DNA of 61,978 nt from a virus. The stretch is from IMG/VR virus record IMGVR_UViG_3300037042_000313, positions 1 to 61,978 of that record; one strand, written 5' to 3'. A program made the position numbers and the translations under genes. This document shows positions 1 to 61,978 of this stretch, piece after piece. Under the pieces are notes generated by a model, which ran no database searches, was not told where the DNA came from, and was given only the letters and a program-made list of their open reading frames with translations. Every line of letters starts with the position of its first letter. Position 1 is the stretch's first letter.

Positions 1-126
1 GCGGGATGTTGCCGAGAATGTAACAGAAAAATATATGGGGGTGGGGGGTGTACGAAAAGAAAAAGCATGGGGGTGGGTTCTAGGTACGTTCTCCGCCCAC
101 TCCCTAACCAGAATACAATATACCCT
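1..126. repeat. Terminal direct repeat, left copy
   Basis: These 126 bases are identical to 61830-61955. The match ends abruptly where a C-run begins here and GGCCGCGGG begins at the other end. A direct terminal overlap of this size in an assembled phage contig usually means a circular molecule or a circularly permuted population (headful packaging). A true short terminal repeat is possible but less likely with a P22-like portal. The stretch is G-rich on this strand and shows no convincing gene. Confidence 0.93.
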
Positions 127-447
127 CCCCCCCTGTGAAAACAAACTACAAAATACTATCCCCCCATCCCCGGCCCTAAAAAATGGGTATCTAACGAGCG
201 AAACACTGTGTATAGGAGCCCACCTCCCCTTACTGAAAAAATGGGTTGGTGGGGTCGCTCTGCTGGCATCGCCTAGATTTTTGACCCCCTCTGGCCCCCT
301 TGGGATCCCCTCGAACCCTGCTCCCGATAGCCTGAGCCTATCACGTGAGACATAGGCGCCCCTCGTGGCCGACACCTAACATTGTTGTGGCGGGAAAACA
401 ACATCGGCCACGCCGAAAAGCGACACACGAAAAAATACTTTCCCGCG
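127..447. other. Non-coding divergent intergenic region
   Basis: After circularisation this lies between the leftward terminase operon and the rightward early genes. It contains homopolymer C and G runs, A-runs and an interrupted inverted repeat (366-410). Open frames here have low-complexity translations and no ribosome binding site, so I call no gene. It probably carries the divergent promoters, but no strong sigma70 consensus is visible for the leftward side. The best leftward candidate is an extended -10 (TG-T-TACATT) on the minus strand over positions 16-21. Confidence 0.6.
366..410. repeat. Interrupted inverted repeat
   Basis: TGGCCGA (366-372) is complementary to TCGGCCA (404-410), and TGTTGT (383-388) to ACAACA (398-403). 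A 10-base bulge (373-382) contains TAACAT, part of the dispersed palindrome motif. The structure could form a cruciform or RNA hairpin upstream of the first rightward gene. Its role is unknown; an operator is one possibility. Confidence 0.5.
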
Positions 448-477
448 TTATAAAAAGCCCCCTTTTTGTGGTACATT
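448..477 (+). promoter_or_regulatory. Weak candidate promoter for first early gene
   Basis: TTATAA (448-453) and TACATT (472-477) are separated by 18 bases, with TGG directly before the -10 (extended -10). The run TTTGTGGTA resembles the one preceding the -10 of the strong promoter at 4631-4659. The match to consensus is only moderate, so this is tentative. Confidence 0.38.
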
Positions 478-548
478 CTAGTCATCGGTTCAACGCGAAC
501 CGATACGGCTCGCCCCCCGGTTCTGGGGCTGCTTTGGAAGGGCTCAAA

Positions 549-1055
549 ATGAGCGCAAAGAAAATTGTGGTTTCGTCCACCGCGCCGGGTGCGCTGGTGA
601 CTCTTGAAGCGGCTCGTGGTGCTGCAGTAGCAGTAGCGGGTAAGACGGGCGAAGTGCTGCAGGTATACGCTGCGGCCTTGTGCGCGGCCTTTGACCTCGT
701 TGATTCGACCGGAAAGGTTACGTCGCGGTGGTTTGAGTTGAAAGGTAAGTTGAAAGCCCCTGTCACGAAGGAGCGTTCGGAGTTTAAGACCCAGATGGAA
801 GCCGCAGGTCACAAGGCCAACGTGCACGTTTACTGGCAACGTGTGAAACAAGCCAGCGGGTATGTCACCGCTGGCGATGCTGCCAAGGCCGCGCAATCGG
901 TGGACGATAAGACCCTCGCCGATCTCAAGACCATCTTGAACCGGATTTTCAAAGCCGAATCGGAATCGGTCGAGTGTGACGGGTCGAGCGAAGCGAAGGG
1001 GCTTTTGATTGAGGCGTTCGAATCGATGGGCGGCGACATCGAAAAGATAGGCTAA
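549..1055 (+). CDS. Hypothetical early protein, 168 aa
   Basis: I do not recognise this protein. The start is the ATG at 549 because GGAAGGG lies seven bases upstream; the frame stays open to 345 but that extension has no ribosome site and low-complexity sequence. The N-terminal half is Ala/Val-rich. The middle is basic, with a KGKLKAPVTKER stretch near residues 70-85, and the C-terminus is mildly acidic. No membrane segment or catalytic motif is evident. It is the first rightward gene after the divergent region, a usual place for early host-takeover or DNA-binding proteins, but no function can be assigned. Confidence 0.8.
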   Translation: MSAKKIVVSSTAPGALVTLEAARGAAVAVAGKTGEVLQVYAAALCAAFDLVDSTGKVTSRWFELKGKLKAPVTKERSEFKTQMEAAGHKANVHVYWQRVKQASGYVTAGDAAKAAQSVDDKTLADLKTILNRIFKAESESVECDGSSEAKGLLIEAFESMGGDIEKIG

Positions 1056-1060
1056 CCCTA

Positions 1061-1111
1061 GGGGGGCGCAAGCCCCCCTCTTGAAAACCTAGGGGCCGCG
1101 CAAGCGGCCCC
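1061..1111 (+). other. Two tandem GCAA-tetraloop hairpins
   Basis: GGGGGGC-GCAA-GCCCCCC (1061-1078) and GGGGCCGC-GCAA-GCGGCCCC (1092-1111) are perfect stems with the stable GNRA loop GCAA, each preceded by CCTA. Neither is followed by a U-run, so they are poor intrinsic terminators. They may act as RNA processing or stability elements between the 549 and 1129 genes. Confidence 0.75.
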
Positions 1112-1128
1112 GCTCCGGAGAATCTAAA

Positions 1129-1392
1129 ATGGTCAACCTCGCAAAAATCCATGTCCCGCATGTCAGTTTCAACGACATCGAAGCAAAAATCGAAGCCCGC
1201 CACAATGAGAAAATTCTGCGGCTTGCCACCGCCGTCTCGTGTGAGCACGAGCACGAGGAACTGCGGAAAGACGTTTATTCCACCGACACCGATAGGGTCG
1301 AAGAATTCCTCGCCGCTGTCGCCATCGAAGTGAAACTGCACAAGAAACTGCAGGACGCGCTTTTCACGCTGGCTTGCAACAACATCTGCTAG
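1129..1392 (+). CDS. Hypothetical early protein, 87 aa
   Basis: This small, charged, probably helical protein is not recognised. The ATG at 1129 is preceded by CCGGAG. Residues are rich in Glu, His and Lys, with a HEHEE stretch near residue 40, and the C-terminus has a Cys pair separated by three residues (CNNIC). It follows the tandem hairpins and is closed by a strong terminator at 1411, so with the 549 gene it forms a short separate transcription unit. Confidence 0.75.
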   Translation: MVNLAKIHVPHVSFNDIEAKIEARHNEKILRLATAVSCEHEHEELRKDVYSTDTDRVEEFLAAVAIEVKLHKKLQDALFTLACNNIC

Positions 1393-1410
1393 CCCCTTCT
1401 CTGCTAGTCA

Positions 1411-1435
1411 AAGCCCCCGAAAGGGGGCTTTTTTT
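1411..1435 (+). terminator. Rho-independent terminator
   Basis: The stem AAGCCCCC-GAAA-GGGGGCTT is followed by a T-run. This is a textbook intrinsic terminator, with a GNRA loop, after the 1129 gene. Confidence 0.92.
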
Positions 1436-1542
1436 CGTCCGTCGATTCCATGTCCGCAACGCCTGAGCCGGACCGGACCACCCCCTCAAGACTCTCTTGA
1501 TCTTTTTCGTCCGTCTAGATGGTCTAGAAATTTTTTCGCCCG

Positions 1543-1788
1543 CCAGTTCTCTGTGCGGCGGCTGCGAGGGTGTGTCGGATTGCGCTGTGGCTCTCGACGT
1601 ATTCCGTACAACAATGTTATGGATCGGGACCACTTTCCACCAGTTCTCTGTGCGGCGGCTGCGACGGGGTTTTTTATCGTCCGAGCGGTTCGTAGGACGA
1701 TACCAAGGTTTTTGGCCAAAGTCCATAGGGGAAACCCTAACTTTGTTAGATTTCTTGAATGTCCGCCAGTTCTCTGTGCGGCGGCTGC
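1543..1788 (+). repeat. Three copies of a 23-bp direct repeat
   Basis: Identical 23-base copies, beginning CCAGTTCTCTG and ending GGCGGCTGC, lie at 1543-1565, 1640-1662 and 1766-1788. Start-to-start spacings are 97 and 126 bases. Because 97 is not a multiple of three, the copies cannot all be read in one protein frame, so the conservation is at DNA or RNA level. Copies 1 and 2 follow TTTTT-rich stretches, and copy 3 runs straight into a TAACAAAGTTA palindrome at 1789. Confidence 0.9.
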
Positions 1789-1804
1789 TAACAAAGTTAT
1801 GAAT

Positions 1805-2291
1805 GTTACGCCTAATGTTACAGAAAAAGTGTATATGTTACGTGACACATTGCGCTAAGTCCTTGATTTTAAAGCAATGTTACGTGTTACGTTTTTTCAG
1901 GGTTTTTTATGAAATCCCACCAAGTACAAAACGGTGAAAAACGCAGCCATGAGCAATTCGTACTACCAAAGTCATTTTGGTGGCCATTCATATATACTCA
2001 TAACATTATAACTTTATAACATTACAAACATTTTTTCTTTTTTCTTCAATCAAATCAAGGACTTAGCGTGTTACGTCTTTTGTAGCCTTTTCACACTCCC
2101 CCCGCAATTTCGTAACATCTTTCGTAACACCACCCTGCCCCGAAACGTAACACTGCCCAACCCGCACCAGATGCCCGCCAACACCTCACCAATGCCCGAA
2201 ACGTAACATTACCCCAAACACACCAAAAGCCCGAAACGTAACATTACCAAAACCAGACCAAAAACCCACAACACCCCCGAAACGTAACATT
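1805..2291. repeat. Iteron-like GTTACG/CGTAAC arrays around AT-rich core
   Basis: GTTACG occurs at 1805, 1837, 1879, 1886 and 2070 (variant GTTACA at 1817). Its complement CGTAAC occurs at 2111, 2123, 2146, 2202, 2237 and 2283. The last four sit inside a 16-mer CCCGAAACGTAACAYT starting at 2139, 2195, 2230 and 2276. CGCTAAGTCCTTGATTT (1853-1869) is perfectly inverted at 2052-2068. Between the arms lies AT-rich DNA with two ATAACATTA repeats (2000, 2016). Iterons plus an AT-rich unwinding element suggest a replication origin; clustered operators are the alternative. Confidence 0.65.
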
Positions 2292-2335
2292 GTTAGCCCC
2301 CACCAGATGCACAACCTACTCGCACCCCAATTTGC

Positions 2336-2364
2336 TTGACATTAGACCCTTTTTGTGTTATACT
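2336..2364 (+). promoter_or_regulatory. Sigma70-type promoter P1
   Basis: TTGACA (2336-2341), a 17-base spacer and TATACT (2359-2364) give a near-consensus promoter. It and its leader closely resemble the promoter at 4631. It should start transcription near 2371 and drive the cluster of tiny genes from 2461. Confidence 0.93.
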
Positions 2365-2391
2365 ATAGGTTGAGTGGGAATTTAGTTGTTA

Positions 2392-2427
2392 GTTAGGTTT
2401 GGAATCCGCCCGACCTAACTTTGTTAG
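2392..2427 (+). promoter_or_regulatory. Leader stem-loop plus palindrome, copy 1
   Basis: In the presumed 5' leader, GTTAGGT (2392-2398) pairs with ACCTAAC (2413-2419) over a 14-base loop. It runs directly into the palindrome CTAACTTTGTTAG (2415-2427). The same arrangement with a different loop is found at 4690-4724, so the stem is conserved while the loop is not. A protein-bound operator or an RNA control element are both possible. Confidence 0.7.
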
Positions 2428-2460
2428 AAGTTAGACCGTTCAACCATTAGGAGTAACGAA

Positions 2461-2622
2461 ATGATCCTGAGAACCAGCAACCCGTTCGTCCGTGCCGTGT
2501 GCGCAATCACCCGCTCCCTGCCCTACGCAGTCCGCTCACGCTTGCCCCTGTACATCTACCACGTGCGCGTCGGCAACGACTGCACTAACTTTGTTAGGGT
2601 TTCTTTTACGTTTACTGTTTGA
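2461..2622 (+). CDS. Small hypothetical protein, 53 aa
   Basis: The ATG is preceded by TTAGGAG at good spacing and is the first gene after promoter P1. The product is basic in its first half (several Arg) and ends in a hydrophobic beta-like stretch (FVRVSFTFTV). The dispersed palindrome at 2586-2596 lies within the codons near the end. The TGA stop is followed by the ribosome site of the next gene. No family is recognised. Confidence 0.7.
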   Translation: MILRTSNPFVRAVCAITRSLPYAVRSRLPLYIYHVRVGNDCTNFVRVSFTFTV

Positions 2623-2633
2623 GGGGGGATGAG

Positions 2634-2870
2634 ATGAACAACAGAGTGAACAACCGCAACCTTGATTGGTCTGAGTGCCCCCTATGCGGGGATGATGTGA
2701 ACTCCGAGCGCATCGGGCTCGGCTACGTATTGTGCATGTGCTGCGGTGAGGAAGCAGCCCAACAAGTCAAGCACACCATCGTGCCCATGAACAAGTCGAA
2801 CTACATCTACGTCAGTCCCGGTAACCTAACATTGTTAGCCCAACTCAACCCCAAGAGGACCACAGCATGA
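2634..2870 (+). CDS. Small zinc-ribbon protein, 78 aa
   Basis: Start ATG 2634 follows a GAGGGGGGATGAG purine-rich site. The sequence has CPLCG (residues 15-19) and CMCCG (near 35-39), two Cys pairs typical of a zinc ribbon or treble clef, so metal binding is likely. The partner and function are unknown; such early phage proteins often bind DNA or host RNA polymerase, which is only inference here. A dispersed palindrome (2827-2837) lies within the coding sequence, and the stop overlaps the next start (ATGA). Confidence 0.8.
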   Translation: MNNRVNNRNLDWSECPLCGDDVNSERIGLGYVLCMCCGEEAAQQVKHTIVPMNKSNYIYVSPGNLTLLAQLNPKRTTA

Positions 2871-3115
2871 ACATCGACCGCAACACACTAGAAGCGCAAT
2901 ACATAGAACGCATCCTAGAAAGCATGGACTTGGATACGTTGGTAATGATTGCTCAAGAACACCTAGAGGGTGAGTTCAAGAAGTTCTCAGACGAAGAACT
3001 GCACAGCGAAGTAGCCATGCACTACCCCGACTTGCTCGACTTAGAGGAAACCGACTGGAAACAAGAGGGCCGTGACCTTGAGGACTTCGACATGCACACG
3101 AAGGAAGCACGATGA
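2867..3115 (+). CDS. Acidic hypothetical protein, 82 aa
   Basis: This strongly acidic protein (many Glu and Asp, especially residues 48-75) starts at an ATG overlapping the preceding TGA, with AAGAGGA upstream. It looks helical and shows no motif. Very acidic small early phage proteins can be DNA mimics or inhibitors of host DNA-binding proteins, but nothing here proves that. Its TGA overlaps the next ATG. Confidence 0.75.
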   Translation: MNIDRNTLEAQYIERILESMDLDTLVMIAQEHLEGEFKKFSDEELHSEVAMHYPDLLDLEETDWKQEGRDLEDFDMHTKEAR

Positions 3116-3213
3116 AAACGAGACGGGAAATACTAGCCCTAGCCTTTTTGTACTGCGTATACGCCGCTGCCCTTGTGGTGACTGCGTTGGATGTCTTTTA
3201 CTGGAGGCCATGA
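3112..3213 (+). CDS. 33-aa single-pass membrane peptide
   Basis: The ATG overlaps the stop of the preceding gene (ATGA), and GAAGGA stands upstream. The peptide has a positive N-terminus (KTRRE), then about 20 hydrophobic residues (ILALAFLYCVYAAALVVTAL), then a short tail DVFYWRP. This is the layout of a small inner-membrane protein with N-terminus in the cytoplasm. Function is unknown. It may be a superinfection or host-membrane modifier; holin activity is less likely in the early operon. Confidence 0.6.
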   Translation: MKTRREILALAFLYCVYAAALVVTALDVFYWRP

Positions 3214-3248
3214 TGAGCAGCAAAGAGCACAACGAAGGGAGAGCCTAA
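3210..3248 (+). CDS. Possible 12-codon mini-ORF
   Basis: ATG ATG (3210, 3213) follows GGAGG at short spacing and opens a 12-codon frame (MMSSKEHNEGRA). It stops at a TAA inside the palindrome TAACAATGTTA, whose ATG then starts the next gene. A leader peptide used for translational coupling is plausible; chance is the alternative. Confidence 0.3.
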   Translation: MMSSKEHNEGRA

Positions 3249-3250
3249 CA

Positions 3251-3367
3251 ATGTTAGTTTTCTACAGTGGGAAACTGATCGTCATCGAGACGAACCTAGA
3301 GTGGGCACTGCCCTACTGGAAACGCCGCAAGGCATCAGACAAACGCATTACTTTCATCATCAACTAA
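3251..3367 (+). CDS. Small hypothetical protein, 38 aa
   Basis: The start ATG lies inside the palindrome at 3246-3256 and is preceded by GAAGGGAGAG. The product (MLVFYSGKLIVIETNLEWAL at the start) has a beta-like hydrophobic N-terminus and a basic C-terminal half (KRRKASDKR). Not recognised. The tight packing and ribosome site support it being real despite its size. Confidence 0.55.
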   Translation: MLVFYSGKLIVIETNLEWALPYWKRRKASDKRITFIIN

Positions 3368-3393
3368 CCAAGCCAACACCAAGGAGAAATGAC

Positions 3394-4593
3394 ATGTGGG
3401 GATCAAACAGCACCATGAACAACCTGCCGCACGTACGCGAGTACGACCACGCACTCAAGATACTCAACACCACCAAGCCAATCAGCGGCAGTGGGCACAA
3501 CGCTGGGCGCGTACCTCTCGGTGCGCGTAAAGATGTGAGTAAGTATTGGGCTAGGTCGGGCTCGGTGGATGCCACCGATGTGGAGTTCATCCTCTACCAA
3601 ACGCCCATCATCACGTACAAAGCAGACGGGCGCATCATCGTCAGCATGGGCTCATGGAACAGCATCACCACCCGTGAGTTCATCAACACCATCTTGCGCG
3701 TCTCATGCTATGCCAAGAGTGGGAAGCCTGTGATTGAGTTGCACGGGCCAAGGAATGAAGACGGGACAGGCAACCCCAAGTCAATCATCCCTCATGCGGG
3801 AATCCTCCTGCGGTGCAACAAAACGCCCGACTCAAACTCCCAACCAGTTCTCACCTTCGACACCGAGGCCAAGCCCGTCATCATGGGCTACAGCATCAAC
3901 CGAGCCAAGGCTAACAATGTTAGAAAACGCTATTCGGAGTTCCGCAAGTACCTCAAGACAACAATATCCCTGCGCAAAACGCAGGTAGAGATAACGCACA
4001 CTTGGTACCACGGGATGAGACAGGCTGAGACCGAACCGACCTTCTACGATGCCATCGAGTACACCATCGGCGAGGTTGCCGACGGGCTCGGGATTGTCAA
4101 AGCCACATCAGAAAACGGGCTCAACCGCAGCCGAGTGAATCAGGCCGAGTGGAACCAACTGCACCGCAAGCCAGTGGGTCACATCCGTCCGCAGGGGTTC
4201 AACACGTACGAGCAATGGATTGCTCAGTACACAGCCAAGTGCGAGGAGTTCTTTGGTCTGGTCAAGAACAACCAGCCGGAGGAGACAAAGCACGCCAACT
4301 TCTACAAGGCGTTTTTAGTTCTGCTATGTATGCACGCACCGAACAGCCGACAGGCGCACTCAATCGAAGACCCATCTAAAGTGGTGAGCACTACGCCGAG
4401 GGACATAGAGACGAACTTTGAAGGAGCGTTCCGCAGGTACTACGCTGCTGATATCTTGGAAGAAGTAGCCATGAAGGGCGGCGTGCCACCGAACAAGACC
4501 TACATCGAGTGGATGTGGATGCACAACAGAGAAACCGTTAGCCAAGCAGAGCAGCGAGAGGTGGAAGACAAGAAGACTTCTATCCGCCTTTGA
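3394..4593 (+). CDS. Hypothetical protein, 399 aa
   Basis: I chose the ATG at 3394 because AAGGAG (3381-3386) sits seven bases upstream; the frame is open back to 3301 but that part overlaps the previous gene. It is the largest product of the P1 operon and is not recognised. It is soluble, of mixed alpha/beta composition, with several Trp in the C-terminal region (EWMWMHN near residue 375). No nucleotide-binding loop or nuclease signature is visible. A dispersed palindrome (3912-3922) lies within it. Operon position makes an early regulatory or host-interaction role likely, but this is inference. Confidence 0.8.
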   Translation: MWGSNSTMNNLPHVREYDHALKILNTTKPISGSGHNAGRVPLGARKDVSKYWARSGSVDATDVEFILYQTPIITYKADGRIIVSMGSWNSITTREFINTILRVSCYAKSGKPVIELHGPRNEDGTGNPKSIIPHAGILLRCNKTPDSNSQPVLTFDTEAKPVIMGYSINRAKANNVRKRYSEFRKYLKTTISLRKTQVEITHTWYHGMRQAETEPTFYDAIEYTIGEVADGLGIVKATSENGLNRSRVNQAEWNQLHRKPVGHIRPQGFNTYEQWIAQYTAKCEEFFGLVKNNQPEETKHANFYKAFLVLLCMHAPNSRQAHSIEDPSKVVSTTPRDIETNFEGAFRRYYAADILEEVAMKGGVPPNKTYIEWMWMHNRETVSQAEQREVEDKKTSIRL

Positions 4594-4630
4594 GCAGGGG
4601 AAACACCAACCAACACGTAACCCGATTTGC

Positions 4631-4659
4631 TTGACATTAGAGGCTATTTGTGGTATACT
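4631..4659 (+). promoter_or_regulatory. Sigma70-type promoter P2
   Basis: TTGACA (4631-4636), a 17-base spacer and TATACT (4654-4659) nearly match consensus. The flanks are almost the same as at promoter P1 (ATTTGCTTGACATTAGA before, ATAGGTT-AGTGGGAATTTG after). It drives the AAA+/VWA operon. Confidence 0.93.
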
Positions 4660-4689
4660 ATAGGTTAAGTGGGAATTTGTTTGTTAGTA

Positions 4690-4724
4690 GTTAGGTTTGG
4701 ATGGGCCAGACCTAACATTGTTAG
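4690..4724 (+). promoter_or_regulatory. Leader stem-loop plus palindrome, copy 2
   Basis: GTTAGGT (4690-4696) pairs with ACCTAAC (4710-4716) over a 13-base loop unlike the loop at copy 1, followed by CTAACATTGTTAG (4712-4724). The stem is kept and the loop differs between the two leaders, which points to selection on structure. Confidence 0.7.
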
Positions 4725-4750
4725 TTTGTTAGTTCATTAGGAGTTTAGAC

Positions 4751-5815
4751 ATGGCTGAGATCAACTTTGGTAAGACCGTTACCCTGAAGCAAGCGGCAAC
4801 GCTTATCCGTACGAACCCAGAGACACGCTTCCTCTTGCAAGGCGAGCCGGGCATCGGCAAGAGTTCTTTGCTTGAGTCCATTGCAGGTGGGCTGGGTTAC
4901 GAACATGCGTATATCGACGTACCCAATATGGACCTCGGTGACATTGCAATGCCCGTGATCGATCACGATAACAAAGTTACACGCTACTACCCGAACGCTC
5001 GGTTCGGTGTGCATACGGGCAAGCCGTTGGTCATCATGCTCGACGAGTTCTCGAAGGGCGCGGACCCGGTGAAGAACATGCTCCACCCGATGTTGGAGAA
5101 GGCGAACCCCCGACTCGGCGACATTCCACTGGCTAAGGACACCATCGTTTTCCTCACGGGCAACCTGTCCACCGACGGCGTAGGCGACAGCCTCAAAGCG
5201 CACTCGCGTAACCGACTCGTTGCCGTTACTGTGTCCAAGCCCAGCGCAGAGGAGTGGATCGAGTGGGCGATCAACAAGGGCATCGAGGCCGAGGTCATCG
5301 CATGGGTGAATCAGTACCCCCACGCCCTCGCTTCCTATACCGACGCTGCCCAAGGGGATAACCCCTACATCTACCACCCACGCAAAACGCAGCACGGGTT
5401 TGTCACCCCACGTAGCCTTGAGACTGCATCTAACATTGTTAGAACACGCAAGTTGAACGACACCGACAGCGTTATCGCTGCTCTGTCAGGTGCAGTGGGT
5501 GAGAGTGCAGCCCGTGATATGCAAGCGTACATCGAGTTCAGCGATCAACTCCCAACGTGGGAGGCGACGATCAAGAACCCAGAGACAACGCCTGTGCCTA
5601 CGTCACCAGCAGCATGTGCCATCGTGTGCTTTGGTGCTATCGCACGTATGACCAAGGAGACGATCACCCCGTTCATGAAGTACCTCGAACGCTTCGATCC
5701 AGAGTGGCAAGCCGTGTTCGCAATCAACATCGCCAAGGCACCAACCAAGCAATCAATCGCGTTCAGCAGCAAGGCGTTCGCCGACTGGGTTGCAAAGAAC
5801 CAAGACTTGCTGTGA
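4751..5815 (+). CDS. MoxR/CbbQ-type AAA+ ATPase
   Basis: A 354-aa AAA+ ATPase. Walker A is GEPGIGKS (residues 31-38), Walker B VIMLDE (94-99), and the sensor-1 strand is IVFLTGN, followed by an arginine-containing RNRLVAVTV segment. This pattern belongs to the MoxR/CobS/CbbQ group, whose members form hexameric remodelling machines working with a von Willebrand A partner. That partner is encoded two genes downstream (6033). The ATG lies after TTAGGAG in the P2 leader. A dispersed palindrome (5431-5441) sits inside the gene. The substrate is unknown. A porphyrin chelatase role, as in CobS/CobT, is unlikely in a phage; protein remodelling is more plausible. Confidence 0.88.
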   Translation: MAEINFGKTVTLKQAATLIRTNPETRFLLQGEPGIGKSSLLESIAGGLGYEHAYIDVPNMDLGDIAMPVIDHDNKVTRYYPNARFGVHTGKPLVIMLDEFSKGADPVKNMLHPMLEKANPRLGDIPLAKDTIVFLTGNLSTDGVGDSLKAHSRNRLVAVTVSKPSAEEWIEWAINKGIEAEVIAWVNQYPHALASYTDAAQGDNPYIYHPRKTQHGFVTPRSLETASNIVRTRKLNDTDSVIAALSGAVGESAARDMQAYIEFSDQLPTWEATIKNPETTPVPTSPAACAIVCFGAIARMTKETITPFMKYLERFDPEWQAVFAINIAKAPTKQSIAFSSKAFADWVAKNQDLL

Positions 5816-6027
5816 GGGTCAAGCAATCAAGTCACTACCCCGATGACACGGGGACCCACACCTACAAAGTGTGGGTTGAACCAAACTTTCCGGGCGGGGA
5901 TAAACCCTCCACGTTCCGGGTGTACCGTGGCCTTGGGTACTGGAACCGCAAGCAGTTGCTAGCGGAATTCCCGTACCACGAAGAACACATCGCCATTGCA
6001 ATGGCTAAGTTAGCAACACAGGAGTGA
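5812..6027 (+). CDS. Small hypothetical protein, 71 aa
   Basis: Starts with GTG overlapping the ATPase stop (GTGA), so it is probably translated by coupling. The product has aromatic and charged residues (TYKVWVEPN, TFRVYRGLGYWNRKQ) suggestive of a small beta-rich fold. It lies between the ATPase and the metallopeptidase-VWA gene and could be an accessory part of that module; no family is recognised. Confidence 0.65.
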   Translation: MRVKQSSHYPDDTGTHTYKVWVEPNFPGGDKPSTFRVYRGLGYWNRKQLLAEFPYHEEHIAIAMAKLATQE

Positions 6028-6032
6028 TAACA

Positions 6033-7283
6033 ATGTTAGAAGAACGCAAACTGCAGAAGGCGAAGATCAGCCTGATGCGCAATCCGAAGTTCGCCCTGTG
6101 GTCGGGCATCCTGATGGTCGGCAAGACCAGCGTGGTGGACAACATCCCAACCGCTTGCACCAACGGACGGGACGAGCAGTACGGTCGGGCTTTCGTTAAG
6201 TCCCTGCCCGACAAAGAACTCTCGTTCCTCGTACTGCACGAGGCATTGCACAAAGCACTGCGGCACCTGACCACGTGGCGGAAGTTGCACGATGAGAACG
6301 CGAAGCTCGCCAATGCAGCGTGTGACTACGTGATTAACCTGATGCTGCTCGACCTCGATCCGTCAGGCGAAGCGATCACCATGCCCAAGATCAAGGACGG
6401 TCCCGAGAAGGGCAAGCCGATGGGCTTGATCGACGCTCGGTTCAAGGGGATGAACGCCAAGCAAGTGTTCGACCTGCTCAAGCAGGAGCAGCAAGAGGGT
6501 GAGGACGGGATTCCCGATGACGGAAACGGGAACCCCGTTAACGGGACTGGGCAGGTGCCGAAGGATGGTGCGGGGTTGGACGACCACGACTGGGACGGTG
6601 CCGCCGAGATGACCGAGGGTGAGCGCAAGCAACTCGAACGGGAAGTGGATCAGGCTATCCGTCAAGGGATCATGGCTGAGAAGAAGGCAGGTAGGGGTGC
6701 GGGCAACCTGAGCCGCGAGTTGCAGGACTTGCTCGAACCCAAGGTGAATTGGCGCGAGGCATTGCGTGAGTTCGTTAAGTCTACGTGCCACGCTAAGGAT
6801 GCATCGTCATGGCGTCGGGTCAATCGCCGCTTCCTCAGCACGGGTGTGTATATGCCGAGCATGATCGGCGAGAAGGTCGGGCACTTGGTCATCGCTGTGG
6901 ATACGTCAGGCTCGGTTGGTGAGAAGGAGTTGGCCGAGTTCCTGTCCGAGGTCAAGGGTGTTGCCGAGGAGGTCAACCCCGACAAGGTGGACTTGATCTA
7001 TTGGGATTCACGAGTTGCAGCGCACGAGGAGTACGAGGGAGGTGGGGATGTTTCTAACATTGTTAGCTCGACCAAGCCCAAGGGCGGTGGCGGTACATCG
7101 CCGAGTTGCATCTCTGAGTTCTTGGCTAACAAGAAGATTACTCCCGAGTGCGTCATCGTCCTCACCGACGGCTACGTGGGTTCAGATTGGGGTCATGGAT
7201 GGACGGCTCCGGTACTCTGGGCCATCGTGGGTGGGAATACTGTTGTCGCGCCGAATGGCAAGACGGTTCATGTTGGAAGTTAA
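6033..7283 (+). CDS. HExxH metallopeptidase-like plus VWA domain protein
   Basis: A 416-aa two-domain protein. The N-terminal domain carries HEALH (residues 69-73), a zinc HExxH motif, followed by ANAACDYVIN (94-103), where Asp98 could be the third ligand. This fits the DUF2201 putative metallopeptidase family. A Gly/Asp-rich linker (about 155-200) leads to a C-terminal von Willebrand A domain with MIDAS DTSGS (290-294), a GGGGTSP segment and VLTDGY. The start is ATG 6033, eight bases after AGGAG and inside the palindrome 6028-6038; an upstream GTG at 6024 is less likely. It is the expected partner of the MoxR-type ATPase. The substrate is unknown. Confidence 0.87.
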   Translation: MLEERKLQKAKISLMRNPKFALWSGILMVGKTSVVDNIPTACTNGRDEQYGRAFVKSLPDKELSFLVLHEALHKALRHLTTWRKLHDENAKLANAACDYVINLMLLDLDPSGEAITMPKIKDGPEKGKPMGLIDARFKGMNAKQVFDLLKQEQQEGEDGIPDDGNGNPVNGTGQVPKDGAGLDDHDWDGAAEMTEGERKQLEREVDQAIRQGIMAEKKAGRGAGNLSRELQDLLEPKVNWREALREFVKSTCHAKDASSWRRVNRRFLSTGVYMPSMIGEKVGHLVIAVDTSGSVGEKELAEFLSEVKGVAEEVNPDKVDLIYWDSRVAAHEEYEGGGDVSNIVSSTKPKGGGGTSPSCISEFLANKKITPECVIVLTDGYVGSDWGHGWTAPVLWAIVGGNTVVAPNGKTVHVGS

Positions 7284-7293
7284 GGAGAACGAA

Positions 7294-7515
7294 ATGGTTG
7301 TACTTTCATTTAACTACGGGGAGTTTGTTCTCCCTCCCAAGGATGCCATCACCATCATGGAGATGCTGCAGAAGGCAGAGAAGTACGAGACCAAGTACAT
7401 AAGCGGTGGGGATAGCACCCACCACATCTACACGAACAACGATAGTTTCACCGCCAAGGTAATTAGCGATGACATGTATCGCATGGCTAAGTTGGCTGGC
7501 AAGCCAGAGAAGTAA
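7294..7515 (+). CDS. Small hypothetical protein, 73 aa
   Basis: ATG 7294 follows AAGGAG at ideal spacing; an in-frame ATG at 7270 lies inside the previous gene and has no such site. The product begins VVLSFNYGEFVLP and has a helical middle (ITIMEMLQKAEKYE). It shows no motif. It is part of the ATPase/VWA operon. Confidence 0.7.
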   Translation: MVVLSFNYGEFVLPPKDAITIMEMLQKAEKYETKYISGGDSTHHIYTNNDSFTAKVISDDMYRMAKLAGKPEK

Positions 7516-7638
7516 CACCCGAGATGCACGGTAACACCAACAAAGTTATCGTGCGCCCATAACCCCCGCCAGTTCCCCCCGCCACCGGTCGGACACCGGT
7601 AACAATGTTAGATATAAATCAATCATCAGGAGTTAGTT
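7516..7638 (+). other. Short intergenic stretch with palindrome
   Basis: These 123 bases contain a near-palindrome CAACAAAGTTA (7538) and the perfect palindrome TAACAATGTTA (7600-7610), then AGGAG for the next gene. No clear promoter or terminator is seen, so readthrough from P2 is expected. Confidence 0.5.
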
Positions 7639-8502
7639 ATGTCTATTAGCGCATCAGCAGTATTAGTTGAACTCAACATCTCAGTGTGGCCCGCAAGCAA
7701 GATCGACCGCGAGACCACTGAGCGTGTCAACTTCGACGCATCAGCAGTGTCGAACGCAAGCCAGACCAAGAAGAACCTGTTCGCAGGTACGGGTCTGCGT
7801 AAGGACATCGAGAAGTTCGCCGCTCGTGTTCGCCTGTACCACAACCTCAACACGCTGCCGTGGGCAGACAAGGGTGAGCGCCTCGCGCCGACCAAGTTGT
7901 TCATCGAGTACAAGGCAGCGATGAATACGTTCGAGTCCCAATTCCACGGTATGTGCAGCAACTTCTTCGTGGAGTATCCGCGTCTGGTTTCGGAAGCACC
8001 GACCAACTTAGGCAAGCTGTTCCGCGCCGACGACTACCCACCAATCGAGGAGGTGCGGGAGAAGTTCGCCTTCCGTAGATCAACGAATCCTCTGGCGGAC
8101 GCTGGAGATTTTCGCTTAGACATACCAGCGCAGGACTTGGCTGAGATTCAGGCGTCGTACGAGGAGAAGTTCAATGAGCGTCTGGCCGAGGCGATGAAGG
8201 CACCGTGGGATCGACTGCACAAGATGCTCACGGGCATCAGCGACAAGCTGACCGATGACACGGCTGAGGATAGCGACGTACCCAAGAAGCGGTATTACGA
8301 CAGCCTCATCACCAACCCGCTTGAGTTGTGCGACTTGTTGACCAAGCTCAACGTGACCAACGACCCCAAGCTGGAAGAGGCGCGTCGGCAGTTGGAACTA
8401 ACAATGTTAGCCACTGACATTGAGCGTATCAAGGAGGATGCAGATACACGCAGCAGCGTGAAGTCCAAGGTCGATGCGATCTTGAGTAAGTTCGAGTGGT
8501 AA
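7639..8502 (+). CDS. DUF3150-like protein, 287 aa
   Basis: The N-terminus (VLVELNISVWPASKIDRETT, residues 9-28) resembles what I remember of DUF3150, a family often found beside MoxR-type ATPases and VWA proteins. The rest is highly charged and predicted helical, with probable coiled coil in residues 150-200 and 235-285. The ATG follows CAGGAG. A palindrome (8399-8409) lies in the coding sequence near the 3' end. Together with the ATPase and the metallopeptidase-VWA protein it probably forms one functional module. The family assignment is from memory and uncertain. Confidence 0.6.
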   Translation: MSISASAVLVELNISVWPASKIDRETTERVNFDASAVSNASQTKKNLFAGTGLRKDIEKFAARVRLYHNLNTLPWADKGERLAPTKLFIEYKAAMNTFESQFHGMCSNFFVEYPRLVSEAPTNLGKLFRADDYPPIEEVREKFAFRRSTNPLADAGDFRLDIPAQDLAEIQASYEEKFNERLAEAMKAPWDRLHKMLTGISDKLTDDTAEDSDVPKKRYYDSLITNPLELCDLLTKLNVTNDPKLEEARRQLELTMLATDIERIKEDADTRSSVKSKVDAILSKFEW

Positions 8503-8516
8503 TCAGGAGAAACGAA

Positions 8517-9389
8517 ATGGTACTAGGATTTAACAACGCCAATGTTCGCCTAAGCGTGAAGCTCGCCGAGAAAGCCGCTCAACGAGAAGCACAAGAGGAG
8601 AGCCCGTTTGATGTCCCGTCCATGCTCAAGACTGTCATCACTAGGCTAGCGACAGACAAACCGCTGTGGGACTTCATCGCTTTTAGCGTAGTGAATCGCA
8701 CCCAAGTAACCACCTTCTACGTAGAGAAGGATGGCGAGCGGCTGGGTGAGATCGGTTTTGACTGGCACGGCAGGAACTACTGCATCTACGTCAAGAACAA
8801 GCGCATTGCCGATGCTCTATCACGTAGCGACAGGTACAAGACTGCGGACATTGACAAGGCCGTATTAAAAGTCAAGAAAATGTTTGGTGTTATGACTACC
8901 AAAGAGCGCCTAACGGATGCATCCGTGAAGGCGGCTAACGTAACCAACAACGCAGCCAATGCCAAGTGGTCCCAGCTTCGAGATGTTGAAGGCAGGATCA
9001 CACGGGTTGCTAATCAGTACGTCATGGAGGAGGGGTTCCCGGTGTTTTTAGAGTGGCTGAAGGCCCAAGACACCCACAAAACTAGAGATGCTCTGTTAGG
9101 TGTAGATAACAAAGTTAGCCTAAGCATCGAGATGCTAACCATCCAAAAAGTTCGAGATCACTTCAACGAAGGCAAGGCGGTGTTGGTCATCAAAGACGAC
9201 GGAAAATATATTGTCAAAGTGGGTGACAAAGTGGATTTGTATGATGACAATACGCTCCCTCAAGAGTTGTGCGGCAAGTTAGGTATGCTGAAGCTGATAG
9301 AGGCCGAGCAGTTCGTGACTGACACAGGCTGCCGCATCAACGACGAGACGTTCGTTCTTATATTAGAAGAGGTGAAACATGAAGATTGA
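8517..9389 (+). CDS. Hypothetical protein, 290 aa
   Basis: ATG 8517 follows CAGGAG (8504-8509) and is preferred over a GTG at 8496 inside the previous gene. The protein is soluble and alpha/beta, with a basic middle (VKVKKMFGVMTTKERL) and an Ala/Asn-rich helix (NNAANAKWSQLRDVEGRI). No known motif is seen. It is co-transcribed with the ATPase-VWA-DUF3150-like genes and carries another palindrome (9107-9117). It may belong to the same module. Confidence 0.75.
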   Translation: MVLGFNNANVRLSVKLAEKAAQREAQEESPFDVPSMLKTVITRLATDKPLWDFIAFSVVNRTQVTTFYVEKDGERLGEIGFDWHGRNYCIYVKNKRIADALSRSDRYKTADIDKAVLKVKKMFGVMTTKERLTDASVKAANVTNNAANAKWSQLRDVEGRITRVANQYVMEEGFPVFLEWLKAQDTHKTRDALLGVDNKVSLSIEMLTIQKVRDHFNEGKAVLVIKDDGKYIVKVGDKVDLYDDNTLPQELCGKLGMLKLIEAEQFVTDTGCRINDETFVLILEEVKHED

Positions 9390-9540
9390 ACTGTTGAAAG
9401 CATCGCGTAGGGTGTGGCAGGAGATGGACTACATCCCCCGCGAACTTGCCCGCAAGAATCAACTCAAGTGGGTACATGCAATCCGAATGTTGGGGGACAA
9501 GTGGGTGCTAATGCAACCCTTGCAGCGGAAGGAAGAATGA
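9379..9540 (+). CDS. Small basic protein, 53 aa
   Basis: The ATG overlaps the end of the previous gene by 11 bases and follows GAAGAGGTG. The peptide is basic and Trp-containing (SRRVWQEMDYIPRELARKNQ). It may be a small DNA- or RNA-binding protein; no family is recognised. Its stop overlaps the next ATG. Confidence 0.65.
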   Translation: MKIELLKASRRVWQEMDYIPRELARKNQLKWVHAIRMLGDKWVLMQPLQRKEE

Positions 9541-9740
9541 GGCCGTGGCCGGAGAAAAAGACTACACAAGGTTTTCCATGCCCCCAGTGCGGGGTGTGGA
9601 CCCGAGTGCTAGACACGAGGAAGGGAAGTATCAGACGGAGAGAGTGCGCGAACTTGCACCTTTTCTATACCGAGGAGAAAGTCCTTGGCCCTTCAAATAC
9701 AGAATCACCACAGGAGAAACTTGATGACAACAGGGATTGA
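9537..9740 (+). CDS. NrdR-like zinc-ribbon protein, 67 aa
   Basis: CPQCG (residues 15-19), then VLDTRKG and RRRECANLHLFYTEE closely follow the N-terminal zinc ribbon of the transcription factor NrdR (C-x2-C, DSR, RRRREC-x2-C, RFTTYE). The fourth Cys is replaced here (CANL), and the ATP-cone domain of NrdR is absent. It may be a stand-alone decoy or DNA-binding ribbon. ATGA overlap with the previous gene. Confidence 0.65.
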   Translation: MRPWPEKKTTQGFPCPQCGVWTRVLDTRKGSIRRRECANLHLFYTEEKVLGPSNTESPQEKLDDNRD

Positions 9741-9936
9741 AGAACTGAAGCTGCCCGTACGTAAGAAGGGTCGAGGTCTGGGTAAGCGCCCAGCCCTGAT
9801 CTGCACTAGCCTACGGCTCCCCAAGGAAGCCATGGAGTACTACAAAGGGTTCGAGAACCCGCAAGTAAAGATGCGTGAAGTGCTCGTCGAGTATTTCATT
9901 AGCCATACGACCAAAGAAGGAGAAGAAAATGTTTGA
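9724..9936 (+). CDS. Small hypothetical protein, 70 aa
   Basis: ATG 9724 follows AGGAG at seven bases and overlaps the previous gene. The basic N-terminus (LPVRKKGRGLGKRP) precedes TSLRLPKEAMEYYKGF, which resembles the ribbon-helix-helix pattern of small DNA-binding proteins (a beta strand then two helices). This is a reasonable but unproven guess. Confidence 0.6.
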   Translation: MTTGIEELKLPVRKKGRGLGKRPALICTSLRLPKEAMEYYKGFENPQVKMREVLVEYFISHTTKEGEENV

Positions 9937-10405
9937 TAAAGAAAAGCGCAGCAAGATCGCCGCATATTTGCTAGAGAACCCAACCGCTAGCATCCGAGAG
10001 GCCGCAGCCATTTTCGGCGTGACCTACCAGCAAGCGTACGTAGTTAGCCGCGCTGAGCGGGGGCTTCTGCGTAAGAAGAAAGTGGTAAAGGCCAAGAGCA
10101 AGATGGGGCAGAAACGCCTTGCTACAAAGATTAAGAAACTCACCGACAAGATCGACAGCGAGCCGCAGATTACTGGGGCTGAGCCTGTGTTTATCTCAGA
10201 AGTCGATCTGATTAACCAACCTCCGCACTATACGAAGGGTGGCATCGAGACTATTGACTTCATCGAGGCTAAGGAGTTGAACTACAACTTGGGCAATGTG
10301 GTTAAGTACGTAACCCGTAGCGGGCTCAAGGGTACGCGCATTGAAGACCTCAAGAAGGCCGTGTGGTACTTGGAGCGAGAGATCGACACACTGCTGGGCT
10401 TCTAA
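9929..10405 (+). CDS. HTH plus DUF3310 (T7 gp1.7-like) protein
   Basis: 158 aa. Residues 20-41 (SIREAAAIFGVTYQQAYVVS) form a helix-turn-helix. Residues 96-155 (NQPPHYTKGGIETIDFIEA, NVVKYVTR, EDLKKAVWYLEREI) match DUF3310, the family of T7 gp1.7 (a nucleotide kinase) and related phage proteins. The fused HTH is not part of T7 gp1.7, so a regulatory role is possible. ATG 9929 follows AAGGAGAAG. The TAA stop lies inside the palindrome at 10403-10413. Confidence 0.82.
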   Translation: MFDKEKRSKIAAYLLENPTASIREAAAIFGVTYQQAYVVSRAERGLLRKKKVVKAKSKMGQKRLATKIKKLTDKIDSEPQITGAEPVFISEVDLINQPPHYTKGGIETIDFIEAKELNYNLGNVVKYVTRSGLKGTRIEDLKKAVWYLEREIDTLLGF

Positions 10406-10422
10406 CAAAGTTAGGACACTAA

Positions 10423-10653
10423 ATGACAAACAAAACTCAAATTGTTATCGAGCCTGATGACTTTATTCCGTTGCACCTTGAGACTCGCACTCATGTTTCA
10501 ACTACGGTAATGTGTCAGCACCTCAACAGAAAACCGCAAACTGCAAGAGCTTGGGCTTGTAAAGGGACTTACCCCGAGGTTCTAAAGCCACTGCTTGTCA
10601 TGGGTCGACTGGCGTGGCCCGTTGCTGGTATACGGAGCCTACTTGGGCTGTAA
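10423..10653 (+). CDS. AlpA/excisionase-like small HTH protein, 76 aa
   Basis: The segment VMCQHLNRKPQTARAWACKG (residues 30-49) with the following WPVAGIRSLLG resembles winged-HTH excisionase or AlpA-type DNA-binding proteins, in which a helix-turn-helix is followed by a short wing. It is the last gene before the terminator at 10675. It could be one of the regulators acting on the dispersed palindromes, but this is inference. Confidence 0.6.
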   Translation: MTNKTQIVIEPDDFIPLHLETRTHVSTTVMCQHLNRKPQTARAWACKGTYPEVLKPLLVMGRLAWPVAGIRSLLGL

Positions 10654-10674
10654 AGTTAGGGTTTTCCTTTCGAG

Positions 10675-10697
10675 AGCCACCTTCGGGTGGCTTTTTT
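10675..10697 (+). terminator. Rho-independent terminator
   Basis: AGCCACC-TTCG-GGTGGCT with a UUCG tetraloop is followed by a T-run. It ends the P2 operon. Confidence 0.93.
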
Positions 10698-10701
10698 ACG
10701 C

Positions 10702-10729
10702 TTGACTTTGTAAAGAGCGGTGATAAAAT
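10702..10729 (+). promoter_or_regulatory. Sigma70-type promoter P3
   Basis: TTGACT (10702-10707), a 16-base spacer and TAAAAT (10724-10729) lie directly after the terminator. The unit would transcribe the polymerase and nuclease genes. No dispersed palindrome is close to this start site, unlike the other early promoters. Confidence 0.75.
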
Positions 10730-10757
10730 CAAGGCTCGAAAACTACTGGAGGATGAG

Positions 10758-11108
10758 ATGTCGTACATGGCGTTTGGAGACGCACCCCTAGTCATAAGGG
10801 ATGGGCAACTGATATGCCCCGGATGCAACGGTGAGTGGATACACCAGCGCAACACCACGGTCTTCGCTAGAGACGAAGACGACGATGTAACAACTGTCCT
10901 TGCTCAAGATGGCACAGATGGACAGGTAGTTAAGTTCCCATCTAGGGACACATGCAACCCTAGCCCACGTAGGCAGGGGATCATCATCGAGTTCGAGTGT
11001 GAGGGTTGTCATTACAACTCCCCACTACAGCAATTTCGTCTGGCAATAATTCAGCACAAGGGCAATACATACGTGGAGTGGCTAAATGGCATCAACCCCG
11101 GAACGTAA
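10758..11108 (+). CDS. Zinc-binding hypothetical protein, 116 aa
   Basis: ATG 10758 follows GGAGG. The pairs CPGC (near residue 19) and CEGC (near residue 80) suggest one zinc site uniting two strands, separated by an acidic loop (ARDEDDDV). It is the first gene after promoter P3 and overlaps the VRR-NUC gene by 23 bases. Not recognised beyond the metal motif; a small replication or recombination accessory is possible. Confidence 0.7.
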   Translation: MSYMAFGDAPLVIRDGQLICPGCNGEWIHQRNTTVFARDEDDDVTTVLAQDGTDGQVVKFPSRDTCNPSPRRQGIIIEFECEGCHYNSPLQQFRLAIIQHKGNTYVEWLNGINPGT

Positions 11109-11388
11109 GGTTAAGGAGCGGATAAAGCATCTGCTCAAAGAGAACAACGTCTACTACGCAATGCCTATGGGTACGGGCTACGGTAACTCAGGCGTCCCCG
11201 ATTTCCTCTGCTGTGTCAACGGTCAGTTCCTCGCTATCGAGGCTAAGGCTGGCAAGAACAAGCCGACTGCGTTGCAAGAGAAGAACATTGCAGACATTAG
11301 GGCTTCTGGGGGTATCGCCCTAGTGGTTAACGAAGACCTGACAGAACTTACAGCGGTTATAGAGAATTATTCGAGGGGGATAATTTGA
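11086..11388 (+). CDS. VRR-NUC domain nuclease, 100 aa
   Basis: A minimal PD-(D/E)xK nuclease. GNSGVPDF (residues 33-40, Asp39), AIEAKAG (50-56, Glu52 and Lys54) and Gln64 form the VRR-NUC active site seen in FAN1 and in stand-alone phage proteins that cut branched DNA. The length fits the stand-alone family. It overlaps the preceding gene, and its TGA overlaps the TTG start of the polymerase, so the three are co-translated. A Holliday-junction or replication-fork resolvase role is likely. Confidence 0.88.
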   Translation: MASTPERKVKERIKHLLKENNVYYAMPMGTGYGNSGVPDFLCCVNGQFLAIEAKAGKNKPTALQEKNIADIRASGGIALVVNEDLTELTAVIENYSRGII

Positions 11389-13205
11389 GCATCCTGACAA
11401 TCGACTTCGAGACGTACTACTCGCAGATATTCAGCCTAACAAAGTTAACTACAGAGGAGTACATCCGCTCCCCACAGTTTGAAGTTATCGGTGTTTCCGT
11501 ACAGGTAGACGATGGTGAGCCCGTGTGGTTCAGCGGCTCCCCAGAAAAAACCCACCAGTTCCTCCAACAGTTCGACTGGGCCAACTCGATTGCACTAGCC
11601 CACAACGCTATGTTCGACGGGGCTATCCTGAGTTGGGTCTACGGGATTACCCCTAAAGGCTGGCTGGATACGCTGTGCATGGGACGAGCACTGCACGGTA
11701 CGGAAGTAGGTGGAAGTTTGAAGGTTCTGGCTACTCACTACGGGCTAGGCGAGAAGGGTACGGAGATCGGCAACGCTCTCGGGCTTAGGCGTGAGGACTT
11801 TGGCACGGACCAACTGGAACGCTATGGCGAGTACTGCAAGAACGATGTGGCCTTGACTTGGGCGCTGTTCAACGCAATGAACGCCGACTTCCCCGCTATC
11901 GAACTGCGGCTCATCGACCTGACGATCAAGATGTTCACGGAGCCAGTGCTGCATCTTTCGGGGGCGGAACTTCACGCACACCTTATGTCAGTCCGGGCAC
12001 GTAAAGTAGATACCCTCGGTGCGTACGACCAAGATGTACTGATGAGCAACCCCAAGTTCGCCGACGCGCTAACAAAGTTAGGTGTCACCCCGCCGATGAA
12101 GGTTAGCCCTGCGAACGGCAAGCAGACCTATGCCTTCTCTAAGACGGACGAGGGGTTCAAGGAGCTACTTGAGCACGAGAACGTGGAAGTTCAGGCATTG
12201 GTTGCGGCTCGACTCGGTATCAAGTCCACCATCGAGGAGACACGGACCGAGCGGTTTCTTGGTATATCAAAACGTGGGCCACTACCCGTACCCCTGCGGT
12301 ATTACGCTGCTCATACAGGCCGATGGGGTGGCGACGACAAGGTGAACCTTCAGAACCTCCCACGCAACTCCACGCTCAAGAACTGCATCATCCCGCCAGA
12401 GGGTTACGTCATCCTCGACTCTGACTCATCCCAGATCGAAGCGCGTACGCTGGCATGGCTAGCAGGACAAGAAGACTTGGTTGAAGCGTTCGACAAGGGC
12501 GAGGATGTGTACCGCATCATGGCGTCACGCATCTACAACAAGCCAGAAGAAGAAATAACAAAAGGAGAGCGATTTGTTGGTAAGACAACCATCTTGGGTG
12601 CGGGATACGGTATGGGTGCGGCGAAGTTTCAGGCGCAACTCAAGAACTTCGGCGTCGAGGTTGAGTTGGATGAGTGCAAGCGGATCATCGACACGTACCG
12701 TAGCACATACCCAGCAATCCCTAAGCTGTGGAACTCAGCCAACGAGTCCCTCAAAGCGATCCTCAACAACCAGAGTACAACACTAGGCCGAGAGGGTTTG
12801 CTGAACATCGAGGGTACTAACGGTGTTAGGTTGCCGAATGGGTTGCGGCTCAAGTATCCGAACCTACGGCTACGTCAGGACGAGGAGACAGGCAGGAATG
12901 AACTCGTCTACGACACGAAGAAAGGGAAAGCTCTTATCCCGACTCGGCTGTATGGTGGAAAAATGGTGGAGAACGTCTGTCAGGCGTTAGCGCGTATCGT
13001 CATTGGTGAGCAGATGCTTTTGGTCGCCAAGAAGTACCGTGTGGTGATGACCGTGCATGACGCGATTGCTTGCATCGTGCCGAAAGCAGAAGCTGACACT
13101 GCTAAAGAATACATTGAACTGTGTATGCGTTTGCGCCCCAAGTGGGCGCTTGAACTCCCTTTGAACTGTGAGGCTGGATATGGAGAAAGTTACGGTGATT
13201 GTTGA
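11385..13205 (+). CDS. Family A DNA polymerase with 3'-5' exonuclease
   Basis: 606 aa. The N-terminal DEDD exonuclease begins TIDFETY (Asp7, Glu9), with AHNAMFD and a later YCKNDV. The polymerase domain has motif A DSSQIE (Asp347-Glu352), motif B R396-x3-K400 to Tyr408 (GKTTILGAGYG) and motif C VHDA (His558, Asp559). It copies the phage genome. The start is TTG 11385 overlapping the upstream stop, with GAGGGGG before it; no ATG is available ahead of the exonuclease motif. Palindromes at 11437 and 12070, and a variant at 12818, lie inside it. It is shorter than bacterial Pol I and lacks a 5' nuclease domain. Confidence 0.96.
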   Translation: MSILTIDFETYYSQIFSLTKLTTEEYIRSPQFEVIGVSVQVDDGEPVWFSGSPEKTHQFLQQFDWANSIALAHNAMFDGAILSWVYGITPKGWLDTLCMGRALHGTEVGGSLKVLATHYGLGEKGTEIGNALGLRREDFGTDQLERYGEYCKNDVALTWALFNAMNADFPAIELRLIDLTIKMFTEPVLHLSGAELHAHLMSVRARKVDTLGAYDQDVLMSNPKFADALTKLGVTPPMKVSPANGKQTYAFSKTDEGFKELLEHENVEVQALVAARLGIKSTIEETRTERFLGISKRGPLPVPLRYYAAHTGRWGGDDKVNLQNLPRNSTLKNCIIPPEGYVILDSDSSQIEARTLAWLAGQEDLVEAFDKGEDVYRIMASRIYNKPEEEITKGERFVGKTTILGAGYGMGAAKFQAQLKNFGVEVELDECKRIIDTYRSTYPAIPKLWNSANESLKAILNNQSTTLGREGLLNIEGTNGVRLPNGLRLKYPNLRLRQDEETGRNELVYDTKKGKALIPTRLYGGKMVENVCQALARIVIGEQMLLVAKKYRVVMTVHDAIACIVPKAEADTAKEYIELCMRLRPKWALELPLNCEAGYGESYGDC

Positions 13206-13371
13206 TTACGCATACCCCTGCATGATGGCAGAGAAAGCATTGAAGCAAGTACATAACGCTATGCTAAACAAAGACTTTGATACTGCTGTTGAGGCTGGTA
13301 TCCAAGCCCTAGTAGAAACTAAGTTAATGGTATTAGCGATCAAAGATATGAAGGATGCCGCAAATGGATGA
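13180..13371 (+). CDS. Small helical protein, 63 aa
   Basis: ATG 13180 overlaps the end of the polymerase gene. The peptide is helical (EKALKQVHNAMLNKDFDTAVEAGIQAL), resembling a small helical-repeat or dimerising fold. Unknown function; overlap suggests co-expression with the polymerase. Confidence 0.6.
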   Translation: MEKVTVIVDYAYPCMMAEKALKQVHNAMLNKDFDTAVEAGIQALVETKLMVLAIKDMKDAANG

Positions 13372-13588
13372 GCCGAAGAAGGAAATTTACAACGGTGGCC
13401 CAGCTTTTCCGCTGGACTTGAAGGTTGGTGATGACCACCGCTGGGGACACGGGATGTCTCTGCGGGATTACTTTGCTGCGGCGGCGATGCAGGGGCAGAT
13501 GGTTGGTTATCAAGGTCAGATGTGGGGGCGCATAGCCAAAGAAGCATACGAACAAGCCGACGCAATGATTGAGCAGCGTACAAAATGA
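13364..13588 (+). CDS. Conserved phage small protein, 74 aa
   Basis: ATG 13364 follows AAGGA and overlaps the previous stop. NGGPAFP and GMSLRDYFAAAAMQG are hallmarks of a small protein common in proteobacterial phages and prophages whose function is not known to me. The C-terminal helix is acidic-basic mixed. ATGA overlap with the next gene. Confidence 0.75.
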   Translation: MDEPKKEIYNGGPAFPLDLKVGDDHRWGHGMSLRDYFAAAAMQGQMVGYQGQMWGRIAKEAYEQADAMIEQRTK

Positions 13589-14253
13589 GTAAGCCTATTG
13601 TCTGGTCATTCAGTAGCCTGAAAACATTTCAGCAGTGCCCACGTAAGTATTACCACACCAAGATTGCTAGGGATATTGTTGAGCCAGACACTACGGCAAC
13701 TCTGTACGGTAAGACTGTACATACGGTAGCAGAAGAGTACGTGCGGGATGGCACCCCAATACCTCCCGCATATTCATATATCCAAGCAACCCTAGATGAA
13801 CTCAGGGCGATACCGGGGGAGAAGCTATGCGAAGTGAAGCTGGGGCTGACGAAGGAGTTGGAAAGCTGCGACTTCAGTGCTCCGAATGTGTGGTGGCATG
13901 GGATTGCCGACTTGGTGGTTATCAACCGGGAGAAGGGGATAGCACACTCGGTGGACTACAAGACAAGCAAGAGTGCGAGATATGCGGATGTGAAGCAACT
14001 CGATTTAATCGCTTGTGGTCTATTTGCGAAGTTCCCGGAAATCCAGAGGGTGAAATCGGCTCTTATATTTGTGGTGAGCAAGGAGTTCGTTAAGGCCGAG
14101 CACCACGTAGAGATGATGAAGAAGTACGTTGAGAAACCCGCACAAGATGTTGCACGTATCGAAGCAGCATTAGTTAATGGTGTGTGGAATCCTAGTCAAA
14201 GTCCACTGTGCAGATTCTGCTCAGTTAAATCGTGTGAATATAACCGGAGTTAA
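13585..14253 (+). CDS. Cas4/RecB-like Fe-S PD-(D/E)xK exonuclease
   Basis: 222 aa. FSSLKTFQQCPRKYY (residues 9-23) with Cys18, and the C-terminal cluster Cys209, Cys212, Cys217, give the four cysteines of a 4Fe-4S cluster. His46, Asp109 (WHGIADLVV), Asp124 and Lys126 (VDYKTSK) are the nuclease residues of the Cas4/AddB family. It should act as a DNA exonuclease in replication or recombination. No Cas1, Cas2 or CRISPR array is nearby, so it is a phage recombination-type nuclease and not an adaptation gene. Its TAA stop is part of the palindrome at 14251. Confidence 0.88.
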   Translation: MSKPIVWSFSSLKTFQQCPRKYYHTKIARDIVEPDTTATLYGKTVHTVAEEYVRDGTPIPPAYSYIQATLDELRAIPGEKLCEVKLGLTKELESCDFSAPNVWWHGIADLVVINREKGIAHSVDYKTSKSARYADVKQLDLIACGLFAKFPEIQRVKSALIFVVSKEFVKAEHHVEMMKKYVEKPAQDVARIEAALVNGVWNPSQSPLCRFCSVKSCEYNRS

Positions 14254-14255
14254 CA

Positions 14256-14372
14256 ATGTTAGATAAAGACGATAAATACAAAGAGTCTTCGTGGTTGGTT
14301 ACGGGGGCAATGTTTGTTGGTTTCGTATTAGTACTCTCTTGGTTGCTGGTATTTGTTGGGGCGGTTACGTGA
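14256..14372 (+). CDS. 38-aa membrane peptide
   Basis: The start ATG lies inside palindrome TAACAATGTTA (14251-14261), with GGAG six bases upstream. A charged N-terminus (LDKDDKYKESS) is followed by a single long hydrophobic segment (WLVTGAMFVGFVLVLSWLLV). It is a probable inner-membrane peptide. Function is unknown; too short for a classical holin but a small membrane effector is plausible. Confidence 0.6.
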   Translation: MLDKDDKYKESSWLVTGAMFVGFVLVLSWLLVFVGAVT

Positions 14373-14394
14373 GTGGGAAACTGGAATAAAAACT

Positions 14395-14625
14395 ATGATT
14401 AAAAGTAAAGCAATTAGTTGGAATAAGGGTAAGCCCTTGGCAGTAGGTTGGTACCGTACTCGCGGTAAAGACTTCGTTTGGACTGGAACCTACCGCTGGT
14501 GGGATGGCGAGCGGTGGTCGTGGGCAGCGTTTGAGCACGAGAGCGCCGAACGAGCAGGTAAGTGGGCCGCTAAGAAAGAGGCCGTGGGTTACTTCAATGT
14601 GCTCCTGTGGAGTGATATGCCGTGA
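14395..14625 (+). CDS. Trp-rich small protein, 76 aa
   Basis: ATG 14395 has only a weak upstream purine stretch. The protein is unusually rich in Trp and other aromatics (VGWYRTRGK, TGTYRWWDGERWSWAAFEH) and basic. The fold looks like a small beta-sheet domain. Not recognised. The stop overlaps the next GTG start. Confidence 0.6.
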   Translation: MIKSKAISWNKGKPLAVGWYRTRGKDFVWTGTYRWWDGERWSWAAFEHESAERAGKWAAKKEAVGYFNVLLWSDMP

Positions 14626-15146
14626 ACATCGAAGGATTACTTGAGCGGGTCTATGAGAAGTGCATCCCCGACGGAGGGTGCATGAACTGGACAGGGGCAA
14701 CGCAGTCAGTCTGCAAAAGCCCGATCATGCGCAAACTGGAGGAAGGTGGTCGTGCTGTATCTCTACGGAGATACATGCTGGAGATCGCACAGGGTAAAAA
14801 AGTATACGCAGCGCGTGTGGCTACCTATATGTGCGGTAACCCTAAGTGCGTGAAGTTGGAACACCTTGGTGAGATCACCCGCAAGACCCTGCAGGAGAGG
14901 AACATATCCCTAATGAACGCAGGGCAGCGGCTAATCAAGGCTAAGCGAGTCAGCGATAAGGCGCGGAAGCGAGCCAAGCTGACCCCCGAACTCGCCCGAG
15001 AGATAGCTGCATTGAACGAGCCCCAGCGAGTGATAGCCCAGAAGTACGGCATCGGCCAGTCAACAGTTAGCCAGATCAAACGTGGCGCTACGTGGCAGGA
15101 CTACACCAACCCATTCTTGCGGCTAGCAGAGGTGCGTGGCCTATGA
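14622..15146 (+). CDS. HNH-like endonuclease with C-terminal HTH, 174 aa
   Basis: GGCMNWTGA and VSLRRYMLEI...MCGNPKCVKLEHL (residues 66-102) match phage HNH endonucleases, with Cys residues in CGNPKC. The C-terminus LAREIAAL...QRVIAQKYGIGQSTVSQIKRG is a clear helix-turn-helix. Such freestanding enzymes are often mobile homing nucleases. Start GTG overlaps the previous TGA. The catalytic His pair is less obvious than in canonical HNH proteins, so activity is uncertain. Confidence 0.7.
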   Translation: MNIEGLLERVYEKCIPDGGCMNWTGATQSVCKSPIMRKLEEGGRAVSLRRYMLEIAQGKKVYAARVATYMCGNPKCVKLEHLGEITRKTLQERNISLMNAGQRLIKAKRVSDKARKRAKLTPELAREIAALNEPQRVIAQKYGIGQSTVSQIKRGATWQDYTNPFLRLAEVRGL

Positions 15147-15337
15147 ACCGCCCCGATAGCCCCTGCATTGCTGTGTGTACAACTTTGTATACCGACAAGT
15201 GTTCTGGCTGCGGGCGTACGTACATGGAAGTCGCGCAGTGGAACAGTTTGACTGACGAAGAACGAGAGGTGGTGTGGCAGCGGATCGACGCCGAGGCTAC
15301 ATCGTGGCGTTACAACCGTTATAAGGATAGGGCATGA
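15143..15337 (+). CDS. DUF1289 family protein, 64 aa
   Basis: DSPCIAVCTT, DKCSGCGRTYMEVAQW and LTDEEREVVWQRI follow the DUF1289 pattern closely: four Cys likely bind a metal, then a Trp and a helical tail. Bacterial members are small proteins of unknown function; a phage copy is noteworthy. ATGA-type overlaps with both neighbours. Confidence 0.82.
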   Translation: MNRPDSPCIAVCTTLYTDKCSGCGRTYMEVAQWNSLTDEEREVVWQRIDAEATSWRYNRYKDRA

Positions 15338-15510
15338 GTACTACCCCGCCCCCAAAAAAGCCCAGCCTGATCGACAAGTCGCTCAAGACTGAGATGGATC
15401 GCCGGATGGCTAGGGTGCGGGAGTACTTAGTCACTATCGAAGACCTGACACCCTTAGCCAAGTTTGAATATACGATTCTGATTGCTAAGCTAACTGGAGA
15501 GAAGAAATGA
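15334..15510 (+). CDS. Small charged protein, 58 aa
   Basis: The ATG overlaps the previous TGA and its own TGA overlaps the next ATG, so it fits the operon tiling exactly. The peptide is Pro/Lys-rich at the N-terminus (TTPPPKKPSLIDK) and helical afterwards. Not recognised. Confidence 0.65.
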   Translation: MSTTPPPKKPSLIDKSLKTEMDRRMARVREYLVTIEDLTPLAKFEYTILIAKLTGEKK

Positions 15511-15809
15511 GTACCTACGGTGAGATGAAAGCCAAATACAACGAAGTAAACAAACACCAGCAAAACTACACAGATGTAGTCCTACGCTTGTACACCGATA
15601 AGAGCGATCTCTCGATGGACGCAGCAGCAGAGATCGTAAGACTGCGCCAAGCATTACGCTGGCAGGACGACCGAGACGGTAGAATTGGCACACACTCGGA
15701 TAACTGCTATACATATGGCTACCGCCACTACGAGTGTGCCCTCCACAGGATCAAGCATCTGGAGGAAGATCATAGGTTTGCACAGGCGCTAGGCCCGTGC
15801 GGTAAATAA
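15507..15809 (+). CDS. Hypothetical protein, 100 aa
   Basis: ATG 15507 follows GGAGAG. A helical N-terminal half (MKAKYNEVNKHQQNY) is followed by RLRQALRWQDDRDGRIG and a Tyr/His/Cys-containing stretch (CYTYGYRHYECALHRIKHL) that could bind metal. No family recognised. Confidence 0.65.
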   Translation: MSTYGEMKAKYNEVNKHQQNYTDVVLRLYTDKSDLSMDAAAEIVRLRQALRWQDDRDGRIGTHSDNCYTYGYRHYECALHRIKHLEEDHRFAQALGPCGK

Positions 15810-15819
15810 CGGAGTCATC

Positions 15820-16095
15820 ATGCCCTACGTCACCAAGCCCCGCCCGTACAAAAAAGAGTACCAACAACAAGTTGCTAGAGGCGAAGGTCCAGCACGAGCC
15901 AAGCGCGAAAGTGCTCGCAACGAAATGGACAAAAAAGGGATTGACCGCAAGGGCAAAGACATAGATCATTCGATCCCCTTGTCAAAGGGTGGGACCAACG
16001 CCCCGAGCAACCTGAAGCTGAAGGCACCGAGCGCAAACCGTTCGTTCAGCCGCAACTCGGACCACACAGTGAAAGTCAACAAGCCGAAAAAATGA
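15820..16095 (+). CDS. HNH-type nuclease-like protein, 91 aa
   Basis: DIDHSIPLSKGGTNAPSNLK (residues 48-67) and PSANRSFSR are typical of short phage HNH proteins (DH-x-P-x3-GG-N-x4-NL ... NRS). The protein is very basic. It may be a small DNase near the replication genes. CGGAG lies before ATG 15820; the end overlaps the helicase start. Confidence 0.75.
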   Translation: MPYVTKPRPYKKEYQQQVARGEGPARAKRESARNEMDKKGIDRKGKDIDHSIPLSKGGTNAPSNLKLKAPSANRSFSRNSDHTVKVNKPKK

Positions 16096-17480
16096 ACCTA
16101 TCAGAGTATGAGTGGCCCCGTCCGCACGGGTTCACCCCGTTCGAGCATCAGAAGACAACAGCAGAGTTCCTCATCTCCAACCGCAAGGCGTTCTGCTTCA
16201 ACGAGCAGGGCACGGGGAAAACAGCATCAGTGATTTGGTCCGTGGACTATTTGATGCAGCGTGGGTTAGTGAAACGTGTGCTAGTCATATGCCCGCTGTC
16301 GATCATGAAGTCGGCATGGCAGAACGACCTGTTCAAGTTTGCGATCCATCGCTCTGTTGCTGTAGCCTATGGCTCGGCTAAGAAGCGCAAAGAGATCATC
16401 GAGTCTGGCGCTGAGTTCGTCATCATCAACTTCGACGGTGCGGGTATCGTCAAGAAAGAGATCATGGCTGGCGGGTTCGACCTCATCGTGGTAGATGAAG
16501 CGTCGGCATACAAGAACCCACAGACCGAACGCTGGAAAGACCTCCGAGATATCACTAAGGTGGTGAAGGGGTTGTGGATGCTGACAGGTACGCCTGCAGC
16601 CCAGTCTCCTATGGATGCTTACGGATTGGCAAAGCTAATCAATCCAAAGGGTGTCTCTCCATTCTTGGGTCAGTTCCGCGACTCAGTTATGTTCAAGGTA
16701 GGTGAGTTCCGGTACATCCCGCGACCCGAAGCCAAGCACATCGTCCACAAGATACTGCAGCCAGCGATTCGCTTTGAGAAGTCTCAATGCCTTGACCTGC
16801 CTCCGGTTACGCACGTTGACCGAGATGCCCCGCTCACCCCCCAGCAGCTTAAGTACTACCAAATACTGAAGAAGCAGATGCTGATAGAGGCGGATGGGGA
16901 AGAAGTCTCCGCCGTCAATGCTGCGGTAAAGATCAACAAGCTACTACAGATTGCTGGTGGCGCTGTCTACACCGACAACAAAGAGATCATTGAGTTCGAC
17001 GTAAGCAGTCGGCTTAACGTAGTACGGGAAGTCATAGAGGAATCAAGCCACAAGGTTCTGGTCTTCGTCCCGTTCACGCACACAATCGACCTGCTGAAGA
17101 AGCACCTAGACAAACACAACATCACCTCCGAAGTCATCAATGGGTCGGTACCAGTCAATCGCAGGTCCGATATCGTCAAGACTTTCCAAGAAGATGAGAA
17201 CCCCCGAGTCCTCATCATTCAGCCGCAAGCAGCCTCCCACGGGCTAACACTAACAGCAGCGAACACAATCATTTGGTACGCTCCTTGTTCTAGTGTTGAG
17301 ACGTACCTGCAAGCGAACGCACGGATTGACCGCCCCGGTCAGGTCAACAACATGACCATCGTGCACGTGAAGGGTTCCTCCGTCGAGGAAAAGATGTACG
17401 CCCTTCTACGTAACAACGTAGGCAACCACCAGCGCGTGATTGACCTCTACCGCCAAGAAATATCTGAAGAAACCGCTTGA
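16092..17480 (+). CDS. SNF2-type DEAD/DEAH helicase, 462 aa
   Basis: A complete superfamily 2 helicase core. FTPFEHQ is the Q-like motif (residues 14-20), Walker A EQGTGKT (38-44), motif II VVDEAS (133-138), and LTGTPA motif III. The C-terminal lobe has GLTLTAANTIIWYAPCSS, and QANARIDRPGQ is motif VI with arginine finger. The spacing is SNF2-like. It remodels or unwinds DNA, probably during replication or repair. The start overlaps the HNH-like gene. Confidence 0.93.
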   Translation: MNLSEYEWPRPHGFTPFEHQKTTAEFLISNRKAFCFNEQGTGKTASVIWSVDYLMQRGLVKRVLVICPLSIMKSAWQNDLFKFAIHRSVAVAYGSAKKRKEIIESGAEFVIINFDGAGIVKKEIMAGGFDLIVVDEASAYKNPQTERWKDLRDITKVVKGLWMLTGTPAAQSPMDAYGLAKLINPKGVSPFLGQFRDSVMFKVGEFRYIPRPEAKHIVHKILQPAIRFEKSQCLDLPPVTHVDRDAPLTPQQLKYYQILKKQMLIEADGEEVSAVNAAVKINKLLQIAGGAVYTDNKEIIEFDVSSRLNVVREVIEESSHKVLVFVPFTHTIDLLKKHLDKHNITSEVINGSVPVNRRSDIVKTFQEDENPRVLIIQPQAASHGLTLTAANTIIWYAPCSSVETYLQANARIDRPGQVNNMTIVHVKGSSVEEKMYALLRNNVGNHQRVIDLYRQEISEETA

Positions 17481-17504
17481 CAATGTAAAGCGTCTTGCTA
17501 AGAT
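17477..17504 (+). promoter_or_regulatory. Sigma70-type promoter P4
   Basis: TTGACA (17477-17482) overlaps the helicase stop codon; a 16-base spacer leads to TAAGAT (17499-17504). The palindrome TAACAAAGTTA (17515-17525) sits just past the expected start site and abuts the AGGAG ribosome site of the next gene, an ideal place for an operator. Confidence 0.8.
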
Positions 17505-17536
17505 AGACCTCCCGTAACAAAGTTAGGAGATCAGAG

Positions 17537-17965
17537 ATGGACGAGACAGTTCAGGACGACGCACCCGTTGCGCCGAACCTAGACAAGATGGCAGCGGTGT
17601 ACCTCAAGATTCGTGACGCCAAAGATGCGCTCACTACTGAGTACAAAAAAGCCGCCGCAGACTTCGATGCGCAGATGGATGTGCTCGAAGCCGAGATGCT
17701 TGAAGTATGCAAAGCAATGAACGCATCAAGCATCCGTACCTCACACGGCACAGTCATTCGCTCAGTCAAGTCTAAATACTGGACGGGCGATTGGGATTCG
17801 ATGTATCGGTTCATTAAGGAACACGATGCGTTTGGCCTGTTGGAGAAGAGACTTCATCAAACCAACATGAAGGAGTTTCTTACCGAGAATCCCGACACCT
17901 TCCCCATTGGTATGAATGTAGAAAACGCTTTCACCGTAATCGTTAGACGTGCAAAAGGAAACTGA
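17537..17965 (+). CDS. Hypothetical protein, 142 aa
   Basis: ATG 17537 follows AGGAG. The N-terminal half is a probable coiled coil (KIRDAKDALTTEYKKAAADF, then DAQMDVLEAEMLEVCKAM). It is followed by a beta-like segment (SSIRTSHGTVIRSVKSKYW) and a helical C-terminus. I have no confident name. It is next to the possible ssDNA-binding protein and may assist recombination or replication. Confidence 0.75.
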   Translation: MDETVQDDAPVAPNLDKMAAVYLKIRDAKDALTTEYKKAAADFDAQMDVLEAEMLEVCKAMNASSIRTSHGTVIRSVKSKYWTGDWDSMYRFIKEHDAFGLLEKRLHQTNMKEFLTENPDTFPIGMNVENAFTVIVRRAKGN

Positions 17966-17966
17966 A

Positions 17967-18878
17967 ATGAACGAAATCACCACTATCTTGAACCAAGACC
18001 TCCCCGACTTCCTGCAAAACGCAGGTGTTAGCGAGCTTACGAAGTCCCTCGCTGGTAAGTCTGGCGTCAAGCGCATCGTCCCCAAGAACGGCATCTTTCG
18101 CAAGATGGTCGGCGGCGAGGAGATGGGCAAGGTCAAGGGCAACCTGAATGTCATCATCGTCAATGCTTCACCGAAGGTGGGCCGCATCTTCTACGCTAAG
18201 CAGTGGACTCCCGATGCCGAGCCGACTTCGCCGGATTGCTTCTCCAACAATGGCAACACGCCTGATGCTGGTGCGACTAACCCTCAGTCGGAGCGTTGCG
18301 ATGCTTGCCCCCAGAACATCAAGGGCTCGGGCATGGCTAACTCCAAGGCTTGCCGCTACTCCCGCCGACTGGCTGTGGTTCTGGAAGAAGACTTCAACAC
18401 CTCGTTGCAGGGTGAGGTTTATCAGATGAACTTGGCATCTAAGTCACTGTTCGGCGATAGCCCGACCGACAAGACGCACGTGTTCGAGAACTACTCGAAG
18501 TACCTGTCTAACAACGGCAAGAGCTTGGACTACGTGGTTACGCAGATCAGCTTCAATGAGGACAACGATAACCAGTCGGTGTTGTTCACGGCTGCACGGT
18601 TCATCAACAAGGGTGAGCACGTAGTCACCAGCAAGTTGTCTGCTGCACCTGAGACGGCCAAGATGATAACGATGACCCCGTACCAAGCGGATGCGTCAGG
18701 CCGACAGGCTCAGGCTAAGCTGGCTGCACCTGCTCCAGTTGCCAAGGCTAAAGCTGAGGTCGAGGATGCGGTTGAAGTTGACGAGCCGAAGAAGCGCGAG
18801 ACGCCTAAGAAAGCTGAACCTTCTGTAGTGAACAAGAACTTGGACTCGGTGGTCAAGGCTTGGTCTGACGAGGAATAA
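17967..18878 (+). CDS. Possible ssDNA-binding protein, 303 aa
   Basis: ATG 17967 follows AAAGGAA. An N-terminal region (residues 1-90) is followed by a Cys cluster (CFSNNG, ERCDACPQNIKG, KACRYSRRLAVVL) that could bind zinc. A beta-rich stretch follows, then a disordered Ala/Lys/Glu tail with acidic clusters ending KAWSDEE. A folded core with an acidic C-terminal tail is the layout of phage ssDNA-binding proteins (T7 gp2.5, T4 gp32). The neighbours are the primase-helicase and polymerase genes. The function is an inference from layout and context. Confidence 0.5.
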   Translation: MNEITTILNQDLPDFLQNAGVSELTKSLAGKSGVKRIVPKNGIFRKMVGGEEMGKVKGNLNVIIVNASPKVGRIFYAKQWTPDAEPTSPDCFSNNGNTPDAGATNPQSERCDACPQNIKGSGMANSKACRYSRRLAVVLEEDFNTSLQGEVYQMNLASKSLFGDSPTDKTHVFENYSKYLSNNGKSLDYVVTQISFNEDNDNQSVLFTAARFINKGEHVVTSKLSAAPETAKMITMTPYQADASGRQAQAKLAAPAPVAKAKAEVEDAVEVDEPKKRETPKKAEPSVVNKNLDSVVKAWSDEE

Positions 18879-18880
18879 AC

Positions 18881-19120
18881 ATGAGCCACGGTTACAGCCA
18901 GAACTTAGCTGAGGCCAACAAACGGCTAGATGCTAAGTCTCTGGGCGTAGCCTTGGGGCGCATGTGTATTGAGCACGGCATACCTGTCAGTAAGGTTGCG
19001 GAGGCGCTGGGAGTAAGCCGCATGGCGGTTTACAACTGGTTTTTGGGGGCTAGTACCCCAAACCGCAACCGTACTGAGCAGATTGAGCGATTCATTACCC
19101 GTCACGAGAAACGCAAATAA
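18881..19120 (+). CDS. Small HTH DNA-binding protein, 79 aa
   Basis: VSKVAEALGVSRMAVYNWFLG (residues 36-56) is a clear helix-turn-helix of the Cro/CI or XRE type, with GAST after the recognition helix. GAGGAA precedes the ATG and the TAA overlaps the next ATG (TAATG). It is a candidate repressor or early-late switch, and one of the few proteins here that could bind the palindromes. Confidence 0.82.
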   Translation: MSHGYSQNLAEANKRLDAKSLGVALGRMCIEHGIPVSKVAEALGVSRMAVYNWFLGASTPNRNRTEQIERFITRHEKRK

Positions 19121-21978
19121 TGTCCACATTCGATCTACTCGACGCCGTACTCCCCCCCGAAGGGCGGTACTGCGCACTGGGAATAGGTCGGTATCCAGAT
19201 CAACACTTAGTAGACACTAAAGAAGAAGTCGATGAGCTAGCCAAGGTGTTTGTTGGGCGTCAAGTAGATGCGTATTTTGGATGCGCTAAGTTTGGACCGC
19301 TGAACAATAGAACCCATGAGAACGCTACGTACTTCCGCTCCCTATGGGTGGACATTGATTGCGGCCCGACAAAGGCTGTGCCCGATGAGAACGGCGTCAT
19401 CAAAGGCTACATAGATCAAAAGACCGGTCTTGCCGCATTTCAGCAGTTCTGCAAAGCTGTAGGTCTTCCCCGTCCCATCCTCATCAACTCCGGCAACGGG
19501 ATTCACGCTTACTGGCTACTTGAAGCCACCCTAGAACAATGGCAATGGAAGCCTCTCGCCGAGCGGCTCCGAGAACTGTGCAATGAGCACGGGCTGATTG
19601 TTGACGCCTCAGTGTTTGAGGCTTCGCGTGTATTGCGTATTCCGGGTACGTTCAACTACAAGAACAAGGAAGAACCGAAGGAAGTCACTGTCCTTAACGA
19701 AGTCTCTATACGCATGAGTTATGCGCAGATTCAAGGCATCCTTGGATCGTCAGAGCCTAAGCCAAAAGAAGAGCGACCGGATTTCATTCCGGCGATGAGC
19801 CCGATGATGGAAGCCCTGATGGGCAACAAGATCAAACGGTTCAAGACAATCATGATGAAGTCGGCTCAAGGCGAAGGGTGCCAGCAGTTGCTGCATTGCT
19901 TCAACAACCAAGAGTCGATAGATGAACCACTGTGGCGCTCAGCCCTGTCGATTACCGCTTTCTGCGTAGACAAGGACACCGCATCCCACAAGATGTCGAG
20001 CAAGCATCCGGGGTATGAGCCCGCGCAGGTGGATGAAAAGATAGCAAATTTGGTATTAAAAGGTGGCCCACACCACTGCACTACGTTCGAGAAGATGCGC
20101 CCTAACGGTTGCGACGGATGTCAGCACAAGGGCGTACTGAAGTCCCCAATCATGCTCGGCGTAGAGATAGATGTTGCCGAGGGAGACGACAACGAGGTTG
20201 AGGTTGAGACTCCTACGGGAGTTGTGAAGCACCGGATTCCTGAGTATCCATTCCCCTTCTTCCGTGGTAAGAATGGTGGCATCTATAGGAAGCCGGGGGA
20301 AGATGAGGACGACCCTATTCTGGTTTACGAGCATGACCTGTATGTGGTCAAGCGTATGCGAGATGCGGAGCTTGGTGAGATTGCGCTGTTCAGGCTGCAC
20401 CTACCGCACGATGGGGTTAAGGAGTTTGCGATATCGACGGCTGCTATCTCATCCAAGGATGAACTACGAAAGGCGCTAGCTCAGCAGGGGGTAGTAGCGC
20501 ACCACAAGCAGTACGAGAACCTCGCTATCTTTGTCGTCACCTTCATAAAAACTCTACAGTATTCAAAGAAAGCCGACACTATGCGAACACAATTTGGTTG
20601 GACCGAAGGTGACAGTAAGTTCATCATGGGCGACCGAGAGATTACCAAGGACGGTACGTTCTACAGCCCACCGTCAACGTCTACTAAATCCATCGCCGAC
20701 AAGATTCACGCTAAGGGCTCCTTCGATAAGTGGAAGGAAGTGTTCAACCTGTACGGCATGAAGGGCATGGAGGGTCAGGCGTTTGGTGCATTGACTGCCT
20801 TTGGCTCCCCGCTGCTGAAGTTCACGGGTCTAGATGGAGCGATCATCAACTTGATCTACGAGTTCGCTGGCTCGGGAAAGTCCACCGTCTTGCGTATGTG
20901 CAACAGCGTGTACGGCAACCCCAAAGAACTGATGGCTACGTCCGACGACACCTTCAACTCGAAGATTCAGCAGCTTGGGGTGATGAACAACATGCCCAAC
21001 ACGATGGACGAGATTACGAACATGACGGGCATGGACTTCTCGAACATGGCTTACGCAATCTCTCAGGGGCGTGGCAAGAACCGCATGAAGGGCTCGGCTA
21101 ACGAACTTCGCATCAACAACACCAAGTGGCAGAACCTGACCCTATGCTCGGCAAACGCTAGCTTCTACGAGAAGCTGGGCATGGCAAAGAACTCACCCGA
21201 TGGCGAGTCCGTGCGGTTGCTGGAGTACAAGATCGAACCTAGCTCCCTGATTAGTGTGGCAGTCGGCAAAGAGATGTTCGACCACCAACTCGCCGAGAAC
21301 TACGGCCATGCGGGTGAGATTTACATCAAGTGGCTGGTCGATAACCTTGAGGAAGCTAGGGCGCTGGTCAAGAAGGTTCAGGCCAAGATCGACGCTGAAG
21401 TTCAGTTCACTTCCCGTGAGCGGTTCTGGTCGGCAAGCGCGGCTTGCAACATTGCTGGTGGCCTCATCGCCAAGGGCTTGAACTTGCACGACTTCGACAT
21501 GAAGGAGATTTACGAATGGCTCAAGAAGATGCTGGCCGAGATGCGGATTGAAGTTAAGCCCCCACAGTACACACCAGTTACCACCCTTGGCGAGTTCATC
21601 AACGCGCACATGAACAACGCATTGGTTGTGAACGGGGGATCAGACTCTAGAAGTACGCTAGTCCCACTACCGTTTAGTGAACCACGTGGGGAGCTACTGA
21701 TACGCTATGAGCCGGATACAAAGGAACTCTTCATCGCGGCCAAGCAGTTCAAGGACTTCTGTGTGGAGCAGCAGACCAACTACCGCACGGTGCTACATCA
21801 GTTGCACGGGCTGAAGATTTTTGTCGAGGCCACCAACAAGCGCATGTCCAAGGGTATGAAGGTCGTGTCTCCAGCCGTACGGGTGCTTAAGTTCGATGCA
21901 TCGAACACCGAGTTCCTGCACATAGATGCGATCCTGCCGACTAGCAATGAAGATCGAAACAGTTTCGTATCAGATTGA
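19120..21978 (+). CDS. Primase-helicase (AEP-like plus DUF927-like), 952 aa
   Basis: The N-terminal third has the archaeo-eukaryotic primase signatures: RSLWVDIDCG (Asp78, Asp80), INSGNGIHAYW (Ser124 to His129) and VDASVFEASRVLRIPG (Asp162). The middle has a Cys/His zinc-like stretch (CTTFEKMRPNGCDGCQH). The C-terminal half has a DUF927-type ATPase with Walker A EFAGSGKST (581-589) and a later MDEITNM acidic motif. It probably primes and unwinds phage DNA and replaces a DnaG/DnaB pair. No other replicative helicase is encoded. TAATG coupling to the HTH gene. Confidence 0.88.
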   Translation: MSTFDLLDAVLPPEGRYCALGIGRYPDQHLVDTKEEVDELAKVFVGRQVDAYFGCAKFGPLNNRTHENATYFRSLWVDIDCGPTKAVPDENGVIKGYIDQKTGLAAFQQFCKAVGLPRPILINSGNGIHAYWLLEATLEQWQWKPLAERLRELCNEHGLIVDASVFEASRVLRIPGTFNYKNKEEPKEVTVLNEVSIRMSYAQIQGILGSSEPKPKEERPDFIPAMSPMMEALMGNKIKRFKTIMMKSAQGEGCQQLLHCFNNQESIDEPLWRSALSITAFCVDKDTASHKMSSKHPGYEPAQVDEKIANLVLKGGPHHCTTFEKMRPNGCDGCQHKGVLKSPIMLGVEIDVAEGDDNEVEVETPTGVVKHRIPEYPFPFFRGKNGGIYRKPGEDEDDPILVYEHDLYVVKRMRDAELGEIALFRLHLPHDGVKEFAISTAAISSKDELRKALAQQGVVAHHKQYENLAIFVVTFIKTLQYSKKADTMRTQFGWTEGDSKFIMGDREITKDGTFYSPPSTSTKSIADKIHAKGSFDKWKEVFNLYGMKGMEGQAFGALTAFGSPLLKFTGLDGAIINLIYEFAGSGKSTVLRMCNSVYGNPKELMATSDDTFNSKIQQLGVMNNMPNTMDEITNMTGMDFSNMAYAISQGRGKNRMKGSANELRINNTKWQNLTLCSANASFYEKLGMAKNSPDGESVRLLEYKIEPSSLISVAVGKEMFDHQLAENYGHAGEIYIKWLVDNLEEARALVKKVQAKIDAEVQFTSRERFWSASAACNIAGGLIAKGLNLHDFDMKEIYEWLKKMLAEMRIEVKPPQYTPVTTLGEFINAHMNNALVVNGGSDSRSTLVPLPFSEPRGELLIRYEPDTKELFIAAKQFKDFCVEQQTNYRTVLHQLHGLKIFVEATNKRMSKGMKVVSPAVRVLKFDASNTEFLHIDAILPTSNEDRNSFVSD

Positions 21979-22141
21979 TTGGTCGAAGTTCCGCAAAGGG
22001 TACTCGTTCTTTGTACCCTGCATCGACCATAAGGCTGCACAAGAAGCCCTGCTTCAAGTCATGCGTAGGCTCAAGATGAAGGTAGTCACCAAAGTTGTGG
22101 TTGACGACGGCATCAAGGGCTTGCGTGTGTGGCGGGTCTAG
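21947..22141 (+). CDS. Small hypothetical protein, 64 aa
   Basis: The ATG lies 32 bases inside the end of the primase gene. The peptide alternates beta and helix (VSYQIDWSKFRKGYSFFVP, then HKAAQEALLQVMRRLKMKV, then VVVDDGIKGLRVWRV), a small alpha/beta fold that might bind nucleic acid. It ends the rightward arm ahead of the terminator. Confidence 0.65.
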   Translation: MKIETVSYQIDWSKFRKGYSFFVPCIDHKAAQEALLQVMRRLKMKVVTKVVVDDGIKGLRVWRV

Positions 22142-22173
22142 CCTATAGTGGAGCCTTCACGTTGCTCCTTTTT

Positions 22174-22200
22174 GCCCCGCCCTAGAGCGGGGCTTTTTTT
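22174..22200 (+). terminator. Rho-independent terminator closing the early arm
   Basis: GCCCCGC (22174-22180) pairs with GCGGGGC (22187-22193), followed by seven T. It ends rightward transcription where it meets the leftward late operon. On the minus strand no T-run follows the hairpin, so it seems one-directional. Confidence 0.93.
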
Positions 22201-22203
22201 CGC

Positions 22204-25200
22204 CTACTTGTTTTTAGCTTCCCTAGCCGCTTCTTCCCGGTCTACGCGATCCTCTAGGTTATCGAGCACATCGCCAACGATGTCTATATTCTTCTTGACC
22301 ATCTCTCGGTTGATACCCAGTCGAGATTGAGCGCGGGTCTTAAGGTCGTTTGTAACCATTTCTCGAATACTACTTATCGTCATTCGGTGGCTAGGATACT
22401 TACCATTAAACTTAATTACTTCAGAGTCGATTATGTCGATCATCTTGTCTAGGCTCTCGTCCGTACCTTTACGTGCCTGTATCTTGATACGGTTTTCTAG
22501 CAAAGTCTTTTGGTTAACGATCTTCTGCACATCGCCTTTTAGCTTGGCCCCAACATCACTAACCCTAGCTGCAGTAGCCGTTCGGAATCCAACCGCTTGT
22601 GCGGCGAGCATACCGGTGCTTACATTCTCTGGGGCAACAATAGGATTACCCGCCGCATCCAAGATACCTTCGTCTGCAATCCTAGATGCCACTAAGATAT
22701 TTCTAGCCGCCGCAGGAGCTAGGCGTTCTTGCATCTTCTGGAAATCGCCGACCTGATATGCGTCATACGCATCAGCGAAAGACAAGAGCAAACCAGCAGA
22801 CGGACCAGCAAGCTCCATCACGGTTTGCGTTACCCCCTCCCGAGCGGTTTTCATCTCCTTCATATCCCGACCAAACAAGTCGCTAAGGCCGATACGCTCC
22901 GCGAGGGCAAGCCCAGTGAATGCGTTAAGCGGGCCAGCATCTAGGATTTGGGACAGAGGGACACCCCCTATGGACACGTCGCCCAGATGCTCGGGGAGAA
23001 ATACTTCTCGGAACCACGTCTTAGCATCTAGGTCTTTGAGTTCATCAGGCCAGTCATCGTCCTCCTGCATTGCTTTGAACGCATAGGCTATAGCCCCCAA
23101 GCTGGTGCTGAAGAATGGGATACCGGACAGACCCGCTATGCTGCCCGCCGTCAGGTAGATACCGAAGAACTTAATCGCTGCCGCCTTCTTACCTTCCTTG
23201 TTCAGGAAGGGCATCATCTTGGCGAAGTTAGTCAGCAATAGCAATGTGGTGTGCAGCGGGAACATCTTGAACTGGAACACCATCTTGCCAATACCGCGCT
23301 GGGTCCAACGTGGTCGGTTCGATATGTCGTAGTTACCCAGAGCCTCGTTAACATCTTTCACCGCTTGGTTAATCGCCGCATCGTGGTCTAGCCCACGCTT
23401 AACTCCAAGCCTATACGAAGCGAGATACACACCTTCACGGGTCATGCGCTCGATGTTGTGCATCAAGCTGGAAGTTAGCAGTCTGGCACCCTCTGCACCG
23501 ATGTACCCTGCCTTACCGAGGACAGTAGACGCAGTACGAGTTACAACGTCCCGCTCGCCGTATACAAGGTTGGCATAGGTGGACTGAGATACACCTCGCT
23601 CCGTCATCTGCTCGACAGCATCTCTTTCGTTGTTCGTTAAGTCTTTGTTGTTAGCGATACTTGGAGAGACGTAGGACTGTGTGCCATCTTTGTTTGTACG
23701 GATCACCCCAAACTGCCCAATCAACTTAGACACTTTGGCGAGTTCTTTAGCTGCACCGATAGCATTGTTATGGTTAGCTGCAAGTACTGGGAGCCCAGAG
23801 ATATACACGCTGAACGGCTGGATAAGTGCAGAGGACGCGCCCGACAAGAACCAGAAGTACGAAGCCTTGTTTGCTACCCCAGCGATGGCATCCCCCAGCC
23901 CGCCGCTTTCCCCAGACAGAGCCATGTTCACCCGCTTCTCCGCTTCGATAACGAACGGAGACATATTAGGCCGACCCTCTACCGCCTCGCGTGCGGCAGA
24001 AAGAGAGTTGCGCAGGAGTGGGGAGTACTTAAGCCGAGCCAACTGCATCGAGGTTCTAGATGCCGTGGTAGCTACGTTTCGGAGCAAGTCAGTGCTGAAG
24101 CCGGTTACGTCCTTACGGTGGATGAACTGATTGCGGAATGATTGCTCTGGCATCGTGTTCAGGTACACCTGATAGATGGCGTCCTTCAATGCTTCCTTAG
24201 CTGCACCATCAGATTGTTCCGCGCCAAAATTTTCTTTGTCGATCTCATCGAAGATTTTGGTCAGCATTTCGCTGGTTTTGTACGTCTTTATGCGTAGCTG
24301 AGAGATACCCTCACCGGATGTCATCTCAGCATTAGGGTTGTCGTTAAGCAGATTGACTCGTGCTTCTTCTCGATCCGCGATATTCTCGAACATATAGAAC
24401 TGTTCAAGCAGTTCCTTACCGCGCATCTCTGTTACACGTAGGAAGAAGTCTCCTCGGCGAACCAATGGGAAGAATGGGCGAATACGCGCATCGGCCTCGA
24501 ACGTCTTACGGAGCACGTTAATGAGGTTTTCCTTCGCTTCAGATGACATTCCCGGCAGTTGATTTATCTGCTCGTCCAACAAGTCCGAGTAGAGTTGAAT
24601 CATCTTCTCGTAATACGCCTTGAGATTCTTGTACATCTCTTGCCCCTTGGGGCCGACGGACTTGTACGCCGCATCTAGCTTACGAGCTTCCGCGATATCC
24701 TGTGCAGTTCGCCCTTCCAGCGGGGTAGAAGTAGGATCAGCCGGGTCATACCGTGTAAGGGTAGAGCCATACACTAGATTCTCAAACTTTTCACGGTACG
24801 CTTTAGGGTTGCTAAAGAGCGGGTTTAGCTTTTTCTGCAGTTCTTGCAGAACTACATGGGCTTCAGCAAGCAGAGATTGGGAGAACCCATGCATTTTCTG
24901 CAGTTGGATAGCTGCGTCGTCAAGCGCCTTGATGCCAGACCAGTCGGCGAGGAACGTGAATGTAGGTTGAGACACTAGCTGGCTGATAGCCCCATAGGAC
25001 ATATTCTGCCAATTACGGGTTACTAGCCGCCGCAAGATGCTCATGGCCGCTTTTGGGTCACGCCCTTGCAGTGCATCTGCTATTGCTGGGCCTTCTTCCG
25101 CCAATCTGCTCTTACGCAACTTCTCTGTAGCGCCGACACCCTCTGCTTCCAGAGTTTCAGCCGCTTGCTCAGGGTCAGGCAACTCAGCACTACGCGACAA

Positions 25201-27456
25201 GTAAGGCTCAACTCGCCCACCCGGAAGTGGGGTAGCAGAGGCACGGGGTTCTTCTTCCCGCGCAAAGACTTCTTGGGGAGCTACTTGTTCGGCTGCTGGG
25301 GGAACAGCGGGTGCTGCTTGTCCTTGCGCTTCTGCTTGCTGGGCTTCAGGGGTTTCAGTGCCACTTGGGGTTTCCTTGAGTACTTTTGCTGCGGGTGTGA
25401 CTTCAGTGATAGTTGTACCAAAGTGCATACCCCTACCGGTATCGCCGACAGGACTTTCACTTTGGTAAATCTCGATTGGCTGCATCCCTACACGGGGCTG
25501 CTTGCTATACGGCACAGTGGCTACTACCGTACCAGCCTTCTTGGGGCCGTAGTCTTCCGTCAAAACTACATTGGCTTTGTTGGTTGGCTGTCCCTGCGCG
25601 TCCATAACAGGAAGCAGTTGAGTAGCCGCATCAGGGTTCTGTATCCACCCACCGATTTGGGTGGCGTTAGCTGGCGTAACAAAGATAGTCTTGCCCGACT
25701 TAGGCTGTACACCAGTAGATGTATCAGTATGCTGCTCACCACTACGGTTTCTTGTGGTGGTTCCATCGTTATGGAAAGCATAGGTAGACCCACGCGACGT
25801 ACGGAATACCGTTTTGGTATCAGGTAGCGCAGCTACGCTAGCTAGGTTAGGAGCTACTGCAGTGGGCTGTGTTCCTTCTCCTGCTGCAATCCCTCCAGCA
25901 TCTTCTGCACTAGGAACCACTCCATCTGGCTCAACTCCTGCAACTCCCTCGGCGGGGGCAACTGCTCCGGGCTCGCTAACCACAGGAACGCTTGCTCCAG
26001 TTGGCTCACCGACAACTCCACTAGGGACCGGAGTTCCTGCTTCCGCCGTAGGCGTCGGAATGTTCGCATTTGGTTCAGCCTCTAAAGTAGGTTCAATTCG
26101 TTCGCCGGGAGTTTCAGCCGGAACAGCAGCCGTTCGTGGGAGGTATGGGGGGATTCTTTCCTCGCCCGCTGCCACAGGTGCTTCAGCAGGTAAATTACCA
26201 AGAGCAGCTTGACGTTCAAGCTCTTTCGCCCCACGGAGGTTTGATACGGCCTCGACTGGAGCACTGATCCCCTCAGCCAAGGCTTCCAGAACAATATCAG
26301 CGGGCTTGAATTCTTGCTTTGCAGCTACCTGCGCAATAGCTTCACCACCTGCGCCACCACCCGTCTGCATACCGAGTTCTTTGGCCCATGCAGCAATGGT
26401 TGCTTTCTTAGCGGCAGCACCAGTCAACTTACCTTCTGCGATCAGCGCACGTGCTGGCTTTAGGAACTTACCCGCAAGCCCCAGTGTCAGTCCGTCGATA
26501 ACGGCAATCGGAATTCCACGCTTCAGCCCCTGATCTTTAATCTGGGCCATGATCTTAGGATCACTCAAGGCATTGGCAACAGCCTCGGCGTTGAGCAAAT
26601 CGACCCCCTTAGACTGCAGTACATCGGTCATAGCCGAGCCGTACTCCAAACCGAAAGAGCTTGATCCACCAGCAATACCTGATACGGCAGCACCCGCTGG
26701 GCCAAGCACCATTGCTGGGGCCATTGCTGGCAACGACAGCATCAGTGAATCCGTAAGCATACTTAGCGTAGCTCCGGGGTTATCCACCATCGCAGAAATA
26801 GCATCACCGAAAGTCTCGGCGCTACCAATCGCCATCATCCCGTCTTGGGTTTCTTGCGTAGGTGCAGCGTTGTACCGACGTTTAGCGGTCTGAGAAATTA
26901 ACCGCCCCGCATCAGATGGGTTAACGGCTCCTGCTTGGGTAAGGTAGGCAGTAGCGATGTCTTCGTAGTTAGACTTAGCCCGCTTGAACACGTTGGCAAA
27001 CTGCGTCCCCAAGCCTTTTTCTGGCATGGCAGAGATTTTGTCAGAGGGTTCAGCGCCAGCGCCAGTTGGTGCAGTGGGAGCGACAGTAGGCTGGGCTTTG
27101 AAGTAGTCGCTGCCACGTTTCTTACCGTGCGCAATAACCTCATCCCACTTGAGTCCCATCTTCTCGAACGCAGGGCGCAGTTCTTCCTTGTCTACACCTT
27201 CCTCAAGCAGATTGACCGCATCGTCCAATGCCTCAACACGGGATGCGTACGGCTTAGGTTCTGCCTTGGCTACGGGTGCAGGAGGGGCAATCGGTGCAGC
27301 GGTTGGTGTAGGAGCAGCGAACAGGCTAGGAGCACCAGCAGCAGCGGGGGCAACAGGCGCGGCCTGACCCAGATGGGTCAGTATTTTATTCTTTGCCTCT
27401 GCCTGATCCTCAGTCTCAATGTCGTATTGCTGGCCTTGGTACTCGTAGATCGGCAT
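22204..27456 (-). CDS. Giant internal virion/ejection protein, 1750 aa
   Basis: The largest gene and last of the late operon. The N-terminus (PIYEYQGQQYDIETEDQAEA) resembles the short start domain of many phage ejection proteins. Pro/Ala/Val-rich linkers follow around residues 30-130 and 430-560. The C-terminal half has long helices, a hydrophobic patch (FFGIYLTAGSIAGLSGIPFF) and segments like the large polyvalent-protein domains (LPD38/PLxRFG type). No lysozyme motif is clear. By position and size it is likely packaged in the capsid and ejected to help DNA cross the cell envelope. ATG follows AAGGA. Confidence 0.75.
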   Translation of the reverse strand: MPIYEYQGQQYDIETEDQAEAKNKILTHLGQAAPVAPAAAGAPSLFAAPTPTAAPIAPPAPVAKAEPKPYASRVEALDDAVNLLEEGVDKEELRPAFEKMGLKWDEVIAHGKKRGSDYFKAQPTVAPTAPTGAGAEPSDKISAMPEKGLGTQFANVFKRAKSNYEDIATAYLTQAGAVNPSDAGRLISQTAKRRYNAAPTQETQDGMMAIGSAETFGDAISAMVDNPGATLSMLTDSLMLSLPAMAPAMVLGPAGAAVSGIAGGSSSFGLEYGSAMTDVLQSKGVDLLNAEAVANALSDPKIMAQIKDQGLKRGIPIAVIDGLTLGLAGKFLKPARALIAEGKLTGAAAKKATIAAWAKELGMQTGGGAGGEAIAQVAAKQEFKPADIVLEALAEGISAPVEAVSNLRGAKELERQAALGNLPAEAPVAAGEERIPPYLPRTAAVPAETPGERIEPTLEAEPNANIPTPTAEAGTPVPSGVVGEPTGASVPVVSEPGAVAPAEGVAGVEPDGVVPSAEDAGGIAAGEGTQPTAVAPNLASVAALPDTKTVFRTSRGSTYAFHNDGTTTRNRSGEQHTDTSTGVQPKSGKTIFVTPANATQIGGWIQNPDAATQLLPVMDAQGQPTNKANVVLTEDYGPKKAGTVVATVPYSKQPRVGMQPIEIYQSESPVGDTGRGMHFGTTITEVTPAAKVLKETPSGTETPEAQQAEAQGQAAPAVPPAAEQVAPQEVFAREEEPRASATPLPGGRVEPYLSRSAELPDPEQAAETLEAEGVGATEKLRKSRLAEEGPAIADALQGRDPKAAMSILRRLVTRNWQNMSYGAISQLVSQPTFTFLADWSGIKALDDAAIQLQKMHGFSQSLLAEAHVVLQELQKKLNPLFSNPKAYREKFENLVYGSTLTRYDPADPTSTPLEGRTAQDIAEARKLDAAYKSVGPKGQEMYKNLKAYYEKMIQLYSDLLDEQINQLPGMSSEAKENLINVLRKTFEADARIRPFFPLVRRGDFFLRVTEMRGKELLEQFYMFENIADREEARVNLLNDNPNAEMTSGEGISQLRIKTYKTSEMLTKIFDEIDKENFGAEQSDGAAKEALKDAIYQVYLNTMPEQSFRNQFIHRKDVTGFSTDLLRNVATTASRTSMQLARLKYSPLLRNSLSAAREAVEGRPNMSPFVIEAEKRVNMALSGESGGLGDAIAGVANKASYFWFLSGASSALIQPFSVYISGLPVLAANHNNAIGAAKELAKVSKLIGQFGVIRTNKDGTQSYVSPSIANNKDLTNNERDAVEQMTERGVSQSTYANLVYGERDVVTRTASTVLGKAGYIGAEGARLLTSSLMHNIERMTREGVYLASYRLGVKRGLDHDAAINQAVKDVNEALGNYDISNRPRWTQRGIGKMVFQFKMFPLHTTLLLLTNFAKMMPFLNKEGKKAAAIKFFGIYLTAGSIAGLSGIPFFSTSLGAIAYAFKAMQEDDDWPDELKDLDAKTWFREVFLPEHLGDVSIGGVPLSQILDAGPLNAFTGLALAERIGLSDLFGRDMKEMKTAREGVTQTVMELAGPSAGLLLSFADAYDAYQVGDFQKMQERLAPAAARNILVASRIADEGILDAAGNPIVAPENVSTGMLAAQAVGFRTATAARVSDVGAKLKGDVQKIVNQKTLLENRIKIQARKGTDESLDKMIDIIDSEVIKFNGKYPSHRMTISSIREMVTNDLKTRAQSRLGINREMVKKNIDIVGDVLDNLEDRVDREEAAREAKNK

Positions 27457-27464
27457 GATTTTCC

Positions 27465-29801
27465 TTAGTCCAACTTGATAGGCGCTGCAGTAGTACCACG
27501 CTTAGGTAGCAGTGCGGGTTCCACTCGCCGACCCGCTAGCATCTCATCTCGTATATCTGCTTCCGCTTGGCCCCGAGTCTTACCTGCTGCCATCCGTGCC
27601 TTCACATCTTCCCTACCCGCACGGCTATACAAGTAGTTTTCTACCTTGGTGTCTATATCTTTTTCCACACCTGCAGTTAGCTTGCCGGGGCCAACATCTG
27701 TAGTCTTAGATTTTGCCGTTGCTAGCTCAGCAGCTTCGCGTTGAAGTTCCTGATCTGACCTTCGTTGGTCCACAGGTAACGCATTATTTATCCGCACCAA
27801 GTCTTCGTACGTAACCCGTGCCAGCTTTTCTGCCAACTTCTCTGTTTTACCAGCACCAGCACCACCACTACTGACTGGCCTAAACGCTTTAGAAGCCGAA
27901 GAAGCCCCAGTAACTTCCCCTGCAGCCGTAGCACGAGCTTCTTTAGCCGCCGCCAACTTAGCTGCTTCTGCTGCCTTGACAGATTCCCGAGCACCTTTAA
28001 GGTCACCCATGCGCTCTTTGCGCTTGGCATCTTCCATGAGGAATCGTGCTTCTTGCAGTGCTTCAGTTCTCCGGTCGGTTTCAGCCGTAGCACCTTGGTA
28101 AGACTTAGCCGCAGCACCGATACCTCTACCCGCAGCCTCAGCGAAGTTTGACCCTTGTAGCAGTTCAGGAACCGCCGCGAGCATTGCAAGACCTTTAGCT
28201 TGCTTATCCCGCTCCGCGAGTTTTCCTTCTCTAGCTGTTAGCTTTTTCTGCATGTCAGCATAGGGGTCAGAACCAGCCATCTCTTGCGACTCGGCCAACT
28301 CCGCTTTAATTGCAGCCCGACGCTGCTCGGGGGTAAATGCCTCTGGAGCTTGTATTGCTTTCTGCCGTTGCAGCGCAGCTAGTGCTTCTTGTCCAAACAA
28401 GTTGTACAACTCTGCGTTACCCGGAGACTCAAGCCTCGGCATGTAGTCTTCATCTTCTGCGCCACCACCACCAGCGAAAGCAACGATGCCACCGTTAGCC
28501 ATGCTTTCTTGCGTCGGCATGATGTTGTTCACCATATCTGGAGATGCGGTAGCTGAGATACTCGCGCTTGGAATACCCCCCTCACCCTCACCGCCACGAC
28601 TCTGCAGTTCCTCGGCAATGATCCGAATTCGCTCGGGGTCACCGGTCTGCTGCGCAATGGTCAAGGCTTGTTGAAGCTGCTCAGTGCTGAGGCTAGAGAC
28701 AATAGACGCTACATTCTCGTCGCCGGTAACACCACCGCCAGCATAGGCCAACCCACCGCGAGCAAACAGTTGGCTTGCCCCAGCAGCGGCAGTACCCAGA
28801 GCAGCGGCCTGTTGCCCAAAGCCGGGGCCAGCCTTGTACATGGAAGTGGTAGACGACGAGCCAGTCGGCGTCCTATTAAGCAAGTCAGCTTTGCGCATGA
28901 TTTGCTCCCAGTCGAAGTTTTTCTGGTCTGACCAGTTCTGGTATGCGAGATCACGAGCCCTTTGATCCTGTGCTTGCTTCTGCGCACCGTAGGTATTACG
29001 CAGCTTGTTGATGTCCATGCCTTGCTGGAACTGCAACTGCCCAATGTTGCTAAGTGCATTAGCGCCTTGAAGCCCTGCTTGGGAACCAAACTGCCGTGAT
29101 TGTTCTCGTGCTTGATCTGCCGACAGGCCATACTGCGCACGGGATTGGGCTTCTTGCACCTTACGCGCTTGGTCTTGCTGGAATTGATTCGCTGCTTGCT
29201 CGTAAGCGGTCTGATAACCCTTGGCTCGGATATCGCCGAGGTTCTGCATCAAACCCTGTTCGCGCATCCCCTGACCAATAGCCGTACGACTACCGCCAAA
29301 AGCGCCGCGCCCTACTGCTTGTGCTTGATCCTGTATCTGAGCCAGTTGAGCATCGCGTGTAGCAGACCGAAGCTGTGGGTTAAGCGCGGCCTCCATATAC
29401 GGAGACATGTATTGCTGGGCCGCATTAGGGTTCCAGCTTTCCCCTACCTGCTGATATTGGTTCTGAAAGTCGGCGGGGTTGTAGTTCCCCGACTGCATTG
29501 CCATGCGTTCGGCTTCAGCAAACTGGGGTGCAGTGGCCATATCCGCAGCACCCTGATACGCTTGCTCTTGCATCGGGTCGTATTGAGCGAGGCGATCCCC
29601 ACCATAGGCTTCATACCCTTGGTTGGTAAGCTCCATGCCCTTGGCAAGAGTTTCCTTAGCAGCTTCACGCGCCCACGGAGCAACATCTTGGATTACGGTC
29701 TGCGTGGTATTAGCAGGAGTCTTGCCCCCACCACCACCACCTACAGGATAGACCCGCCGACCATCAGCCGAATAGCCGTTAAATTTACTGTGGCTCAACA
29801 T
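27465..29801 (-). CDS. Internal virion protein, Gln/Ala-rich, 778 aa
   Basis: The ATG follows AAGGAG. The N-terminal half is rich in Gln, Ala and Tyr with long helices (RDAQLAQIQDQAQAVGRGAF, GQGMREQGLMQNLGDIRAKG). The middle has Gly-rich turns of the type ARGGLAYAGGG and ANGGIVAFAGGGG. The C-terminal half is a charged coiled coil (residues about 480-720). Composition and position between the giant protein and the 30-kb genes suggest an ejection protein comparable in role to P22 gp16/gp20, without clear similarity. Confidence 0.7.
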   Translation of the reverse strand: MLSHSKFNGYSADGRRVYPVGGGGGGKTPANTTQTVIQDVAPWAREAAKETLAKGMELTNQGYEAYGGDRLAQYDPMQEQAYQGAADMATAPQFAEAERMAMQSGNYNPADFQNQYQQVGESWNPNAAQQYMSPYMEAALNPQLRSATRDAQLAQIQDQAQAVGRGAFGGSRTAIGQGMREQGLMQNLGDIRAKGYQTAYEQAANQFQQDQARKVQEAQSRAQYGLSADQAREQSRQFGSQAGLQGANALSNIGQLQFQQGMDINKLRNTYGAQKQAQDQRARDLAYQNWSDQKNFDWEQIMRKADLLNRTPTGSSSTTSMYKAGPGFGQQAAALGTAAAGASQLFARGGLAYAGGGVTGDENVASIVSSLSTEQLQQALTIAQQTGDPERIRIIAEELQSRGGEGEGGIPSASISATASPDMVNNIMPTQESMANGGIVAFAGGGGAEDEDYMPRLESPGNAELYNLFGQEALAALQRQKAIQAPEAFTPEQRRAAIKAELAESQEMAGSDPYADMQKKLTAREGKLAERDKQAKGLAMLAAVPELLQGSNFAEAAGRGIGAAAKSYQGATAETDRRTEALQEARFLMEDAKRKERMGDLKGARESVKAAEAAKLAAAKEARATAAGEVTGASSASKAFRPVSSGGAGAGKTEKLAEKLARVTYEDLVRINNALPVDQRRSDQELQREAAELATAKSKTTDVGPGKLTAGVEKDIDTKVENYLYSRAGREDVKARMAAGKTRGQAEADIRDEMLAGRRVEPALLPKRGTTAAPIKLD

Positions 29802-30240
29802 CTAAGTGCTCCTTGCGGTATTCATCAAACCGTTCATGGAAAATAACTTTCCATACTTCCGGTAAAACTTCTCTAGCTTTTTCGGGGCCAACGCACATAT
29901 GCACGGCGTAGGCGATTATGTTCCCCGCAGCGTAGCGAAGTCCATGTGAAATCTCAATTCCGTGTGGGTCTTTATCTGCCTCGAACTTGTTTGCTGTCTC
30001 ATAAGAAGAAACAACAACAAGCCACATAGGGAAGATAGCATCCTGAATGGAGCGGTAGAACGGATTGGCTGGCAGATACACCAGCGCCGTAAGAAACGCC
30101 CTATTGATCTCTATTCCAGATACAGGCTTGTCTTTATCTACTAGATCATCCCAAGTATGCGACAAGTCTACAAAGGCACGAAACATATTGAGGGCATGGT
30201 GATTGCCCCCAAACCACTCTAGCTTGCCTTCGTCAGTCAT
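29785..30240 (-). CDS. Hypothetical protein, 151 aa
   Basis: Overlaps both neighbours. It is helical, with FRAFVDLSHTWDDLVDKDKP and several His/Trp residues (EWFGGNHHALNMF, ISHGLRYAAG). It could be a small metal-binding or capsid-internal protein; no family recognised. The location within ejection-protein genes suggests a virion role. Confidence 0.7.
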   Translation of the reverse strand: MTDEGKLEWFGGNHHALNMFRAFVDLSHTWDDLVDKDKPVSGIEINRAFLTALVYLPANPFYRSIQDAIFPMWLVVVSSYETANKFEADKDPHGIEISHGLRYAAGNIIAYAVHMCVGPEKAREVLPEVWKVIFHERFDEYRKEHLDVEPQ

Positions 30241-31589
30241 GCTGGGAGATGTTTTTCGGCGCGGCTGTTGTGGGCCACTTTGTTCTTGCCGATGCTTTTC
30301 TTACGCGCTTTCTGGATACGATCCATCATTGCGTAGAGTCGGCGAGCACCAGCTTCAGTAGAGCCGTTACCCAGTTCAGACACGATACGTGCAGGGATAA
30401 CAAACTCGCCATCAGCCAGCCGAGCAGGTTGCTTCTTACCAATTACAGCAGGGATAGAGTCCGAGACACCATCGCCGGGGCCACGAAGCAGTCGGCCACC
30501 GTCCGAGTAGCTACCCAGATTAGCCGAGGAGGAATTCAAACCACCGTGCATGACACCACCTTTAGCTGCAACCTTGGTAAACCCACGGTTGTTAAAGTAG
30601 TTCATTTCCCGCCCACGACGTACGTTTTCTTCGTAGTCTGGTGAGCTAAACACACCCTCGTCCGTACCCTTGTTATACGAGTACTTAGGTAGGTACGTGT
30701 CTTCAGGCTCCTCTTTTAGCTTCTTCTCTCCGGGCATCATCGACATCAATGTGCCACCGGTAATGAAAGGATGCTCTTTAGCAAACCCCATCAGGTTCTC
30801 ACCAGAGAGCCCCCTACCCATCGACGCAAAACGCTCAGACGGCCCCATCGCATTAAACTTAGCGGTGTTAGCAGCTTGTTGCGCGGCTTTAGCGGCTTCG
30901 GGGGATAGAGCGGGCGCGGCTGATGGCAATGAAGCTACTTGAGACACGCCGGTATCCGCACCCATTGATGCAAAGTTGTTAAACGGGGTTGGGCCAAAGC
31001 TAGCTGCGCCACGTGCGGCGTTGTCGCCAAGAGCAGTGCCTGATGCCTTGGCAAAGTTTATACCTGAGCCTTCCATTCCTGCCATAGGCGGCACGTTACC
31101 CGGAGATACAGGGAGTGGAGCAGCGACAGGAGGAACAACAGTAGGTGGTGGAGTAACCGCAGCGAGTTCAGCCCCACCAGCAGCAGGGGCACCAGCACCA
31201 ATACCACCAGCAGCCGGAGCAGCGGTACCAGCCCCAGCAGCACCCAAACTAGCACCGAGACTAGCGCCACCGTAAGCGCCAAGACCAGCCAGCAAGCCCT
31301 TTTTCACGCTACCCTTAGCAAGTGCAGTAGCACCGCCGACAAGCCCCGCAGCCATGAATGGCCCGACACCGGGGATGAAAGACAAACCAATACCTGCAAT
31401 CGTAGGCAGGAGTTGCGACAACCAACCAGCTTCGGGCAGCCCAGTGTGCGGGTTAATGCTGAGGGAGCCCCCGTGGTCTTTAGCGATCTTCTGCAAAGCG
31501 TGAACTTCGCCCTTGGTCATGTGGACGAGTTCAGTATCCGGGCCTCGACCATGTTTGGCGAGGTCGCTGGCAATATCTTTAAGGCTCAT
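30237..31589 (-). CDS. Internal virion protein, Ala/Gly-rich, 450 aa
   Basis: Start chosen at MSLKDIASDLAKHGRG (ATG 31589, GAGGC upstream); the frame continues to 31646 without a site. Residues 50-110 (LLPTIAGIGLSFIPGVGPFM, then AAGLVGGATALAKGSVKKG) are hydrophobic and could insert in a membrane. An Ala/Pro linker follows. The C-terminus has GDGVSDSIPAVI and LADGEFVIPARIVSELGNGS, a signature shared by many phage internal proteins. Likely ejected with the DNA. Confidence 0.7.
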   Translation of the reverse strand: MSLKDIASDLAKHGRGPDTELVHMTKGEVHALQKIAKDHGGSLSINPHTGLPEAGWLSQLLPTIAGIGLSFIPGVGPFMAAGLVGGATALAKGSVKKGLLAGLGAYGGASLGASLGAAGAGTAAPAAGGIGAGAPAAGGAELAAVTPPPTVVPPVAAPLPVSPGNVPPMAGMEGSGINFAKASGTALGDNAARGAASFGPTPFNNFASMGADTGVSQVASLPSAAPALSPEAAKAAQQAANTAKFNAMGPSERFASMGRGLSGENLMGFAKEHPFITGGTLMSMMPGEKKLKEEPEDTYLPKYSYNKGTDEGVFSSPDYEENVRRGREMNYFNNRGFTKVAAKGGVMHGGLNSSSANLGSYSDGGRLLRGPGDGVSDSIPAVIGKKQPARLADGEFVIPARIVSELGNGSTEAGARRLYAMMDRIQKARKKSIGKNKVAHNSRAEKHLPA

Positions 31590-31646
31590 ATGTGCCTCGC
31601 AAAAAGGGGGTAGGGGGATCGTATCACACGGAGGTTCAACAGGCAA

Positions 31647-33029
31647 TTACTGGGTGGTCAGGTCGTAGAAGGACATAGAGCCTATCCCGCCACCAGAACC
31701 AGCGCCACCAGTTGTAACAACCCTTGCAGCAAAAGTGTAAACGTCACTGACCCCGGCTATAGACGCGCCAAGTTGTAAATCCCAGTTGTATACGCCAGAA
31801 ATAGAAAGAGGAGTCGGGCCAGATTTGCCAGTGGTAAACGAACTATAGGAAAGGGATCCGCCCGTCATCGCCGTCGATGTAATGTCGTATTCAACATTTG
31901 CGTTTGCGGGTACTGCTGCCCACGATGGGCCAGTAAGTGTCGCATTTTTGAACAACGCAATCTCATAGTTGTCTGCTGTTGTCGGCAAGAAACTAAAAGA
32001 CGAAGGAAGTACCACCGCCCCTAGTGCCGTGGACTTCAGGCGTATTGAGACCACTGGGTAAAAAGCGGTCGTAATAGTTGAAGTGCTGGTTGCGTTTACC
32101 CGTCTTGCAACGTGATCTATGGAGATTACCCCATACCCACCCTCAGAAATAACCGTGGAGCAGATTTGTTTAAGCGTTGCGGCCACCGCCGAGGTAGAGG
32201 TAATCTCATACCGAACAGGCAAAATAGCCGTCGTCATGTAGGTGGTGGTAATCTCGTTAGCGTTGGTGAATGTATGGCAGACGATGTACGCACCGTTGAT
32301 AATGAAGCCACAACGCACCGAACCTACGCCCAACCACTCAAAGTCCATCCACAAAATCTGAGCTTTGGTAGAGTCAAGGGTTAAGCCTGATGCCCCCGTA
32401 CCGTCCAACTTGTCGCCGTTCCACGCAGACTGCGCCACTGTTCTAGCGTCGCTGACTGACCCCGTAACCGAGGAGCGCAAAACAAAGGAGTTCGTCCCGT
32501 CAATGCGTTGGAAGAACGCTCCGTTGGCCGCATTAAAGTACCCGACCCGTTGAGTTAGGTTCAGGCTTGCGCTTCCATCCATGCAGAATGTAGCAAGCAT
32601 AAGCAGCCCTTTTCCGGGCTGATATGGAAAACTGCGGTATGTCTGCCTGATTACAGAACCGGCTCCACCGGCAGTTACAGTCAAATCTACGACGGACTGG
32701 TTGACTTGATACGTTGTAGTTCCCGTACCTGTCAATGCCGTATCGTACTGCGTATCTGCCGTGTACCTGTTCTGGCTATCAAACAACGTATACGGTTGGC
32801 TAACTCGGATTCTTCCAAAGGCATCTACATTGGTGCCACCAATAGATACGGGTACGGTGTCAATGGTTGCCACAAGCTGCCCCAAAAGATTATCAAGTCG
32901 GTTGAAATACAAGCGCAGGATGTTATTGAGTTGGTCCTGATACCGTGGCTCGTAGACGACAGGCGCGGTCGGTAGTTGCGGAGCTACAACACGATTCAGT
33001 TCAAAGTCAGACGTGACAATTAGCGCCAT
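31647..33029 (-). CDS. Structural protein, 460 aa
   Basis: Beta-rich, Thr/Ser/Val-rich sequence typical of tail or fibre proteins. An N-terminal region (PRYQDQLNNILRLYFNRLDN) may anchor it to the tail. The middle contains repeated beta-strand segments and a domain with VRCGFIINGAYIVCHTF. It sits next to the gp10-like stabilisation protein, so a tail or tail-fibre component is likely. Confidence 0.65.
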   Translation of the reverse strand: MALIVTSDFELNRVVAPQLPTAPVVYEPRYQDQLNNILRLYFNRLDNLLGQLVATIDTVPVSIGGTNVDAFGRIRVSQPYTLFDSQNRYTADTQYDTALTGTGTTTYQVNQSVVDLTVTAGGAGSVIRQTYRSFPYQPGKGLLMLATFCMDGSASLNLTQRVGYFNAANGAFFQRIDGTNSFVLRSSVTGSVSDARTVAQSAWNGDKLDGTGASGLTLDSTKAQILWMDFEWLGVGSVRCGFIINGAYIVCHTFTNANEITTTYMTTAILPVRYEITSTSAVAATLKQICSTVISEGGYGVISIDHVARRVNATSTSTITTAFYPVVSIRLKSTALGAVVLPSSFSFLPTTADNYEIALFKNATLTGPSWAAVPANANVEYDITSTAMTGGSLSYSSFTTGKSGPTPLSISGVYNWDLQLGASIAGVSDVYTFAARVVTTGGAGSGGGIGSMSFYDLTTQ

Positions 33030-33031
33030 TT

Positions 33032-35284
33032 TTAGCTTCTCCGACCATCAGGGCGAATATCAATGCGGGATACGCCAAGCTGCCACTGTACGCCGAGCCC
33101 GTCTGAACTCACCTTAAACGCCATCTGCCGCCCTCGAATACGTACGTACACCTGCTCCGTAAACTGCTGAACGGTATAGGTACGCTGCGTAAGATAGTTC
33201 TGAGCGCTGGTCACTAGAGGTGCATCAGACGTTCCATAGTTAGCACCGGGGAATGTGCGCGGACGTATAGTGAAGTCTGCCGATGGGTTGTTGACGAACG
33301 AGCCATCGAAGGTCAAGTCAGGGATCACGCGCCAAACGAACCCATAGTTGTGCCCATCACCGATGTCAAAGTCAGAGGATTGCACATACGCCACGATTGG
33401 GTTTGGTGGGTTGGCCGTAGAGTCGTCTACTCCTGTCTCTTGATACACAAGCTGCGCATTGGTCGTGCCGCCCGCAGTGCCATAGATCATGGACATAGGA
33501 ACATTACGCAACGAGCTATCTAGCCAAGCAGTGCGCCCCTGATTCTCCCCTTCAAAGTTAGCCCAATCCCCGTAGTACCAAACTTGCTCTAGGTAGTTAT
33601 AGATGACGTAGCGGTCGATGACCGTAGAGTTTGATGAACAGTAGCTCCACCAGATTTCGTTGTAGCCCTCATTAGTGCCAGCGTTAAACTGATACGCTTG
33701 AGATAGATTGATGTCGGTGAACACATATTCCCGCAACGTACATGGCAAAGTTTGCACTCGACCGGAGTACACAAAGAACTTATCCATGCCCATCCAATAA
33801 GTCATGTTATTGGCGGTAGCTGCAACATTAGGGCCATTGATAGAAATGTTGTCTTCAAGAATCTGGAAGCCCCACACATACGGTGGGCCAAGGTACTGCA
33901 TTGAGTACAAAGCAGAGTCGGTGAAAACCAGTACTTCTTGGCGAGTCTGGATCGCCGTGACAATAGTTGAGCCGTGACTAAGACGATAATCACCCGCTTG
34001 GTTAGTATCTAGGGGCGTCCACGTGTAAAAACTTTCCTGATTCGACCAGCGAATCTGCATTGGATCGAGCGCAACGGTGGCGTACAGACCTGTTGGGTCG
34101 TTGGTGCCAAAAGCAACTACGAAACGTGATGCATCGGAGACAAGTACAAAGTTGACTTGCGAAGGGCAAGTGGAATCTACCACTGCTCCAGCAACAGTTG
34201 TCCCTGCTTCAATCTCTACTCCACGGTCAAAAATGGTGGGGTTAGCGTTGTTGTCCCAGTAATACAGCGGGTTACCACGTGGGCAGAAGATGAGATTCTC
34301 ACCAAAGTTGGACTGGCTCCACAAACGCATTTGCAAGCCTGTACCAATACCAGAAGGAGCGGCAAGACCCCAACCCGTAAAGGAAGTAGCTAGCTGAACA
34401 ATAGCGCCGGTAAGGTGCGCTGCGGCGGTGGTACCACTAGCGGCTCGAACGCAGCCAGTCAGGGTATTTACTGATACACCAGAGTATGTAATGAGTTCCG
34501 AGTCAATCAGAACCATACCGGAAGTGCCAAATCCCGCAGCACTAGTAAGCACAATGGAAGTTACCGAGTTGTTGATGCCACCATTGAGTGTTGTCGCCGC
34601 AACGCCCGTAACAGTTCCGCCCCAAGCACCTGCGCCCCAACCGACACCAATGGTGTAGATTTCGTTACCTGAAGTGATCTGGTAGTTAAAAGTTGCGGTA
34701 GCCGCAGAAGTGCCGGAGCTTGTAGCGGCTGTAGCTACAGTAATGTAGTAGCTGTTGGAGTCAATGTAGGTGATCTGGTATTCACCATCCATCGTAGCTG
34801 CTGAGATACCGTTAACTGCACCGGATGTTGCCGAGATCGTTACGAAGTCGCCTGTCTGAGCGCCGTGTGCGGGGTCATTAACCCGTACCTGTGTAGAGGA
34901 GGTTGTAGTCGTGAACGCATTGGCTACTGTCGTGCGCGTCAAGCGAATAGGTGTGACATCGTAAAAAGCACCGCCAGAGCCGTTCTGTACGTAGTATTTG
35001 AGGTTAGTGCCGACTGCGAGCAAGTTGTAGCCCGCTAATGTGACCCAGTTCCAGAGTGCTCGCGCTATGCCCCACAGGGTTCCCGTAGTTGGAACAGATA
35101 TCTTGGTCACCGTACCCGCAATCTCAGTAGACAAGCCACCGCCGTCACTGATCCAACCACCGATTTTCTCTGCCTGACCTGAGCGAAACCGAATCTTGTT
35201 GCACTCGTACCAACCACCTTCATTAGCGTAGGAGGTACTTTCGCGGTTTACGCCGGGGGCAAACTTCAGTTTCTGTAAGGGCAT
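33032..35284 (-). CDS. P22 gp10-like DNA-stabilisation/tail hub protein, 750 aa
   Basis: The N-terminus (FAPGVNRESTSYANEGGWYE, then CNKIRFRSGQAEKIGGW) is characteristic of the gp10-like proteins of podoviruses, which plug the portal and join it to the tail. The central part is a beta-propeller-like array (NPLYYWD, IRWSNQESFYTW, EVLVFTDSALYSMQYLG, KFFVYSGRVQTLPC). A Thr-rich insert around residues 115-290 makes it longer than P22 gp10. It follows the lysis genes in the operon. Confidence 0.82.
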   Translation of the reverse strand: MPLQKLKFAPGVNRESTSYANEGGWYECNKIRFRSGQAEKIGGWISDGGGLSTEIAGTVTKISVPTTGTLWGIARALWNWVTLAGYNLLAVGTNLKYYVQNGSGGAFYDVTPIRLTRTTVANAFTTTTSSTQVRVNDPAHGAQTGDFVTISATSGAVNGISAATMDGEYQITYIDSNSYYITVATAATSSGTSAATATFNYQITSGNEIYTIGVGWGAGAWGGTVTGVAATTLNGGINNSVTSIVLTSAAGFGTSGMVLIDSELITYSGVSVNTLTGCVRAASGTTAAAHLTGAIVQLATSFTGWGLAAPSGIGTGLQMRLWSQSNFGENLIFCPRGNPLYYWDNNANPTIFDRGVEIEAGTTVAGAVVDSTCPSQVNFVLVSDASRFVVAFGTNDPTGLYATVALDPMQIRWSNQESFYTWTPLDTNQAGDYRLSHGSTIVTAIQTRQEVLVFTDSALYSMQYLGPPYVWGFQILEDNISINGPNVAATANNMTYWMGMDKFFVYSGRVQTLPCTLREYVFTDINLSQAYQFNAGTNEGYNEIWWSYCSSNSTVIDRYVIYNYLEQVWYYGDWANFEGENQGRTAWLDSSLRNVPMSMIYGTAGGTTNAQLVYQETGVDDSTANPPNPIVAYVQSSDFDIGDGHNYGFVWRVIPDLTFDGSFVNNPSADFTIRPRTFPGANYGTSDAPLVTSAQNYLTQRTYTVQQFTEQVYVRIRGRQMAFKVSSDGLGVQWQLGVSRIDIRPDGRRS

Positions 35285-35291
35285 AATGGCC

Positions 35292-35804
35292 TCATTTGCA
35301 CATTGTCTGTGCGGTACTTTCTACTTCTTTGACTCGGCGTTCCCACCCTCGTCCGAAGGTTTCCCACGTGCCGAGGCGATGCAAGAAGGCGAGACGCTGC
35401 TCGCAGTAGCGAGAGACCAGCAATTTGGGGTGAAGGGTTTCTACGGCAGCAAATGTCTTTGGGCCAAGCGATCCGTCAGGTTCGACACCAACAGCAGTCT
35501 GGAGCCAGCGGGATGCACGGCCAGCGCCACTATTCACAGCAGCATCGAACACGCAGTAGTCAACACCCGTCGGGAGATTATCGCCCTTGATCTTGTCCCA
35601 GTACAGCTTTTTGTATAGGGGCGTAACCAGTTGGGGCGTCAGGCGCTGCATCTCTGAGTCTGGGACAGGCGTGCCAAGGAACTCTTCCCACACCTTTTTC
35701 GTCACGCCTAGATTGGTTATGCCGCCCGGATCGGAGGGGTGGTTGACATAGCCGCCTTCATGCTTCAGGAGGTTGGCTAGGCAGGACTCGAAGTTGGCTT
35801 TCAT
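35292..35804 (-). CDS. GH108 endolysin, 170 aa
   Basis: LKHEGGYVNHPSDPGGITNLG (residues 13-33) is the glycoside hydrolase 108 signature, with catalytic Glu16. The C-terminal part (VGVEPDGSLGPKTFAAVETL) is the family's peptidoglycan-binding region. It has no signal peptide and needs a holin to reach the cell wall. The next two upstream genes encode membrane proteins, giving a compact lysis cassette with overlapping ATGA starts. Confidence 0.95.
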   Translation of the reverse strand: MKANFESCLANLLKHEGGYVNHPSDPGGITNLGVTKKVWEEFLGTPVPDSEMQRLTPQLVTPLYKKLYWDKIKGDNLPTGVDYCVFDAAVNSGAGRASRWLQTAVGVEPDGSLGPKTFAAVETLHPKLLVSRYCEQRLAFLHRLGTWETFGRGWERRVKEVESTAQTMCK

Positions 35805-36028
35805 TTCTTGTCCTCGTTGTCCTTGTTCTCTTTACCCATCTTGATACCGGCAATGGTGCCAACAAAGGCTCCGACAATGGTATTGAACGAGGGCTGAAGC
35901 ATTTTGAACAACTCGTTGTTGTCCACATGGGTATCAAAAAGACCAACCAAAGACGCCGCACAAGTTGCAACCAAGACAAGGGCTAAGGACAAGCAGCAGA
36001 TAACGGTGATGTAGTCAGCGATCTTCAT
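35801..36028 (-). CDS. Membrane protein, possible holin/antiholin, 75 aa
   Basis: A hydrophobic N-terminal helix (ITVICCLSLALVLVATCAASLVGLF) is followed by a second hydrophobic segment (FNTIVGAFVGTIAGIKMG) and a charged tail KENKDNEDKK. Two transmembrane helices and a charged C-terminus fit class II holins or antiholins. It lies between the three-helix holin and the endolysin. Confidence 0.7.
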   Translation of the reverse strand: MKIADYITVICCLSLALVLVATCAASLVGLFDTHVDNNELFKMLQPSFNTIVGAFVGTIAGIKMGKENKDNEDKK

Positions 36029-36510
36029 TTCCTAGCTGCCTCTGCCTTTTCCTTGCTGCCAATGCTTGAGCCAAACCAGAAATTGAGCATGGTGGCGATC
36101 ACCGTACCGAGGATGAACCCGAGGATGGTGTCGGCGAACCGGACATTTGTATCTGGAATTACGCCAAAAGTAATAAAGCCGATGTAGACCGCCGCACAGA
36201 CTGACCAGAAGGCTGTCAGGTACATGGTGAACCGCTTGGAGAAGACATCAGACTGATTGAGCGCAGCAACCTGCATGGCCCGAGCATCGGCAGTGTTCGC
36301 GTACTGCATCTTCAACTTATCAACATCAATCTGCGCCAGCTTGAGCGCCGCATCTGGGTCTTCCACTACTGCCTTCGTCACGGCTTCAATCGTGTCGGCA
36401 ACACCAAACTGCTTGGCGATAGCAGAGACAGCAATGCTCCCAAGCGGGCCAGCAACTGCTGTTGCTAGTGCAGGAGCGGCTTTAGCGAGGAACTGAAGGA
36501 GGTCGTTCAT
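36025..36510 (-). CDS. Three-TM (GTA-type) holin, 161 aa
   Basis: The N-terminal amphipathic helix (FLAKAAPALATAVAGPLGS) and helical VDKLKMQYANTADARAMQ are followed by three hydrophobic helices (MYLTAFWSVCAAVYIGFITF; ADTILGFILGTVIATMLNFWFG). A basic/acidic tail GSKEKAEAARK ends it. This fits the holin family associated with gene transfer agent release. It forms lesions that let the endolysin out. Confidence 0.85.
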   Translation of the reverse strand: MNDLLQFLAKAAPALATAVAGPLGSIAVSAIAKQFGVADTIEAVTKAVVEDPDAALKLAQIDVDKLKMQYANTADARAMQVAALNQSDVFSKRFTMYLTAFWSVCAAVYIGFITFGVIPDTNVRFADTILGFILGTVIATMLNFWFGSSIGSKEKAEAARK

Positions 36511-37613
36511 TAGGCCGTCCTACGCCACATATACACCGTGATGTACGGCTGGTAGTTGAGGTTGGTTCCAGCAACACCTGTGCTGGTGTTGGTCGTGCTG
36601 GCGGTAGGGGTGACCGAGTTATTACCGGTTGTGATTGTGTGACTATGTGAGCCAGCACCCAAGGTATTGGTGCTGTTGGTAGTAGGCCCGGAGATGTGAT
36701 CCAGCATATCTCCTGAAGGAGCAACATACGCTGTACCGTATGTTGCCGCAAGTGCCTCAACTCTAATACCGCTTGGGTGTTCGTGGTCTGCAGCGGTAGA
36801 TGTGGTTCCAGAGTGCGTGTGGGTAGTACTAGCAAGCGTCGTTGTGGCTGTGTGCGTGTGTGAGACAGTTACTGAATCCGCAGAGCCGCCTGTCTCTTGC
36901 GCCGTATCAAATAGCGGATTAGTTGCGTCAAAGCCGACTGGTACGCGCCCAGCGCCAAACGCAGCCCATGTACCGAAACCAAGCAATGTGCCGGGGTTAG
37001 TGGCGTTCGTTGCGTTGGTGTAGATCGAGCCAATCGGGAGCAACGTGTTGAGTGCCAGAGCAGCAATAGCCTGAACAAAGGCTGTCGTGGCTACTTGCGT
37101 TGTGTTAGTAGCGGTGGCGGCAGTTGGGGCAGTTGGGATGCCCGTCATAGTCGGCGCATCGAGCGTTGGCGTAGCTATCGTTGGCGAGATCAGGTGTGTG
37201 TTCTGCGAGTAGAAGTTAGTGGCATCACTCCACACGGTCATCGTCTTGCCAGCAGGGATAACTACGCCTGTACCCGCAGCAGTGGTTCCGTTTACAGCAG
37301 TAGCGTTGTAGATCGTTGCCGCATAGATCGTCGAGTTCCAGATCGTGTACTCTTTTGACGCGGGTGGGGCATAGACTGCAAACGCTGCTACGGTTGTGGT
37401 AGTCAGCTTTATAACGGCGTTGCGCGACTGATCGGCAGACCCGTAAAGCGCAGTGAGTGCTTGGTTCGCTGACGTTACCGAAACTACGATATACCCGGAC
37501 ACTGCCCCCTCAATAAGCGTACCTAGATTGGTGTTGGTAGTGGTGCCCCATGCTCCGGCTTGCGTGCCGTTACTGATGAGTTCAAGACGAAGGTTGGGTG
37601 AAAACGTACTCAT
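36510..37613 (-). CDS. Tail fibre with His-rich metal-binding collar tip, 367 aa
   Basis: N-terminal LRLELISNGTQAGAWGTTTN is the usual start of phage fibres of this type. The C-terminal third has LPIGSIY, ETGGSADSVTVSHTH, THTHSG, DHEHPSG and GAGSHSHTI, alternating His motifs like the metal-binding tip of T4 gp12 and phage tail-collar domains. It ends with NYQPYITVYMWRRTA. It probably mediates host receptor contact. A TAATG junction links it to the holin gene. Confidence 0.88.
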   Translation of the reverse strand: MSTFSPNLRLELISNGTQAGAWGTTTNTNLGTLIEGAVSGYIVVSVTSANQALTALYGSADQSRNAVIKLTTTTVAAFAVYAPPASKEYTIWNSTIYAATIYNATAVNGTTAAGTGVVIPAGKTMTVWSDATNFYSQNTHLISPTIATPTLDAPTMTGIPTAPTAATATNTTQVATTAFVQAIAALALNTLLPIGSIYTNATNATNPGTLLGFGTWAAFGAGRVPVGFDATNPLFDTAQETGGSADSVTVSHTHTATTTLASTTHTHSGTTSTAADHEHPSGIRVEALAATYGTAYVAPSGDMLDHISGPTTNSTNTLGAGSHSHTITTGNNSVTPTASTTNTSTGVAGTNLNYQPYITVYMWRRTA

Positions 37614-37624
37614 TGGGTTCCTTA

Positions 37625-37843
37625 TTAGGCTTCGATTGTGGGGACTGGAGGGGAAGGAGGAGGCGGTGGCTCAGCGGGCCTAGTAAACACACCATCCACA
37701 TACGTCCACCCAATACCTGATCCCTGTACCATATCTCTTGGGACGGCAATGCATCCGTCGGGCGCTGGGTTCCCATTTAATCCATCCCATGCAATACTAT
37801 TTACAACAGTATTTGTAGAAAGGTCAATGATTTCGTAGTCCAT
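37625..37843 (-). CDS. Fibre-associated small protein, 72 aa
   Basis: IIDLSTNTVVNSIAWDGLN and GWTYVDGVFTRP, then a Pro-rich tail, match short proteins encoded after phage fibre genes and often called fibre assembly or chaperone-like. It lies between two fibre genes. Confidence 0.65.
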   Translation of the reverse strand: MDYEIIDLSTNTVVNSIAWDGLNGNPAPDGCIAVPRDMVQGSGIGWTYVDGVFTRPAEPPPPPSPPVPTIEA

Positions 37844-37854
37844 TTTTCGTATCC

Positions 37855-38952
37855 TTAGTAGGCGGTAATGATGACTCTGCCCACACCACCGGCTCCAGCG
37901 GCTGCGGAGGTCGAGTTACTAGCCCCACCACCCCCGCCCGGAGCCGCGCCAGCCGCTCCTCCAGTGTTGGAGCCAGCACCGCCCGCCCCACCAAAAGCTG
38001 AAGTACTTGTGGTTGAAGTTGGCACACCACCTCCACTACCGGCGAAGGTGGTGTTGCCGGGGTTAATAACCGTACCTGAGTCGTACATACCCCCGCGACC
38101 ACCACCTTCAACATTAGTAGGTCTTCCTGATCCAGCGCCTCCACCAGCCGCTGATGTTGCCAGTGCATTCCCCGCCTCTCCTCCGGGAGCAGTAAATGTG
38201 GTTGCATCATCGTACGATGTGTTTAATGTGATAGAACTTGTGCCACCGGCAGTTGGTGTCCCCGTGCCCCCAACACCACCAGAGGCAACTGTAATAGTTG
38301 CACCCGTGGTTAAATAAGAAAACGGAACAAATAATTCTTTATAAGCCCCCCCACCCCCACCACCGCAAGTGCCTAAGTTGCGTATCCCACCCCCACCACC
38401 GCCCCACATCTGAATTCTTAGCAGCGTATATGCGCCAGTGGGGGCGGTCCAAGTACCTGTTGAAGTAAATGTCTGGACGTTAGGCGTTGGCGTTGCCAGA
38501 CTGATAGTGGTCCATGTGGGCGCAGACGCCCCTTGCGAGGTCAACACTTGCCCAGCCGTTCCAGCCACAGTGTATGCGTGCGCCGTTCCTGTCCCATAAC
38601 CAGCCCCGCCAGCAGTGGGGGTTGCCGTAGAGTTTGTTCCACCACTACCAATCGCCAAGGTAGCCGACAACCCTGCGGCATTTCCCGTAAAAGTTGTACC
38701 CGTGAAAGTAGTAGCGTAGACGTTACTCCACACATCCCCTACAGCACCAATCGTCTGTGTATTTGTGACTCCGGGAAGCAAGGGGCCAGAAGTGACAGTT
38801 GGGCTAGTTAGCGACAGCCCAGCTACCGTAAGGGTGGTATTCCCCAGCGTCAACGTGGTGCTGCCGAGTGTGATCGGAGCCGCGAAGTTGCTATCCAACT
38901 GCGTAAGTGGGATGGGGCCAGCTTGACTGGCAAATGTGTATGGAATTGGCAT
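37855..38952 (-). CDS. Glycine-rich adhesin/tail fibre, 365 aa
   Basis: The N-terminal part carries Thr-rich fibre repeats (LGSTTLTLGNTTLTVAGLSL) and a VYATTFTGTTFTGNAAG segment. After FTSTGTWTAPTGAYTLLRIQ comes MWGGGGGG and a long glycine-rich domain with multiple GGGG runs. This looks like the polyglycine sandwich of T-even gp38-type adhesins. It ends GRVIITAY. Receptor binding is the likely role. Confidence 0.8.
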   Translation of the reverse strand: MPIPYTFASQAGPIPLTQLDSNFAAPITLGSTTLTLGNTTLTVAGLSLTSPTVTSGPLLPGVTNTQTIGAVGDVWSNVYATTFTGTTFTGNAAGLSATLAIGSGGTNSTATPTAGGAGYGTGTAHAYTVAGTAGQVLTSQGASAPTWTTISLATPTPNVQTFTSTGTWTAPTGAYTLLRIQMWGGGGGGIRNLGTCGGGGGGAYKELFVPFSYLTTGATITVASGGVGGTGTPTAGGTSSITLNTSYDDATTFTAPGGEAGNALATSAAGGGAGSGRPTNVEGGGRGGMYDSGTVINPGNTTFAGSGGGVPTSTTSTSAFGGAGGAGSNTGGAAGAAPGGGGGASNSTSAAAGAGGVGRVIITAY

Positions 38953-38994
38953 AGTGGTCTCTTATACAACAGGTAGGGTTGTCGTAGGGGTCTC

Positions 38995-41412
38995 TTATAC
39001 AACAGGAACATCAGTCTGTACAGCCACCCAGTCGTCCGCTTGTGTGGTGTTAACGGATGTCCACGTATCTACTACGGGGGTAGCAATCTGCTGCCAACCC
39101 GCATCTCCACCAGAGGCAACTGTCTGCCACCCCGGTGTTTGCACAGTGCTTATATTTTGCCAGCCCGCATCTCCACCAGAGGCAACTGTCTGCCAATTCG
39201 GTGTCTGCGCGGTGCCTATATTTTGCCAGCCCGCATCCCCACCAGAGGCAACTGTCTGCCAATTTGGTGTTTGTACAGTACCTATATTCTGCCAGCCCGC
39301 ATCCCCACCAGAGGCAACTGTCTGCCAATTTGGTGTTTGTACAGTACCTATATTTTGCCACCCTGCGGCTTGTGCGTCATCAATGATTTCCCACGGGAAC
39401 CGCTGCGTGTAGGAGTCGAGGGCTGAGGCTGATTCTGTAATGAGGCATGCTGCTATGAACTGTGAATACGCTTGCGCGTCTGCAATAGCAGACTCAATAA
39501 GCTCACAAACAGCCGTGTACGATGCGGTCTCGGACGCTGTAGCAGACTCAGATAGTGCAGAGTTAAGCACCGCACTGGAAACCTGTGTACCTGTAGCTGT
39601 AGCAGACTCTGACAGTGCTGAGTTGAAGGTTGCTATAGCTGCTTGAGCGTTAGATGCTGTAGCAGACTCCGACAGAATGGAGTTGAATATATCTACAGCC
39701 GTTACTTCAGATGCGTCGGATGTAAATCCAACAGTACCACCAAGGGCATTAGTCCAAGTTACTACATTCGATAGGTCGTTAGTCCAGACTATGTAGGCAC
39801 CGGTACTGATTGTTTCGGTTAGATTTACTCCAATCGCACTTGTAGAAACTTGAGCAACAGATGCTGTAGCAGACTCTGACAGAGCGGAGTTAAAGGTTAC
39901 TAGAGCCGCCTGTGTACTTGTAGCTGTAACAGACTCAGCCAAAACCGAGCTAAGCCCCGCACTGGAAACTTGTGTGCCCGTAGCTGTAGCAGACTCCGAT
40001 AGTGCCGAATTAAAGGTTGCTACCGCTGCTTGAGTGCTAGATGCGGTAGCAGACTCAGACAGAACGGAGCTAAATATAGCTACAGCCGTTACTTCAGATG
40101 CGTCTGATGTAAATCCAACAGTACCACCAAGGGCATTAGTCCAAGTTACTACATTCGATAGGTCGTTAGTCCAGACTATGTAGGCACCGGTACTGATTGT
40201 TTCGGTTAGATTTACTCCAATCGTACTTGTAGAAACTTGGGCAACAGATGCTGTAGCAGACTCAGATAGTGCAGAGTTAAAGACTACTAGAGCCGCCTGT
40301 GTACTTGTAGCTGTAACAGACTCAGCCAAAACCGAGCTAAGCCCCGCACTGGAAACTTGTGTGCCCGTAGCTGTAGCAGACTCCGATAGTGCCGAATTAA
40401 AGGTTGCTACCGCTGCTTGAGTGCTAGATGCGGTAGCAGACTCAGACAGAACGGAGCTAAATATAGCTACAGCCGTTACTTCAGATGCGTCTGATGTAAA
40501 TCCAACAGTACCACCAAGGGCATTAGTCCAAGTTACTACATTCGATAGGTCGTTAGTCCAGACTATGTAGGCACCGGTACTGATTGTTTCGGTTAGATTT
40601 ACTCCAATCGTACTTGTAGAAACTTGGGCAACAGATGCTGTAGCAGACTCAGATAGTGCAGAGTTAAAGACTACTAGAGCCGCCTGTGTACTTGTAGCTG
40701 TAGCAGACTCGGCCAAAACCGATTTAAGCACCGCACTGGAAACTTGTGTGCCTGTAGCTGTAGCGGACTCTGTAATGAACGCGGCAACGACACCTGAGCA
40801 CGCATCGGATGCGGTAGCAGACCCAGACAGCGCTGAGTTGAATATAGCTACAGCCGTTACTTCAGATGCGTCTGATGTAAACCCAACAGTACCGCCAAGG
40901 GCGTTAGTCCAAGTTATAGCACTCGGCGTGTTGTTAAGCCAGACTACGTAGGCACCAGTACCGATTGCTTCGGTAATGACCGAGTTAACTGCGCCTACAG
41001 AAACTTGGGCGGCAGATGCTGTAGCAGACTCCGACAGTGCAGAGTTAAAGACTACTAGAGCCGCCTGTGCCGCTGAAGCTGTAGCAGACTCCGATAGTGC
41101 TGAGTTAAGCACCGCACCGGAAACTTGTGTGCCTGTAGCTGTAGCAGACTCTGACAACACACAGCCAAATGAACCGCCGGGGACTTGTGTATTGGACGCA
41201 GTAGCAGACTCAGACAGTGCTGAGTTGAAGGTTGCTACCGCTGCTTGAGCGTTAGATGCTGTAGCAGACTCAGATAGTGCTGCGTTAAGGACTACTACCG
41301 CTGTTTGAGCGTTAGATGCTGTAGCAGACTCAGTAAGGGTTGCGGAATAAGCGGTCCCACCCGTTTCAAAGGCGTCGTTTTGGAACGCATTGCTCTGAAA
41401 CGTAGCGGCCAC
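38995..41412 (-). CDS. Repetitive tail fibre-like protein, 805 aa
   Basis: GTG start at 41412; an in-frame stop lies just upstream. Nearly the whole protein is built of a repeated SESATAS-AQ-A--FNSAL unit of about 19 residues (dominated by Ser, Ala, Thr, Glu, Val). Three 129-residue blocks contain TETISTGAYIVWTND and TNALGGTVGFTSDASE. The C-terminus has four 22-residue repeats (GWQNIGTVQTPNWQTVASGG). Composition suggests an extended beta or trimeric fibre shaft. The exact role is unknown, but its place among fibre genes supports an adhesion function. Confidence 0.75.
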   Translation of the reverse strand: MAATFQSNAFQNDAFETGGTAYSATLTESATASNAQTAVVVLNAALSESATASNAQAAVATFNSALSESATASNTQVPGGSFGCVLSESATATGTQVSGAVLNSALSESATASAAQAALVVFNSALSESATASAAQVSVGAVNSVITEAIGTGAYVVWLNNTPSAITWTNALGGTVGFTSDASEVTAVAIFNSALSGSATASDACSGVVAAFITESATATGTQVSSAVLKSVLAESATATSTQAALVVFNSALSESATASVAQVSTSTIGVNLTETISTGAYIVWTNDLSNVVTWTNALGGTVGFTSDASEVTAVAIFSSVLSESATASSTQAAVATFNSALSESATATGTQVSSAGLSSVLAESVTATSTQAALVVFNSALSESATASVAQVSTSTIGVNLTETISTGAYIVWTNDLSNVVTWTNALGGTVGFTSDASEVTAVAIFSSVLSESATASSTQAAVATFNSALSESATATGTQVSSAGLSSVLAESVTATSTQAALVTFNSALSESATASVAQVSTSAIGVNLTETISTGAYIVWTNDLSNVVTWTNALGGTVGFTSDASEVTAVDIFNSILSESATASNAQAAIATFNSALSESATATGTQVSSAVLNSALSESATASETASYTAVCELIESAIADAQAYSQFIAACLITESASALDSYTQRFPWEIIDDAQAAGWQNIGTVQTPNWQTVASGGDAGWQNIGTVQTPNWQTVASGGDAGWQNIGTAQTPNWQTVASGGDAGWQNISTVQTPGWQTVASGGDAGWQQIATPVVDTWTSVNTTQADDWVAVQTDVPVV
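39091..39370 (-). repeat. 66-bp tandem repeat within fibre gene
   Basis: Four units of 66 bases begin at 39091, 39157, 39223 and 39289, with the start of a fifth at 39355. They encode the 22-residue GWQNIGTVQTPNWQTVASGG block, each with a Trp pair. Units differ by only a few bases, indicating recent duplication or slippage. Confidence 0.92.
39694..40900 (-). repeat. 387-bp near-identical tandem blocks within fibre gene
   Basis: Matching points at 39694, 40081 and 40468 are exactly 387 bases apart, and a more diverged copy follows 381 bases later at 40849. Each block encodes 129 residues, so the reading frame is kept. The 40081 and 40468 copies are almost identical at DNA level, meaning recent expansion by recombination. 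Confidence 0.9.
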
Positions 41413-41415
41413 GAT

Positions 41416-41958
41416 TTAGTCCGCCGCTTTTGCCGGTTTGGTCAGAGTAGCGTAGAGGTCAGTAGCCGCTTCTTTGTAGTTTTGCAAAGCAAACTGCACG
41501 TGCTCAGGGTGCCTAGCTGCCAATTCTGGAGAGAATGAGTAGCCCCATGTCGCGTCAAAATTGCAAGAGAATCCTTCCGGGTTCCACTTGATGTCCGTGT
41601 GCGATGCATTGACCTCACGCCACTCCCGCTTGAGGTAGTAATAGAACATCTCAGCAACAGGTGGCCACTGATGCGTGAAGTCACCATAAGCACGGTTGGA
41701 TGCCCAGTGCGGCGTAATCACCGTCATCTTGGCACCATCCTTCATCACACGGAAAGCCTCATTCATAACGTGAACGCGCTGGCGGGCAGTCATGTGCTCA
41801 AGGAAATGGCTGGCATGAACCTCTTCTACGCTGTCATCTTCCCAAGGCCACGCGGCAGTGCCGATGTCCAACACAACGTCCACATTCTCCATAGCGTACT
41901 GATCTACGCCAATGAAACCTTCTTTCTTGCGGGGGCCGCAGCCCAAGTCAATTTTCAT
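41416..41958 (-). CDS. Class I SAM-dependent methyltransferase, 180 aa
   Basis: MKIDLGCGPRKKEGFIGVDQ at the start is motif I (Gly-rich SAM loop) and the acidic strand end. DIGTAAWPWEDDSVEEVHAS and HFLEHM are motifs II-III of the type 11 family. Start at ATG 41958 overlaps the previous stop. It is embedded in fibre genes beside a glycosyltransferase, so methylation of a glycan or fibre component is more likely than of DNA; no DNA-MTase motif (DPPY) is present. Confidence 0.82.
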   Translation of the reverse strand: MKIDLGCGPRKKEGFIGVDQYAMENVDVVLDIGTAAWPWEDDSVEEVHASHFLEHMTARQRVHVMNEAFRVMKDGAKMTVITPHWASNRAYGDFTHQWPPVAEMFYYYLKREWREVNASHTDIKWNPEGFSCNFDATWGYSFSPELAARHPEHVQFALQNYKEAATDLYATLTKPAKAAD

Positions 41959-42374
41959 GCTTTTGGATTGTGAAGGGTTTCGTAAATTACCCAAGATAGG
42001 GTGCTAGTATTTTCATCTAGCCACTCGCCTTCTACGGTAGCCGAGCTAGACAGAAACTCGTCGCGGGATTTCAATAGTTGCATTGCTCTACTCTTTGCCT
42101 CACCATATGTGCCGCGATCCTCATACTGACCAGTCATATAGTTAAGCACAGAGTAGTAGTCGGCGGATGGTTCGTAATTTTGAGTGATGTCACAAAACTC
42201 ACCGGTGTATCCACCATCAATCCTTGTTCTTGCATGAATGTTGAACAAGTACCTTTCAGCAAATACTTGCTCATCTTTTGCAAGCTGTATGGCAGCCCTT
42301 GCAAGTGCTAGGTCTGTGAATATCTGGGGGAGTACACCAACCCCCAAAATACGGAATCGTCCTGTAGGGCTCAT
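41955..42374 (-). CDS. Hypothetical protein, 139 aa
   Basis: ATG 42374 (MSPTGRFRILGVGVLPQIF). The product is helical, Tyr-rich (QNYEPSADYYSVLNYMTGQY), and of unknown family. It lies between the glycosyltransferase and methyltransferase and overlaps the latter, so it may act with them. Confidence 0.65.
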   Translation of the reverse strand: MSPTGRFRILGVGVLPQIFTDLALARAAIQLAKDEQVFAERYLFNIHARTRIDGGYTGEFCDITQNYEPSADYYSVLNYMTGQYEDRGTYGEAKSRAMQLLKSRDEFLSSSATVEGEWLDENTSTLSWVIYETLHNPKA

Positions 42375-42379
42375 GTTAT

Positions 42380-43114
42380 TTACCAAACGTAGTCTTCAAT
42401 ACCGCCGCGCTTCCCATCAAGATCGTAGTGACCTACCTTGACGGAGCAATCAATGGCGCATCTGTATCCGTACTTCCGGGCGTCCCCCCAGAAATACAAG
42501 TCTTGAGTGGCAACGCCGTTGTCGGTCTGGGTTACAAACCACGGTTTACGCAGCCTCTCATCCCGGAACATATCCAAGCGCCAGACGTTGAATCCCATTC
42601 CCGTTCCATAGCACTCAACCAAACCACCAGCCGGATCGGGCTTTTGTGGGCGGAAGTTGGTCACTGGGTCTTTAACGTCACCCCAGATTTGAGCGCAGCC
42701 CCCCGGCCCTTGGGTGAAATACAAACCACCGATACAAGCGTATTCGGGGTGTGCTTCCATTTGAGCCAGCAACTTCACCAAGCCATCAGCCGGGGGGATG
42801 TTGTCGTGCTCCATCGTGATGATGTACTTCCATTTGCTCATGTCTGGGTGAGCAAGAATACTTTCGATGGCAGCACTAAATGCTTTGCCAACCTCCATGC
42901 CGACTGCCCACAGCCGAGTGAACTTGGCGTTAGGTGGTGCATAGAGGTTCATCCAACTAGCAACTGCCTTGGTCGGGATACTACCGAAGCACGGCACAAT
43001 CTGTATGCAAGACAAGTCCTTATACGATTTGTCTGCTGTCAACCGAGAGATGGTTGCATCGAGATCGGCGCTGTGCTTGCCGCCGTCATATGAGGAGATG
43101 ATTTGTGGTTGCAT
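42380..43114 (-). CDS. Glycosyltransferase (GT-A, family 2-like), 244 aa
   Basis: ATG 43114 overlaps the upstream stop. AVGMEVGKAFSAAIESIL and YIITMEHDNIPPADGLVKLL include an EHDN acidic metal-binding motif in the place of DxD, followed by IGGLYFTQG and WGDARKYGYRCAIDCSVKVG, typical of GT-A glycosyltransferases. It likely moves a sugar from a nucleotide donor. The target (virion glycan or host surface) is unknown. Confidence 0.78.
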   Translation of the reverse strand: MQPQIISSYDGGKHSADLDATISRLTADKSYKDLSCIQIVPCFGSIPTKAVASWMNLYAPPNAKFTRLWAVGMEVGKAFSAAIESILAHPDMSKWKYIITMEHDNIPPADGLVKLLAQMEAHPEYACIGGLYFTQGPGGCAQIWGDVKDPVTNFRPQKPDPAGGLVECYGTGMGFNVWRLDMFRDERLRKPWFVTQTDNGVATQDLYFWGDARKYGYRCAIDCSVKVGHYDLDGKRGGIEDYVW

Positions 43115-44526
43115 CAAGGGAATGGGTCGTACATGAAGATGGTTGGGACTCCCGCGTTCGAGAAGGCGGTGTTGTTGGAGACTTGATTAGACCCAATGGT
43201 AGCAGGGAAGCCAGCAGTAGAAACGGTGTAGACCCCCTGATACGGCATGAAGTTGCTGGTGGCGTTGTTTGCTGTCTCAGATAGGTGCTGGAAGTTTGTA
43301 ATGTTCAATGTCGTATTCATCACTTGCGACATAGACAGTGCAGCAGTATTCCGCCCACTTGTCGTGCTTGCGCTTGATTGGGCTTGTGCCAACCAATAAT
43401 TTCCCGGCCCCAAATTAGATACCATAGGCGCAACGAAATCTCTCAACCCAGTAAACAGGCTAGTCGATACGTTTCCAACACTTACCGTTATTGCTGATGT
43501 GGCTGCACCCGCACCATTGGAAAATGAAGTTGCCTTACTTGTTGTTTCTTGAAATGCAATTGTTGTATATGTAACTCCGCCAGTAGTATTGACACTTGCA
43601 ATTGCCCCCAATGAAAACCCATTAGAAGCGCGCTGCGTTCCTGTGTAGCTAAGACTAACCCCGTTAAACCCAGCCGACTGACTAAGAGCTAATGTATACC
43701 CAATAGTAGCGCCAAGTGATACCGTACTACTCCCCGGCAACAACTCAAGTCTCGTAGAGTTTGTGCCTGTTCCTTGAGCATAGATGCCAAAAGATCGTGT
43801 CAAGGCCCATGTTGCAGCGGAGACTACTGTAGTAATCGTACTTTGCGCTCCAATGGCAGTGAAAACAGAGTTAAATGATGTGGTGGATGCCGGATTCAGA
43901 GATACCAACTGATCTGCATGGCAAAACTTTACATTGGATGGTAAGTCCATGTAGTTAAGATATAGAGAGTTTTGCCCCATCGAGCCCACAAACGTCTGGC
44001 CAGTAGTCATGGCAGCGTAGTAGTTATTGGTAGCCACAGCGCCGCCAGCGTTAATAACTATGGTGTTACTGTTGCCACTAAGTGTTATGCCATTCCCACC
44101 AGACAAATACAGTGGTGCATTTGTCGTCATGGTGGTGCCGGTGGTGCCAGCAGTGTTGGCTCCCTCAAGCTCCCAGCCCATCAAGTTGGCGTCGATATTG
44201 TTGAGTGACAACGCTACACCGTTTGAACCTACATTGAGTGTACCGGACAGGTTCGTGAGGTTCAGCGTGGTTCCTGTGCCAGCAAACTGAGTGGTATTCC
44301 CGCCGCTCACCACAATCGTAGCCGCTCCCGCAGCCGTGATCGCGCTCAGGGTTACATTGTTACCGCCTTGGTAAACAATGTTGGTTCCACTAATTGTGGA
44401 CTGCCCTGACGTATTGCCAGACAGGGTTATGAACTGCTTGTGCTGACTATTCCAGTCACTAGGGCGTACAACAGACGTGGCCGTGCCATCTGCTACAGTT
44501 TGCGAATATGCGTGTAACAGGGTCAT
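43114..44526 (-). CDS. Tail fibre-like protein, 470 aa
   Basis: The start (TLLHAYSQTVADGTATSVVR) and PSDWNSQHKQFITLSGNT match the N-terminal anchor of many fibre proteins. The rest is Ser/Thr/Asn-rich beta structure without charge. It ends in PTIFMYDPFP. Likely part of the adsorption apparatus. Confidence 0.72.
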   Translation of the reverse strand: MTLLHAYSQTVADGTATSVVRPSDWNSQHKQFITLSGNTSGQSTISGTNIVYQGGNNVTLSAITAAGAATIVVSGGNTTQFAGTGTTLNLTNLSGTLNVGSNGVALSLNNIDANLMGWELEGANTAGTTGTTMTTNAPLYLSGGNGITLSGNSNTIVINAGGAVATNNYYAAMTTGQTFVGSMGQNSLYLNYMDLPSNVKFCHADQLVSLNPASTTSFNSVFTAIGAQSTITTVVSAATWALTRSFGIYAQGTGTNSTRLELLPGSSTVSLGATIGYTLALSQSAGFNGVSLSYTGTQRASNGFSLGAIASVNTTGGVTYTTIAFQETTSKATSFSNGAGAATSAITVSVGNVSTSLFTGLRDFVAPMVSNLGPGNYWLAQAQSSASTTSGRNTAALSMSQVMNTTLNITNFQHLSETANNATSNFMPYQGVYTVSTAGFPATIGSNQVSNNTAFSNAGVPTIFMYDPFP

Positions 44527-44565
44527 TACCGACCTCCAGAACAGCGCCCCCTACGGGCGCAGGGG

Positions 44566-44745
44566 TTATACAGCCGAAAGACTAGACTCTACAAACCAAC
44601 GGTTCTGAGGATTACCTTCTGTATCGGCCCAAGAAAAAAGATACTCAACGTCGCCCGCATCGTTGAAGCGAATCTTTTCGACAGCCCCTTGCGGCACATC
44701 GACGTTTACCTTGACTACGGTACCGACGGGAAAAGTTGCAGCCAT
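44566..44745 (-). CDS. Small hypothetical protein, 59 aa
   Basis: MAATFPVGTVVKVNVDVPQG, then VEKIRFNDAGDVEYLFSWAD and NRWFVESSL. This is a compact beta-fold with good sequence regularity, lying between two structural genes with normal gaps. Not recognised; probably a small virion or assembly protein. Confidence 0.7.
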   Translation of the reverse strand: MAATFPVGTVVKVNVDVPQGAVEKIRFNDAGDVEYLFSWADTEGNPQNRWFVESSLSAV

Positions 44746-44754
44746 GATAAGTCC

Positions 44755-45315
44755 TTAAGCCAAGCTAGCGGTATAGGTGACGTTGAGTGTGTCGAGGTTG
44801 ACCACCGAACGGGGGCCGCCAGTGAAGCTGCCCACAGAATAGAGAACGCCAGTAGTCGTAGCACGAACCTGCGTTGCGGTAAGCAAAGCGCCCTGAATGG
44901 TCGTCGTGCCCGTGATTGAGAACGAAACTGCACCAGACACCTTGTTGACTGGGCCGGTACCACTAGCGCCAGAGAAGGTAGTCGTCAAGCGATTAGTACC
45001 GCTGTAGTTCGTATCTTCCGCCCAACCGGCGTGAGTTGCCAGAGTGTCAGTCAGAGCATACGTTGTGCCACCGCTGGTCAAGCCCATGTACCAAGCAGCC
45101 GTATAGCCCGAGCCAGAGAAGTACTTGTCGAGCAGGTCGATCTTGCCAACCGTCACCACCAGATTCTCGATGGTGTCAGTCCACTTAACTACACCATCAG
45201 GGCCAACGCACTCAACGTCGTAATGGCCGTGAATTTCGATGGTCTCCGACAGGGGACTGTTCTTGATAACAGAACCGTTCATGGTATCAAGAGGAGTAGC
45301 TTTTTCGGTGGTCAT
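44755..45315 (-). CDS. Structural protein, 186 aa
   Basis: HGHYDVECVGPDGVVKWTDT then ENLVVTVGKIDLLDKYFSGS, then a Thr/Ser/Gly-rich beta domain ending LDTLNVTYTASLA. The opening is typical of small phage tail or head-surface proteins encoded just after adaptor genes. Precise role unknown. Confidence 0.7.
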   Translation of the reverse strand: MTTEKATPLDTMNGSVIKNSPLSETIEIHGHYDVECVGPDGVVKWTDTIENLVVTVGKIDLLDKYFSGSGYTAAWYMGLTSGGTTYALTDTLATHAGWAEDTNYSGTNRLTTTFSGASGTGPVNKVSGAVSFSITGTTTIQGALLTATQVRATTTGVLYSVGSFTGGPRSVVNLDTLNVTYTASLA

Positions 45316-45324
45316 GGTGTTTCC

Positions 45325-45738
45325 TTAAACTATTCTAAGTAGTGCTGAAGAATCGGTGTTTACTGGCATTTGAACAGTAAACACGGTGGCAGAAGTCTTG
45401 TCAGCGCCAAAGTCCAGCACTGCTACGGATTTGTCACTCTTGGAGGCGTTATAAATCAACGCCCCTCTAGCTGTTAACGCTGCGGTCCAAAGAGCATTAT
45501 CGAAGTCAATGTACGCAATCCCGTTAGCACTAGCTATTGTAGCGCCGGTAAGTACAACTCCACCAGCGGTATACCCAGCGGCCACAACTTCATCAGTCGA
45601 GCTATACACGGTAGTGTCGGCATTAAGCGTCGCAGAGGCCGTATACAGCGCGATCTTGATGGAGTCCGTCAGCAGGTTGTGCACTGCTTGCGGAAGCTCC
45701 ACTTTGAAGCTGGTAGTCATTGTCTGAGTAAGTGCCAT
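45325..45738 (-). CDS. Structural protein, 137 aa
   Basis: FKVELPQAVHNLLTDSIKIA then LYTASATLNADTTVYSSTDE resembles a widespread small phage virion protein with jelly-roll-like beta structure. It is adjacent to the adaptor-like gene at 45740. Likely a tail or neck component. Confidence 0.68.
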   Translation of the reverse strand: MALTQTMTTSFKVELPQAVHNLLTDSIKIALYTASATLNADTTVYSSTDEVVAAGYTAGGVVLTGATIASANGIAYIDFDNALWTAALTARGALIYNASKSDKSVAVLDFGADKTSATVFTVQMPVNTDSSALLRIV

Positions 45739-45739
45739 A

Positions 45740-46399
45740 TCAAGTCACCTGTTGGCGATACTGCCCAGACCTGTATGCGTCTTGACGCTCCAGACCATCT
45801 CCCAGACGCTTGGCAAGTGCGAGGGCTTCTTTGTACTTGCCTTCGTACAAGACCATCATGTCCTGTTCGCCCTTCATGAAGGTGTAGGCTTCAACGAGCG
45901 AGCCATACAGCAGCACGGTATCAAAGTTATCGCCGAGCCAAGTCTGCCCCCCGACCACGGTAGTGATCGACTCTGGGTAGTAGAAGTAATGCAACTCTAC
46001 GTTGTAGACCGCATTGGGCGTAGGGCCGAGGATGAACGTCAACTCATTCGGCATCGTACTGTCCGGGCCAAACAAAGCGTAGTACTTAGGCAAGCCGGTA
46101 GCCGTCGGTCCCGGATAGGCTTCACGAATGAAGTTCACATCCTTATTCAGCAAGTACGTGTACTCGCCTCCGGCGAGGGGGTAGACCGCCACCGAGTAGG
46201 ACGAAAGGAAGTCATTAGGGCAAGCAAGATACGGATTGCTTACCGTTGTCGTACCCGTGACGTTCTTACGGAGCGATGGGAACTGAATCGTGTTGTAAAT
46301 GCGCTGCTCTGCCTGAGTGATGAACGTGTTGATGTCCGTCGTGGCAAAAGTGTTCTCCGTGTAATCGGAGATTGCAGTTACAAGGGACGAATAGTTCAT
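45740..46399 (-). CDS. Adaptor/connector-like protein (DUF6682-like), 219 aa
   Basis: An acidic-helical N-terminus (YSSLVTAISDYTENTFATTD, INTFITQAEQRIYNTIQFPS) leads to a beta core and a C-terminal helix (LLYGSLVEAYTFMKGEQDMM). This layout matches phage adaptor proteins that stack below the portal. Family name from memory. Probable head-to-tail connector. Confidence 0.75.
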   Translation of the reverse strand: MNYSSLVTAISDYTENTFATTDINTFITQAEQRIYNTIQFPSLRKNVTGTTTVSNPYLACPNDFLSSYSVAVYPLAGGEYTYLLNKDVNFIREAYPGPTATGLPKYYALFGPDSTMPNELTFILGPTPNAVYNVELHYFYYPESITTVVGGQTWLGDNFDTVLLYGSLVEAYTFMKGEQDMMVLYEGKYKEALALAKRLGDGLERQDAYRSGQYRQQVT

Positions 46400-46653
46400 G
46401 CCATCGGACCTCTAGCCATCAGACCTTTGGTTGCGCAACCCGTACCACGAATCTTGATACCAGAAGTCTTAACGTCGTCGTTGTTGCCAATCGACACGCC
46501 TTCCAAAGGCACCCAATTCTTCTTGCTCGGCATAGTCGGCTTCTTACCGTAGTCGTTAACGCCCACGGCTTTGCCAGACATATCGTGCGGGGCTGCGTAG
46601 ACGTTGGCTTGACCAACTTCCTTGCCACCTTGCTTTTTGCTGAAGTTAGCCAT
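46396..46653 (-). CDS. Small basic virion-associated protein, 85 aa
   Basis: Short and basic (FSKKQGGKEVGQANVYAAPH, later GIKIRGTGCATKGLMARGPM). Similar small Gly/Lys-rich proteins are common in this type of late operon. Overlaps the adaptor gene start. Confidence 0.68.
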   Translation of the reverse strand: MANFSKKQGGKEVGQANVYAAPHDMSGKAVGVNDYGKKPTMPSKKNWVPLEGVSIGNNDDVKTSGIKIRGTGCATKGLMARGPMA

Positions 46654-46656
46654 GAT

Positions 46657-46821
46657 TCAACCCGTCTTTTGATTAGCCGCACGGGACAGGTTCTTACCCA
46701 GTCGCATACGATCTTCAGAGGTAGGGCCACCCTTTTTCATGCCTTTAGCAGCACTATCGGGGTGGGCGTTCTTGCCCTTTTGCATGTGCGCCTTGAGCGC
46801 AGCTTTCATATCCTTAGCCAT
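46657..46821 (-). CDS. Small basic protein, 54 aa
   Basis: MAKDMKAALKAHMQKGKNAH and SAAKGMKKGGPTSEDRMRLG: strongly basic, helical. It shares the KKGG element with the cluster of small proteins at 48-50 kb. Start at ATG 46821, GGAGG on the minus strand upstream. Likely a DNA- or capsid-associated peptide. Confidence 0.68.
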   Translation of the reverse strand: MAKDMKAALKAHMQKGKNAHPDSAAKGMKKGGPTSEDRMRLGKNLSRAANQKTG

Positions 46822-46830
46822 ATGGCCTCC

Positions 46831-47220
46831 TTACGTTGTCACTGCGGTGACTGTACCAACAATTCCCTGTGCAACCAAGTAGTTTAGGGTTAAAGCCTCG
46901 GCGAAACCACTAGACCCACCAACAGGGTTCCAACCCCACTGAAACACTCGACTACCTTCCCCCAATGACCCGTCTGCAGTAAGCCCTGATTGGTAGTAAC
47001 TCTGGTCAGGGCGAGGCTCGCGGACAGCTTGGGGATCGTCTACCGGATACATACCCAACTGGAGTTGAGGATGATCTGGGTCCCAGCACTCAGTACACAC
47101 TAAGAGGTTGTAGTTCTTAGTTTTGATGATCTCTTTACGGAGTAGTTTCAGCTTAAAGCGTTGCCCACAGCGGCCACACTCCGCTATGGAATTCTTGCCT
47201 GAAGCGTACCTATTGCCCAT
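46831..47220 (-). CDS. Zinc-ribbon phage protein, 129 aa
   Basis: AECGRCGQRFKLKLL and VCTECWDPDHPQLQLGMYPV give two CxxC pairs forming a zinc ribbon, followed by DDPQAVREPRPDQ. This is a recurrent phage protein of unknown role located next to head-tail adaptor genes. Confidence 0.8.
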   Translation of the reverse strand: MGNRYASGKNSIAECGRCGQRFKLKLLRKEIIKTKNYNLLVCTECWDPDHPQLQLGMYPVDDPQAVREPRPDQSYYQSGLTADGSLGEGSRVFQWGWNPVGGSSGFAEALTLNYLVAQGIVGTVTAVTT

Positions 47221-47221
47221 A

Positions 47222-47914
47222 TCAGTTTATGTACATGGGCCTTGGGACAAACCGAACCGCTGCCTTATCCCGATCTTCAGCCGCAGCCAAGTCCCAAGCC
47301 TCATCATACTGGGCTTTAAGGACCGGAAGGCGCTCGGCACCAGATGCCAACTTACCCGCAAGGTAATAGGCCAACCCAGCAACCATGCACGGGATGAAGC
47401 GGAACGGCACATCCATCGTGTTCGTACCACCACCGGCGTCTTGGATTCGGCGAAGCCGCCAGTACACAAACGTGTAGTAGTTGCTTTGATTCGGAATCGG
47501 CCAAACAGTAACCGTAGGGATAGGGCTTTGCCGGTCAATGTAGACCTGAATCGGCCTAGCTTGGCTCAACTTGTTGGGGATCGTAGCGTATGTAGATACA
47601 GAGATACGAGTAATCGTCAAGTCGGCTTGGGTAGAGACGTTGCCCGGACTCGTACGAATCACGTGCTCCATCAGGTCTACCGTATCAGCCGGGAGATTGT
47701 AAGTCGCAGTACCTTGCACCAATGGAAAAGAGCCTTGCTCAACAGTCCAAAGGTTAATCCCACGATTAGCCCAATCAGCAAACATGAGATTAAGGCTGCG
47801 TCGAGCAGTCTTGAGGTCATAGCCCGTACGGAGTTCTGCACCACAACGCTCAAACGCCTCCTCGACAAGCTCTACAAGGTCAAGGTTAAACAGTGTGGTT
47901 CCGCTTGTGCTCAC
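47222..47914 (-). CDS. P22 gp4-like head-tail adaptor, 230 aa
   Basis: GTG start overlapping the upstream TGA. VELVEEAFERCGAELRTGYD then LKTARRSLNLMFADWANRGI and a beta core with TVTVWPIPNQSNYYTFVYWR match the tail accessory (gp4-like) adaptors of podoviruses. C-terminal helix LAYYLAGKLASGAERLPVLK. It should bind the portal ring bottom. Confidence 0.8.
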   Translation of the reverse strand: MSTSGTTLFNLDLVELVEEAFERCGAELRTGYDLKTARRSLNLMFADWANRGINLWTVEQGSFPLVQGTATYNLPADTVDLMEHVIRTSPGNVSTQADLTITRISVSTYATIPNKLSQARPIQVYIDRQSPIPTVTVWPIPNQSNYYTFVYWRLRRIQDAGGGTNTMDVPFRFIPCMVAGLAYYLAGKLASGAERLPVLKAQYDEAWDLAAAEDRDKAAVRFVPRPMYIN

Positions 47915-48429
47915 AATAGCTCCTTTAGACGCAAGCCAATTTTAACGAGTTCTTCAGAAGATGCGTCACTTTTGATCCGATTCGCCCGATGGCTAACTAC
48001 CCAAACATTGCCTTTAATATAGCCTAGTTTTGGGTTAATACGATCCAACGACGGATGAACATCGACAGACTCTGCATATGGGTCTAGCTTTACACCAAGT
48101 AAAGGGCAAAAATCTGGTACATAAATATCCTCTGCCGTAATAGAAAACTCCGTCCCAGTGCGCTTACACCTTTGCTTTGCCACGTTGTACAAGTACGCTG
48201 CGGGTCTACGTTTTCTGCGTGTTAACCAAGGCTTTGTCTTAGATGTTTGCTCATTACACTTCTTGCGGCGTTCAGCTTTTTCTGCTTCCGTAGCATTTAA
48301 CCATTTAATCTTATATTGCTCACGGTAATACTGCCTTGAACGCTCTTTAATACGCTCTTTATTTGCTTGGTAGTATTTAGCTAGATAAGCCTTTTTACTA
48401 CTAGCAGTGGCAGTAGATGGGGCCGTCAT
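47911..48429 (-). CDS. HNH-type homing endonuclease-like protein, 172 aa
   Basis: A highly basic helical N-terminus (AYLAKYYQANKERIKERSRQ) is followed by DFCPLLGVKL, PSLDRINPKLGYIKGNVWVV and SHRANRIKSDAS. This Cys pair/SLDRI/GNV-x-V-S/N-x2-K order is that of free-standing phage HNH-like nucleases. It lies inside the structural operon with a 4-base overlap to the adaptor gene, unlike ordinary virion genes; probable mobile insertion. Confidence 0.82.
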   Translation of the reverse strand: MTAPSTATASSKKAYLAKYYQANKERIKERSRQYYREQYKIKWLNATEAEKAERRKKCNEQTSKTKPWLTRRKRRPAAYLYNVAKQRCKRTGTEFSITAEDIYVPDFCPLLGVKLDPYAESVDVHPSLDRINPKLGYIKGNVWVVSHRANRIKSDASSEELVKIGLRLKELL

Positions 48430-48434
48430 TACTT

Positions 48435-48671
48435 TTACCTCTTAGCTGTCTTCAAGGATTGCTTGAAGGCTTTAGCCGTGGGCGCACCCGATTGACCAAC
48501 AGAGCGCATTTTCTCGCCAGACCCTTGAGCAATTCGCTTACGCTTCGCATGTATGTTGTCATACAAGCCCCCCTCTTTATACATGCCAACAGGGTAGTTG
48601 CCATCTCGCTTCTTGATAGTGCGTGGCAGCTTCTTAGGGTTAACAGCACCCATACCGCGAGATGGCATCAT
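48435..48671 (-). CDS. Small basic protein, 78 aa
   Basis: MMPSRGMGAVNPKKLPRTIK and GQSGAPTAKAFKQSLKTAKR. Lys/Arg-rich, probably disordered or helical. It belongs to the cluster of basic small late proteins. Function unknown; possibly packaged with DNA. Confidence 0.68.
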   Translation of the reverse strand: MMPSRGMGAVNPKKLPRTIKKRDGNYPVGMYKEGGLYDNIHAKRKRIAQGSGEKMRSVGQSGAPTAKAFKQSLKTAKR

Positions 48672-48673
48672 GA

Positions 48674-49432
48674 TTAGTACATCCTACCTTTAGTCTTACC
48701 CTTGGTGGCGATACCGTCGGCACGGCGCGAAGCGGAACCAATAGAACCGCCCTTACGGAACTCAATACCAACCTCGTCCTCATTACCCTTGGTACGTGAT
48801 GCTCTGGTAGGGGCTGGGGCTGCAGTGGTATTCTTTTCTACGTCTCTGACCGGAATGTTTCCGCGCCGTGGGTTGTTGTCAACCCCAGTCAAACGCTTTT
48901 CCGCTGCACTACCTGCACCAGACTTCAGCCGCTCTTCCGAGGCTTTGAACGTATCACGCTTGGCTGCGTTACTAGCAATATCTTTCTCGGCCTGAGCAGT
49001 AGCACGTGCCATACGAGTGGCGTTATCAGTATTACCCGCAACAAGTTTCGCTTCTTGACGGCCCTTGCTAGCAGCGTTAAGCAGCTTGCTGCCACCTTTG
49101 AGTACGCCATAACCAACACCCAGACCAGCAGCAATCTTACCGAGGTTGTCCGTAACATCCGAGCCGTACTTACGCGCCGCAGACTTCAGCGGGGTCTCGT
49201 AGGTATCCTGCTTATACCGGCCCGGACTAGGGACCGATGCGTCGGTTTTAGGGCTCTCGGCTTTCGACTCCGCAGCTTTGGGGGCTGGGGCTTCGGCTTT
49301 GGGGGCTGCCTTTGAAGAAGCTAACTCGGTGGTGTACTTCTTACCGTTATGGGTAAATGTATCCAGCCCAGAGTTCCTCGCCCTACGGAACGATTCCTTG
49401 AAGGAAATATCTTTGATTGGTTCGGAACTCAT
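48674..49432 (-). CDS. Virion-associated protein with ADGIA/GKT motif, 252 aa
   Basis: SFKESFRRARNSGLDTFTHN and GKKYTTEL at the N-terminus are seen in many phage virion proteins. A long Ala/Lys-rich region (helical) and the C-terminal RKGGSIGSASRRADGIATKG then KTKGRMY share a motif with the next two genes. It could be a capsid-internal or DNA-condensing protein. Confidence 0.68.
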   Translation of the reverse strand: MSSEPIKDISFKESFRRARNSGLDTFTHNGKKYTTELASSKAAPKAEAPAPKAAESKAESPKTDASVPSPGRYKQDTYETPLKSAARKYGSDVTDNLGKIAAGLGVGYGVLKGGSKLLNAASKGRQEAKLVAGNTDNATRMARATAQAEKDIASNAAKRDTFKASEERLKSGAGSAAEKRLTGVDNNPRRGNIPVRDVEKNTTAAPAPTRASRTKGNEDEVGIEFRKGGSIGSASRRADGIATKGKTKGRMY

Positions 49433-49899
49433 ACCATTCTCCCACGAGTTTTACCACGTTGTTCGCAGCCACCGCCCCGAGCCATCTTCTTGATAGCCCC
49501 ACCCTTGGCTTTAGCGCCTTCAGGGTCCATAGGTACCTTCTTGTCCTTACCCATCTTATCGGCGGTAAAGATATTAGCGTCCCGTGGATCAGGTTTAGCT
49601 GGCTTTGACGCTGCTTCAGCAGCGAGTTCGGCTTTCGTCTTACCCTTAGAAGGCTCTTGAGTAAGCGGGGGGTTGATAGCCCCACCCTTAGCCATCTTGG
49701 TACAACCGCCCTTTTTCATAGCCTGTGGCTGCTGTGGAAGTCCGCCCAAAGGGGCTTGCCCCGGAGCTTGTCCACCTACGAACACGTTGGTGTTAGGCGG
49801 CGGAGTAGGAGTGCTTGGAGCACCGGCCAAACTTTGCGGGAATGGGTATGAGCCTTGGGTGGCAGGACCACCATCAGCGTAGCGTTTTGCTTTTTTCAT
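49429..49899 (-). CDS. Pro/Gly-rich protein with KKGG motifs, 156 aa
   Basis: A Pro-rich N-terminal half (SLAGAPSTPTPPPNTNVF) is followed by MKKGGCTKMAKGGAINPPLT and KKMARGGGCEQRGKTRGRMV. The KKGGCTKMAKGG element is repeated exactly in the next gene (49914). Likely disordered. Unknown role in the virion. Confidence 0.68.
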   Translation of the reverse strand: MKKAKRYADGGPATQGSYPFPQSLAGAPSTPTPPPNTNVFVGGQAPGQAPLGGLPQQPQAMKKGGCTKMAKGGAINPPLTQEPSKGKTKAELAAEAASKPAKPDPRDANIFTADKMGKDKKVPMDPEGAKAKGGAIKKMARGGGCEQRGKTRGRMV

Positions 49900-49913
49900 G
49901 GTGGTCCTCTATC

Positions 49914-50345
49914 TCAACGCTTCATTTTGATCTGCGTAGCTTGGGTCTTACCCTTCTTGGCGATGCCATCGGCAGCACGGGTGAAACCACCCTTAGCCAT
50001 CTTGGTGCAGCCGCCCTTCTTCATGGCCTCTTCCTTCTCGTGCTTAATCATAGAAGCAGGAGCGCCCTTCTTTTTCATGAAGGAGATTTCCTTTTTGACC
50101 ATTGCTTTAGATTCTTTCATATCACCGCCTTTTGCAAAGAGTTCAGATTTACCCTGCCGAGTATTAGGTTTGTTAACCTTTTGGAGGTCGGCACGAGCAG
50201 GTTTAACCGCACCGAACTTCATCTTCTTGTCTGCGGCAACGAAGTCTTTACCAACAGATTTAGGTACACCGGCCTTCTTAGCAAAAGCAGGGCTATGCGC
50301 TACTGCTGCCATGAAGTCGTGTTGCTTCTTTGATGTAGATGGCAT
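49914..50345 (-). CDS. Basic protein with KKGG and ADGIA motifs, 143 aa
   Basis: Start at MPSTSKKQHDFMAAVAHSPA (ATG 50345). The N-terminal domain (FAKKAGVPKSVGKDFVAADK) is a frequent phage element. The C-terminus MKKGGCTKMAKGGFTRAADG then IAKKGKT repeats the motif of the 49429 gene. Highly basic. Confidence 0.7.
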   Translation of the reverse strand: MPSTSKKQHDFMAAVAHSPAFAKKAGVPKSVGKDFVAADKKMKFGAVKPARADLQKVNKPNTRQGKSELFAKGGDMKESKAMVKKEISFMKKKGAPASMIKHEKEEAMKKGGCTKMAKGGFTRAADGIAKKGKTQATQIKMKR

Positions 50346-50521
50346 TACTTTCTCCCCATCCAACCCTGTACCGTATCGCTTTCCCAGATGCGGATACCAG
50401 TCCAAATGATCGTAAACAGTGCCGCAATAGCTGGCAGTACATCCACAAGAGCCCCTATTACGGTTACTACTGATACCGCGTCAAGGGTATGCTTAAACAG
50501 TTCTGAGTGTTCGTGATCCAT
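50345..50521 (-). CDS. 58-aa membrane protein, holin-like
   Basis: GGAAG precedes ATG 50521; a frame extension to 50587 lacks a site. After MDHEHSELFKHTLDA come two hydrophobic segments (VSVVTVIGALVDVLPAIAAL, FTIIWTGIRIW) and a short polar end. It looks like a small phage holin or an inner-membrane protein, in addition to the two membrane proteins of the lysis cassette. Confidence 0.6.
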   Translation of the reverse strand: MDHEHSELFKHTLDAVSVVTVIGALVDVLPAIAALFTIIWTGIRIWESDTVQGWMGRK

Positions 50522-50522
50522 T

Positions 50523-50777
50523 TTAGCACTTCCAAGCTCTGAGGCTTTTGTTGATACGGCTGTCTGGATCATTTGCGGTTTTGGCACTTGTCAGCTTCTT
50601 CTTCATGCCCGACATTCGGGCGCAGAATGAATCCTTGCGTGAACCGCCTTCAGGCTGCGGAGCCTTGAGCCCCGGCTTGCCCGGATTGGCTTTGTTGTAA
50701 GAGGCGCGGCCTTTGGCGTTCAATCCGCCAGCCTCCGCTTTGCCTTCCTTACGAGTCCAAGCCGGTGACTTAGCCAT
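50523..50777 (-). CDS. DUF6321-like small protein, 84 aa
   Basis: AWTRKEGKAEAGGLNAKGRA, KAPQPEGGSRKDSFCARMSG and DSRINKSLRAWKC follow a pattern I associate with DUF6321, a widespread late phage protein of unknown function. Basic with two conserved Cys. Start at ATG 50777; in-frame codons upstream overlap the neighbouring gene. Confidence 0.72.
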   Translation of the reverse strand: MAKSPAWTRKEGKAEAGGLNAKGRASYNKANPGKPGLKAPQPEGGSRKDSFCARMSGMKKKLTSAKTANDPDSRINKSLRAWKC

Positions 50778-50779
50778 GA

Positions 50780-51076
50780 TTATGCCCAAACACGCGCTGG
50801 TGTGGCGACTTGAATCGCATAGGAATCCAACTCTGGTGCTTCTGCGTCATGGCGCACATTAACGTGGTAGCCAGTCACCGCAGCCATCTCAGGAGTCCGA
50901 ACGTCATCTATGGTGGTAATGTTACCAGTCGGCTTGTAGATTGTACCGATGACATCAATGGCCGTGTACTTCGGTCGCATCACAACTTCCGATACGCCGT
51001 CAACAAGGATCGTGTCTTTAGCAAACAGAACGGCATCAGCCGCCTTCTGGCTAGTGAACTTGAGGAAGTAGTCCAT
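50780..51076 (-). CDS. Hypothetical structural protein, 98 aa
   Basis: A beta/alpha protein (FTSQKAADAVLFAKDTILVD, then VIGTIYKPTGNITTIDDVRT, then AVTGYHVNVRH). It directly follows the lectin-like gene and is likely a small virion or assembly protein. Not recognised. Confidence 0.68.
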   Translation of the reverse strand: MDYFLKFTSQKAADAVLFAKDTILVDGVSEVVMRPKYTAIDVIGTIYKPTGNITTIDDVRTPEMAAVTGYHVNVRHDAEAPELDSYAIQVATPARVWA

Positions 51077-51080
51077 GTGT

Positions 51081-52316
51081 TTAGGCCGTGATGGATTGAA
51101 GTTCGGTGTCGCTCAGGCGGCGGGGGTAGTAGGTGATGGAACTAATTGCGCCATTCCAAGGAGTTCCTCCGTCATATCTAGCGCCAATGGCAAGTTTTGT
51201 TACCGTTGGCACTCCGGCAGTGCTAGTAGCCACAGTGTCCAATACCCCATTAAATGCTATCTTATTGTCGGAGGACTTATACGCAAGCGCGGCTTTACCA
51301 ATGGTATCAATAGCCCACGGCGTTGTTACCGATCCGGTATATACAGCAGTGCCAACCGTTACCACCCCATTCACAAAACTCGTTCCAGACGTTTTAACTA
51401 TTTGCGCTCTTTGTGCAAACGTCCCATCATCAAACGCCACAAGAATCTTTATGGTAGAAGTTACCGGTGAGTATGGAACGGCAACAGCCATCAACGTCCC
51501 CTCAGTCGCGTTGTACCAAGGCGTTAGGGTGGTGACAGATGCAAAATCTTGTGCGCGGGTTGCTTCTGCTGCGACGGTAGGGATGTACGAGGTGGCAAAT
51601 GCACCGACTTCGAGTTGAGCGCCCCAAACATGGACACCAGAGGTGCCGTCACCAGTGTAAGAAACCACATTGTCGCTTGGCGAAGGAATGAGCGTGTTAT
51701 TGACGGAACCAACACGGGCGCCAGAGATGCTGCACCTGTACCAACCATTGCCAACAGGCTGAATGATAGGCGAAGATGCTCCAGTTATGGTGCCAATCGT
51801 GCCAGAGCTTACGTTGAACCACACAAACAGTGTGTTACCAATTGACAGCCGCAGCCAGTCATACCCGCCAGCTTTCGCGTAAACTGAGTGCGTTTCTGTT
51901 GTGGATACTGTTCCAGCAGAACGGATGACGTAGTGGTTTCCAGCAGCGGTATCTGGAATAATCGTATCGGCTGTCAGTGTTCCATCGGGGGCAGCCACAG
52001 AATCTGCCGCGACTGTTACACCAATCTTGCCCCATATAGCATTCTCAAACTCTTGAGAATATGTAAATAGGTTCGTCCTAGCCTCCTCGATCAGCAACCC
52101 CTGTGGCTGTAGCGTCGATGGGTTGTAGTCGAGGCGGGGTACGTTTGTACCTGCCAACTGCAGGATTCCAGTCGAGTCGTAGTACGAACCCGAACTTGCT
52201 CTGGTGAAGGTGATACTCGGGTCGAGCGTGGTGCTCCCTGCAAACTGCAAGTTGAGCGAAGGCCCGCCCGCAGCGGACGAGGCCCGTGGGAACCCCATAC
52301 CAAACCCGAATGTCAT
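51081..52316 (-). CDS. LamG/concanavalin-like virion protein, 411 aa
   Basis: N-terminal FTRASSGSYYDSTGILQLAG and GLLIEEARTNLFTYSQEFEN form the head-binding domain of many phage carbohydrate-binding proteins. A beta-sandwich follows, and the C-terminus (GAISSITYYPRRLSDTELQS) is a LamG (laminin G-like) lectin ending. It is encoded next to the spike-base protein and probably decorates the virion or contacts host glycans. Confidence 0.82.
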   Translation of the reverse strand: MTFGFGMGFPRASSAAGGPSLNLQFAGSTTLDPSITFTRASSGSYYDSTGILQLAGTNVPRLDYNPSTLQPQGLLIEEARTNLFTYSQEFENAIWGKIGVTVAADSVAAPDGTLTADTIIPDTAAGNHYVIRSAGTVSTTETHSVYAKAGGYDWLRLSIGNTLFVWFNVSSGTIGTITGASSPIIQPVGNGWYRCSISGARVGSVNNTLIPSPSDNVVSYTGDGTSGVHVWGAQLEVGAFATSYIPTVAAEATRAQDFASVTTLTPWYNATEGTLMAVAVPYSPVTSTIKILVAFDDGTFAQRAQIVKTSGTSFVNGVVTVGTAVYTGSVTTPWAIDTIGKAALAYKSSDNKIAFNGVLDTVATSTAGVPTVTKLAIGARYDGGTPWNGAISSITYYPRRLSDTELQSITA

Positions 52317-52570
52317 CAGAAAATCCTGACCATGTTCGTGGCGGTCGTCGTGCTTGCAAACACTTGAATCACCTGAACAGGAAGAACTGAACCAGCCAAC
52401 ACACCAACGAACGTGACATCGCTGCCCTGAACAGTCAGCACACGAACCGTACCGCCACCGCCCACAAAGACGATAGACCCCGTGGGGAATTTAACGGTAT
52501 CGCTCGTGGTTACAGCTTCCGCATCACCCGGATACATTGGAAATGTGGGCGAGTAATTAGTCTTTGCCAT
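52316..52570 (-). CDS. Spike-base-like protein, 84 aa
   Basis: AEAVTTSDTVKFPTGSIVFV and GGGGTVRVLTVQGSDVTFVG, VLPVQVIQVFASTTTATNMV: repeated short strands matching the RCAP_rcc01079 spike-base family known from gene transfer agents. Overlaps the lectin-like gene, so the two products likely assemble together. Confidence 0.75.
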   Translation of the reverse strand: MAKTNYSPTFPMYPGDAEAVTTSDTVKFPTGSIVFVGGGGTVRVLTVQGSDVTFVGVLAGSVLPVQVIQVFASTTTATNMVRIF

Positions 52571-52588
52571 GAGGCACTCCTATGAAGA

Positions 52589-52604
52589 GGGGGCCGAAGC
52601 CCCC
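52589..52604 (-). other. UUCG-loop hairpin between late genes
   Basis: On the minus strand GGGGGC-TTCG-GCCCCC, without a following T-run. It sits between the 52613 and 52316 genes and may be an RNA processing or attenuation hairpin. Confidence 0.65.
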
Positions 52605-52612
52605 GAGACTAA

Positions 52613-53095
52613 TTAGGCGGAGACAGGATTAGAAACTGCCGTGGTGCCAACAACCTGCTTCTGAGCGTAGTTCACGGTCACAATGAACCGGCCAGCGCCC
52701 AAGGTGCCCGTACCGACGACATCACGAATATAGACGGTCGTGTCAGCAGTGGTGGAGGTTTGCCATGCAAGCTGCGTAGCAGCCGTGGTCGTGCCCGTGA
52801 AGCGGCCACCAGCGGTGGTAGCGACAGCAGCGGACAGTTGAGCGCCGCCAGAAGCGGTACCAACCGAAACGGTAGTCGTGCCCGTGGTTGCAGCAACCAC
52901 TTGGTCAATCACGATATTGATGATCTGTGCGCCAGCGGGAAGGATCATGGCGGCAACATCATAGTTACCAATGACCGCGCCGGTCAGATCACCAGAGTCA
53001 TAAGATTGGCTCAGAACCACAAGGCCAGCATTGCGACCGGGGTTGTTGAGTACAGTACCGACGCGCAGGGGGCCGGAGAATGAAGCGAACGACAT
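52613..53095 (-). CDS. Structural protein, 160 aa
   Basis: FSGPLRVGTVLNNPGRNAGL followed by a Thr/Ala/Val-rich beta domain (TGTTTVSVGTASGGAQLSAA) typical of capsid decoration or head-fibre proteins. First gene after the internal terminator and promoter, so its dose may differ from the capsid genes. Confidence 0.7.
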   Translation of the reverse strand: MSFASFSGPLRVGTVLNNPGRNAGLVVLSQSYDSGDLTGAVIGNYDVAAMILPAGAQIINIVIDQVVAATTGTTTVSVGTASGGAQLSAAVATTAGGRFTGTTTAATQLAWQTSTTADTTVYIRDVVGTGTLGAGRFIVTVNYAQKQVVGTTAVSNPVSA

Positions 53096-53175
53096 GATGA
53101 GTCCTCAGTAGGGCTTGCTGTCTTGAGGAGTAGTCTGCCAAGTCAGTCAACAAGCCAAGTAGTCTTGGTACAGCA

Positions 53176-53204
53176 GTTGTACCACAAGCGAATCACTTGT
53201 GCAA
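53176..53204 (-). promoter_or_regulatory. Candidate leftward promoter within late operon
   Basis: On the minus strand TTGCAC (53204-53199) and TACAAC (53181-53176) are 17 bases apart, with TGG just before the -10. It lies right after the terminator at 53207-53238, which makes the combination sensible. The -10 is only moderately close to consensus. Confidence 0.5.
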
Positions 53205-53206
53205 AT

Positions 53207-53238
53207 AAAAAGGGGAAAAGGCTTGTGACCTTCTCCCC
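53207..53238 (-). terminator. Rho-independent terminator after capsid gene
   Basis: On the minus strand GGGGAGAAGG (53238-53229) pairs with CCTTTTCCCC (53221-53212, one G-U) over a seven-base loop, then TTTTT (53211-53207). It lies immediately downstream of the major capsid gene and would limit readthrough into the later structural genes. Confidence 0.9.
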
Positions 53239-53272
53239 TCCGACCGGGAACCCCCAATCCTATCTAACTATA

Positions 53273-54184
53273 TCAGGTCGAACCTGACGATCCCCACATA
53301 CCCAGAGGATCAGACCAGCCGAACGAATAACGCTCGCGGGCCTTGTAACGGACATTTCCGGTGTCGAAATCACCATCCATTGAGTTCTGCAGCGGCGTGC
53401 GAACGAAATGCTTCATGCCGTTAGGAACGTCGGTGGTCAGATACCAGCCGTTCGAGTCGGTCAAGAAGTTGTTAACGGTGTAGCCTTCAGGGACCGAACC
53501 GTTGTTCTTCAGAGCATTGATGTCGTTGTCGGTGGTGCCAACACGGAGGCTGGTTTCCAACAGACGGGTAGCAACGAACTGCAGAGCAGGGGGGACGATC
53601 ATCTTCTTAGGCTTAGCGGCGATCAGCAGACCACGCTCATCCGTCCAAGCGGCGATCTGAATGACGGCTGCTTCCAGCGACGTTTCGTTCAGGTCAACTT
53701 GGGTCGAAGGCGTGTTGCTGTTGGTACCACCGGACACCAGAGGGTGAGCAGCGCTGAACAGAGCAACACCGTCACCACCAGCATAAGCGCCGGAGAAACC
53801 GTTGTTCAGAACTGCGGCAGCCTTAACCTGCTTGGTGTAGGCCATAGCCCGTGCCAAAGACTTCGTGTAACGAGCCGAGAGGCTGTCATACAGATTGTCT
53901 TCAACAGCTTCTTCGGTAATCGAGAAGCCAAGAGCGATGGTTTCGTGCGTATAGCGGGTAGACCATGCTTCTTGCGCATTGTCGTAGGCGATAGCAGTAC
54001 CTTCGTTCTTCACTGGAGCAGCGGAGAAACCAGACAGCTTGGTTTCTTCTTCGAAGGAACGCTCAGAGGTTTCAGCCTCGTAGATTTCCTTGTGCTGCTC
54101 ACCGTAACGAGCGTACTCCATACCAAACAAGGCATTGAGGCCGGGGAGGAGTTCTTTAAGTAGTTGTGCGCGTGAAATAGCCAT
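53273..54184 (-). CDS. Major capsid protein (Mu gpT-like), 303 aa
   Basis: LLKELLPGLNALFGMEYARY at the N-terminus, NEGTAIAYDNAQEAWSTRYT, LALGFSITEEAVEDNLYDSL-type helix, and KKMIVPPALQFVATRLLETS with a GYTVNNFLTD segment fit the Mu gpT-like HK97-fold capsid family. Length fits. It follows the head genes and precedes a terminator, expected for a highly expressed protein. No long scaffold-like N-terminal arm, so a separate scaffold is needed (see 55558). Confidence 0.9.
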   Translation of the reverse strand: MAISRAQLLKELLPGLNALFGMEYARYGEQHKEIYEAETSERSFEEETKLSGFSAAPVKNEGTAIAYDNAQEAWSTRYTHETIALGFSITEEAVEDNLYDSLSARYTKSLARAMAYTKQVKAAAVLNNGFSGAYAGGDGVALFSAAHPLVSGGTNSNTPSTQVDLNETSLEAAVIQIAAWTDERGLLIAAKPKKMIVPPALQFVATRLLETSLRVGTTDNDINALKNNGSVPEGYTVNNFLTDSNGWYLTTDVPNGMKHFVRTPLQNSMDGDFDTGNVRYKARERYSFGWSDPLGMWGSSGST

Positions 54185-54198
54185 GATTCAGCTCCTAG

Positions 54199-55068
54199 TT
54201 AAGCCACGCCCAAACCGGCGTAGTAAGCGTGTTGAGCAAAGTTCAGCTTAACCAGAACTTCCGTGTACTGCGTAATAACAATGGTAGACGACGCAGGGAT
54301 CGTGATAACCGAACCGGGAACCGCAACAGCAAGGTTCAAGAAGCCCGTTTGCGCGCCCGTGGTGCCAGCAGCGAAGTCCGATTGCACGTACGAACCGGTT
54401 TGGACCGTCTGGCCGTTAGCAGCAATGTATGCCACATCCGAACCAGCGAAAGCCTTACCAGTCAGCGGGCTAGTGAACGTCACAGTGGTCGTCGAAGAAC
54501 TACCAACACCCGTAACCGCGACCGCCGATTCCTCAACCACGTCAATGACGCGCAGGGGGAACGTAACCGTGGTAGCAGGAGCGCCAGCGCCAGTAACCGA
54601 AGCCACAGCGTTCAGCGAGTTGCCCGTAGACGTTTGACCCGACAGGTCCACGTTGTTAATACACTGCACGTTTTGGCCGATAAGAGCCTTACTAGCAGCG
54701 CCAATAACCGTCGTAGCCGAGCAAACAGCGGCCTTGAACACGGTATCAGGGTCTTCGCAGACGATTGCCACTGCATCACCAGCTTGCGTACCGCTAGGCC
54801 AGTATTGCGAGAAGGTAAGCTGCTTGGTCAGGGGGTTCGTGAACGAACAGCCCAAGAAGATACCAGCCGGGAAGATGGTCGAAGAACCAGCCGTCACAGC
54901 CAGACGGATGACGTTGCCGCGATTAAGCTGCACGAAGTCACCGAAGTAGATGTTACTTGCGTAACCATATTGGATCGGGTAGCTACGGGTCGCGCCCGAG
55001 AACACCTGACCACCGATCAAATTGATCGGCTTTAGCCCGTATGGGGCCGAAACAGTCGGATAAGCCAT
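54199..55068 (-). CDS. Head protein, possible decoration, 289 aa
   Basis: MAYPTVSAPYGLKPINLIGG then FSGATRSYPIQYGYASNIYF and a Thr/Ala/Val/Ser-rich beta domain; near the end NFAQHAYYAGLGV. This is a recurrent protein beside gpT-like capsid genes and may be a head decoration or second capsid protein. Probably high copy number. Confidence 0.72.
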   Translation of the reverse strand: MAYPTVSAPYGLKPINLIGGQVFSGATRSYPIQYGYASNIYFGDFVQLNRGNVIRLAVTAGSSTIFPAGIFLGCSFTNPLTKQLTFSQYWPSGTQAGDAVAIVCEDPDTVFKAAVCSATTVIGAASKALIGQNVQCINNVDLSGQTSTGNSLNAVASVTGAGAPATTVTFPLRVIDVVEESAVAVTGVGSSSTTTVTFTSPLTGKAFAGSDVAYIAANGQTVQTGSYVQSDFAAGTTGAQTGFLNLAVAVPGSVITIPASSTIVITQYTEVLVKLNFAQHAYYAGLGVA

Positions 55069-55081
55069 GAAAGACTCCTAT

Positions 55082-55561
55082 TTATGAACCAGAACCGAAA
55101 GTGACCTTGGTCTTCTTATCAGAGAAAAGAGGCATCCGAGGATCACTATCACGAAGAAAGTTGTTGTCCACCGATTCCATCTGAGCCTTGTTCTGGTTGG
55201 AATAGTAATCCATCCGTTGTTTCAGGAACTCTTCTGGGATACGGCAAAGCAACAGTCCGCCCACTTCTACGTTTCCTTTGAAACGCCCTTCAGTGGTAGC
55301 GTGCATCATCAACTCAGGGTAGTCCTCTGCTTTGCAGGGTTCATACCCTTCACGTAACTTAGAAGAAATGTTCGATGGATCAGCGACACCCATAGTGGAA
55401 GTACGTACCCACCGATGTTTCCATCCCGGACGTTCATCCGGGCTAGGAAGCGTTTCAGGTGGACGCCATGCTTGTGGGCGTTGAGCCACAACACGGGATT
55501 CCAACTCACGAGCCATACGGTTTTGGGCCTTTTCAGGCGCGATGGGCTGATTCATATTCAT
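55082..55561 (-). CDS. Hypothetical head-associated protein, 159 aa
   Basis: Charged protein with PDERPGWKHRWVRTSTMGVA and VEVGGLLLCRIPEEFLKQRM. The N-terminus is disordered. Sits between scaffold and head genes, with TGA/ATG overlap to the scaffold gene. Likely an assembly factor; function unknown. Confidence 0.7.
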   Translation of the reverse strand: MNMNQPIAPEKAQNRMARELESRVVAQRPQAWRPPETLPSPDERPGWKHRWVRTSTMGVADPSNISSKLREGYEPCKAEDYPELMMHATTEGRFKGNVEVGGLLLCRIPEEFLKQRMDYYSNQNKAQMESVDNNFLRDSDPRMPLFSDKKTKVTFGSGS

Positions 55562-56538
55562 TCACCTCTTTTCAGTTGAGCAACCTGTTTCGCGTACAGT
55601 TCCAAAGGCACCCCAAGCCTACGAGCAATCGCAGCTTCTGATGCCTTCAACTTAATACGGTTAGGCGGTGTACTGCGTGTAGCCGGGGCTACTACAGTAG
55701 ATGGTTTTGTGGCACGGCGGGGGGTACTATCCTCATCCGGTTCTGATGACCTTTTCGGAGGCGGTTCATCATCCTCATCGCTCTGAGCAATATCAAACTG
55801 CTCAGGAAACCTCTTACGCATCGTCTTATCAATGGTATCAAAGTATTCTTTGCTGCCTATGAAGTCTGCACCATACTCTCGCTGCAAACGTCTGTCAAGC
55901 CCCATCGCTGCGGCGGTCATTTCTTCATCCTTACCCCACCAATCACTATTGGCTTCGACCCAGCGTTGAGTACGTGGATGTTCAATAGCTTTCGGTGCAA
56001 CGGCAGGTTGGTATTCTTTCTCCTCAACCTCGATTGGCCGCATAACTGAAGCTCGTTCCAGCTTCATCGCCGCCTGAGTAATCTCAGCGTTTGCATCGGT
56101 AAGAGCGTCGGCATCACCGCTCTCGTACGCCTCCTTGTACTTCTTCTTAGCTACTTGAAGTTCAGTCTCAGCGGCAGTCTTCGATGTCTCGATGTATGCC
56201 TTGCTGCCGGTAGAAAGCTGCTGTTGGAGACGTTTGTTCTCCTCGAATACCTGCTTGGCGAAGGTCTCGGCAGCGCCACGTTCCCGCTGTGCTTCTTCCT
56301 TGGCCCGACGCTCGTCGTGGTATCCACGGGTGAACTTCTTAATCCGTGCTTGTACTTTCTCGTCATACGAAGAAAGCTCTTCATCCGTAGGGTCTTCTAC
56401 GGGTTCCTTCATCGGCTTGCGATTGCGGTCACCTACCGGGGTGTCATCCTCAATCTCTACCTCAAACTTGTCGTCTTCGACAGCAGCTTTCGCTTTCTGC
56501 TTAGCCTCGATCTCGTCGGGAAACTCAAAATCGTCCAT
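55558..56538 (-). CDS. Scaffolding protein, 326 aa
   Basis: Highly charged and helical: acidic N-terminus (DDFEFPDEIEAKQKAKAAVE), a long coiled coil (residues 60-170), a disordered acidic/proline region (DEDDEPPPKRSSEPDEDSTP) and a basic C-terminal helix (LYAKQVAQLKRGE). Charged coiled coil with a helical basic tail placed just before the capsid genes is the classic scaffold layout. Assignment by composition and position. Confidence 0.82.
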   Translation of the reverse strand: MDDFEFPDEIEAKQKAKAAVEDDKFEVEIEDDTPVGDRNRKPMKEPVEDPTDEELSSYDEKVQARIKKFTRGYHDERRAKEEAQRERGAAETFAKQVFEENKRLQQQLSTGSKAYIETSKTAAETELQVAKKKYKEAYESGDADALTDANAEITQAAMKLERASVMRPIEVEEKEYQPAVAPKAIEHPRTQRWVEANSDWWGKDEEMTAAAMGLDRRLQREYGADFIGSKEYFDTIDKTMRKRFPEQFDIAQSDEDDEPPPKRSSEPDEDSTPRRATKPSTVVAPATRSTPPNRIKLKASEAAIARRLGVPLELYAKQVAQLKRGE

Positions 56539-56548
56539 GTCTTACTCC

Positions 56549-56968
56549 TTAACTAGCACGCGTTATGCCACGCGGGTCTTGAACTACCGCCTCAACTGAG
56601 TCATCGTTGATGATGCGGAATTCACGGTTGTGAATCTTCAAACGGGTACCAGAATTGGGTCGGCAGATAACGAAATCGCCTTCCTTACACGACGGACCAC
56701 TAGGGAACCGTGTCTTATCCTTGTACGCATCGGGACCAACCTTGACTACGAACAATACTGGGGTCAGCATCTCCTCGTAGTACATGGTTTTGGAGTCCTT
56801 GATGATTCCAATTTCGCTGTTCTGATACTCTTCAATCGCATCAGGTACAACACACAAAATATGGAACGTCTTGGGGTCAGGCAACTGCTTGGCTTTTTGG
56901 TCTGTATCCTTGTTCAGGAGGCCAGACAAATCTACCGCAGCGTTTTTGAACTTAAGAAGGTCACTCAT
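56549..56968 (-). CDS. GroES-like co-chaperonin, 139 aa
   Basis: Start at ATG 56968 (MSDLLKFKNAAVDLSGLLNK), overlapping the previous gene. TFHILCVVPDAIEEYQNSEI, PVLFVVKVGPDAY, CKEGDFVICRPNSGTRLKIH and EFRIINDDSVEAVVQDP follow the GroES beta-barrel. A longer N-terminus than GroES. It may assist host GroEL in folding the capsid protein (compare T4 gp31), but chaperonin pairing is not proven by the sequence. Confidence 0.72.
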   Translation of the reverse strand: MSDLLKFKNAAVDLSGLLNKDTDQKAKQLPDPKTFHILCVVPDAIEEYQNSEIGIIKDSKTMYYEEMLTPVLFVVKVGPDAYKDKTRFPSGPSCKEGDFVICRPNSGTRLKIHNREFRIINDDSVEAVVQDPRGITRAS

Positions 56969-57158
56969 CGTCGGATTCCACTTTCTGCACAAGGTCGTTG
57001 ATAATGTTTTCTGCAAGGTTTAGACCAAGGATTACCCCGCAGACGTGACGGTACTCGTCATGACTAACTGCTCGACCGGCAGAGATGTAAGCTACCCGGT
57101 CATCCCGTAGCTTATGCATCTCTTTGACCACTACCGCTAGTACTTTATATCCGTCCAA
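56961..57158 (-). CDS. Small hypothetical protein, 65 aa
   Basis: Start TTG 57158, preceded by AAAGGG. Small helical protein (YKVLAVVVKEMHKLRDDRVA, LGLNLAENIINDLVQKVESD). Overlaps the GroES-like gene start. Not recognised. Confidence 0.65.
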   Translation of the reverse strand: MDGYKVLAVVVKEMHKLRDDRVAYISAGRAVSHDEYRHVCGVILGLNLAENIINDLVQKVESDDE

Positions 57159-57161
57159 TGT

Positions 57162-59669
57162 TTACCCTTTAGTTGAAGTTTTGCTAGGCTGGTTTCGTTG
57201 CGCTGCCCGTTGCGCCATTTGCACAGACATTTGCGCCTTATGTTTGGCAATGTCTGCACCAATCTTTGTACCGCCAAGTTCAATCTGACGATCCAGTTTG
57301 TCGCGTGCAGCGGCTGCAGTAGCACCAACCTGCATAGCCGCGATCTCTTTCTGTGCGTCAATACGATCCCGCTCGATATCAAGCTGGTCGGCTTTAGTTG
57401 CAGCGTCGATCTTTTGCTTCTCTTGCTTGAGCTTGATCTCTTGCATCTTGATTTGAAGTTCTTGCTGCTGCATCTGCACGATTGGGTCTTGCAACTGCTG
57501 CTGCGCCTTCTTCTGCTGGGCTTCTTGGCCGTGCTGCTGGAGAAGCTGCTGCGAGGCTTGCATAGTCATCATGGCAACTTGCTCGGCCATCTCAGGAGGC
57601 ATGTTCTTGGTTTGCTCCTCAGTCGGCAACGTGGTACCCATAATCTGCTCAATGCGCTTGCGGTACTCGAACGCAATATGCTCGTTGATGTGGTCCATAG
57701 CTGCACCACCAATAGCCTGAGCCTTGGGGTTATTCGCCATCAACTCTTGGATATGCGGGTCTTGCATCGCAGCCATGTGCACTTGGATGTGTGCTTGGTG
57801 GTTCTGCTGGATGAACGCCTTCACAGGCTTGCCCGTCAACAGATTCTGCGTTTCCTGCACTGGGTCGGTAGGAACTTGATCGTCCTCAACAGGAACGAGT
57901 TTTGCCGCGTCTTTGACCCCAAGAACCTCAATCATGCTGCGGTGCAACAGGGGGAGGTTGTATAGATTAGGGGCAGACTGGGCCAACTGGAACACGGCTT
58001 GATAAGTCACGATCTTCTGTGCCATCGTCGCTGCGTTCGGGTCCGACACAGGGATCACGTCCACCATGTCGTAGTCGGCCTTCTTGACCTGACGGCTAGC
58101 GTCTACTGGGTCGTAGTCATACTCCTCCGGCGTATAGTCGGCAATGATGACCTTCAGGAGCTTGAACTCCTGCTTCATGGCATAGTGCATACGGGACTGC
58201 ACAGCCGTCATCACCTTCAGAGTGCGCTCAAGAATCGCCAACGTCGTCCCGACTGGGGCGTTGCTGGACATATCCGACACCTTCATATCACCAGCAGACG
58301 CGAACGCACGCCCTTCTTGCACGATCCTGTCGAACAGGGTGTACAAAACTTGGCTTGGTTCCTTGTATGGGAGCGGTAGAATGTTATCGCGGATGCTTCC
58401 TGAAGGCACATCTACGTCCCGGAATTCGCCCGGAGCGATTGGGGTGTCATCACCCTTGATTCGCAAACCCCGGCTCTTGAGACCACCGGGGAGGTTAGAC
58501 AGCGTACCGGCATCCACTAACTGACGAATCAGCATGGTGGCGCTCTTGGCATACCCACCGATGAGGTGGATCAGACCGTAGCCATAGAAGCCGAAGCCGG
58601 GGATATATTGATAGTGGACGAAGTGCTGGCGCTTGGTATGGAGTTCATCGCCCTCGTACCAATTCCTACGGATAGCCAGAATCTCCCCCGTACCCTTCTC
58701 AACTGTCACTACGTAAGGAAGGGCAATCCCCGTCTCACGGCCCTTCTTGTCCTTATGCTCGAACCCCGGCAGGTCCAAGTCCACGTGCATCTCCAAGATG
58801 CGGAACCGCTCGTCGTTCAGGGCGGTCATGCCCGTCTCTTCGGCTTTCTGCTTCTCAATGTCATCAAGCTCATGGCTCGGCTCGCCCAACTCCACGTCGG
58901 CGTAGAACCCAGCTTCTTGCAGCTTCAGCACTTCATTCTTGGTCTTGCGCATCACGTGCGTGACCCGCTCGGCAGTCTCAAGGGATGAGGCACCATACGG
59001 AACTACGATGTCCTCGGCGGGGATAAACACCGCCATTTGACGGCCCTTGCTTGGGTCGTAGTACACCTTCTTGAACGCTGAACCGGCCAGCGGCAGATTC
59101 CACAACAGCTTCTCATGCTCGGGGCGATACTCACTCATCACCTCGGTAAGCTGGTAGTTCATGTCCTCGCGCACACGAGCAGCGGCTTCTTCACGTTTAC
59201 GGTCGATAGCCCCAACAATCAGGGTCTTGACTGGCCCCGCAGCGGGGAAAGTCTCCATCATGGACTCGGACTGGAACCGTACAACTGACTCGGTGAGCAT
59301 CGGATGGAACACGCCACATGCGCCTTGCCAAGGCTCGGTGCGCTCTTCGTACTTCAGCCCCAACAACTTCAGACCATCTACATATGTAGACATCCAATCC
59401 TTGCGATCACCAACGTCCTTGGTGAAGTCCTCGATCAAATCAGAGCCAAGGGAGTCCAAAGCGGAACCATCCATGTACTCGGCGAGGTTCGCATCGAACG
59501 TCTCAGCAGTTTCTTTCTCCGGGGTGAGGGAGATTTCCATATCACCAATGCCGATGTTTACTTCCTCGGGGTCTTCAATCTCGATCTCGATATCTGGGCT
59601 ATCTTCCGCGCCCATTTGATCCAACCCCATTGGGGCTGCGTACAACCCTTTGTCCATATTGCCAGCCAT
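57162..59669 (-). CDS. P22-like portal protein, 835 aa
   Basis: Large portal with an acidic N-terminus, a clip/stem core (ERTEPWQGACGVFHPMLTES, GYAKSATMLIRQLVDAGTLS, LPYKEPSQVLYTLFDRIVQE) and a C-terminal Gln-rich helical segment (LQQHGQEAQQKKAQQQLQDP, VQMQQQELQIKMQEIKLKQE) forming the barrel. Size and barrel fit P22-type portals that act as headful sensors. It forms the dodecameric ring for DNA packaging and release. Follows the terminase gene. Confidence 0.92.
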   Translation of the reverse strand: MAGNMDKGLYAAPMGLDQMGAEDSPDIEIEIEDPEEVNIGIGDMEISLTPEKETAETFDANLAEYMDGSALDSLGSDLIEDFTKDVGDRKDWMSTYVDGLKLLGLKYEERTEPWQGACGVFHPMLTESVVRFQSESMMETFPAAGPVKTLIVGAIDRKREEAAARVREDMNYQLTEVMSEYRPEHEKLLWNLPLAGSAFKKVYYDPSKGRQMAVFIPAEDIVVPYGASSLETAERVTHVMRKTKNEVLKLQEAGFYADVELGEPSHELDDIEKQKAEETGMTALNDERFRILEMHVDLDLPGFEHKDKKGRETGIALPYVVTVEKGTGEILAIRRNWYEGDELHTKRQHFVHYQYIPGFGFYGYGLIHLIGGYAKSATMLIRQLVDAGTLSNLPGGLKSRGLRIKGDDTPIAPGEFRDVDVPSGSIRDNILPLPYKEPSQVLYTLFDRIVQEGRAFASAGDMKVSDMSSNAPVGTTLAILERTLKVMTAVQSRMHYAMKQEFKLLKVIIADYTPEEYDYDPVDASRQVKKADYDMVDVIPVSDPNAATMAQKIVTYQAVFQLAQSAPNLYNLPLLHRSMIEVLGVKDAAKLVPVEDDQVPTDPVQETQNLLTGKPVKAFIQQNHQAHIQVHMAAMQDPHIQELMANNPKAQAIGGAAMDHINEHIAFEYRKRIEQIMGTTLPTEEQTKNMPPEMAEQVAMMTMQASQQLLQQHGQEAQQKKAQQQLQDPIVQMQQQELQIKMQEIKLKQEKQKIDAATKADQLDIERDRIDAQKEIAAMQVGATAAAARDKLDRQIELGGTKIGADIAKHKAQMSVQMAQRAAQRNQPSKTSTKG

Positions 59670-59678
59670 TTTGTGTCC

Positions 59679-61202
59679 TTAAACTGTGTAGAACCGCTCT
59701 CTGCGCGGACTTTTGAACCATTCAACTTCTTCAGCCTCGTCAGTCGGCAGTCTCAGAAACCCACCTTGACGGAACCGCATAAGAGCTAGGGTCGTCGCAT
59801 CCACCAAGTCATCGTGCTCGCCTGATGGGAACTCAGCGACTTCATCCACTAACTCCTCAGCCCAACGAGTTTGTGGTACCCACACTTTCCCAGAGGCAAT
59901 TATGTCCGAGACTGCGTTCAAACGGGCGATCTTGTCTTGACCCTTGGACGGCGTGTACTCCTGCACCGGTATGCCCATCGCTCGCAGGTCGTAAATCAGC
60001 GGAGCCCCCGATGCCTTTTTCTCGATCAATATGCCATCAGGCTCGTACTTGTTGTACTCCTTGAGCACGTCTTTCTTCAGGTCCGGGTACTCGACTCGCT
60101 TCTTATATGTGTTGAGCAAGATGATGTTAGGCCTGTTCCCGTCCTTGCGGCAGTTAAATATGCCCCACGTCGTCCCTGCGGAGTAGTCGGCACGATTGTT
60201 CTTCTCGAACGCAGTGTCCCAAGTCTGAAGTATGTAGTCGCACTCAGGCGGTTCATCTTCTTCCCACCACTGCCACCAATCTCGCTTGACGATGGCGCTC
60301 TCGTTACCAACAGGATTCTGCTGATACTGTGCTTGCCACTTTGCGTTAGGCAGTTCTTCCTTGAGCGCTTCTAGTTCTTCAATAGACCAGAACTGAGGCC
60401 ACAGTGGGTTGCCACTAGGCAGAATTGCCGGGAACTCAATGACCTCCCACTCCTCTCCACCCCGTTGAGCCGCACTCTTAAGTACCTGCCCAGTCAAATC
60501 CCTCTGACTCCAGCGCGTCATCACGATAACGATGGCTCCTCCCGGCTGCAGACGCTGCCGTGGGCCCGATGTATACCACTCGTACACTTTATCGTATACG
60601 TCTGGGTTGATAGCCGCCTGTGCAGCCTCTTGCTCTGAGTGTGGGTCGTCGATGATGAGCACATCAGCGCCCTTACCTGTCACCGCACCGCCTACACCAA
60701 TAGCGAAGTAGTCACCACCCTTGCTCGTATTCCATCTACCGGCTGCTTTCGAGTCAACTTGGAGGGAAAGTTCGGGGAAAACCTCTTTATATGTCTCGGA
60801 ATCGACCAAATTCCGCACTTTCCGACCAAAACCGACAGCTAATTCAGCCGTGTGTGAGGTTTGAATGACCTTTTTGTTTGGGAACCGCCCCAAGAACCAC
60901 GCAGGGAGTAGATAAGAGGCAAATTCGCTCTTGGTATGGCGCGGAGGCATGTTGATGATGAGCCGTTTGCACGTACCCGCAGCAACTCTCTCGAACGCTT
61001 CAGCCATTCTGCGGTGGTGAGCACCTGCAATGAACGCTGGCCAAGCCTTTTCCACGAACTTGATGAACTTCTTCTGGCAAAGCTCCCGTTCCTTCATATG
61101 CTCCAGCTTGATTAGCTGAGCTTCGAGCACGCGCATATCCGACTCAGACAACTTGCCCGAGTTAATCAGCGTTTCAATGTCTGAGAGAGTGATCTCACTC
61201 AT
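59679..61202 (-). CDS. terL: Terminase large subunit, 507 aa
   Basis: N-terminal ATPase: Walker A-like PPRHTKS (residues 86-92), Walker B VLIIDD (181-186) with TGKGAD before it. C-terminal RNase H-like nuclease: Asp329 (LQTWDTAF), Glu394 (ILIEKKASG) and HDDLVDATT (463-471). It cuts and pumps phage DNA into the capsid. Overlaps the small-terminase gene (ATGAG). Complete length. Confidence 0.97.
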   Translation of the reverse strand: MSEITLSDIETLINSGKLSESDMRVLEAQLIKLEHMKERELCQKKFIKFVEKAWPAFIAGAHHRRMAEAFERVAAGTCKRLIINMPPRHTKSEFASYLLPAWFLGRFPNKKVIQTSHTAELAVGFGRKVRNLVDSETYKEVFPELSLQVDSKAAGRWNTSKGGDYFAIGVGGAVTGKGADVLIIDDPHSEQEAAQAAINPDVYDKVYEWYTSGPRQRLQPGGAIVIVMTRWSQRDLTGQVLKSAAQRGGEEWEVIEFPAILPSGNPLWPQFWSIEELEALKEELPNAKWQAQYQQNPVGNESAIVKRDWWQWWEEDEPPECDYILQTWDTAFEKNNRADYSAGTTWGIFNCRKDGNRPNIILLNTYKKRVEYPDLKKDVLKEYNKYEPDGILIEKKASGAPLIYDLRAMGIPVQEYTPSKGQDKIARLNAVSDIIASGKVWVPQTRWAEELVDEVAEFPSGEHDDLVDATTLALMRFRQGGFLRLPTDEAEEVEWFKSPRRERFYTV

Positions 61203-61815
61203 CGTTCTGGTCTTGCTCTTGTACTTCTTGTATGTCTTGTGGCTCTTCGTACTCGGTTGGAGCTATCTTGGTATTCCCTAACTGCGCATCCAGATCGTCT
61301 AGCGGGATGATGTCCGTCACGTCTGAGTTCAACAGGCGCTTGACCCGCTCCTTGATACTGTTCTCAAGGGCTACTGATGTGGTGTGATGCACAGTTATCT
61401 CACTGCGCTCGGTGAACAGGCCAATGTCGCTGTGCTTGCCAAGTAACTCTAGTGCTCGGAGTTCCAGCTTGGGGTCTCCGCAGTCAGACAGGCTGAGCAG
61501 CTTGTTAGTTATGTAGTTCCGGGCTTGTAGCGCATCCGCAAATGAACTGAAGTCGAACCGCTTAACTAGAGCATGGGCTGCAGCGGCTTCTGAAGGAGAC
61601 GACAAATGCTTGGGGACACTTGGCTTGTCGGTACCTTGGATGAGTTCTGCAGCTCTGTGCAGGTCTTCGTCTCCATAACTGATGTCGCCACCGAGTTCTT
61701 TGAGGAAGTCGATTGTGTTTGTGGCAACAGCAATGCTATCTGCATGGGTCTTTGGCTGCTCATCAGATAGGTCAAAGGGCAGTGGGACTGCCGCAGTAGG
61801 TTCAATTTTTTGCAT
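61195..61815 (-). CDS. Small terminase subunit-like protein, 206 aa
   Basis: Start ATG 61815 (an upstream in-frame GTG at 61821 is also possible; no clear ribosome site for either). N-terminal half with helical segments (IAVATNTIDFLKELGGDISY, AAAAHALVKRFDFSSFADAL) and a C-terminal acidic tail (EEPQDIQEVQEQDQNDE). Position directly before the large terminase and length support a small terminase, which binds the packaging site; sequence alone is not diagnostic. Confidence 0.68.
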   Translation of the reverse strand: MQKIEPTAAVPLPFDLSDEQPKTHADSIAVATNTIDFLKELGGDISYGDEDLHRAAELIQGTDKPSVPKHLSSPSEAAAAHALVKRFDFSSFADALQARNYITNKLLSLSDCGDPKLELRALELLGKHSDIGLFTERSEITVHHTTSVALENSIKERVKRLLNSDVTDIIPLDDLDAQLGNTKIAPTEYEEPQDIQEVQEQDQNDE

Positions 61816-61829
61816 GTGCACCGGTATTA

Positions 61830-61955
61830 GCGGGATGTTGCCGAGAATGTAACAGAAAAATATATGGGGGTGGGGGGTGTACGAAAAGAAAAAGCATGGG
61901 GGTGGGTTCTAGGTACGTTCTCCGCCCACTCCCTAACCAGAATACAATATACCCT
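61830..61955. repeat. Terminal direct repeat, right copy
   Basis: Identical over 126 bases to positions 1-126. It is immediately upstream of the small-terminase gene on the minus strand. See the left copy for interpretation. Confidence 0.93.
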
Positions 61956-61978
61956 GGCCGCGGGGGGGTCGGGAGTTG
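61956..61978. other. Non-matching 23-bp tail
   Basis: GGCCGCGGGGGGGTCGGGAG and three further bases do not continue the left-end sequence, where a C-run follows. A chimeric or low-quality read end near a homopolymer is the simplest explanation. Confidence 0.6.

Follow-up and report, generated by a model that had tools for sequence, protein, structure and literature searches.

Few phages with described arrays of dispersed operators are found in the available portions of the literature, and the closest kinds to the array considered here are the stoperators of the Cluster A mycobacteriophages and the palindromes of Cluster O. In Cluster A (L5, Bxb1 and relatives), the available sections of the published accounts describe 20-30 short repressor sites spread genome-wide, most of them off promoters, with a sequence that diverges along with the repressor and a proposed role in stopping elongation (PMC6550527, PMC9283540, PMC5559632). 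These stoperators are 13-14 bp long, asymmetric, bound by a monomer and oriented with transcription, and the phages are temperate, with an integrase or parABS (PMC6550527, PMC9283540, PMC5559632). In the Cluster O phage Corndog, 34 copies of a 17-bp palindrome, TGTTCGG-NNN-CCGAACA, are dispersed; its 3-bp centre is rich in A/T, and roughly one copy in three falls in coding DNA. As described, the phage has no integrase or parAB, most of its palindromes are not near promoters, the authors judge a transcriptional role unlikely, and both binder and purpose are given as open (PMC4351075). The lytic T1-like phages (T1, Stevie) carry 16-20 dispersed short repeats whose role is given as unknown, and which differ from the present sites in being 22 bp long, asymmetric and in one orientation (available sections of PMC4319613).

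The array considered here lies in the early arm of the window, which is the whole 61,978-nucleotide stretch of viral DNA that was analysed. It resembles phiC31 in having palindromic early-region sites: the conserved inverted repeats (CIRs) of that phage are bound by its repressor and recur between many of the early genes. PhiC31, however, is temperate and its repressor is identified.

The palindrome array and its spacing

The window contains 23 copies of TAACNNNGTTA, 22 of which lie within 1738-17525, while dinucleotide shuffling predicts 0.71 copies of TAAC-NNN-GTTA window-wide (largest count 4 in 100 shuffles) and a reversed control pattern gives no match. The array of dispersed sites is real; its 22 perfect copies, with no strand assigned, start at 1738, 1789, 2285, 2416, 2586, 2827, 3246, 3912, 4713, 4969, 5431, 6028, 7055, 7600, 8399, 9107, 10403, 11437, 12070, 12818, 14251 and 17515. 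The original observation of such an array thus stands, with 22 rather than 21 early-arm copies and with one late-arm copy where none had been reported. This single copy, TAACCCCGTTA at 43656, has a CCC centre, lacks the G found after most sites and is treated as chance-like. Ahead of the first early gene (549-1055), the plus strand has a one-mismatch site, TAACATTGTTG at 377-387.

The array motif is CTAAC-AWW-GTTAG. The centres of the 22 sites are AAA (7), AAT (6), ATT (5), TTT (3) and GGT (1), the full CTAAC...GTTAG is present in 13, and the outer bases have perfect dyad symmetry. Pair counts over the first 22.2 kb single out a gap of 3: inverted TAAC/GTTA pairs number 22 at this gap and 0-2 at each of the remaining gaps between 0 and 15, while direct pairs number 0-4 and everted pairs 0-1. 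The number of sites is like that of Cluster A stoperators as described, except that the 22 sites here are confined to a 15.8 kb early arm. Symmetric dispersed sites with an A/T centre in an integrase-free phage are also features of the Cluster O array, which the present one resembles in kind without being a member: the 7+3+7 architecture there differs from CTAAC-AWW-GTTAG, and the phages are others.

Eleven sites lie wholly in predicted coding sequences, three across a gene end and eight outside, in a region (1600-17600) with a coding share of about 87% for the ORFs that we chose. The suggestion that codons accommodate the motif is borne out by comparison with codon-shuffled controls, since the 11 coding sites compare with a mean of 0.45 and a maximum of 3 in 2000 synonymous shuffles. 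In the AAA+ ATPase gene, the codons for S-N-I-V-R at 5431-5441 spell a gap-3 site in 14/14 gap-3 rows, 6/26 gap-4 rows and 0/1 gap-5 rows, counts in which six records enter twice under two locus ids. Similarly, E-L-T-M-L at 8399-8409 in gene 7639-8502 is spelled as a gap-3 site in 10/10 gap-3 rows and 1/5 gap-4 rows. Selection at synonymous positions is evident from the sequence. Chance, base composition and codon bias are ruled out as sources of the array by the dinucleotide shuffles, the synonymous shuffles and the gap spectrum.

Uncultured relatives, which might have lacked the array, carry it too, with a spacer of 3, 4 or 5 bp that is mostly fixed within a phage and differs between phages. 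Of 32 surveyed loci in which 4 kb or more precede the DNA polymerase gene, 26 contain at least three sites of one gap, and in those 26 the main gap of the phage accounts for 236 of the 245 sites counted (gaps 2-6). This consistency of spacing classes is apparent from the sequences, although spacing per phage is not absolute, because 5 of 43 rows are mixed. Host restriction bias is ruled out: the late arm is nearly empty, with one copy only, and the spacing varies between relatives.

The pair L051 (gap 3) and L064 (gap 4) has intergenic and gene-start sites at matching places with a spacer differing by one base, while two L051 coding sites are erased in L064 through synonymous change. Matching sites at 3 versus 4 bp together with synonymous loss show that selection acts on the DNA itself, to suit a binder that is specific for spacing and probably dimeric, which makes the dimeric regulator first suggested by the symmetry of the palindrome probable. 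This large uncultured group is a natural experiment, in which close relatives with the same genes have differently spaced arrays. A joint rewriting of about 20 scattered sites thus seems possible. No such array was found in the 50,000 of 64,113 bases of KPP25 examined, and neither a CTAAC...GTTAG array nor arrays of changing spacing were found described in open-licence papers. The cultured Rhizobium phage RHph_TM3_14A carries a different palindrome array, GTTACC-N6-GGTAAC, and is a possible laboratory model.

Placement behind early promoters and proposed action

With the consensus promoter hexamers as a guide, two strong promoters are predicted in the window, both TTGACA-N17-TATACT on the plus strand. 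The one at 2336-2364 has a predicted start at about 2371 and is followed by the site at 2416-2426, at about +45; the one at 4631-4659 has a predicted start at about 4666 and is followed by the site at 4713-4723, at about +47 and ahead of the AAA+ ATPase gene. Overall, 48 of 51 distinct strong early promoters (TTGACA-N17-TATAAT) are followed by a site between +20 and +85, compared with 4% of random positions, while only 6 of 51 have one upstream at -85 to -20. The promoter-proximal placement is clear from the predicted promoters, and it favours an elongation roadblock. A transcription roadblock had been listed only as an alternative and is now the favoured one; the placement is also compatible with the elongation block proposed for Cluster A. 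In Cluster O as described, by contrast, most palindromes are away from promoters; here the spacing also varies between relatives and a candidate binder emerges.

Based on these observations, we give about an even chance to the view that the sites are operators for a dimeric regulator encoded by the phage, most likely the first early gene product, and that they act as roadblocks in early transcripts. The dimer would bind the half-sites TAACa and tGTTA, mostly with one spacing per phage, and when the regulator changes, the array would be rewritten site by site. The likeliest regulator would be the 549-1055 product, since almost every relative examined has a site in the region upstream of this gene itself. 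RNA polymerase would meet bound dimers some 20-85 bp after the start of early transcripts, often near 45 bp, and then repeatedly further down the operon; by obstructing it, the dimers would lower early expression. Such action would be stoperator-like with symmetric sites, probably during lytic growth. We infer the identity of the binding protein, dimeric binding, the elongation block and its timing.

Because searches for an integrase, a resolvase and ParB gave nothing, the array is more likely to be an early switch of lytic growth than a means of silencing a prophage. A tyrosine integrase was not found in 9 phage records (one a 15-kb fragment), with matches only in a MAG chromosome; PF00589 is found in 0/5 records including the window, and the resolvase-type recombinase PF00239 and ParB_N (PF02195) in 0/9 each, in records that may be incomplete; lysogeny might also come about in some other way. 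The original likening to stoperators accordingly holds for a dispersed, selected array downstream of early promoters and not for the silencing of a prophage. In these respects, namely an array in the early arm, the lack of detected integrase or ParB_N genes (PF00589, PF02195) and a different candidate protein, the present system departs from Cluster A as described.

Candidate binding proteins

For the binder, the best candidate is the 168-residue orphan protein encoded by the first early gene (549-1055, plus strand). The gene occupies the same place in 6/6 early arms read, and 52 of 54 loci have a perfect site somewhere in the interval that runs from 300 bp upstream of it through its first 70 bp. 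It is only 25% identical between L160 (L051 record) and L134 (L064 record), where most shared genes are 62-98% identical, even though hhalign reveals homology between the two types (E 2.3e-11); the gene belongs to a fast-evolving orphan family swapped between these phages. The pair differs further in a 62-aa ORF without counterpart and a 65-aa ORF that is 41% identical. Comparison of the two homologous genes makes the binder testable and offers insight into the joint evolution of a regulator and its full set of sites.

On a first tree of this gene the gap label changes once, compared with four times each on the ATPase and VWA trees. The tree-wide covariation of the gene with spacing is nevertheless modest, because the single change appears in just 26% of bootstrap trees and a later tree of 43 rows needs three changes for gap 3 (one forced by well-supported branches) and seven for gap 4 (three forced). 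For the later tree, the whole L138 record having proved to be gap 3, mixed phages were split off and a minimum of 5 sites per row was required, which removed 15 rows. The first-gene sampling leans to the G005 and G012 types, because only those queries gave loci in the scan of viral contigs (52 and 5); the window's own gene found no relative there.

A DNA-binding fold is not recognised in the first gene. The window protein gave no Pfam match up to E 0.5, and searches for the first gene gave no PDB sequence match below E 0.28, no PADLOC match and only weak PHROGs matches (best 0.0026). Foldseek gave E above 2 on PDB, whether the model was used in full or cut to residues 30-116, and E of at least 4 against viral models, and the VIA Z scores are at most 4.1 and 2.7. 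The absent fold match is no evidence of a new fold.

The helix-turn-helix (HTH) proteins originally proposed fare less well. The one at 10423-10653 is present in 0/81 loci searched and is ruled out. It is very unlikely that the RHH-like protein 9727-9936, HTH 18881-19120 or HTH-DUF3310 9929-10405 is the regulator, with some other factor setting the spacing. All three are widespread in loci covering them, and the 18881 protein matches Cro-like and other HTH families, but their best cross-class identities (94%, 85% and 95%) mean that near-identical proteins accompany different spacings. The 9727-9936 protein, which does not follow spacing, is RHH-like by our presumption, a reading that no library match backs (no PHROG or Pfam match), and no homologue was found in the examined stretches (L085-L088) of RHph_TM3_14A, KPP25 and Rollin.

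Other readings of the array

An iteron-like cluster, six TGTTAC and six GTAACA round an AT-rich stretch at 1804-2289, may be a replication origin. Its 12 copies in 510 bp correspond to 23.5 per kb, compared with 0.3 and 0.45 elsewhere, and it has TGTTA in common with the array half-site; site 2285 is half iteron and half array site. As plasmid Rep proteins act on iterons and MatP on matS, a replication initiator-like protein could bind both the iterons and, as dimers, the palindromes, so as to control or couple replication or organise the DNA. We consider this unlikely. Similar clusters lie downstream of the first gene in both spacing classes, and coding sites such as 9107, 11437 and 12070 are distant from both strong promoters of the window, but the sites behind nearly all early promoters point to transcription, ParB_N was not found in the 9 records, and L160 and L134 both have iterons despite their divergent first genes. 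Iteron-type initiators go with direct-repeat iterons at an origin and palindromes built on the same half-site; the cluster and the common TGTTA are seen here, and the candidate protein has no fold match. Unlikely in the same degree is a union with the roadblock reading, in which one orphan protein would read TGTTA both as origin iterons and as arm-wide palindrome dimers, coupling replication to early-transcript roadblocks; its swap for a homologue with another dimer geometry would rewrite the whole array so that a 3-bp spacing becomes one of 4 bp, through single-base indels between genes and synonymous loss and gain of sites within them.

Because a site at +45 is transcribed, it might instead work at the RNA level, the palindrome forming a small hairpin that is recognised by a processing enzyme, a regulator of translation or an antiterminator, as with lambda nut or start-codon hairpins. 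Early leader RNA contains the sites, and their centres have a strand bias in distinct contexts (AAA 21 versus TTT 4, AAAA 42 versus TTTT 11, AAAT 273 versus ATTT 79) that a purely symmetric DNA site would not require, though codons and start ATGs may explain it. A purine-rich, ribosome-site-like stretch precedes AAT in 38/91 and AAAT in 104/273 distinct contexts, compared with 12/79 for ATT and 2/79 for ATTT, and promoter-proximal gap-4 centres include AACT 13 and AAAA 2 times, AGTT and TTTT never. However, both orientations of the commonest centres occur behind promoters (gap 3: AAT 2, ATT 5, TTT 1; gap 4: AAAT 19, ATTT 11), so that the centres here, biased as they are, differ from the oriented, asymmetric stoperators described for Cluster A. 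Of five folded sites, three have their own predicted hairpin and two, both promoter-proximal, do not. Many loci have a site 81-93 bp ahead of a weakly predicted first-gene start, and a leftward promoter that would place it at +45 was sought there and not convincingly found. An RNA element would not need a uniform loop length per phage. We give this reading little credence.

It is equally improbable that a host protein binds the palindrome and that phages adapt their spacing to the host. The first gene differs along with the spacing in the otherwise close pair L160/L134, and gap and half-site changes are seen among relatives with similar genes. Just eight MAG contigs matched, from a beta-proteobacterium, Legionella, an archaeon, Dehalococcoidia and others, and these are read as mis-binned or unplaced phage pieces.

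The array in the window

In the virus record, 61,978 bases long, the early arm runs rightward and carries the replication genes (about 0.5-22 kb); the late arm runs leftward. TAACNNNGTTA occurs 22 times at 1738-17525 and once more at 43656, against an expectation of 0.71; the early-arm array of the original prediction thus stands, with 22 copies instead of 21, while the claim that the late arm has none does not. The extended consensus is C-TAAC-AWW-GTTA-G (C precedes 15 of the 22 sites and G follows 19), and a gap of three bases between the half-sites is the only enriched spacing. Predicted genes enclose 11 sites; synonymous shuffles of the early genes give a mean of 0.45 and a maximum of 3 (n = 2000), which bears out the earlier impression that codons accommodate the motif. 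The remaining 11 lie at gene ends or outside genes, despite about 87% of the region being coding.

The early genes encode an AAA+ ATPase (4751), a DUF2201/VWA protein (6024), a family A DNA polymerase (11385), a RecB-like nuclease (13585), an SNF2 helicase (16092) and a primase/helicase (19120). The late arm carries the genes for the terminase (59679-61202), portal (57162-59669) and major-head-type protein (53273-54184), all leftward. A stretch of about 36 bases at 88-123 recurs at 61920-61960, near the end of the record, a repeat that suggests a circular or terminally redundant genome; one relative, G016, has a terminal repeat of 127 bases. The heptamer CTGTAGC is locally enriched at 40697-41200 (eight copies in 500 bases, on both strands), within the late gene 38995-41412.

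Between the first early gene and the first array promoter, 12 copies of TGTTAC or GTAACA in 510 bp flank an AT-rich stretch. Judged from its sequence, this iteron-like cluster (1804-2289) is a possible replication origin, and it has the half-site TGTTA in common with the array. Many relatives of both the gap-3 and the gap-4 class have similar hexamer clusters 3' of their first gene; the exceptions, with one copy, are L143, L149, L152 and L157.

Spacing classes among relatives

A DNA polymerase query of viral contigs gave at least 595 confirmed relatives, of which 80 loci were kept. The proposed scan of related phages finds the array in many of them, though with a spacer of 3, 4 or 5. When a class requires at least three sites of one gap and three times the number of the next gap, 18 loci have gap 3, 26 gap 4 and one gap 5; in 31 of the 35 unclassable loci, the sequence upstream of the polymerase is shorter than 4 kb. 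Upstream sequence reaches at least 4 kb in 32 loci, of which 26 show at least three same-gap sites in it; in those 26 the main gap is used by 236 of 245 sites (gaps 2-6). The other six are L039, L044, L045, L053, L059 and L076; L059 has eight copies of TGAC-N4-GTCA instead.

The cultured Rhizobium phage RHph_TM3_14A (L086), with a polymerase 36.6% identical, has its own array, GTTACC-N6-GGTAAC; TTACC-N5/6-GGTAA occurs 29 times in 50 of its 60.9 kb, 18 times inside annotated genes, and is not restricted to an early arm, with 7 of these 29 copies falling beyond the rightward block 8202-35616. Marine MAG contigs L169 and L171 (related polymerase, about 40%) have eight and seven copies of ATTAG-N5-CTAAT. 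No array was seen in the 50 kb of KPP25 scanned.

The ATPases of relatives L051 (gap 3) and L064 (gap 4) are 98% identical. Their intergenic and gene-start sites match in position, the spacers differing by a single base, and two coding sites of L051 are gone from L064 through synonymous codons. The ATPase codons for S-N-I-V-R form a gap-3 site in 14/14 gap-3, 6/26 gap-4 and 0/1 gap-5 rows, and those for E-L-T-M-L in gene 7639 do so in 10/10 gap-3, 1/5 gap-4 and 0/1 unclassed rows, with six and two records, respectively, counted twice (two loci per contig). L135 (gap 4) retains the exact codons of its gap-3 relatives L160-L162, as if rewriting of the array were still in progress.

A candidate spacing-specific regulator

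A dimeric regulator that binds spacing-specific sites is well supported, and it is probably the product of the first early gene (549-1055, plus strand). Conserved proteins 9727-9936, 18881-19120 and 9929-10405 were rejected as determinants of spacing, being 94%, 85% and 95% identical between some differently spaced phages; the second and third are helix-turn-helix candidates that had originally been put forward. In each of the six early arms read, the first gene is flanked by the terminase on one side and the first array promoter on the other. A perfect site falls between 300 bp upstream of it and 70 bp inside it in 52 of 54 loci; the corresponding window site has one mismatch.

Between L160 and L134 (the L051 and L064 records), the first gene is 25% identical, when most shared genes are 62-98% identical; the further exceptions are a 65-residue ORF at 41% and a 62-residue ORF with no counterpart. 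An hhalign comparison identifies the two types of first gene as homologues (probability 97.3, E 2.3e-11). On a first-gene tree of 58 rows (33 gap-4, 9 gap-3, 16 unlabelled) the gap label changes once, a result seen in just 26% of bootstrap trees; it changes four times on both the ATPase (30 loci, at least two forced) and VWA (28 loci, at least four forced) trees. With L138 given a new label on the basis of its complete record, mixed phages separated and 15 of the 58 rows dropped for few sites, the remaining 43 give three changes for gap 3 (one forced) and seven for gap 4 (three forced). Given the L160/L134 divergence and this recount, strong evidence comes from the gene swap in closely related phages, and weaker evidence from counting changes over the whole tree. 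The AlphaFold model of the protein, for which structure searches found no structural relative, is mostly helical (pLDDT 80.5; residues 30-116 alone, 86.0).

Promoters and mode of action

Among related loci, 48 of 51 distinct TTGACA-N17-TATAAT promoters have a site at +20 to +85 from the predicted start; at -85 to -20 six of the same 51 do, and random positions give 4%. A slightly wider count places 26 of 56 offsets at +41 to +47, and those in the window are +45 and +47. A regulator bound at such sites would act mainly as a block to elongation, a reading we hold to be evenly balanced. Over distinct contexts, the site centre shows a strand bias (AAA 21 versus TTT 4, AAAA 42 versus TTTT 11, AAAT 273 versus ATTT 79), which is compatible with an RNA or polar role, although codon constraints, together with start codons inside AAT/AAAT sites, may account for it.

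An elongation block would resemble the working of mycobacteriophage stoperators, the part of the original comparison that survives. Stoperators, however, are asymmetric and oriented, and accompany an integrase or parABS; because these two of their defining features are lacking here, we do not class the array among them. Silencing of a prophage, also proposed, is less likely, since the phage records searched yielded neither an integrase nor a resolvase nor ParB (the integrase search included the window; resolvase and ParB_N, 0/9); extrachromosomal lysogeny may be an alternative.

A second promoter type, with an N16 spacer, occurs both close to the polymerase gene and at positions farther downstream (L064:9632, L051:16106, L049:15033 and similar). 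Where such a promoter stands ahead of the polymerase, an array site is often 85-102 bp upstream of the promoter. The TTGACA of this second type is often extended towards a palindrome over the -35 box, TTGACA-N-TGTCAA in many copies, which is a possible target of the Cro-like helix-turn-helix protein 18881.

Follow-up and report, generated by a model that had tools for sequence, protein, structure and literature searches.

A conserved four-gene phage module around a MoxR-type ATPase and a metallopeptidase-like VWA protein, with a possible remodelling role early in infection or during replication

The DNA analysed here, called the window, is the whole of a 61,978-base record of an uncultured virus, a freshwater phage with a podovirus-like genome. 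The terminase, portal and ejection protein genes all lie on the - strand, and the + strand arm carries the genes for DNA polymerase A, an exonuclease, a helicase and a primase. Near the head of this arm, positions 4751-9389 hold six ORFs, all of which were confirmed (Table 1). An earlier, sequence-only reading had described them as one operon consisting of a MoxR ATPase, a small protein, a HEALH-VWA fusion, a second small protein, a DUF3150-like protein and a protein of about 290 aa. This list stands as far as the ORFs are concerned, with a likelier start for the fusion gene and with the second ORF set apart as a weakly matched accessory. A nucleotide search with the module against phage records gave no match. 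Elsewhere in the window, the largest ORF (1750 aa), the only one above 1,000 aa, matches a DarB-like family, and the structural arm holds, at 56552-57016 (- strand), a gene related to that for the GroES co-chaperonin in HTVC023P-type pelagiphages.

Table 1. Genes and regulatory features of the module and its upstream region
Feature	Position	Strand	Remarks
Sigma70-like promoter	4631..4659	+	TTGACA-17-TATACT with extended -10 (TG)
Leader hairpin of 11 pairs, downstream of the promoter and ahead of the MoxR gene	4690..4716	+	Terminator-like or leader structure
Predicted MoxR-type AAA+ ATPase	4751..5815	+	354 aa; Pfam, PHROG, invariant residues
Small accessory ORF	5812..6027	+	71 aa; not a core part
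Metallopeptidase-like domain fused to MIDAS VWA (DUF2201_N + DUF2201)	6033..7283 (ORF 6024-7283)	+	Pfam, residues, model
Small protein	7294..7515	+	73 aa; C-terminal AGKP motif
DUF3150-like, mostly helical protein	7639..8502	+	287 aa; fold and annotated relative
Protein of about 290 aa, no known family	8517..9389 (ORF 8496-9389, ATG 8517)	+	Divergent; conserved C-terminal region

The first gene product is predicted with confidence to be a MoxR-type AAA+ ATPase. It scores above the cut-off with Pfam AAA/AAA_5 (PF00004/PF07728), matches PHROG 1297 at 2.6e-48, and carries the Walker A, Walker B, sensor 1 Asn and conserved arginines of the AAA fold. Walker A/B, N138, R155 and R221 are invariant across 78 distinct relatives, and the best PDB match of the family profile is midasin (2.7e-13).

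We regard the 71-aa ORF that follows as accessory: no clear ribosome site precedes it, its GTG start codon runs into the MoxR stop, and its one match is weak (39% over 49 aa, E 0.024) and comes from the equivalent position in a single close relative (three loci); no gene was seen at this position in other relatives (L092, L124). The 73-aa protein, with its conserved C-terminal motif, is present in most, not all, relatives. Its start and those at 7639 and 8517 are each preceded by an AGGAG ribosome site. Because most homologues of the fusion begin with MxEER, the most likely start of its gene is the ATG at 6033, behind AGGAG at 6021-6025, rather than 6024; the residue numbers used below (H72, E73 and so on) are counted from the GTG at 6024.

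The fusion contains two Pfam domains in one protein, DUF2201_N (PF13203; 1.8e-31, 110.2 bits against a cut-off of 23.2) and the DUF2201 VWA domain (PF09967; 1.9e-17, 63.9 bits against 26.4). The latter shows the DxSxS...T...D motif of a MIDAS and a VWA fold: in the AlphaFold2 model (pLDDT 78.9), this part matches VWA domains with Z up to 12.8 in a PDB fold search, and the best Foldseek match of the model is the MIDAS domain of MDN1. The PDB fold lists for the whole fusion are filled by VWA domains and barely probe the N-terminal domain. In the model the HExxH motif lies within helix 63-80 and D101 within helix 93-111. All 97 distinct full-length relatives keep H72, E73, H76, D101 and the MIDAS residues, 94 of them also keep H81, which like D101 is a candidate third ligand position, and a signature HExxHxxxxH...NxAxDxxxN is common, with few departures, to distant phage relatives. 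We thus regard the N-terminal domain as a putative zinc metallopeptidase, given the HExxH motif and the conserved candidate third ligand.

The catalytic Glu is gone in Atu_ph07 (L251; HQILH) and ZX86 (L253; HMLWH), which retain the His/Asp ligand positions. These two fusions are likely pseudo-peptidases, so that proteolysis would not be universal in the family. Such proteins would also suit a metal-handling remodeller that does not cut at all, with HExxH binding a metal or serving a structural purpose; metal insertion of the NorQ/NorD type offers a precedent. The invariance of the Glu in the 97 clade relatives and its presence in most distant phages speak against this explanation, as does the lack of an identified metalloenzyme client in the module, and we consider it quite improbable.

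Two observations concern the annotation and surroundings of this family. PHROG 1314, to which the metallopeptidase-VWA proteins belong, bears the label 'HNH endonuclease', which many RefSeq phage records carry and which looks like a misannotation. In unrelated phages, moreover, an HNH or homing endonuclease gene repeatedly stands between the genes for MoxR and for the metallopeptidase-VWA protein, as in L086, where the translation was judged by eye, and, according to the record labels, in PA5oct (gp145; L165), SBP1 (gp099; L254) and P7_Pc (orf124; L255).

The last two proteins of the module are less readily assigned. The DUF3150-like protein has relatives at 56-91% identity and a mostly helical AF2 model (pLDDT 69), whose best BFVD match is a 'DUF3150 domain-containing protein' (E 1.4e-13); a DUF3150-annotated relative shares 27% identity with it. 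The PF11348 profile that defines DUF3150 matched none of 26 members and, at E <= 1, none of six records, MinM2 included. Fold and annotated relative thus bear out the identity given by the sequence-only reading and the profile does not, hence the name DUF3150-like rather than family member. PDB sequence and fold searches returned no significant match for this protein. The 290-aa protein has relatives at 24-76% identity, with a conserved C-terminal region YDDNTLP...GKLGMLKLVE...GCRV, and belongs to no known family in Pfam and PHROG scans. Scattered matches of single members of both families to Pfam and PHROG entries were treated as chance.

Conservation of gene neighbourhood shows that these genes travel together in freshwater-type loci. 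Among loci fetched with the fusion, the MoxR, fusion, DUF3150-like and 290-aa genes occur in that order and on one strand in 46 of 46 adequately flanked loci; the same arrangement is found in 36/36 flanked loci fetched with the DUF3150-like gene. In a wider set of 25 flanked loci, MoxR, fusion and DUF3150-like genes were present in every case and the 290-aa gene in 24. The 46- and 36-locus sets share contigs with each other, and possibly with the wider set, so these counts are of loci and not of independent phages. Several gene orders were found in the wider set: MoxR, fusion, DUF3150, 290; DUF3150, MoxR, fusion, 290; and fusion, MoxR, DUF3150, 290. Conservation as a four-gene unit is far beyond chance, and the fact that the genes stay together despite reordering argues for a shared function. 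A lack of joint conservation among the neighbours would have refuted the sequence-only reading; the neighbours proved to be conserved, the MoxR gene and the fusion gene stay together, and their Walker, HExxH and MIDAS residues are intact. A genome-contig scan with the fusion yielded one MAG contig, and a scan with the DUF3150-like family yielded none. On MAG contig L249 the MoxR, fusion and DUF3150-like genes lie side by side, and the 290-aa profile gives a weak line (E 0.0018).

The promoter that the sequence-only reading had placed ahead of the operon is borne out by a consensus-based (sigma70) analysis. It ends 92 bases before the MoxR start and is one of the two best sigma70-like sites in the window. 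A comparable promoter precedes the MoxR gene in 69 of the 74 distinct upstream regions, whose mean best promoter score is 11.6 against 8.1 for shuffled sequences; the site is thus more than chance. A twin promoter with the same TTGACA-17-TATACT and an extended -10 lies at 2336-2364, upstream of the ORFs at 2867-3115 and 3301-4593. Since the promoter of the module is strong, conserved and of host type, it suggests that the module would be transcribed early by the host polymerase.

The core pair of ATPase and fusion is widespread in phages: tblastn at E 1e-5 found relatives of the fusion in 696 phage records and of the ATPase in 318. Three phage records, OQ594354.1, OL906435.1 and PP438419.1, name different hosts, share a length of 65,014 and the same matches, and may be one phage. 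In 2021, jumbo phages of group 2.2 were reported to combine a MoxR ATPase with a vWA protein that carries an N-terminal metallopeptidase (Iyer 2021; PMC7824862), a likeness that we draw by architecture and not by that paper's own accessions; the pair also occurs in PA5oct, phage G and Atu_ph07. The same arrangement, an AAA+ ATPase followed by a metallopeptidase-VWA protein, is found in gp24 and gp25 of N4, which are core genes of the Schitoviridae (PMC4193335, PMC7650795), with homologues in many N4-like phages at about 22-32% identity. The suggestion of a possibly new system therefore does not hold for the core pair. The window phage differs from the jumbo phages in being podovirus-like with about 62 kb, in having the DUF3150-like and 290-aa proteins as constant partners, and in the host-type promoter and replication-arm location of its module, and from the Schitoviridae in that no ORF of vRNAP size, an N4-like hallmark, is present in the window. 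Profile scans of two N4-like loci (LUZ7 and SBP1) revealed no homologue of the DUF3150-like or the 290-aa protein, a 290-aa line at E 0.67 being at chance level. In Synechococcus phage MinM2 and Planktothrix phages Pag-Yong1 and Pra-JY27, the cluster is ordered MoxR-DUF3150-VWA, with 27% DUF3150 identity and no 290-aa homologue found; the 290-aa profile had no match in MinM2, nor in the viewed stretches of six phages (L250-L255). In some phages the MoxR gene is accompanied by that of another AAA protein: LUZ7 ORF36 (L162 4106-4945) and the ZX86 'ClpP-like protease' (L253 5118-5870), a name that looks wrong, are homologous AAA ATPases (PF00004) encoded just upstream of it.

No function for the MoxR/metallopeptidase-VWA pair was found in the literature searched, nor any paper naming DUF3150, or MoxR together with DUF2201, most subscription papers lying outside the search. 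Thus, the core pair is known and the four-gene unit with its two constant partners seems undescribed. A PADLOC scan, which covers known anti-phage defence proteins, gave weak P-loop matches for the ATPase only and none for the other module proteins; it has no bearing on counter-defence, the speculative action against host defence that the sequence-only reading had raised.

The published proposal for the jumbo-phage pair, with an archaeal precedent in ATV, is a virion assembly role (PMC7824862), in which MoxR and VWA proteins would act as a chaperone that remodels structural proteins and the metallopeptidase as a maturation protease that processes them. The record of PA5oct carries an ESI-MS/MS note for its MoxR protein (gp149), as for that phage's structural proteins, which fits a link to the virion and runs against an early or replication-phase reading; in phage RPP1, virion protein genes lie near the gp24/gp25 homologues (PMC4193335). 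Against assembly stands a comparison of structural genes. Pelagibacter phages HTVC027P and HTVC023P and phage 023Pt_psg01 resemble the window phage in major capsid (61-65% identity), portal (40-45%) and terminase (48-53%), and the MoxR and fusion profiles found no match at E 0.1 in the whole records of these three phages; DSL-LC04 likewise lacks MoxR and fusion. The core pair is therefore not needed to build such a capsid. Moreover, the module lies in the replication arm, apart from the - strand structural genes and behind a strong host-type promoter, features that set it against the jumbo-phage proposal, and gp24 and gp25 are middle transcripts in N4 (PMC4193335). Virion assembly is accordingly unlikely here. 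An early or replication-phase role fits better, because phages whose structural genes are close do without the core pair and because the promoter is conserved, and the placement of the module in the + strand arm supports the same role.

A rival to the reading preferred below would have the machine act in the replication phase, clearing or remodelling proteins that sit on phage DNA; the AAA+/metalloprotease pairs that repair DNA-protein crosslinks offer a functional parallel. The module lies near DNA polymerase and/or helicase genes in unrelated phages, namely the window phage, LUZ7 and SBP1 (where gp24 and gp25 adjoin helicase and polymerase genes), Rhizobium phage TM3_14A and Atu_ph07. Set against this, no DNA-binding domain was found, the module proteins are acidic except for the accessory 71-aa ORF, and phage G, PA5oct and V18 show no polymerase or helicase linkage in the stretches viewed. 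We consider this specific task a doubtful but arguable possibility.

The known systems closest to the module are midasin (Rea1/MDN1), NorQ/NorD and RavA/ViaA, which likewise combine a MoxR-class AAA ring with a MIDAS VWA domain. They differ from it in their clients and in that the accessible parts of their descriptions mention no zinc-metallopeptidase domain in the VWA partners. That VWA domain and ATPase are both best matched by midasin, where AAA ring and MIDAS domain cooperate, supports a MoxR/VWA remodeller. In NorQ/NorD, a finger of the VWA domain inserts into the pore of the MoxR ring, the linker of the VWA partner is remodelled by ATP hydrolysis, and MIDAS residues are required for the target and not for ring binding (PMC13036017, PMC9976466).

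The reading that we prefer, at a probability of roughly 0.5, is that the module encodes an ATP-driven remodeller of the MoxR/VWA kind, which is equipped with a zinc-protease domain, is served by two dedicated partner proteins, and acts early or during replication and not in the building of heads or tails. By comparison with known MoxR/VWA systems, the MoxR protein would form a ring motor on which the VWA domain docks, with the MIDAS metal holding an acidic patch on the target. By analogy with NorQ/NorD, ring motion would be passed through the linker to the N-terminal metallopeptidase domain, so that the MIDAS-held target meets it and may be cut, or at least bound. The DUF3150-like and 290-aa proteins may be dedicated partners, whether adaptors, regulators or clients. 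The module's own strong host-type promoter would drive early production of the machine, which would be active during host takeover or DNA replication.

Like the core pair, CobS and CobT are an AAA+ and a VWA protein, and they come up in several phage papers, which might point to a cobaltochelatase-like pair in cobalamin metabolism. The VWA protein here is DUF2201 and not CobT, and the window has no CobN-sized ORF (its one ORF above 1,000 aa being the DarB-like one, in a contig that may be incomplete); we hold this explanation to be highly implausible.

Extending the preferred reading, one may speculate, tentatively and with low expectation, that the module represents a new class of AAA+ protease, in which an early phage MoxR ring drives a VWA-bearing zinc protease, the MIDAS picks the target and the DUF3150-like and 290-aa proteins serve as adaptors, the whole dismantling a host or replication complex. 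If proteolysis is real, the design of the module would be unlike that of AAA+ proteases of the Clp, Lon and FtsH types. N4-like phages have the pair among their core genes, and hundreds of phage records contain it. The conserved set of four genes, the promoter ahead of it and the lack of the core pair alongside close structural genes argue against the one published proposal found, virion assembly, and make the timing and the target of this machinery directly testable.
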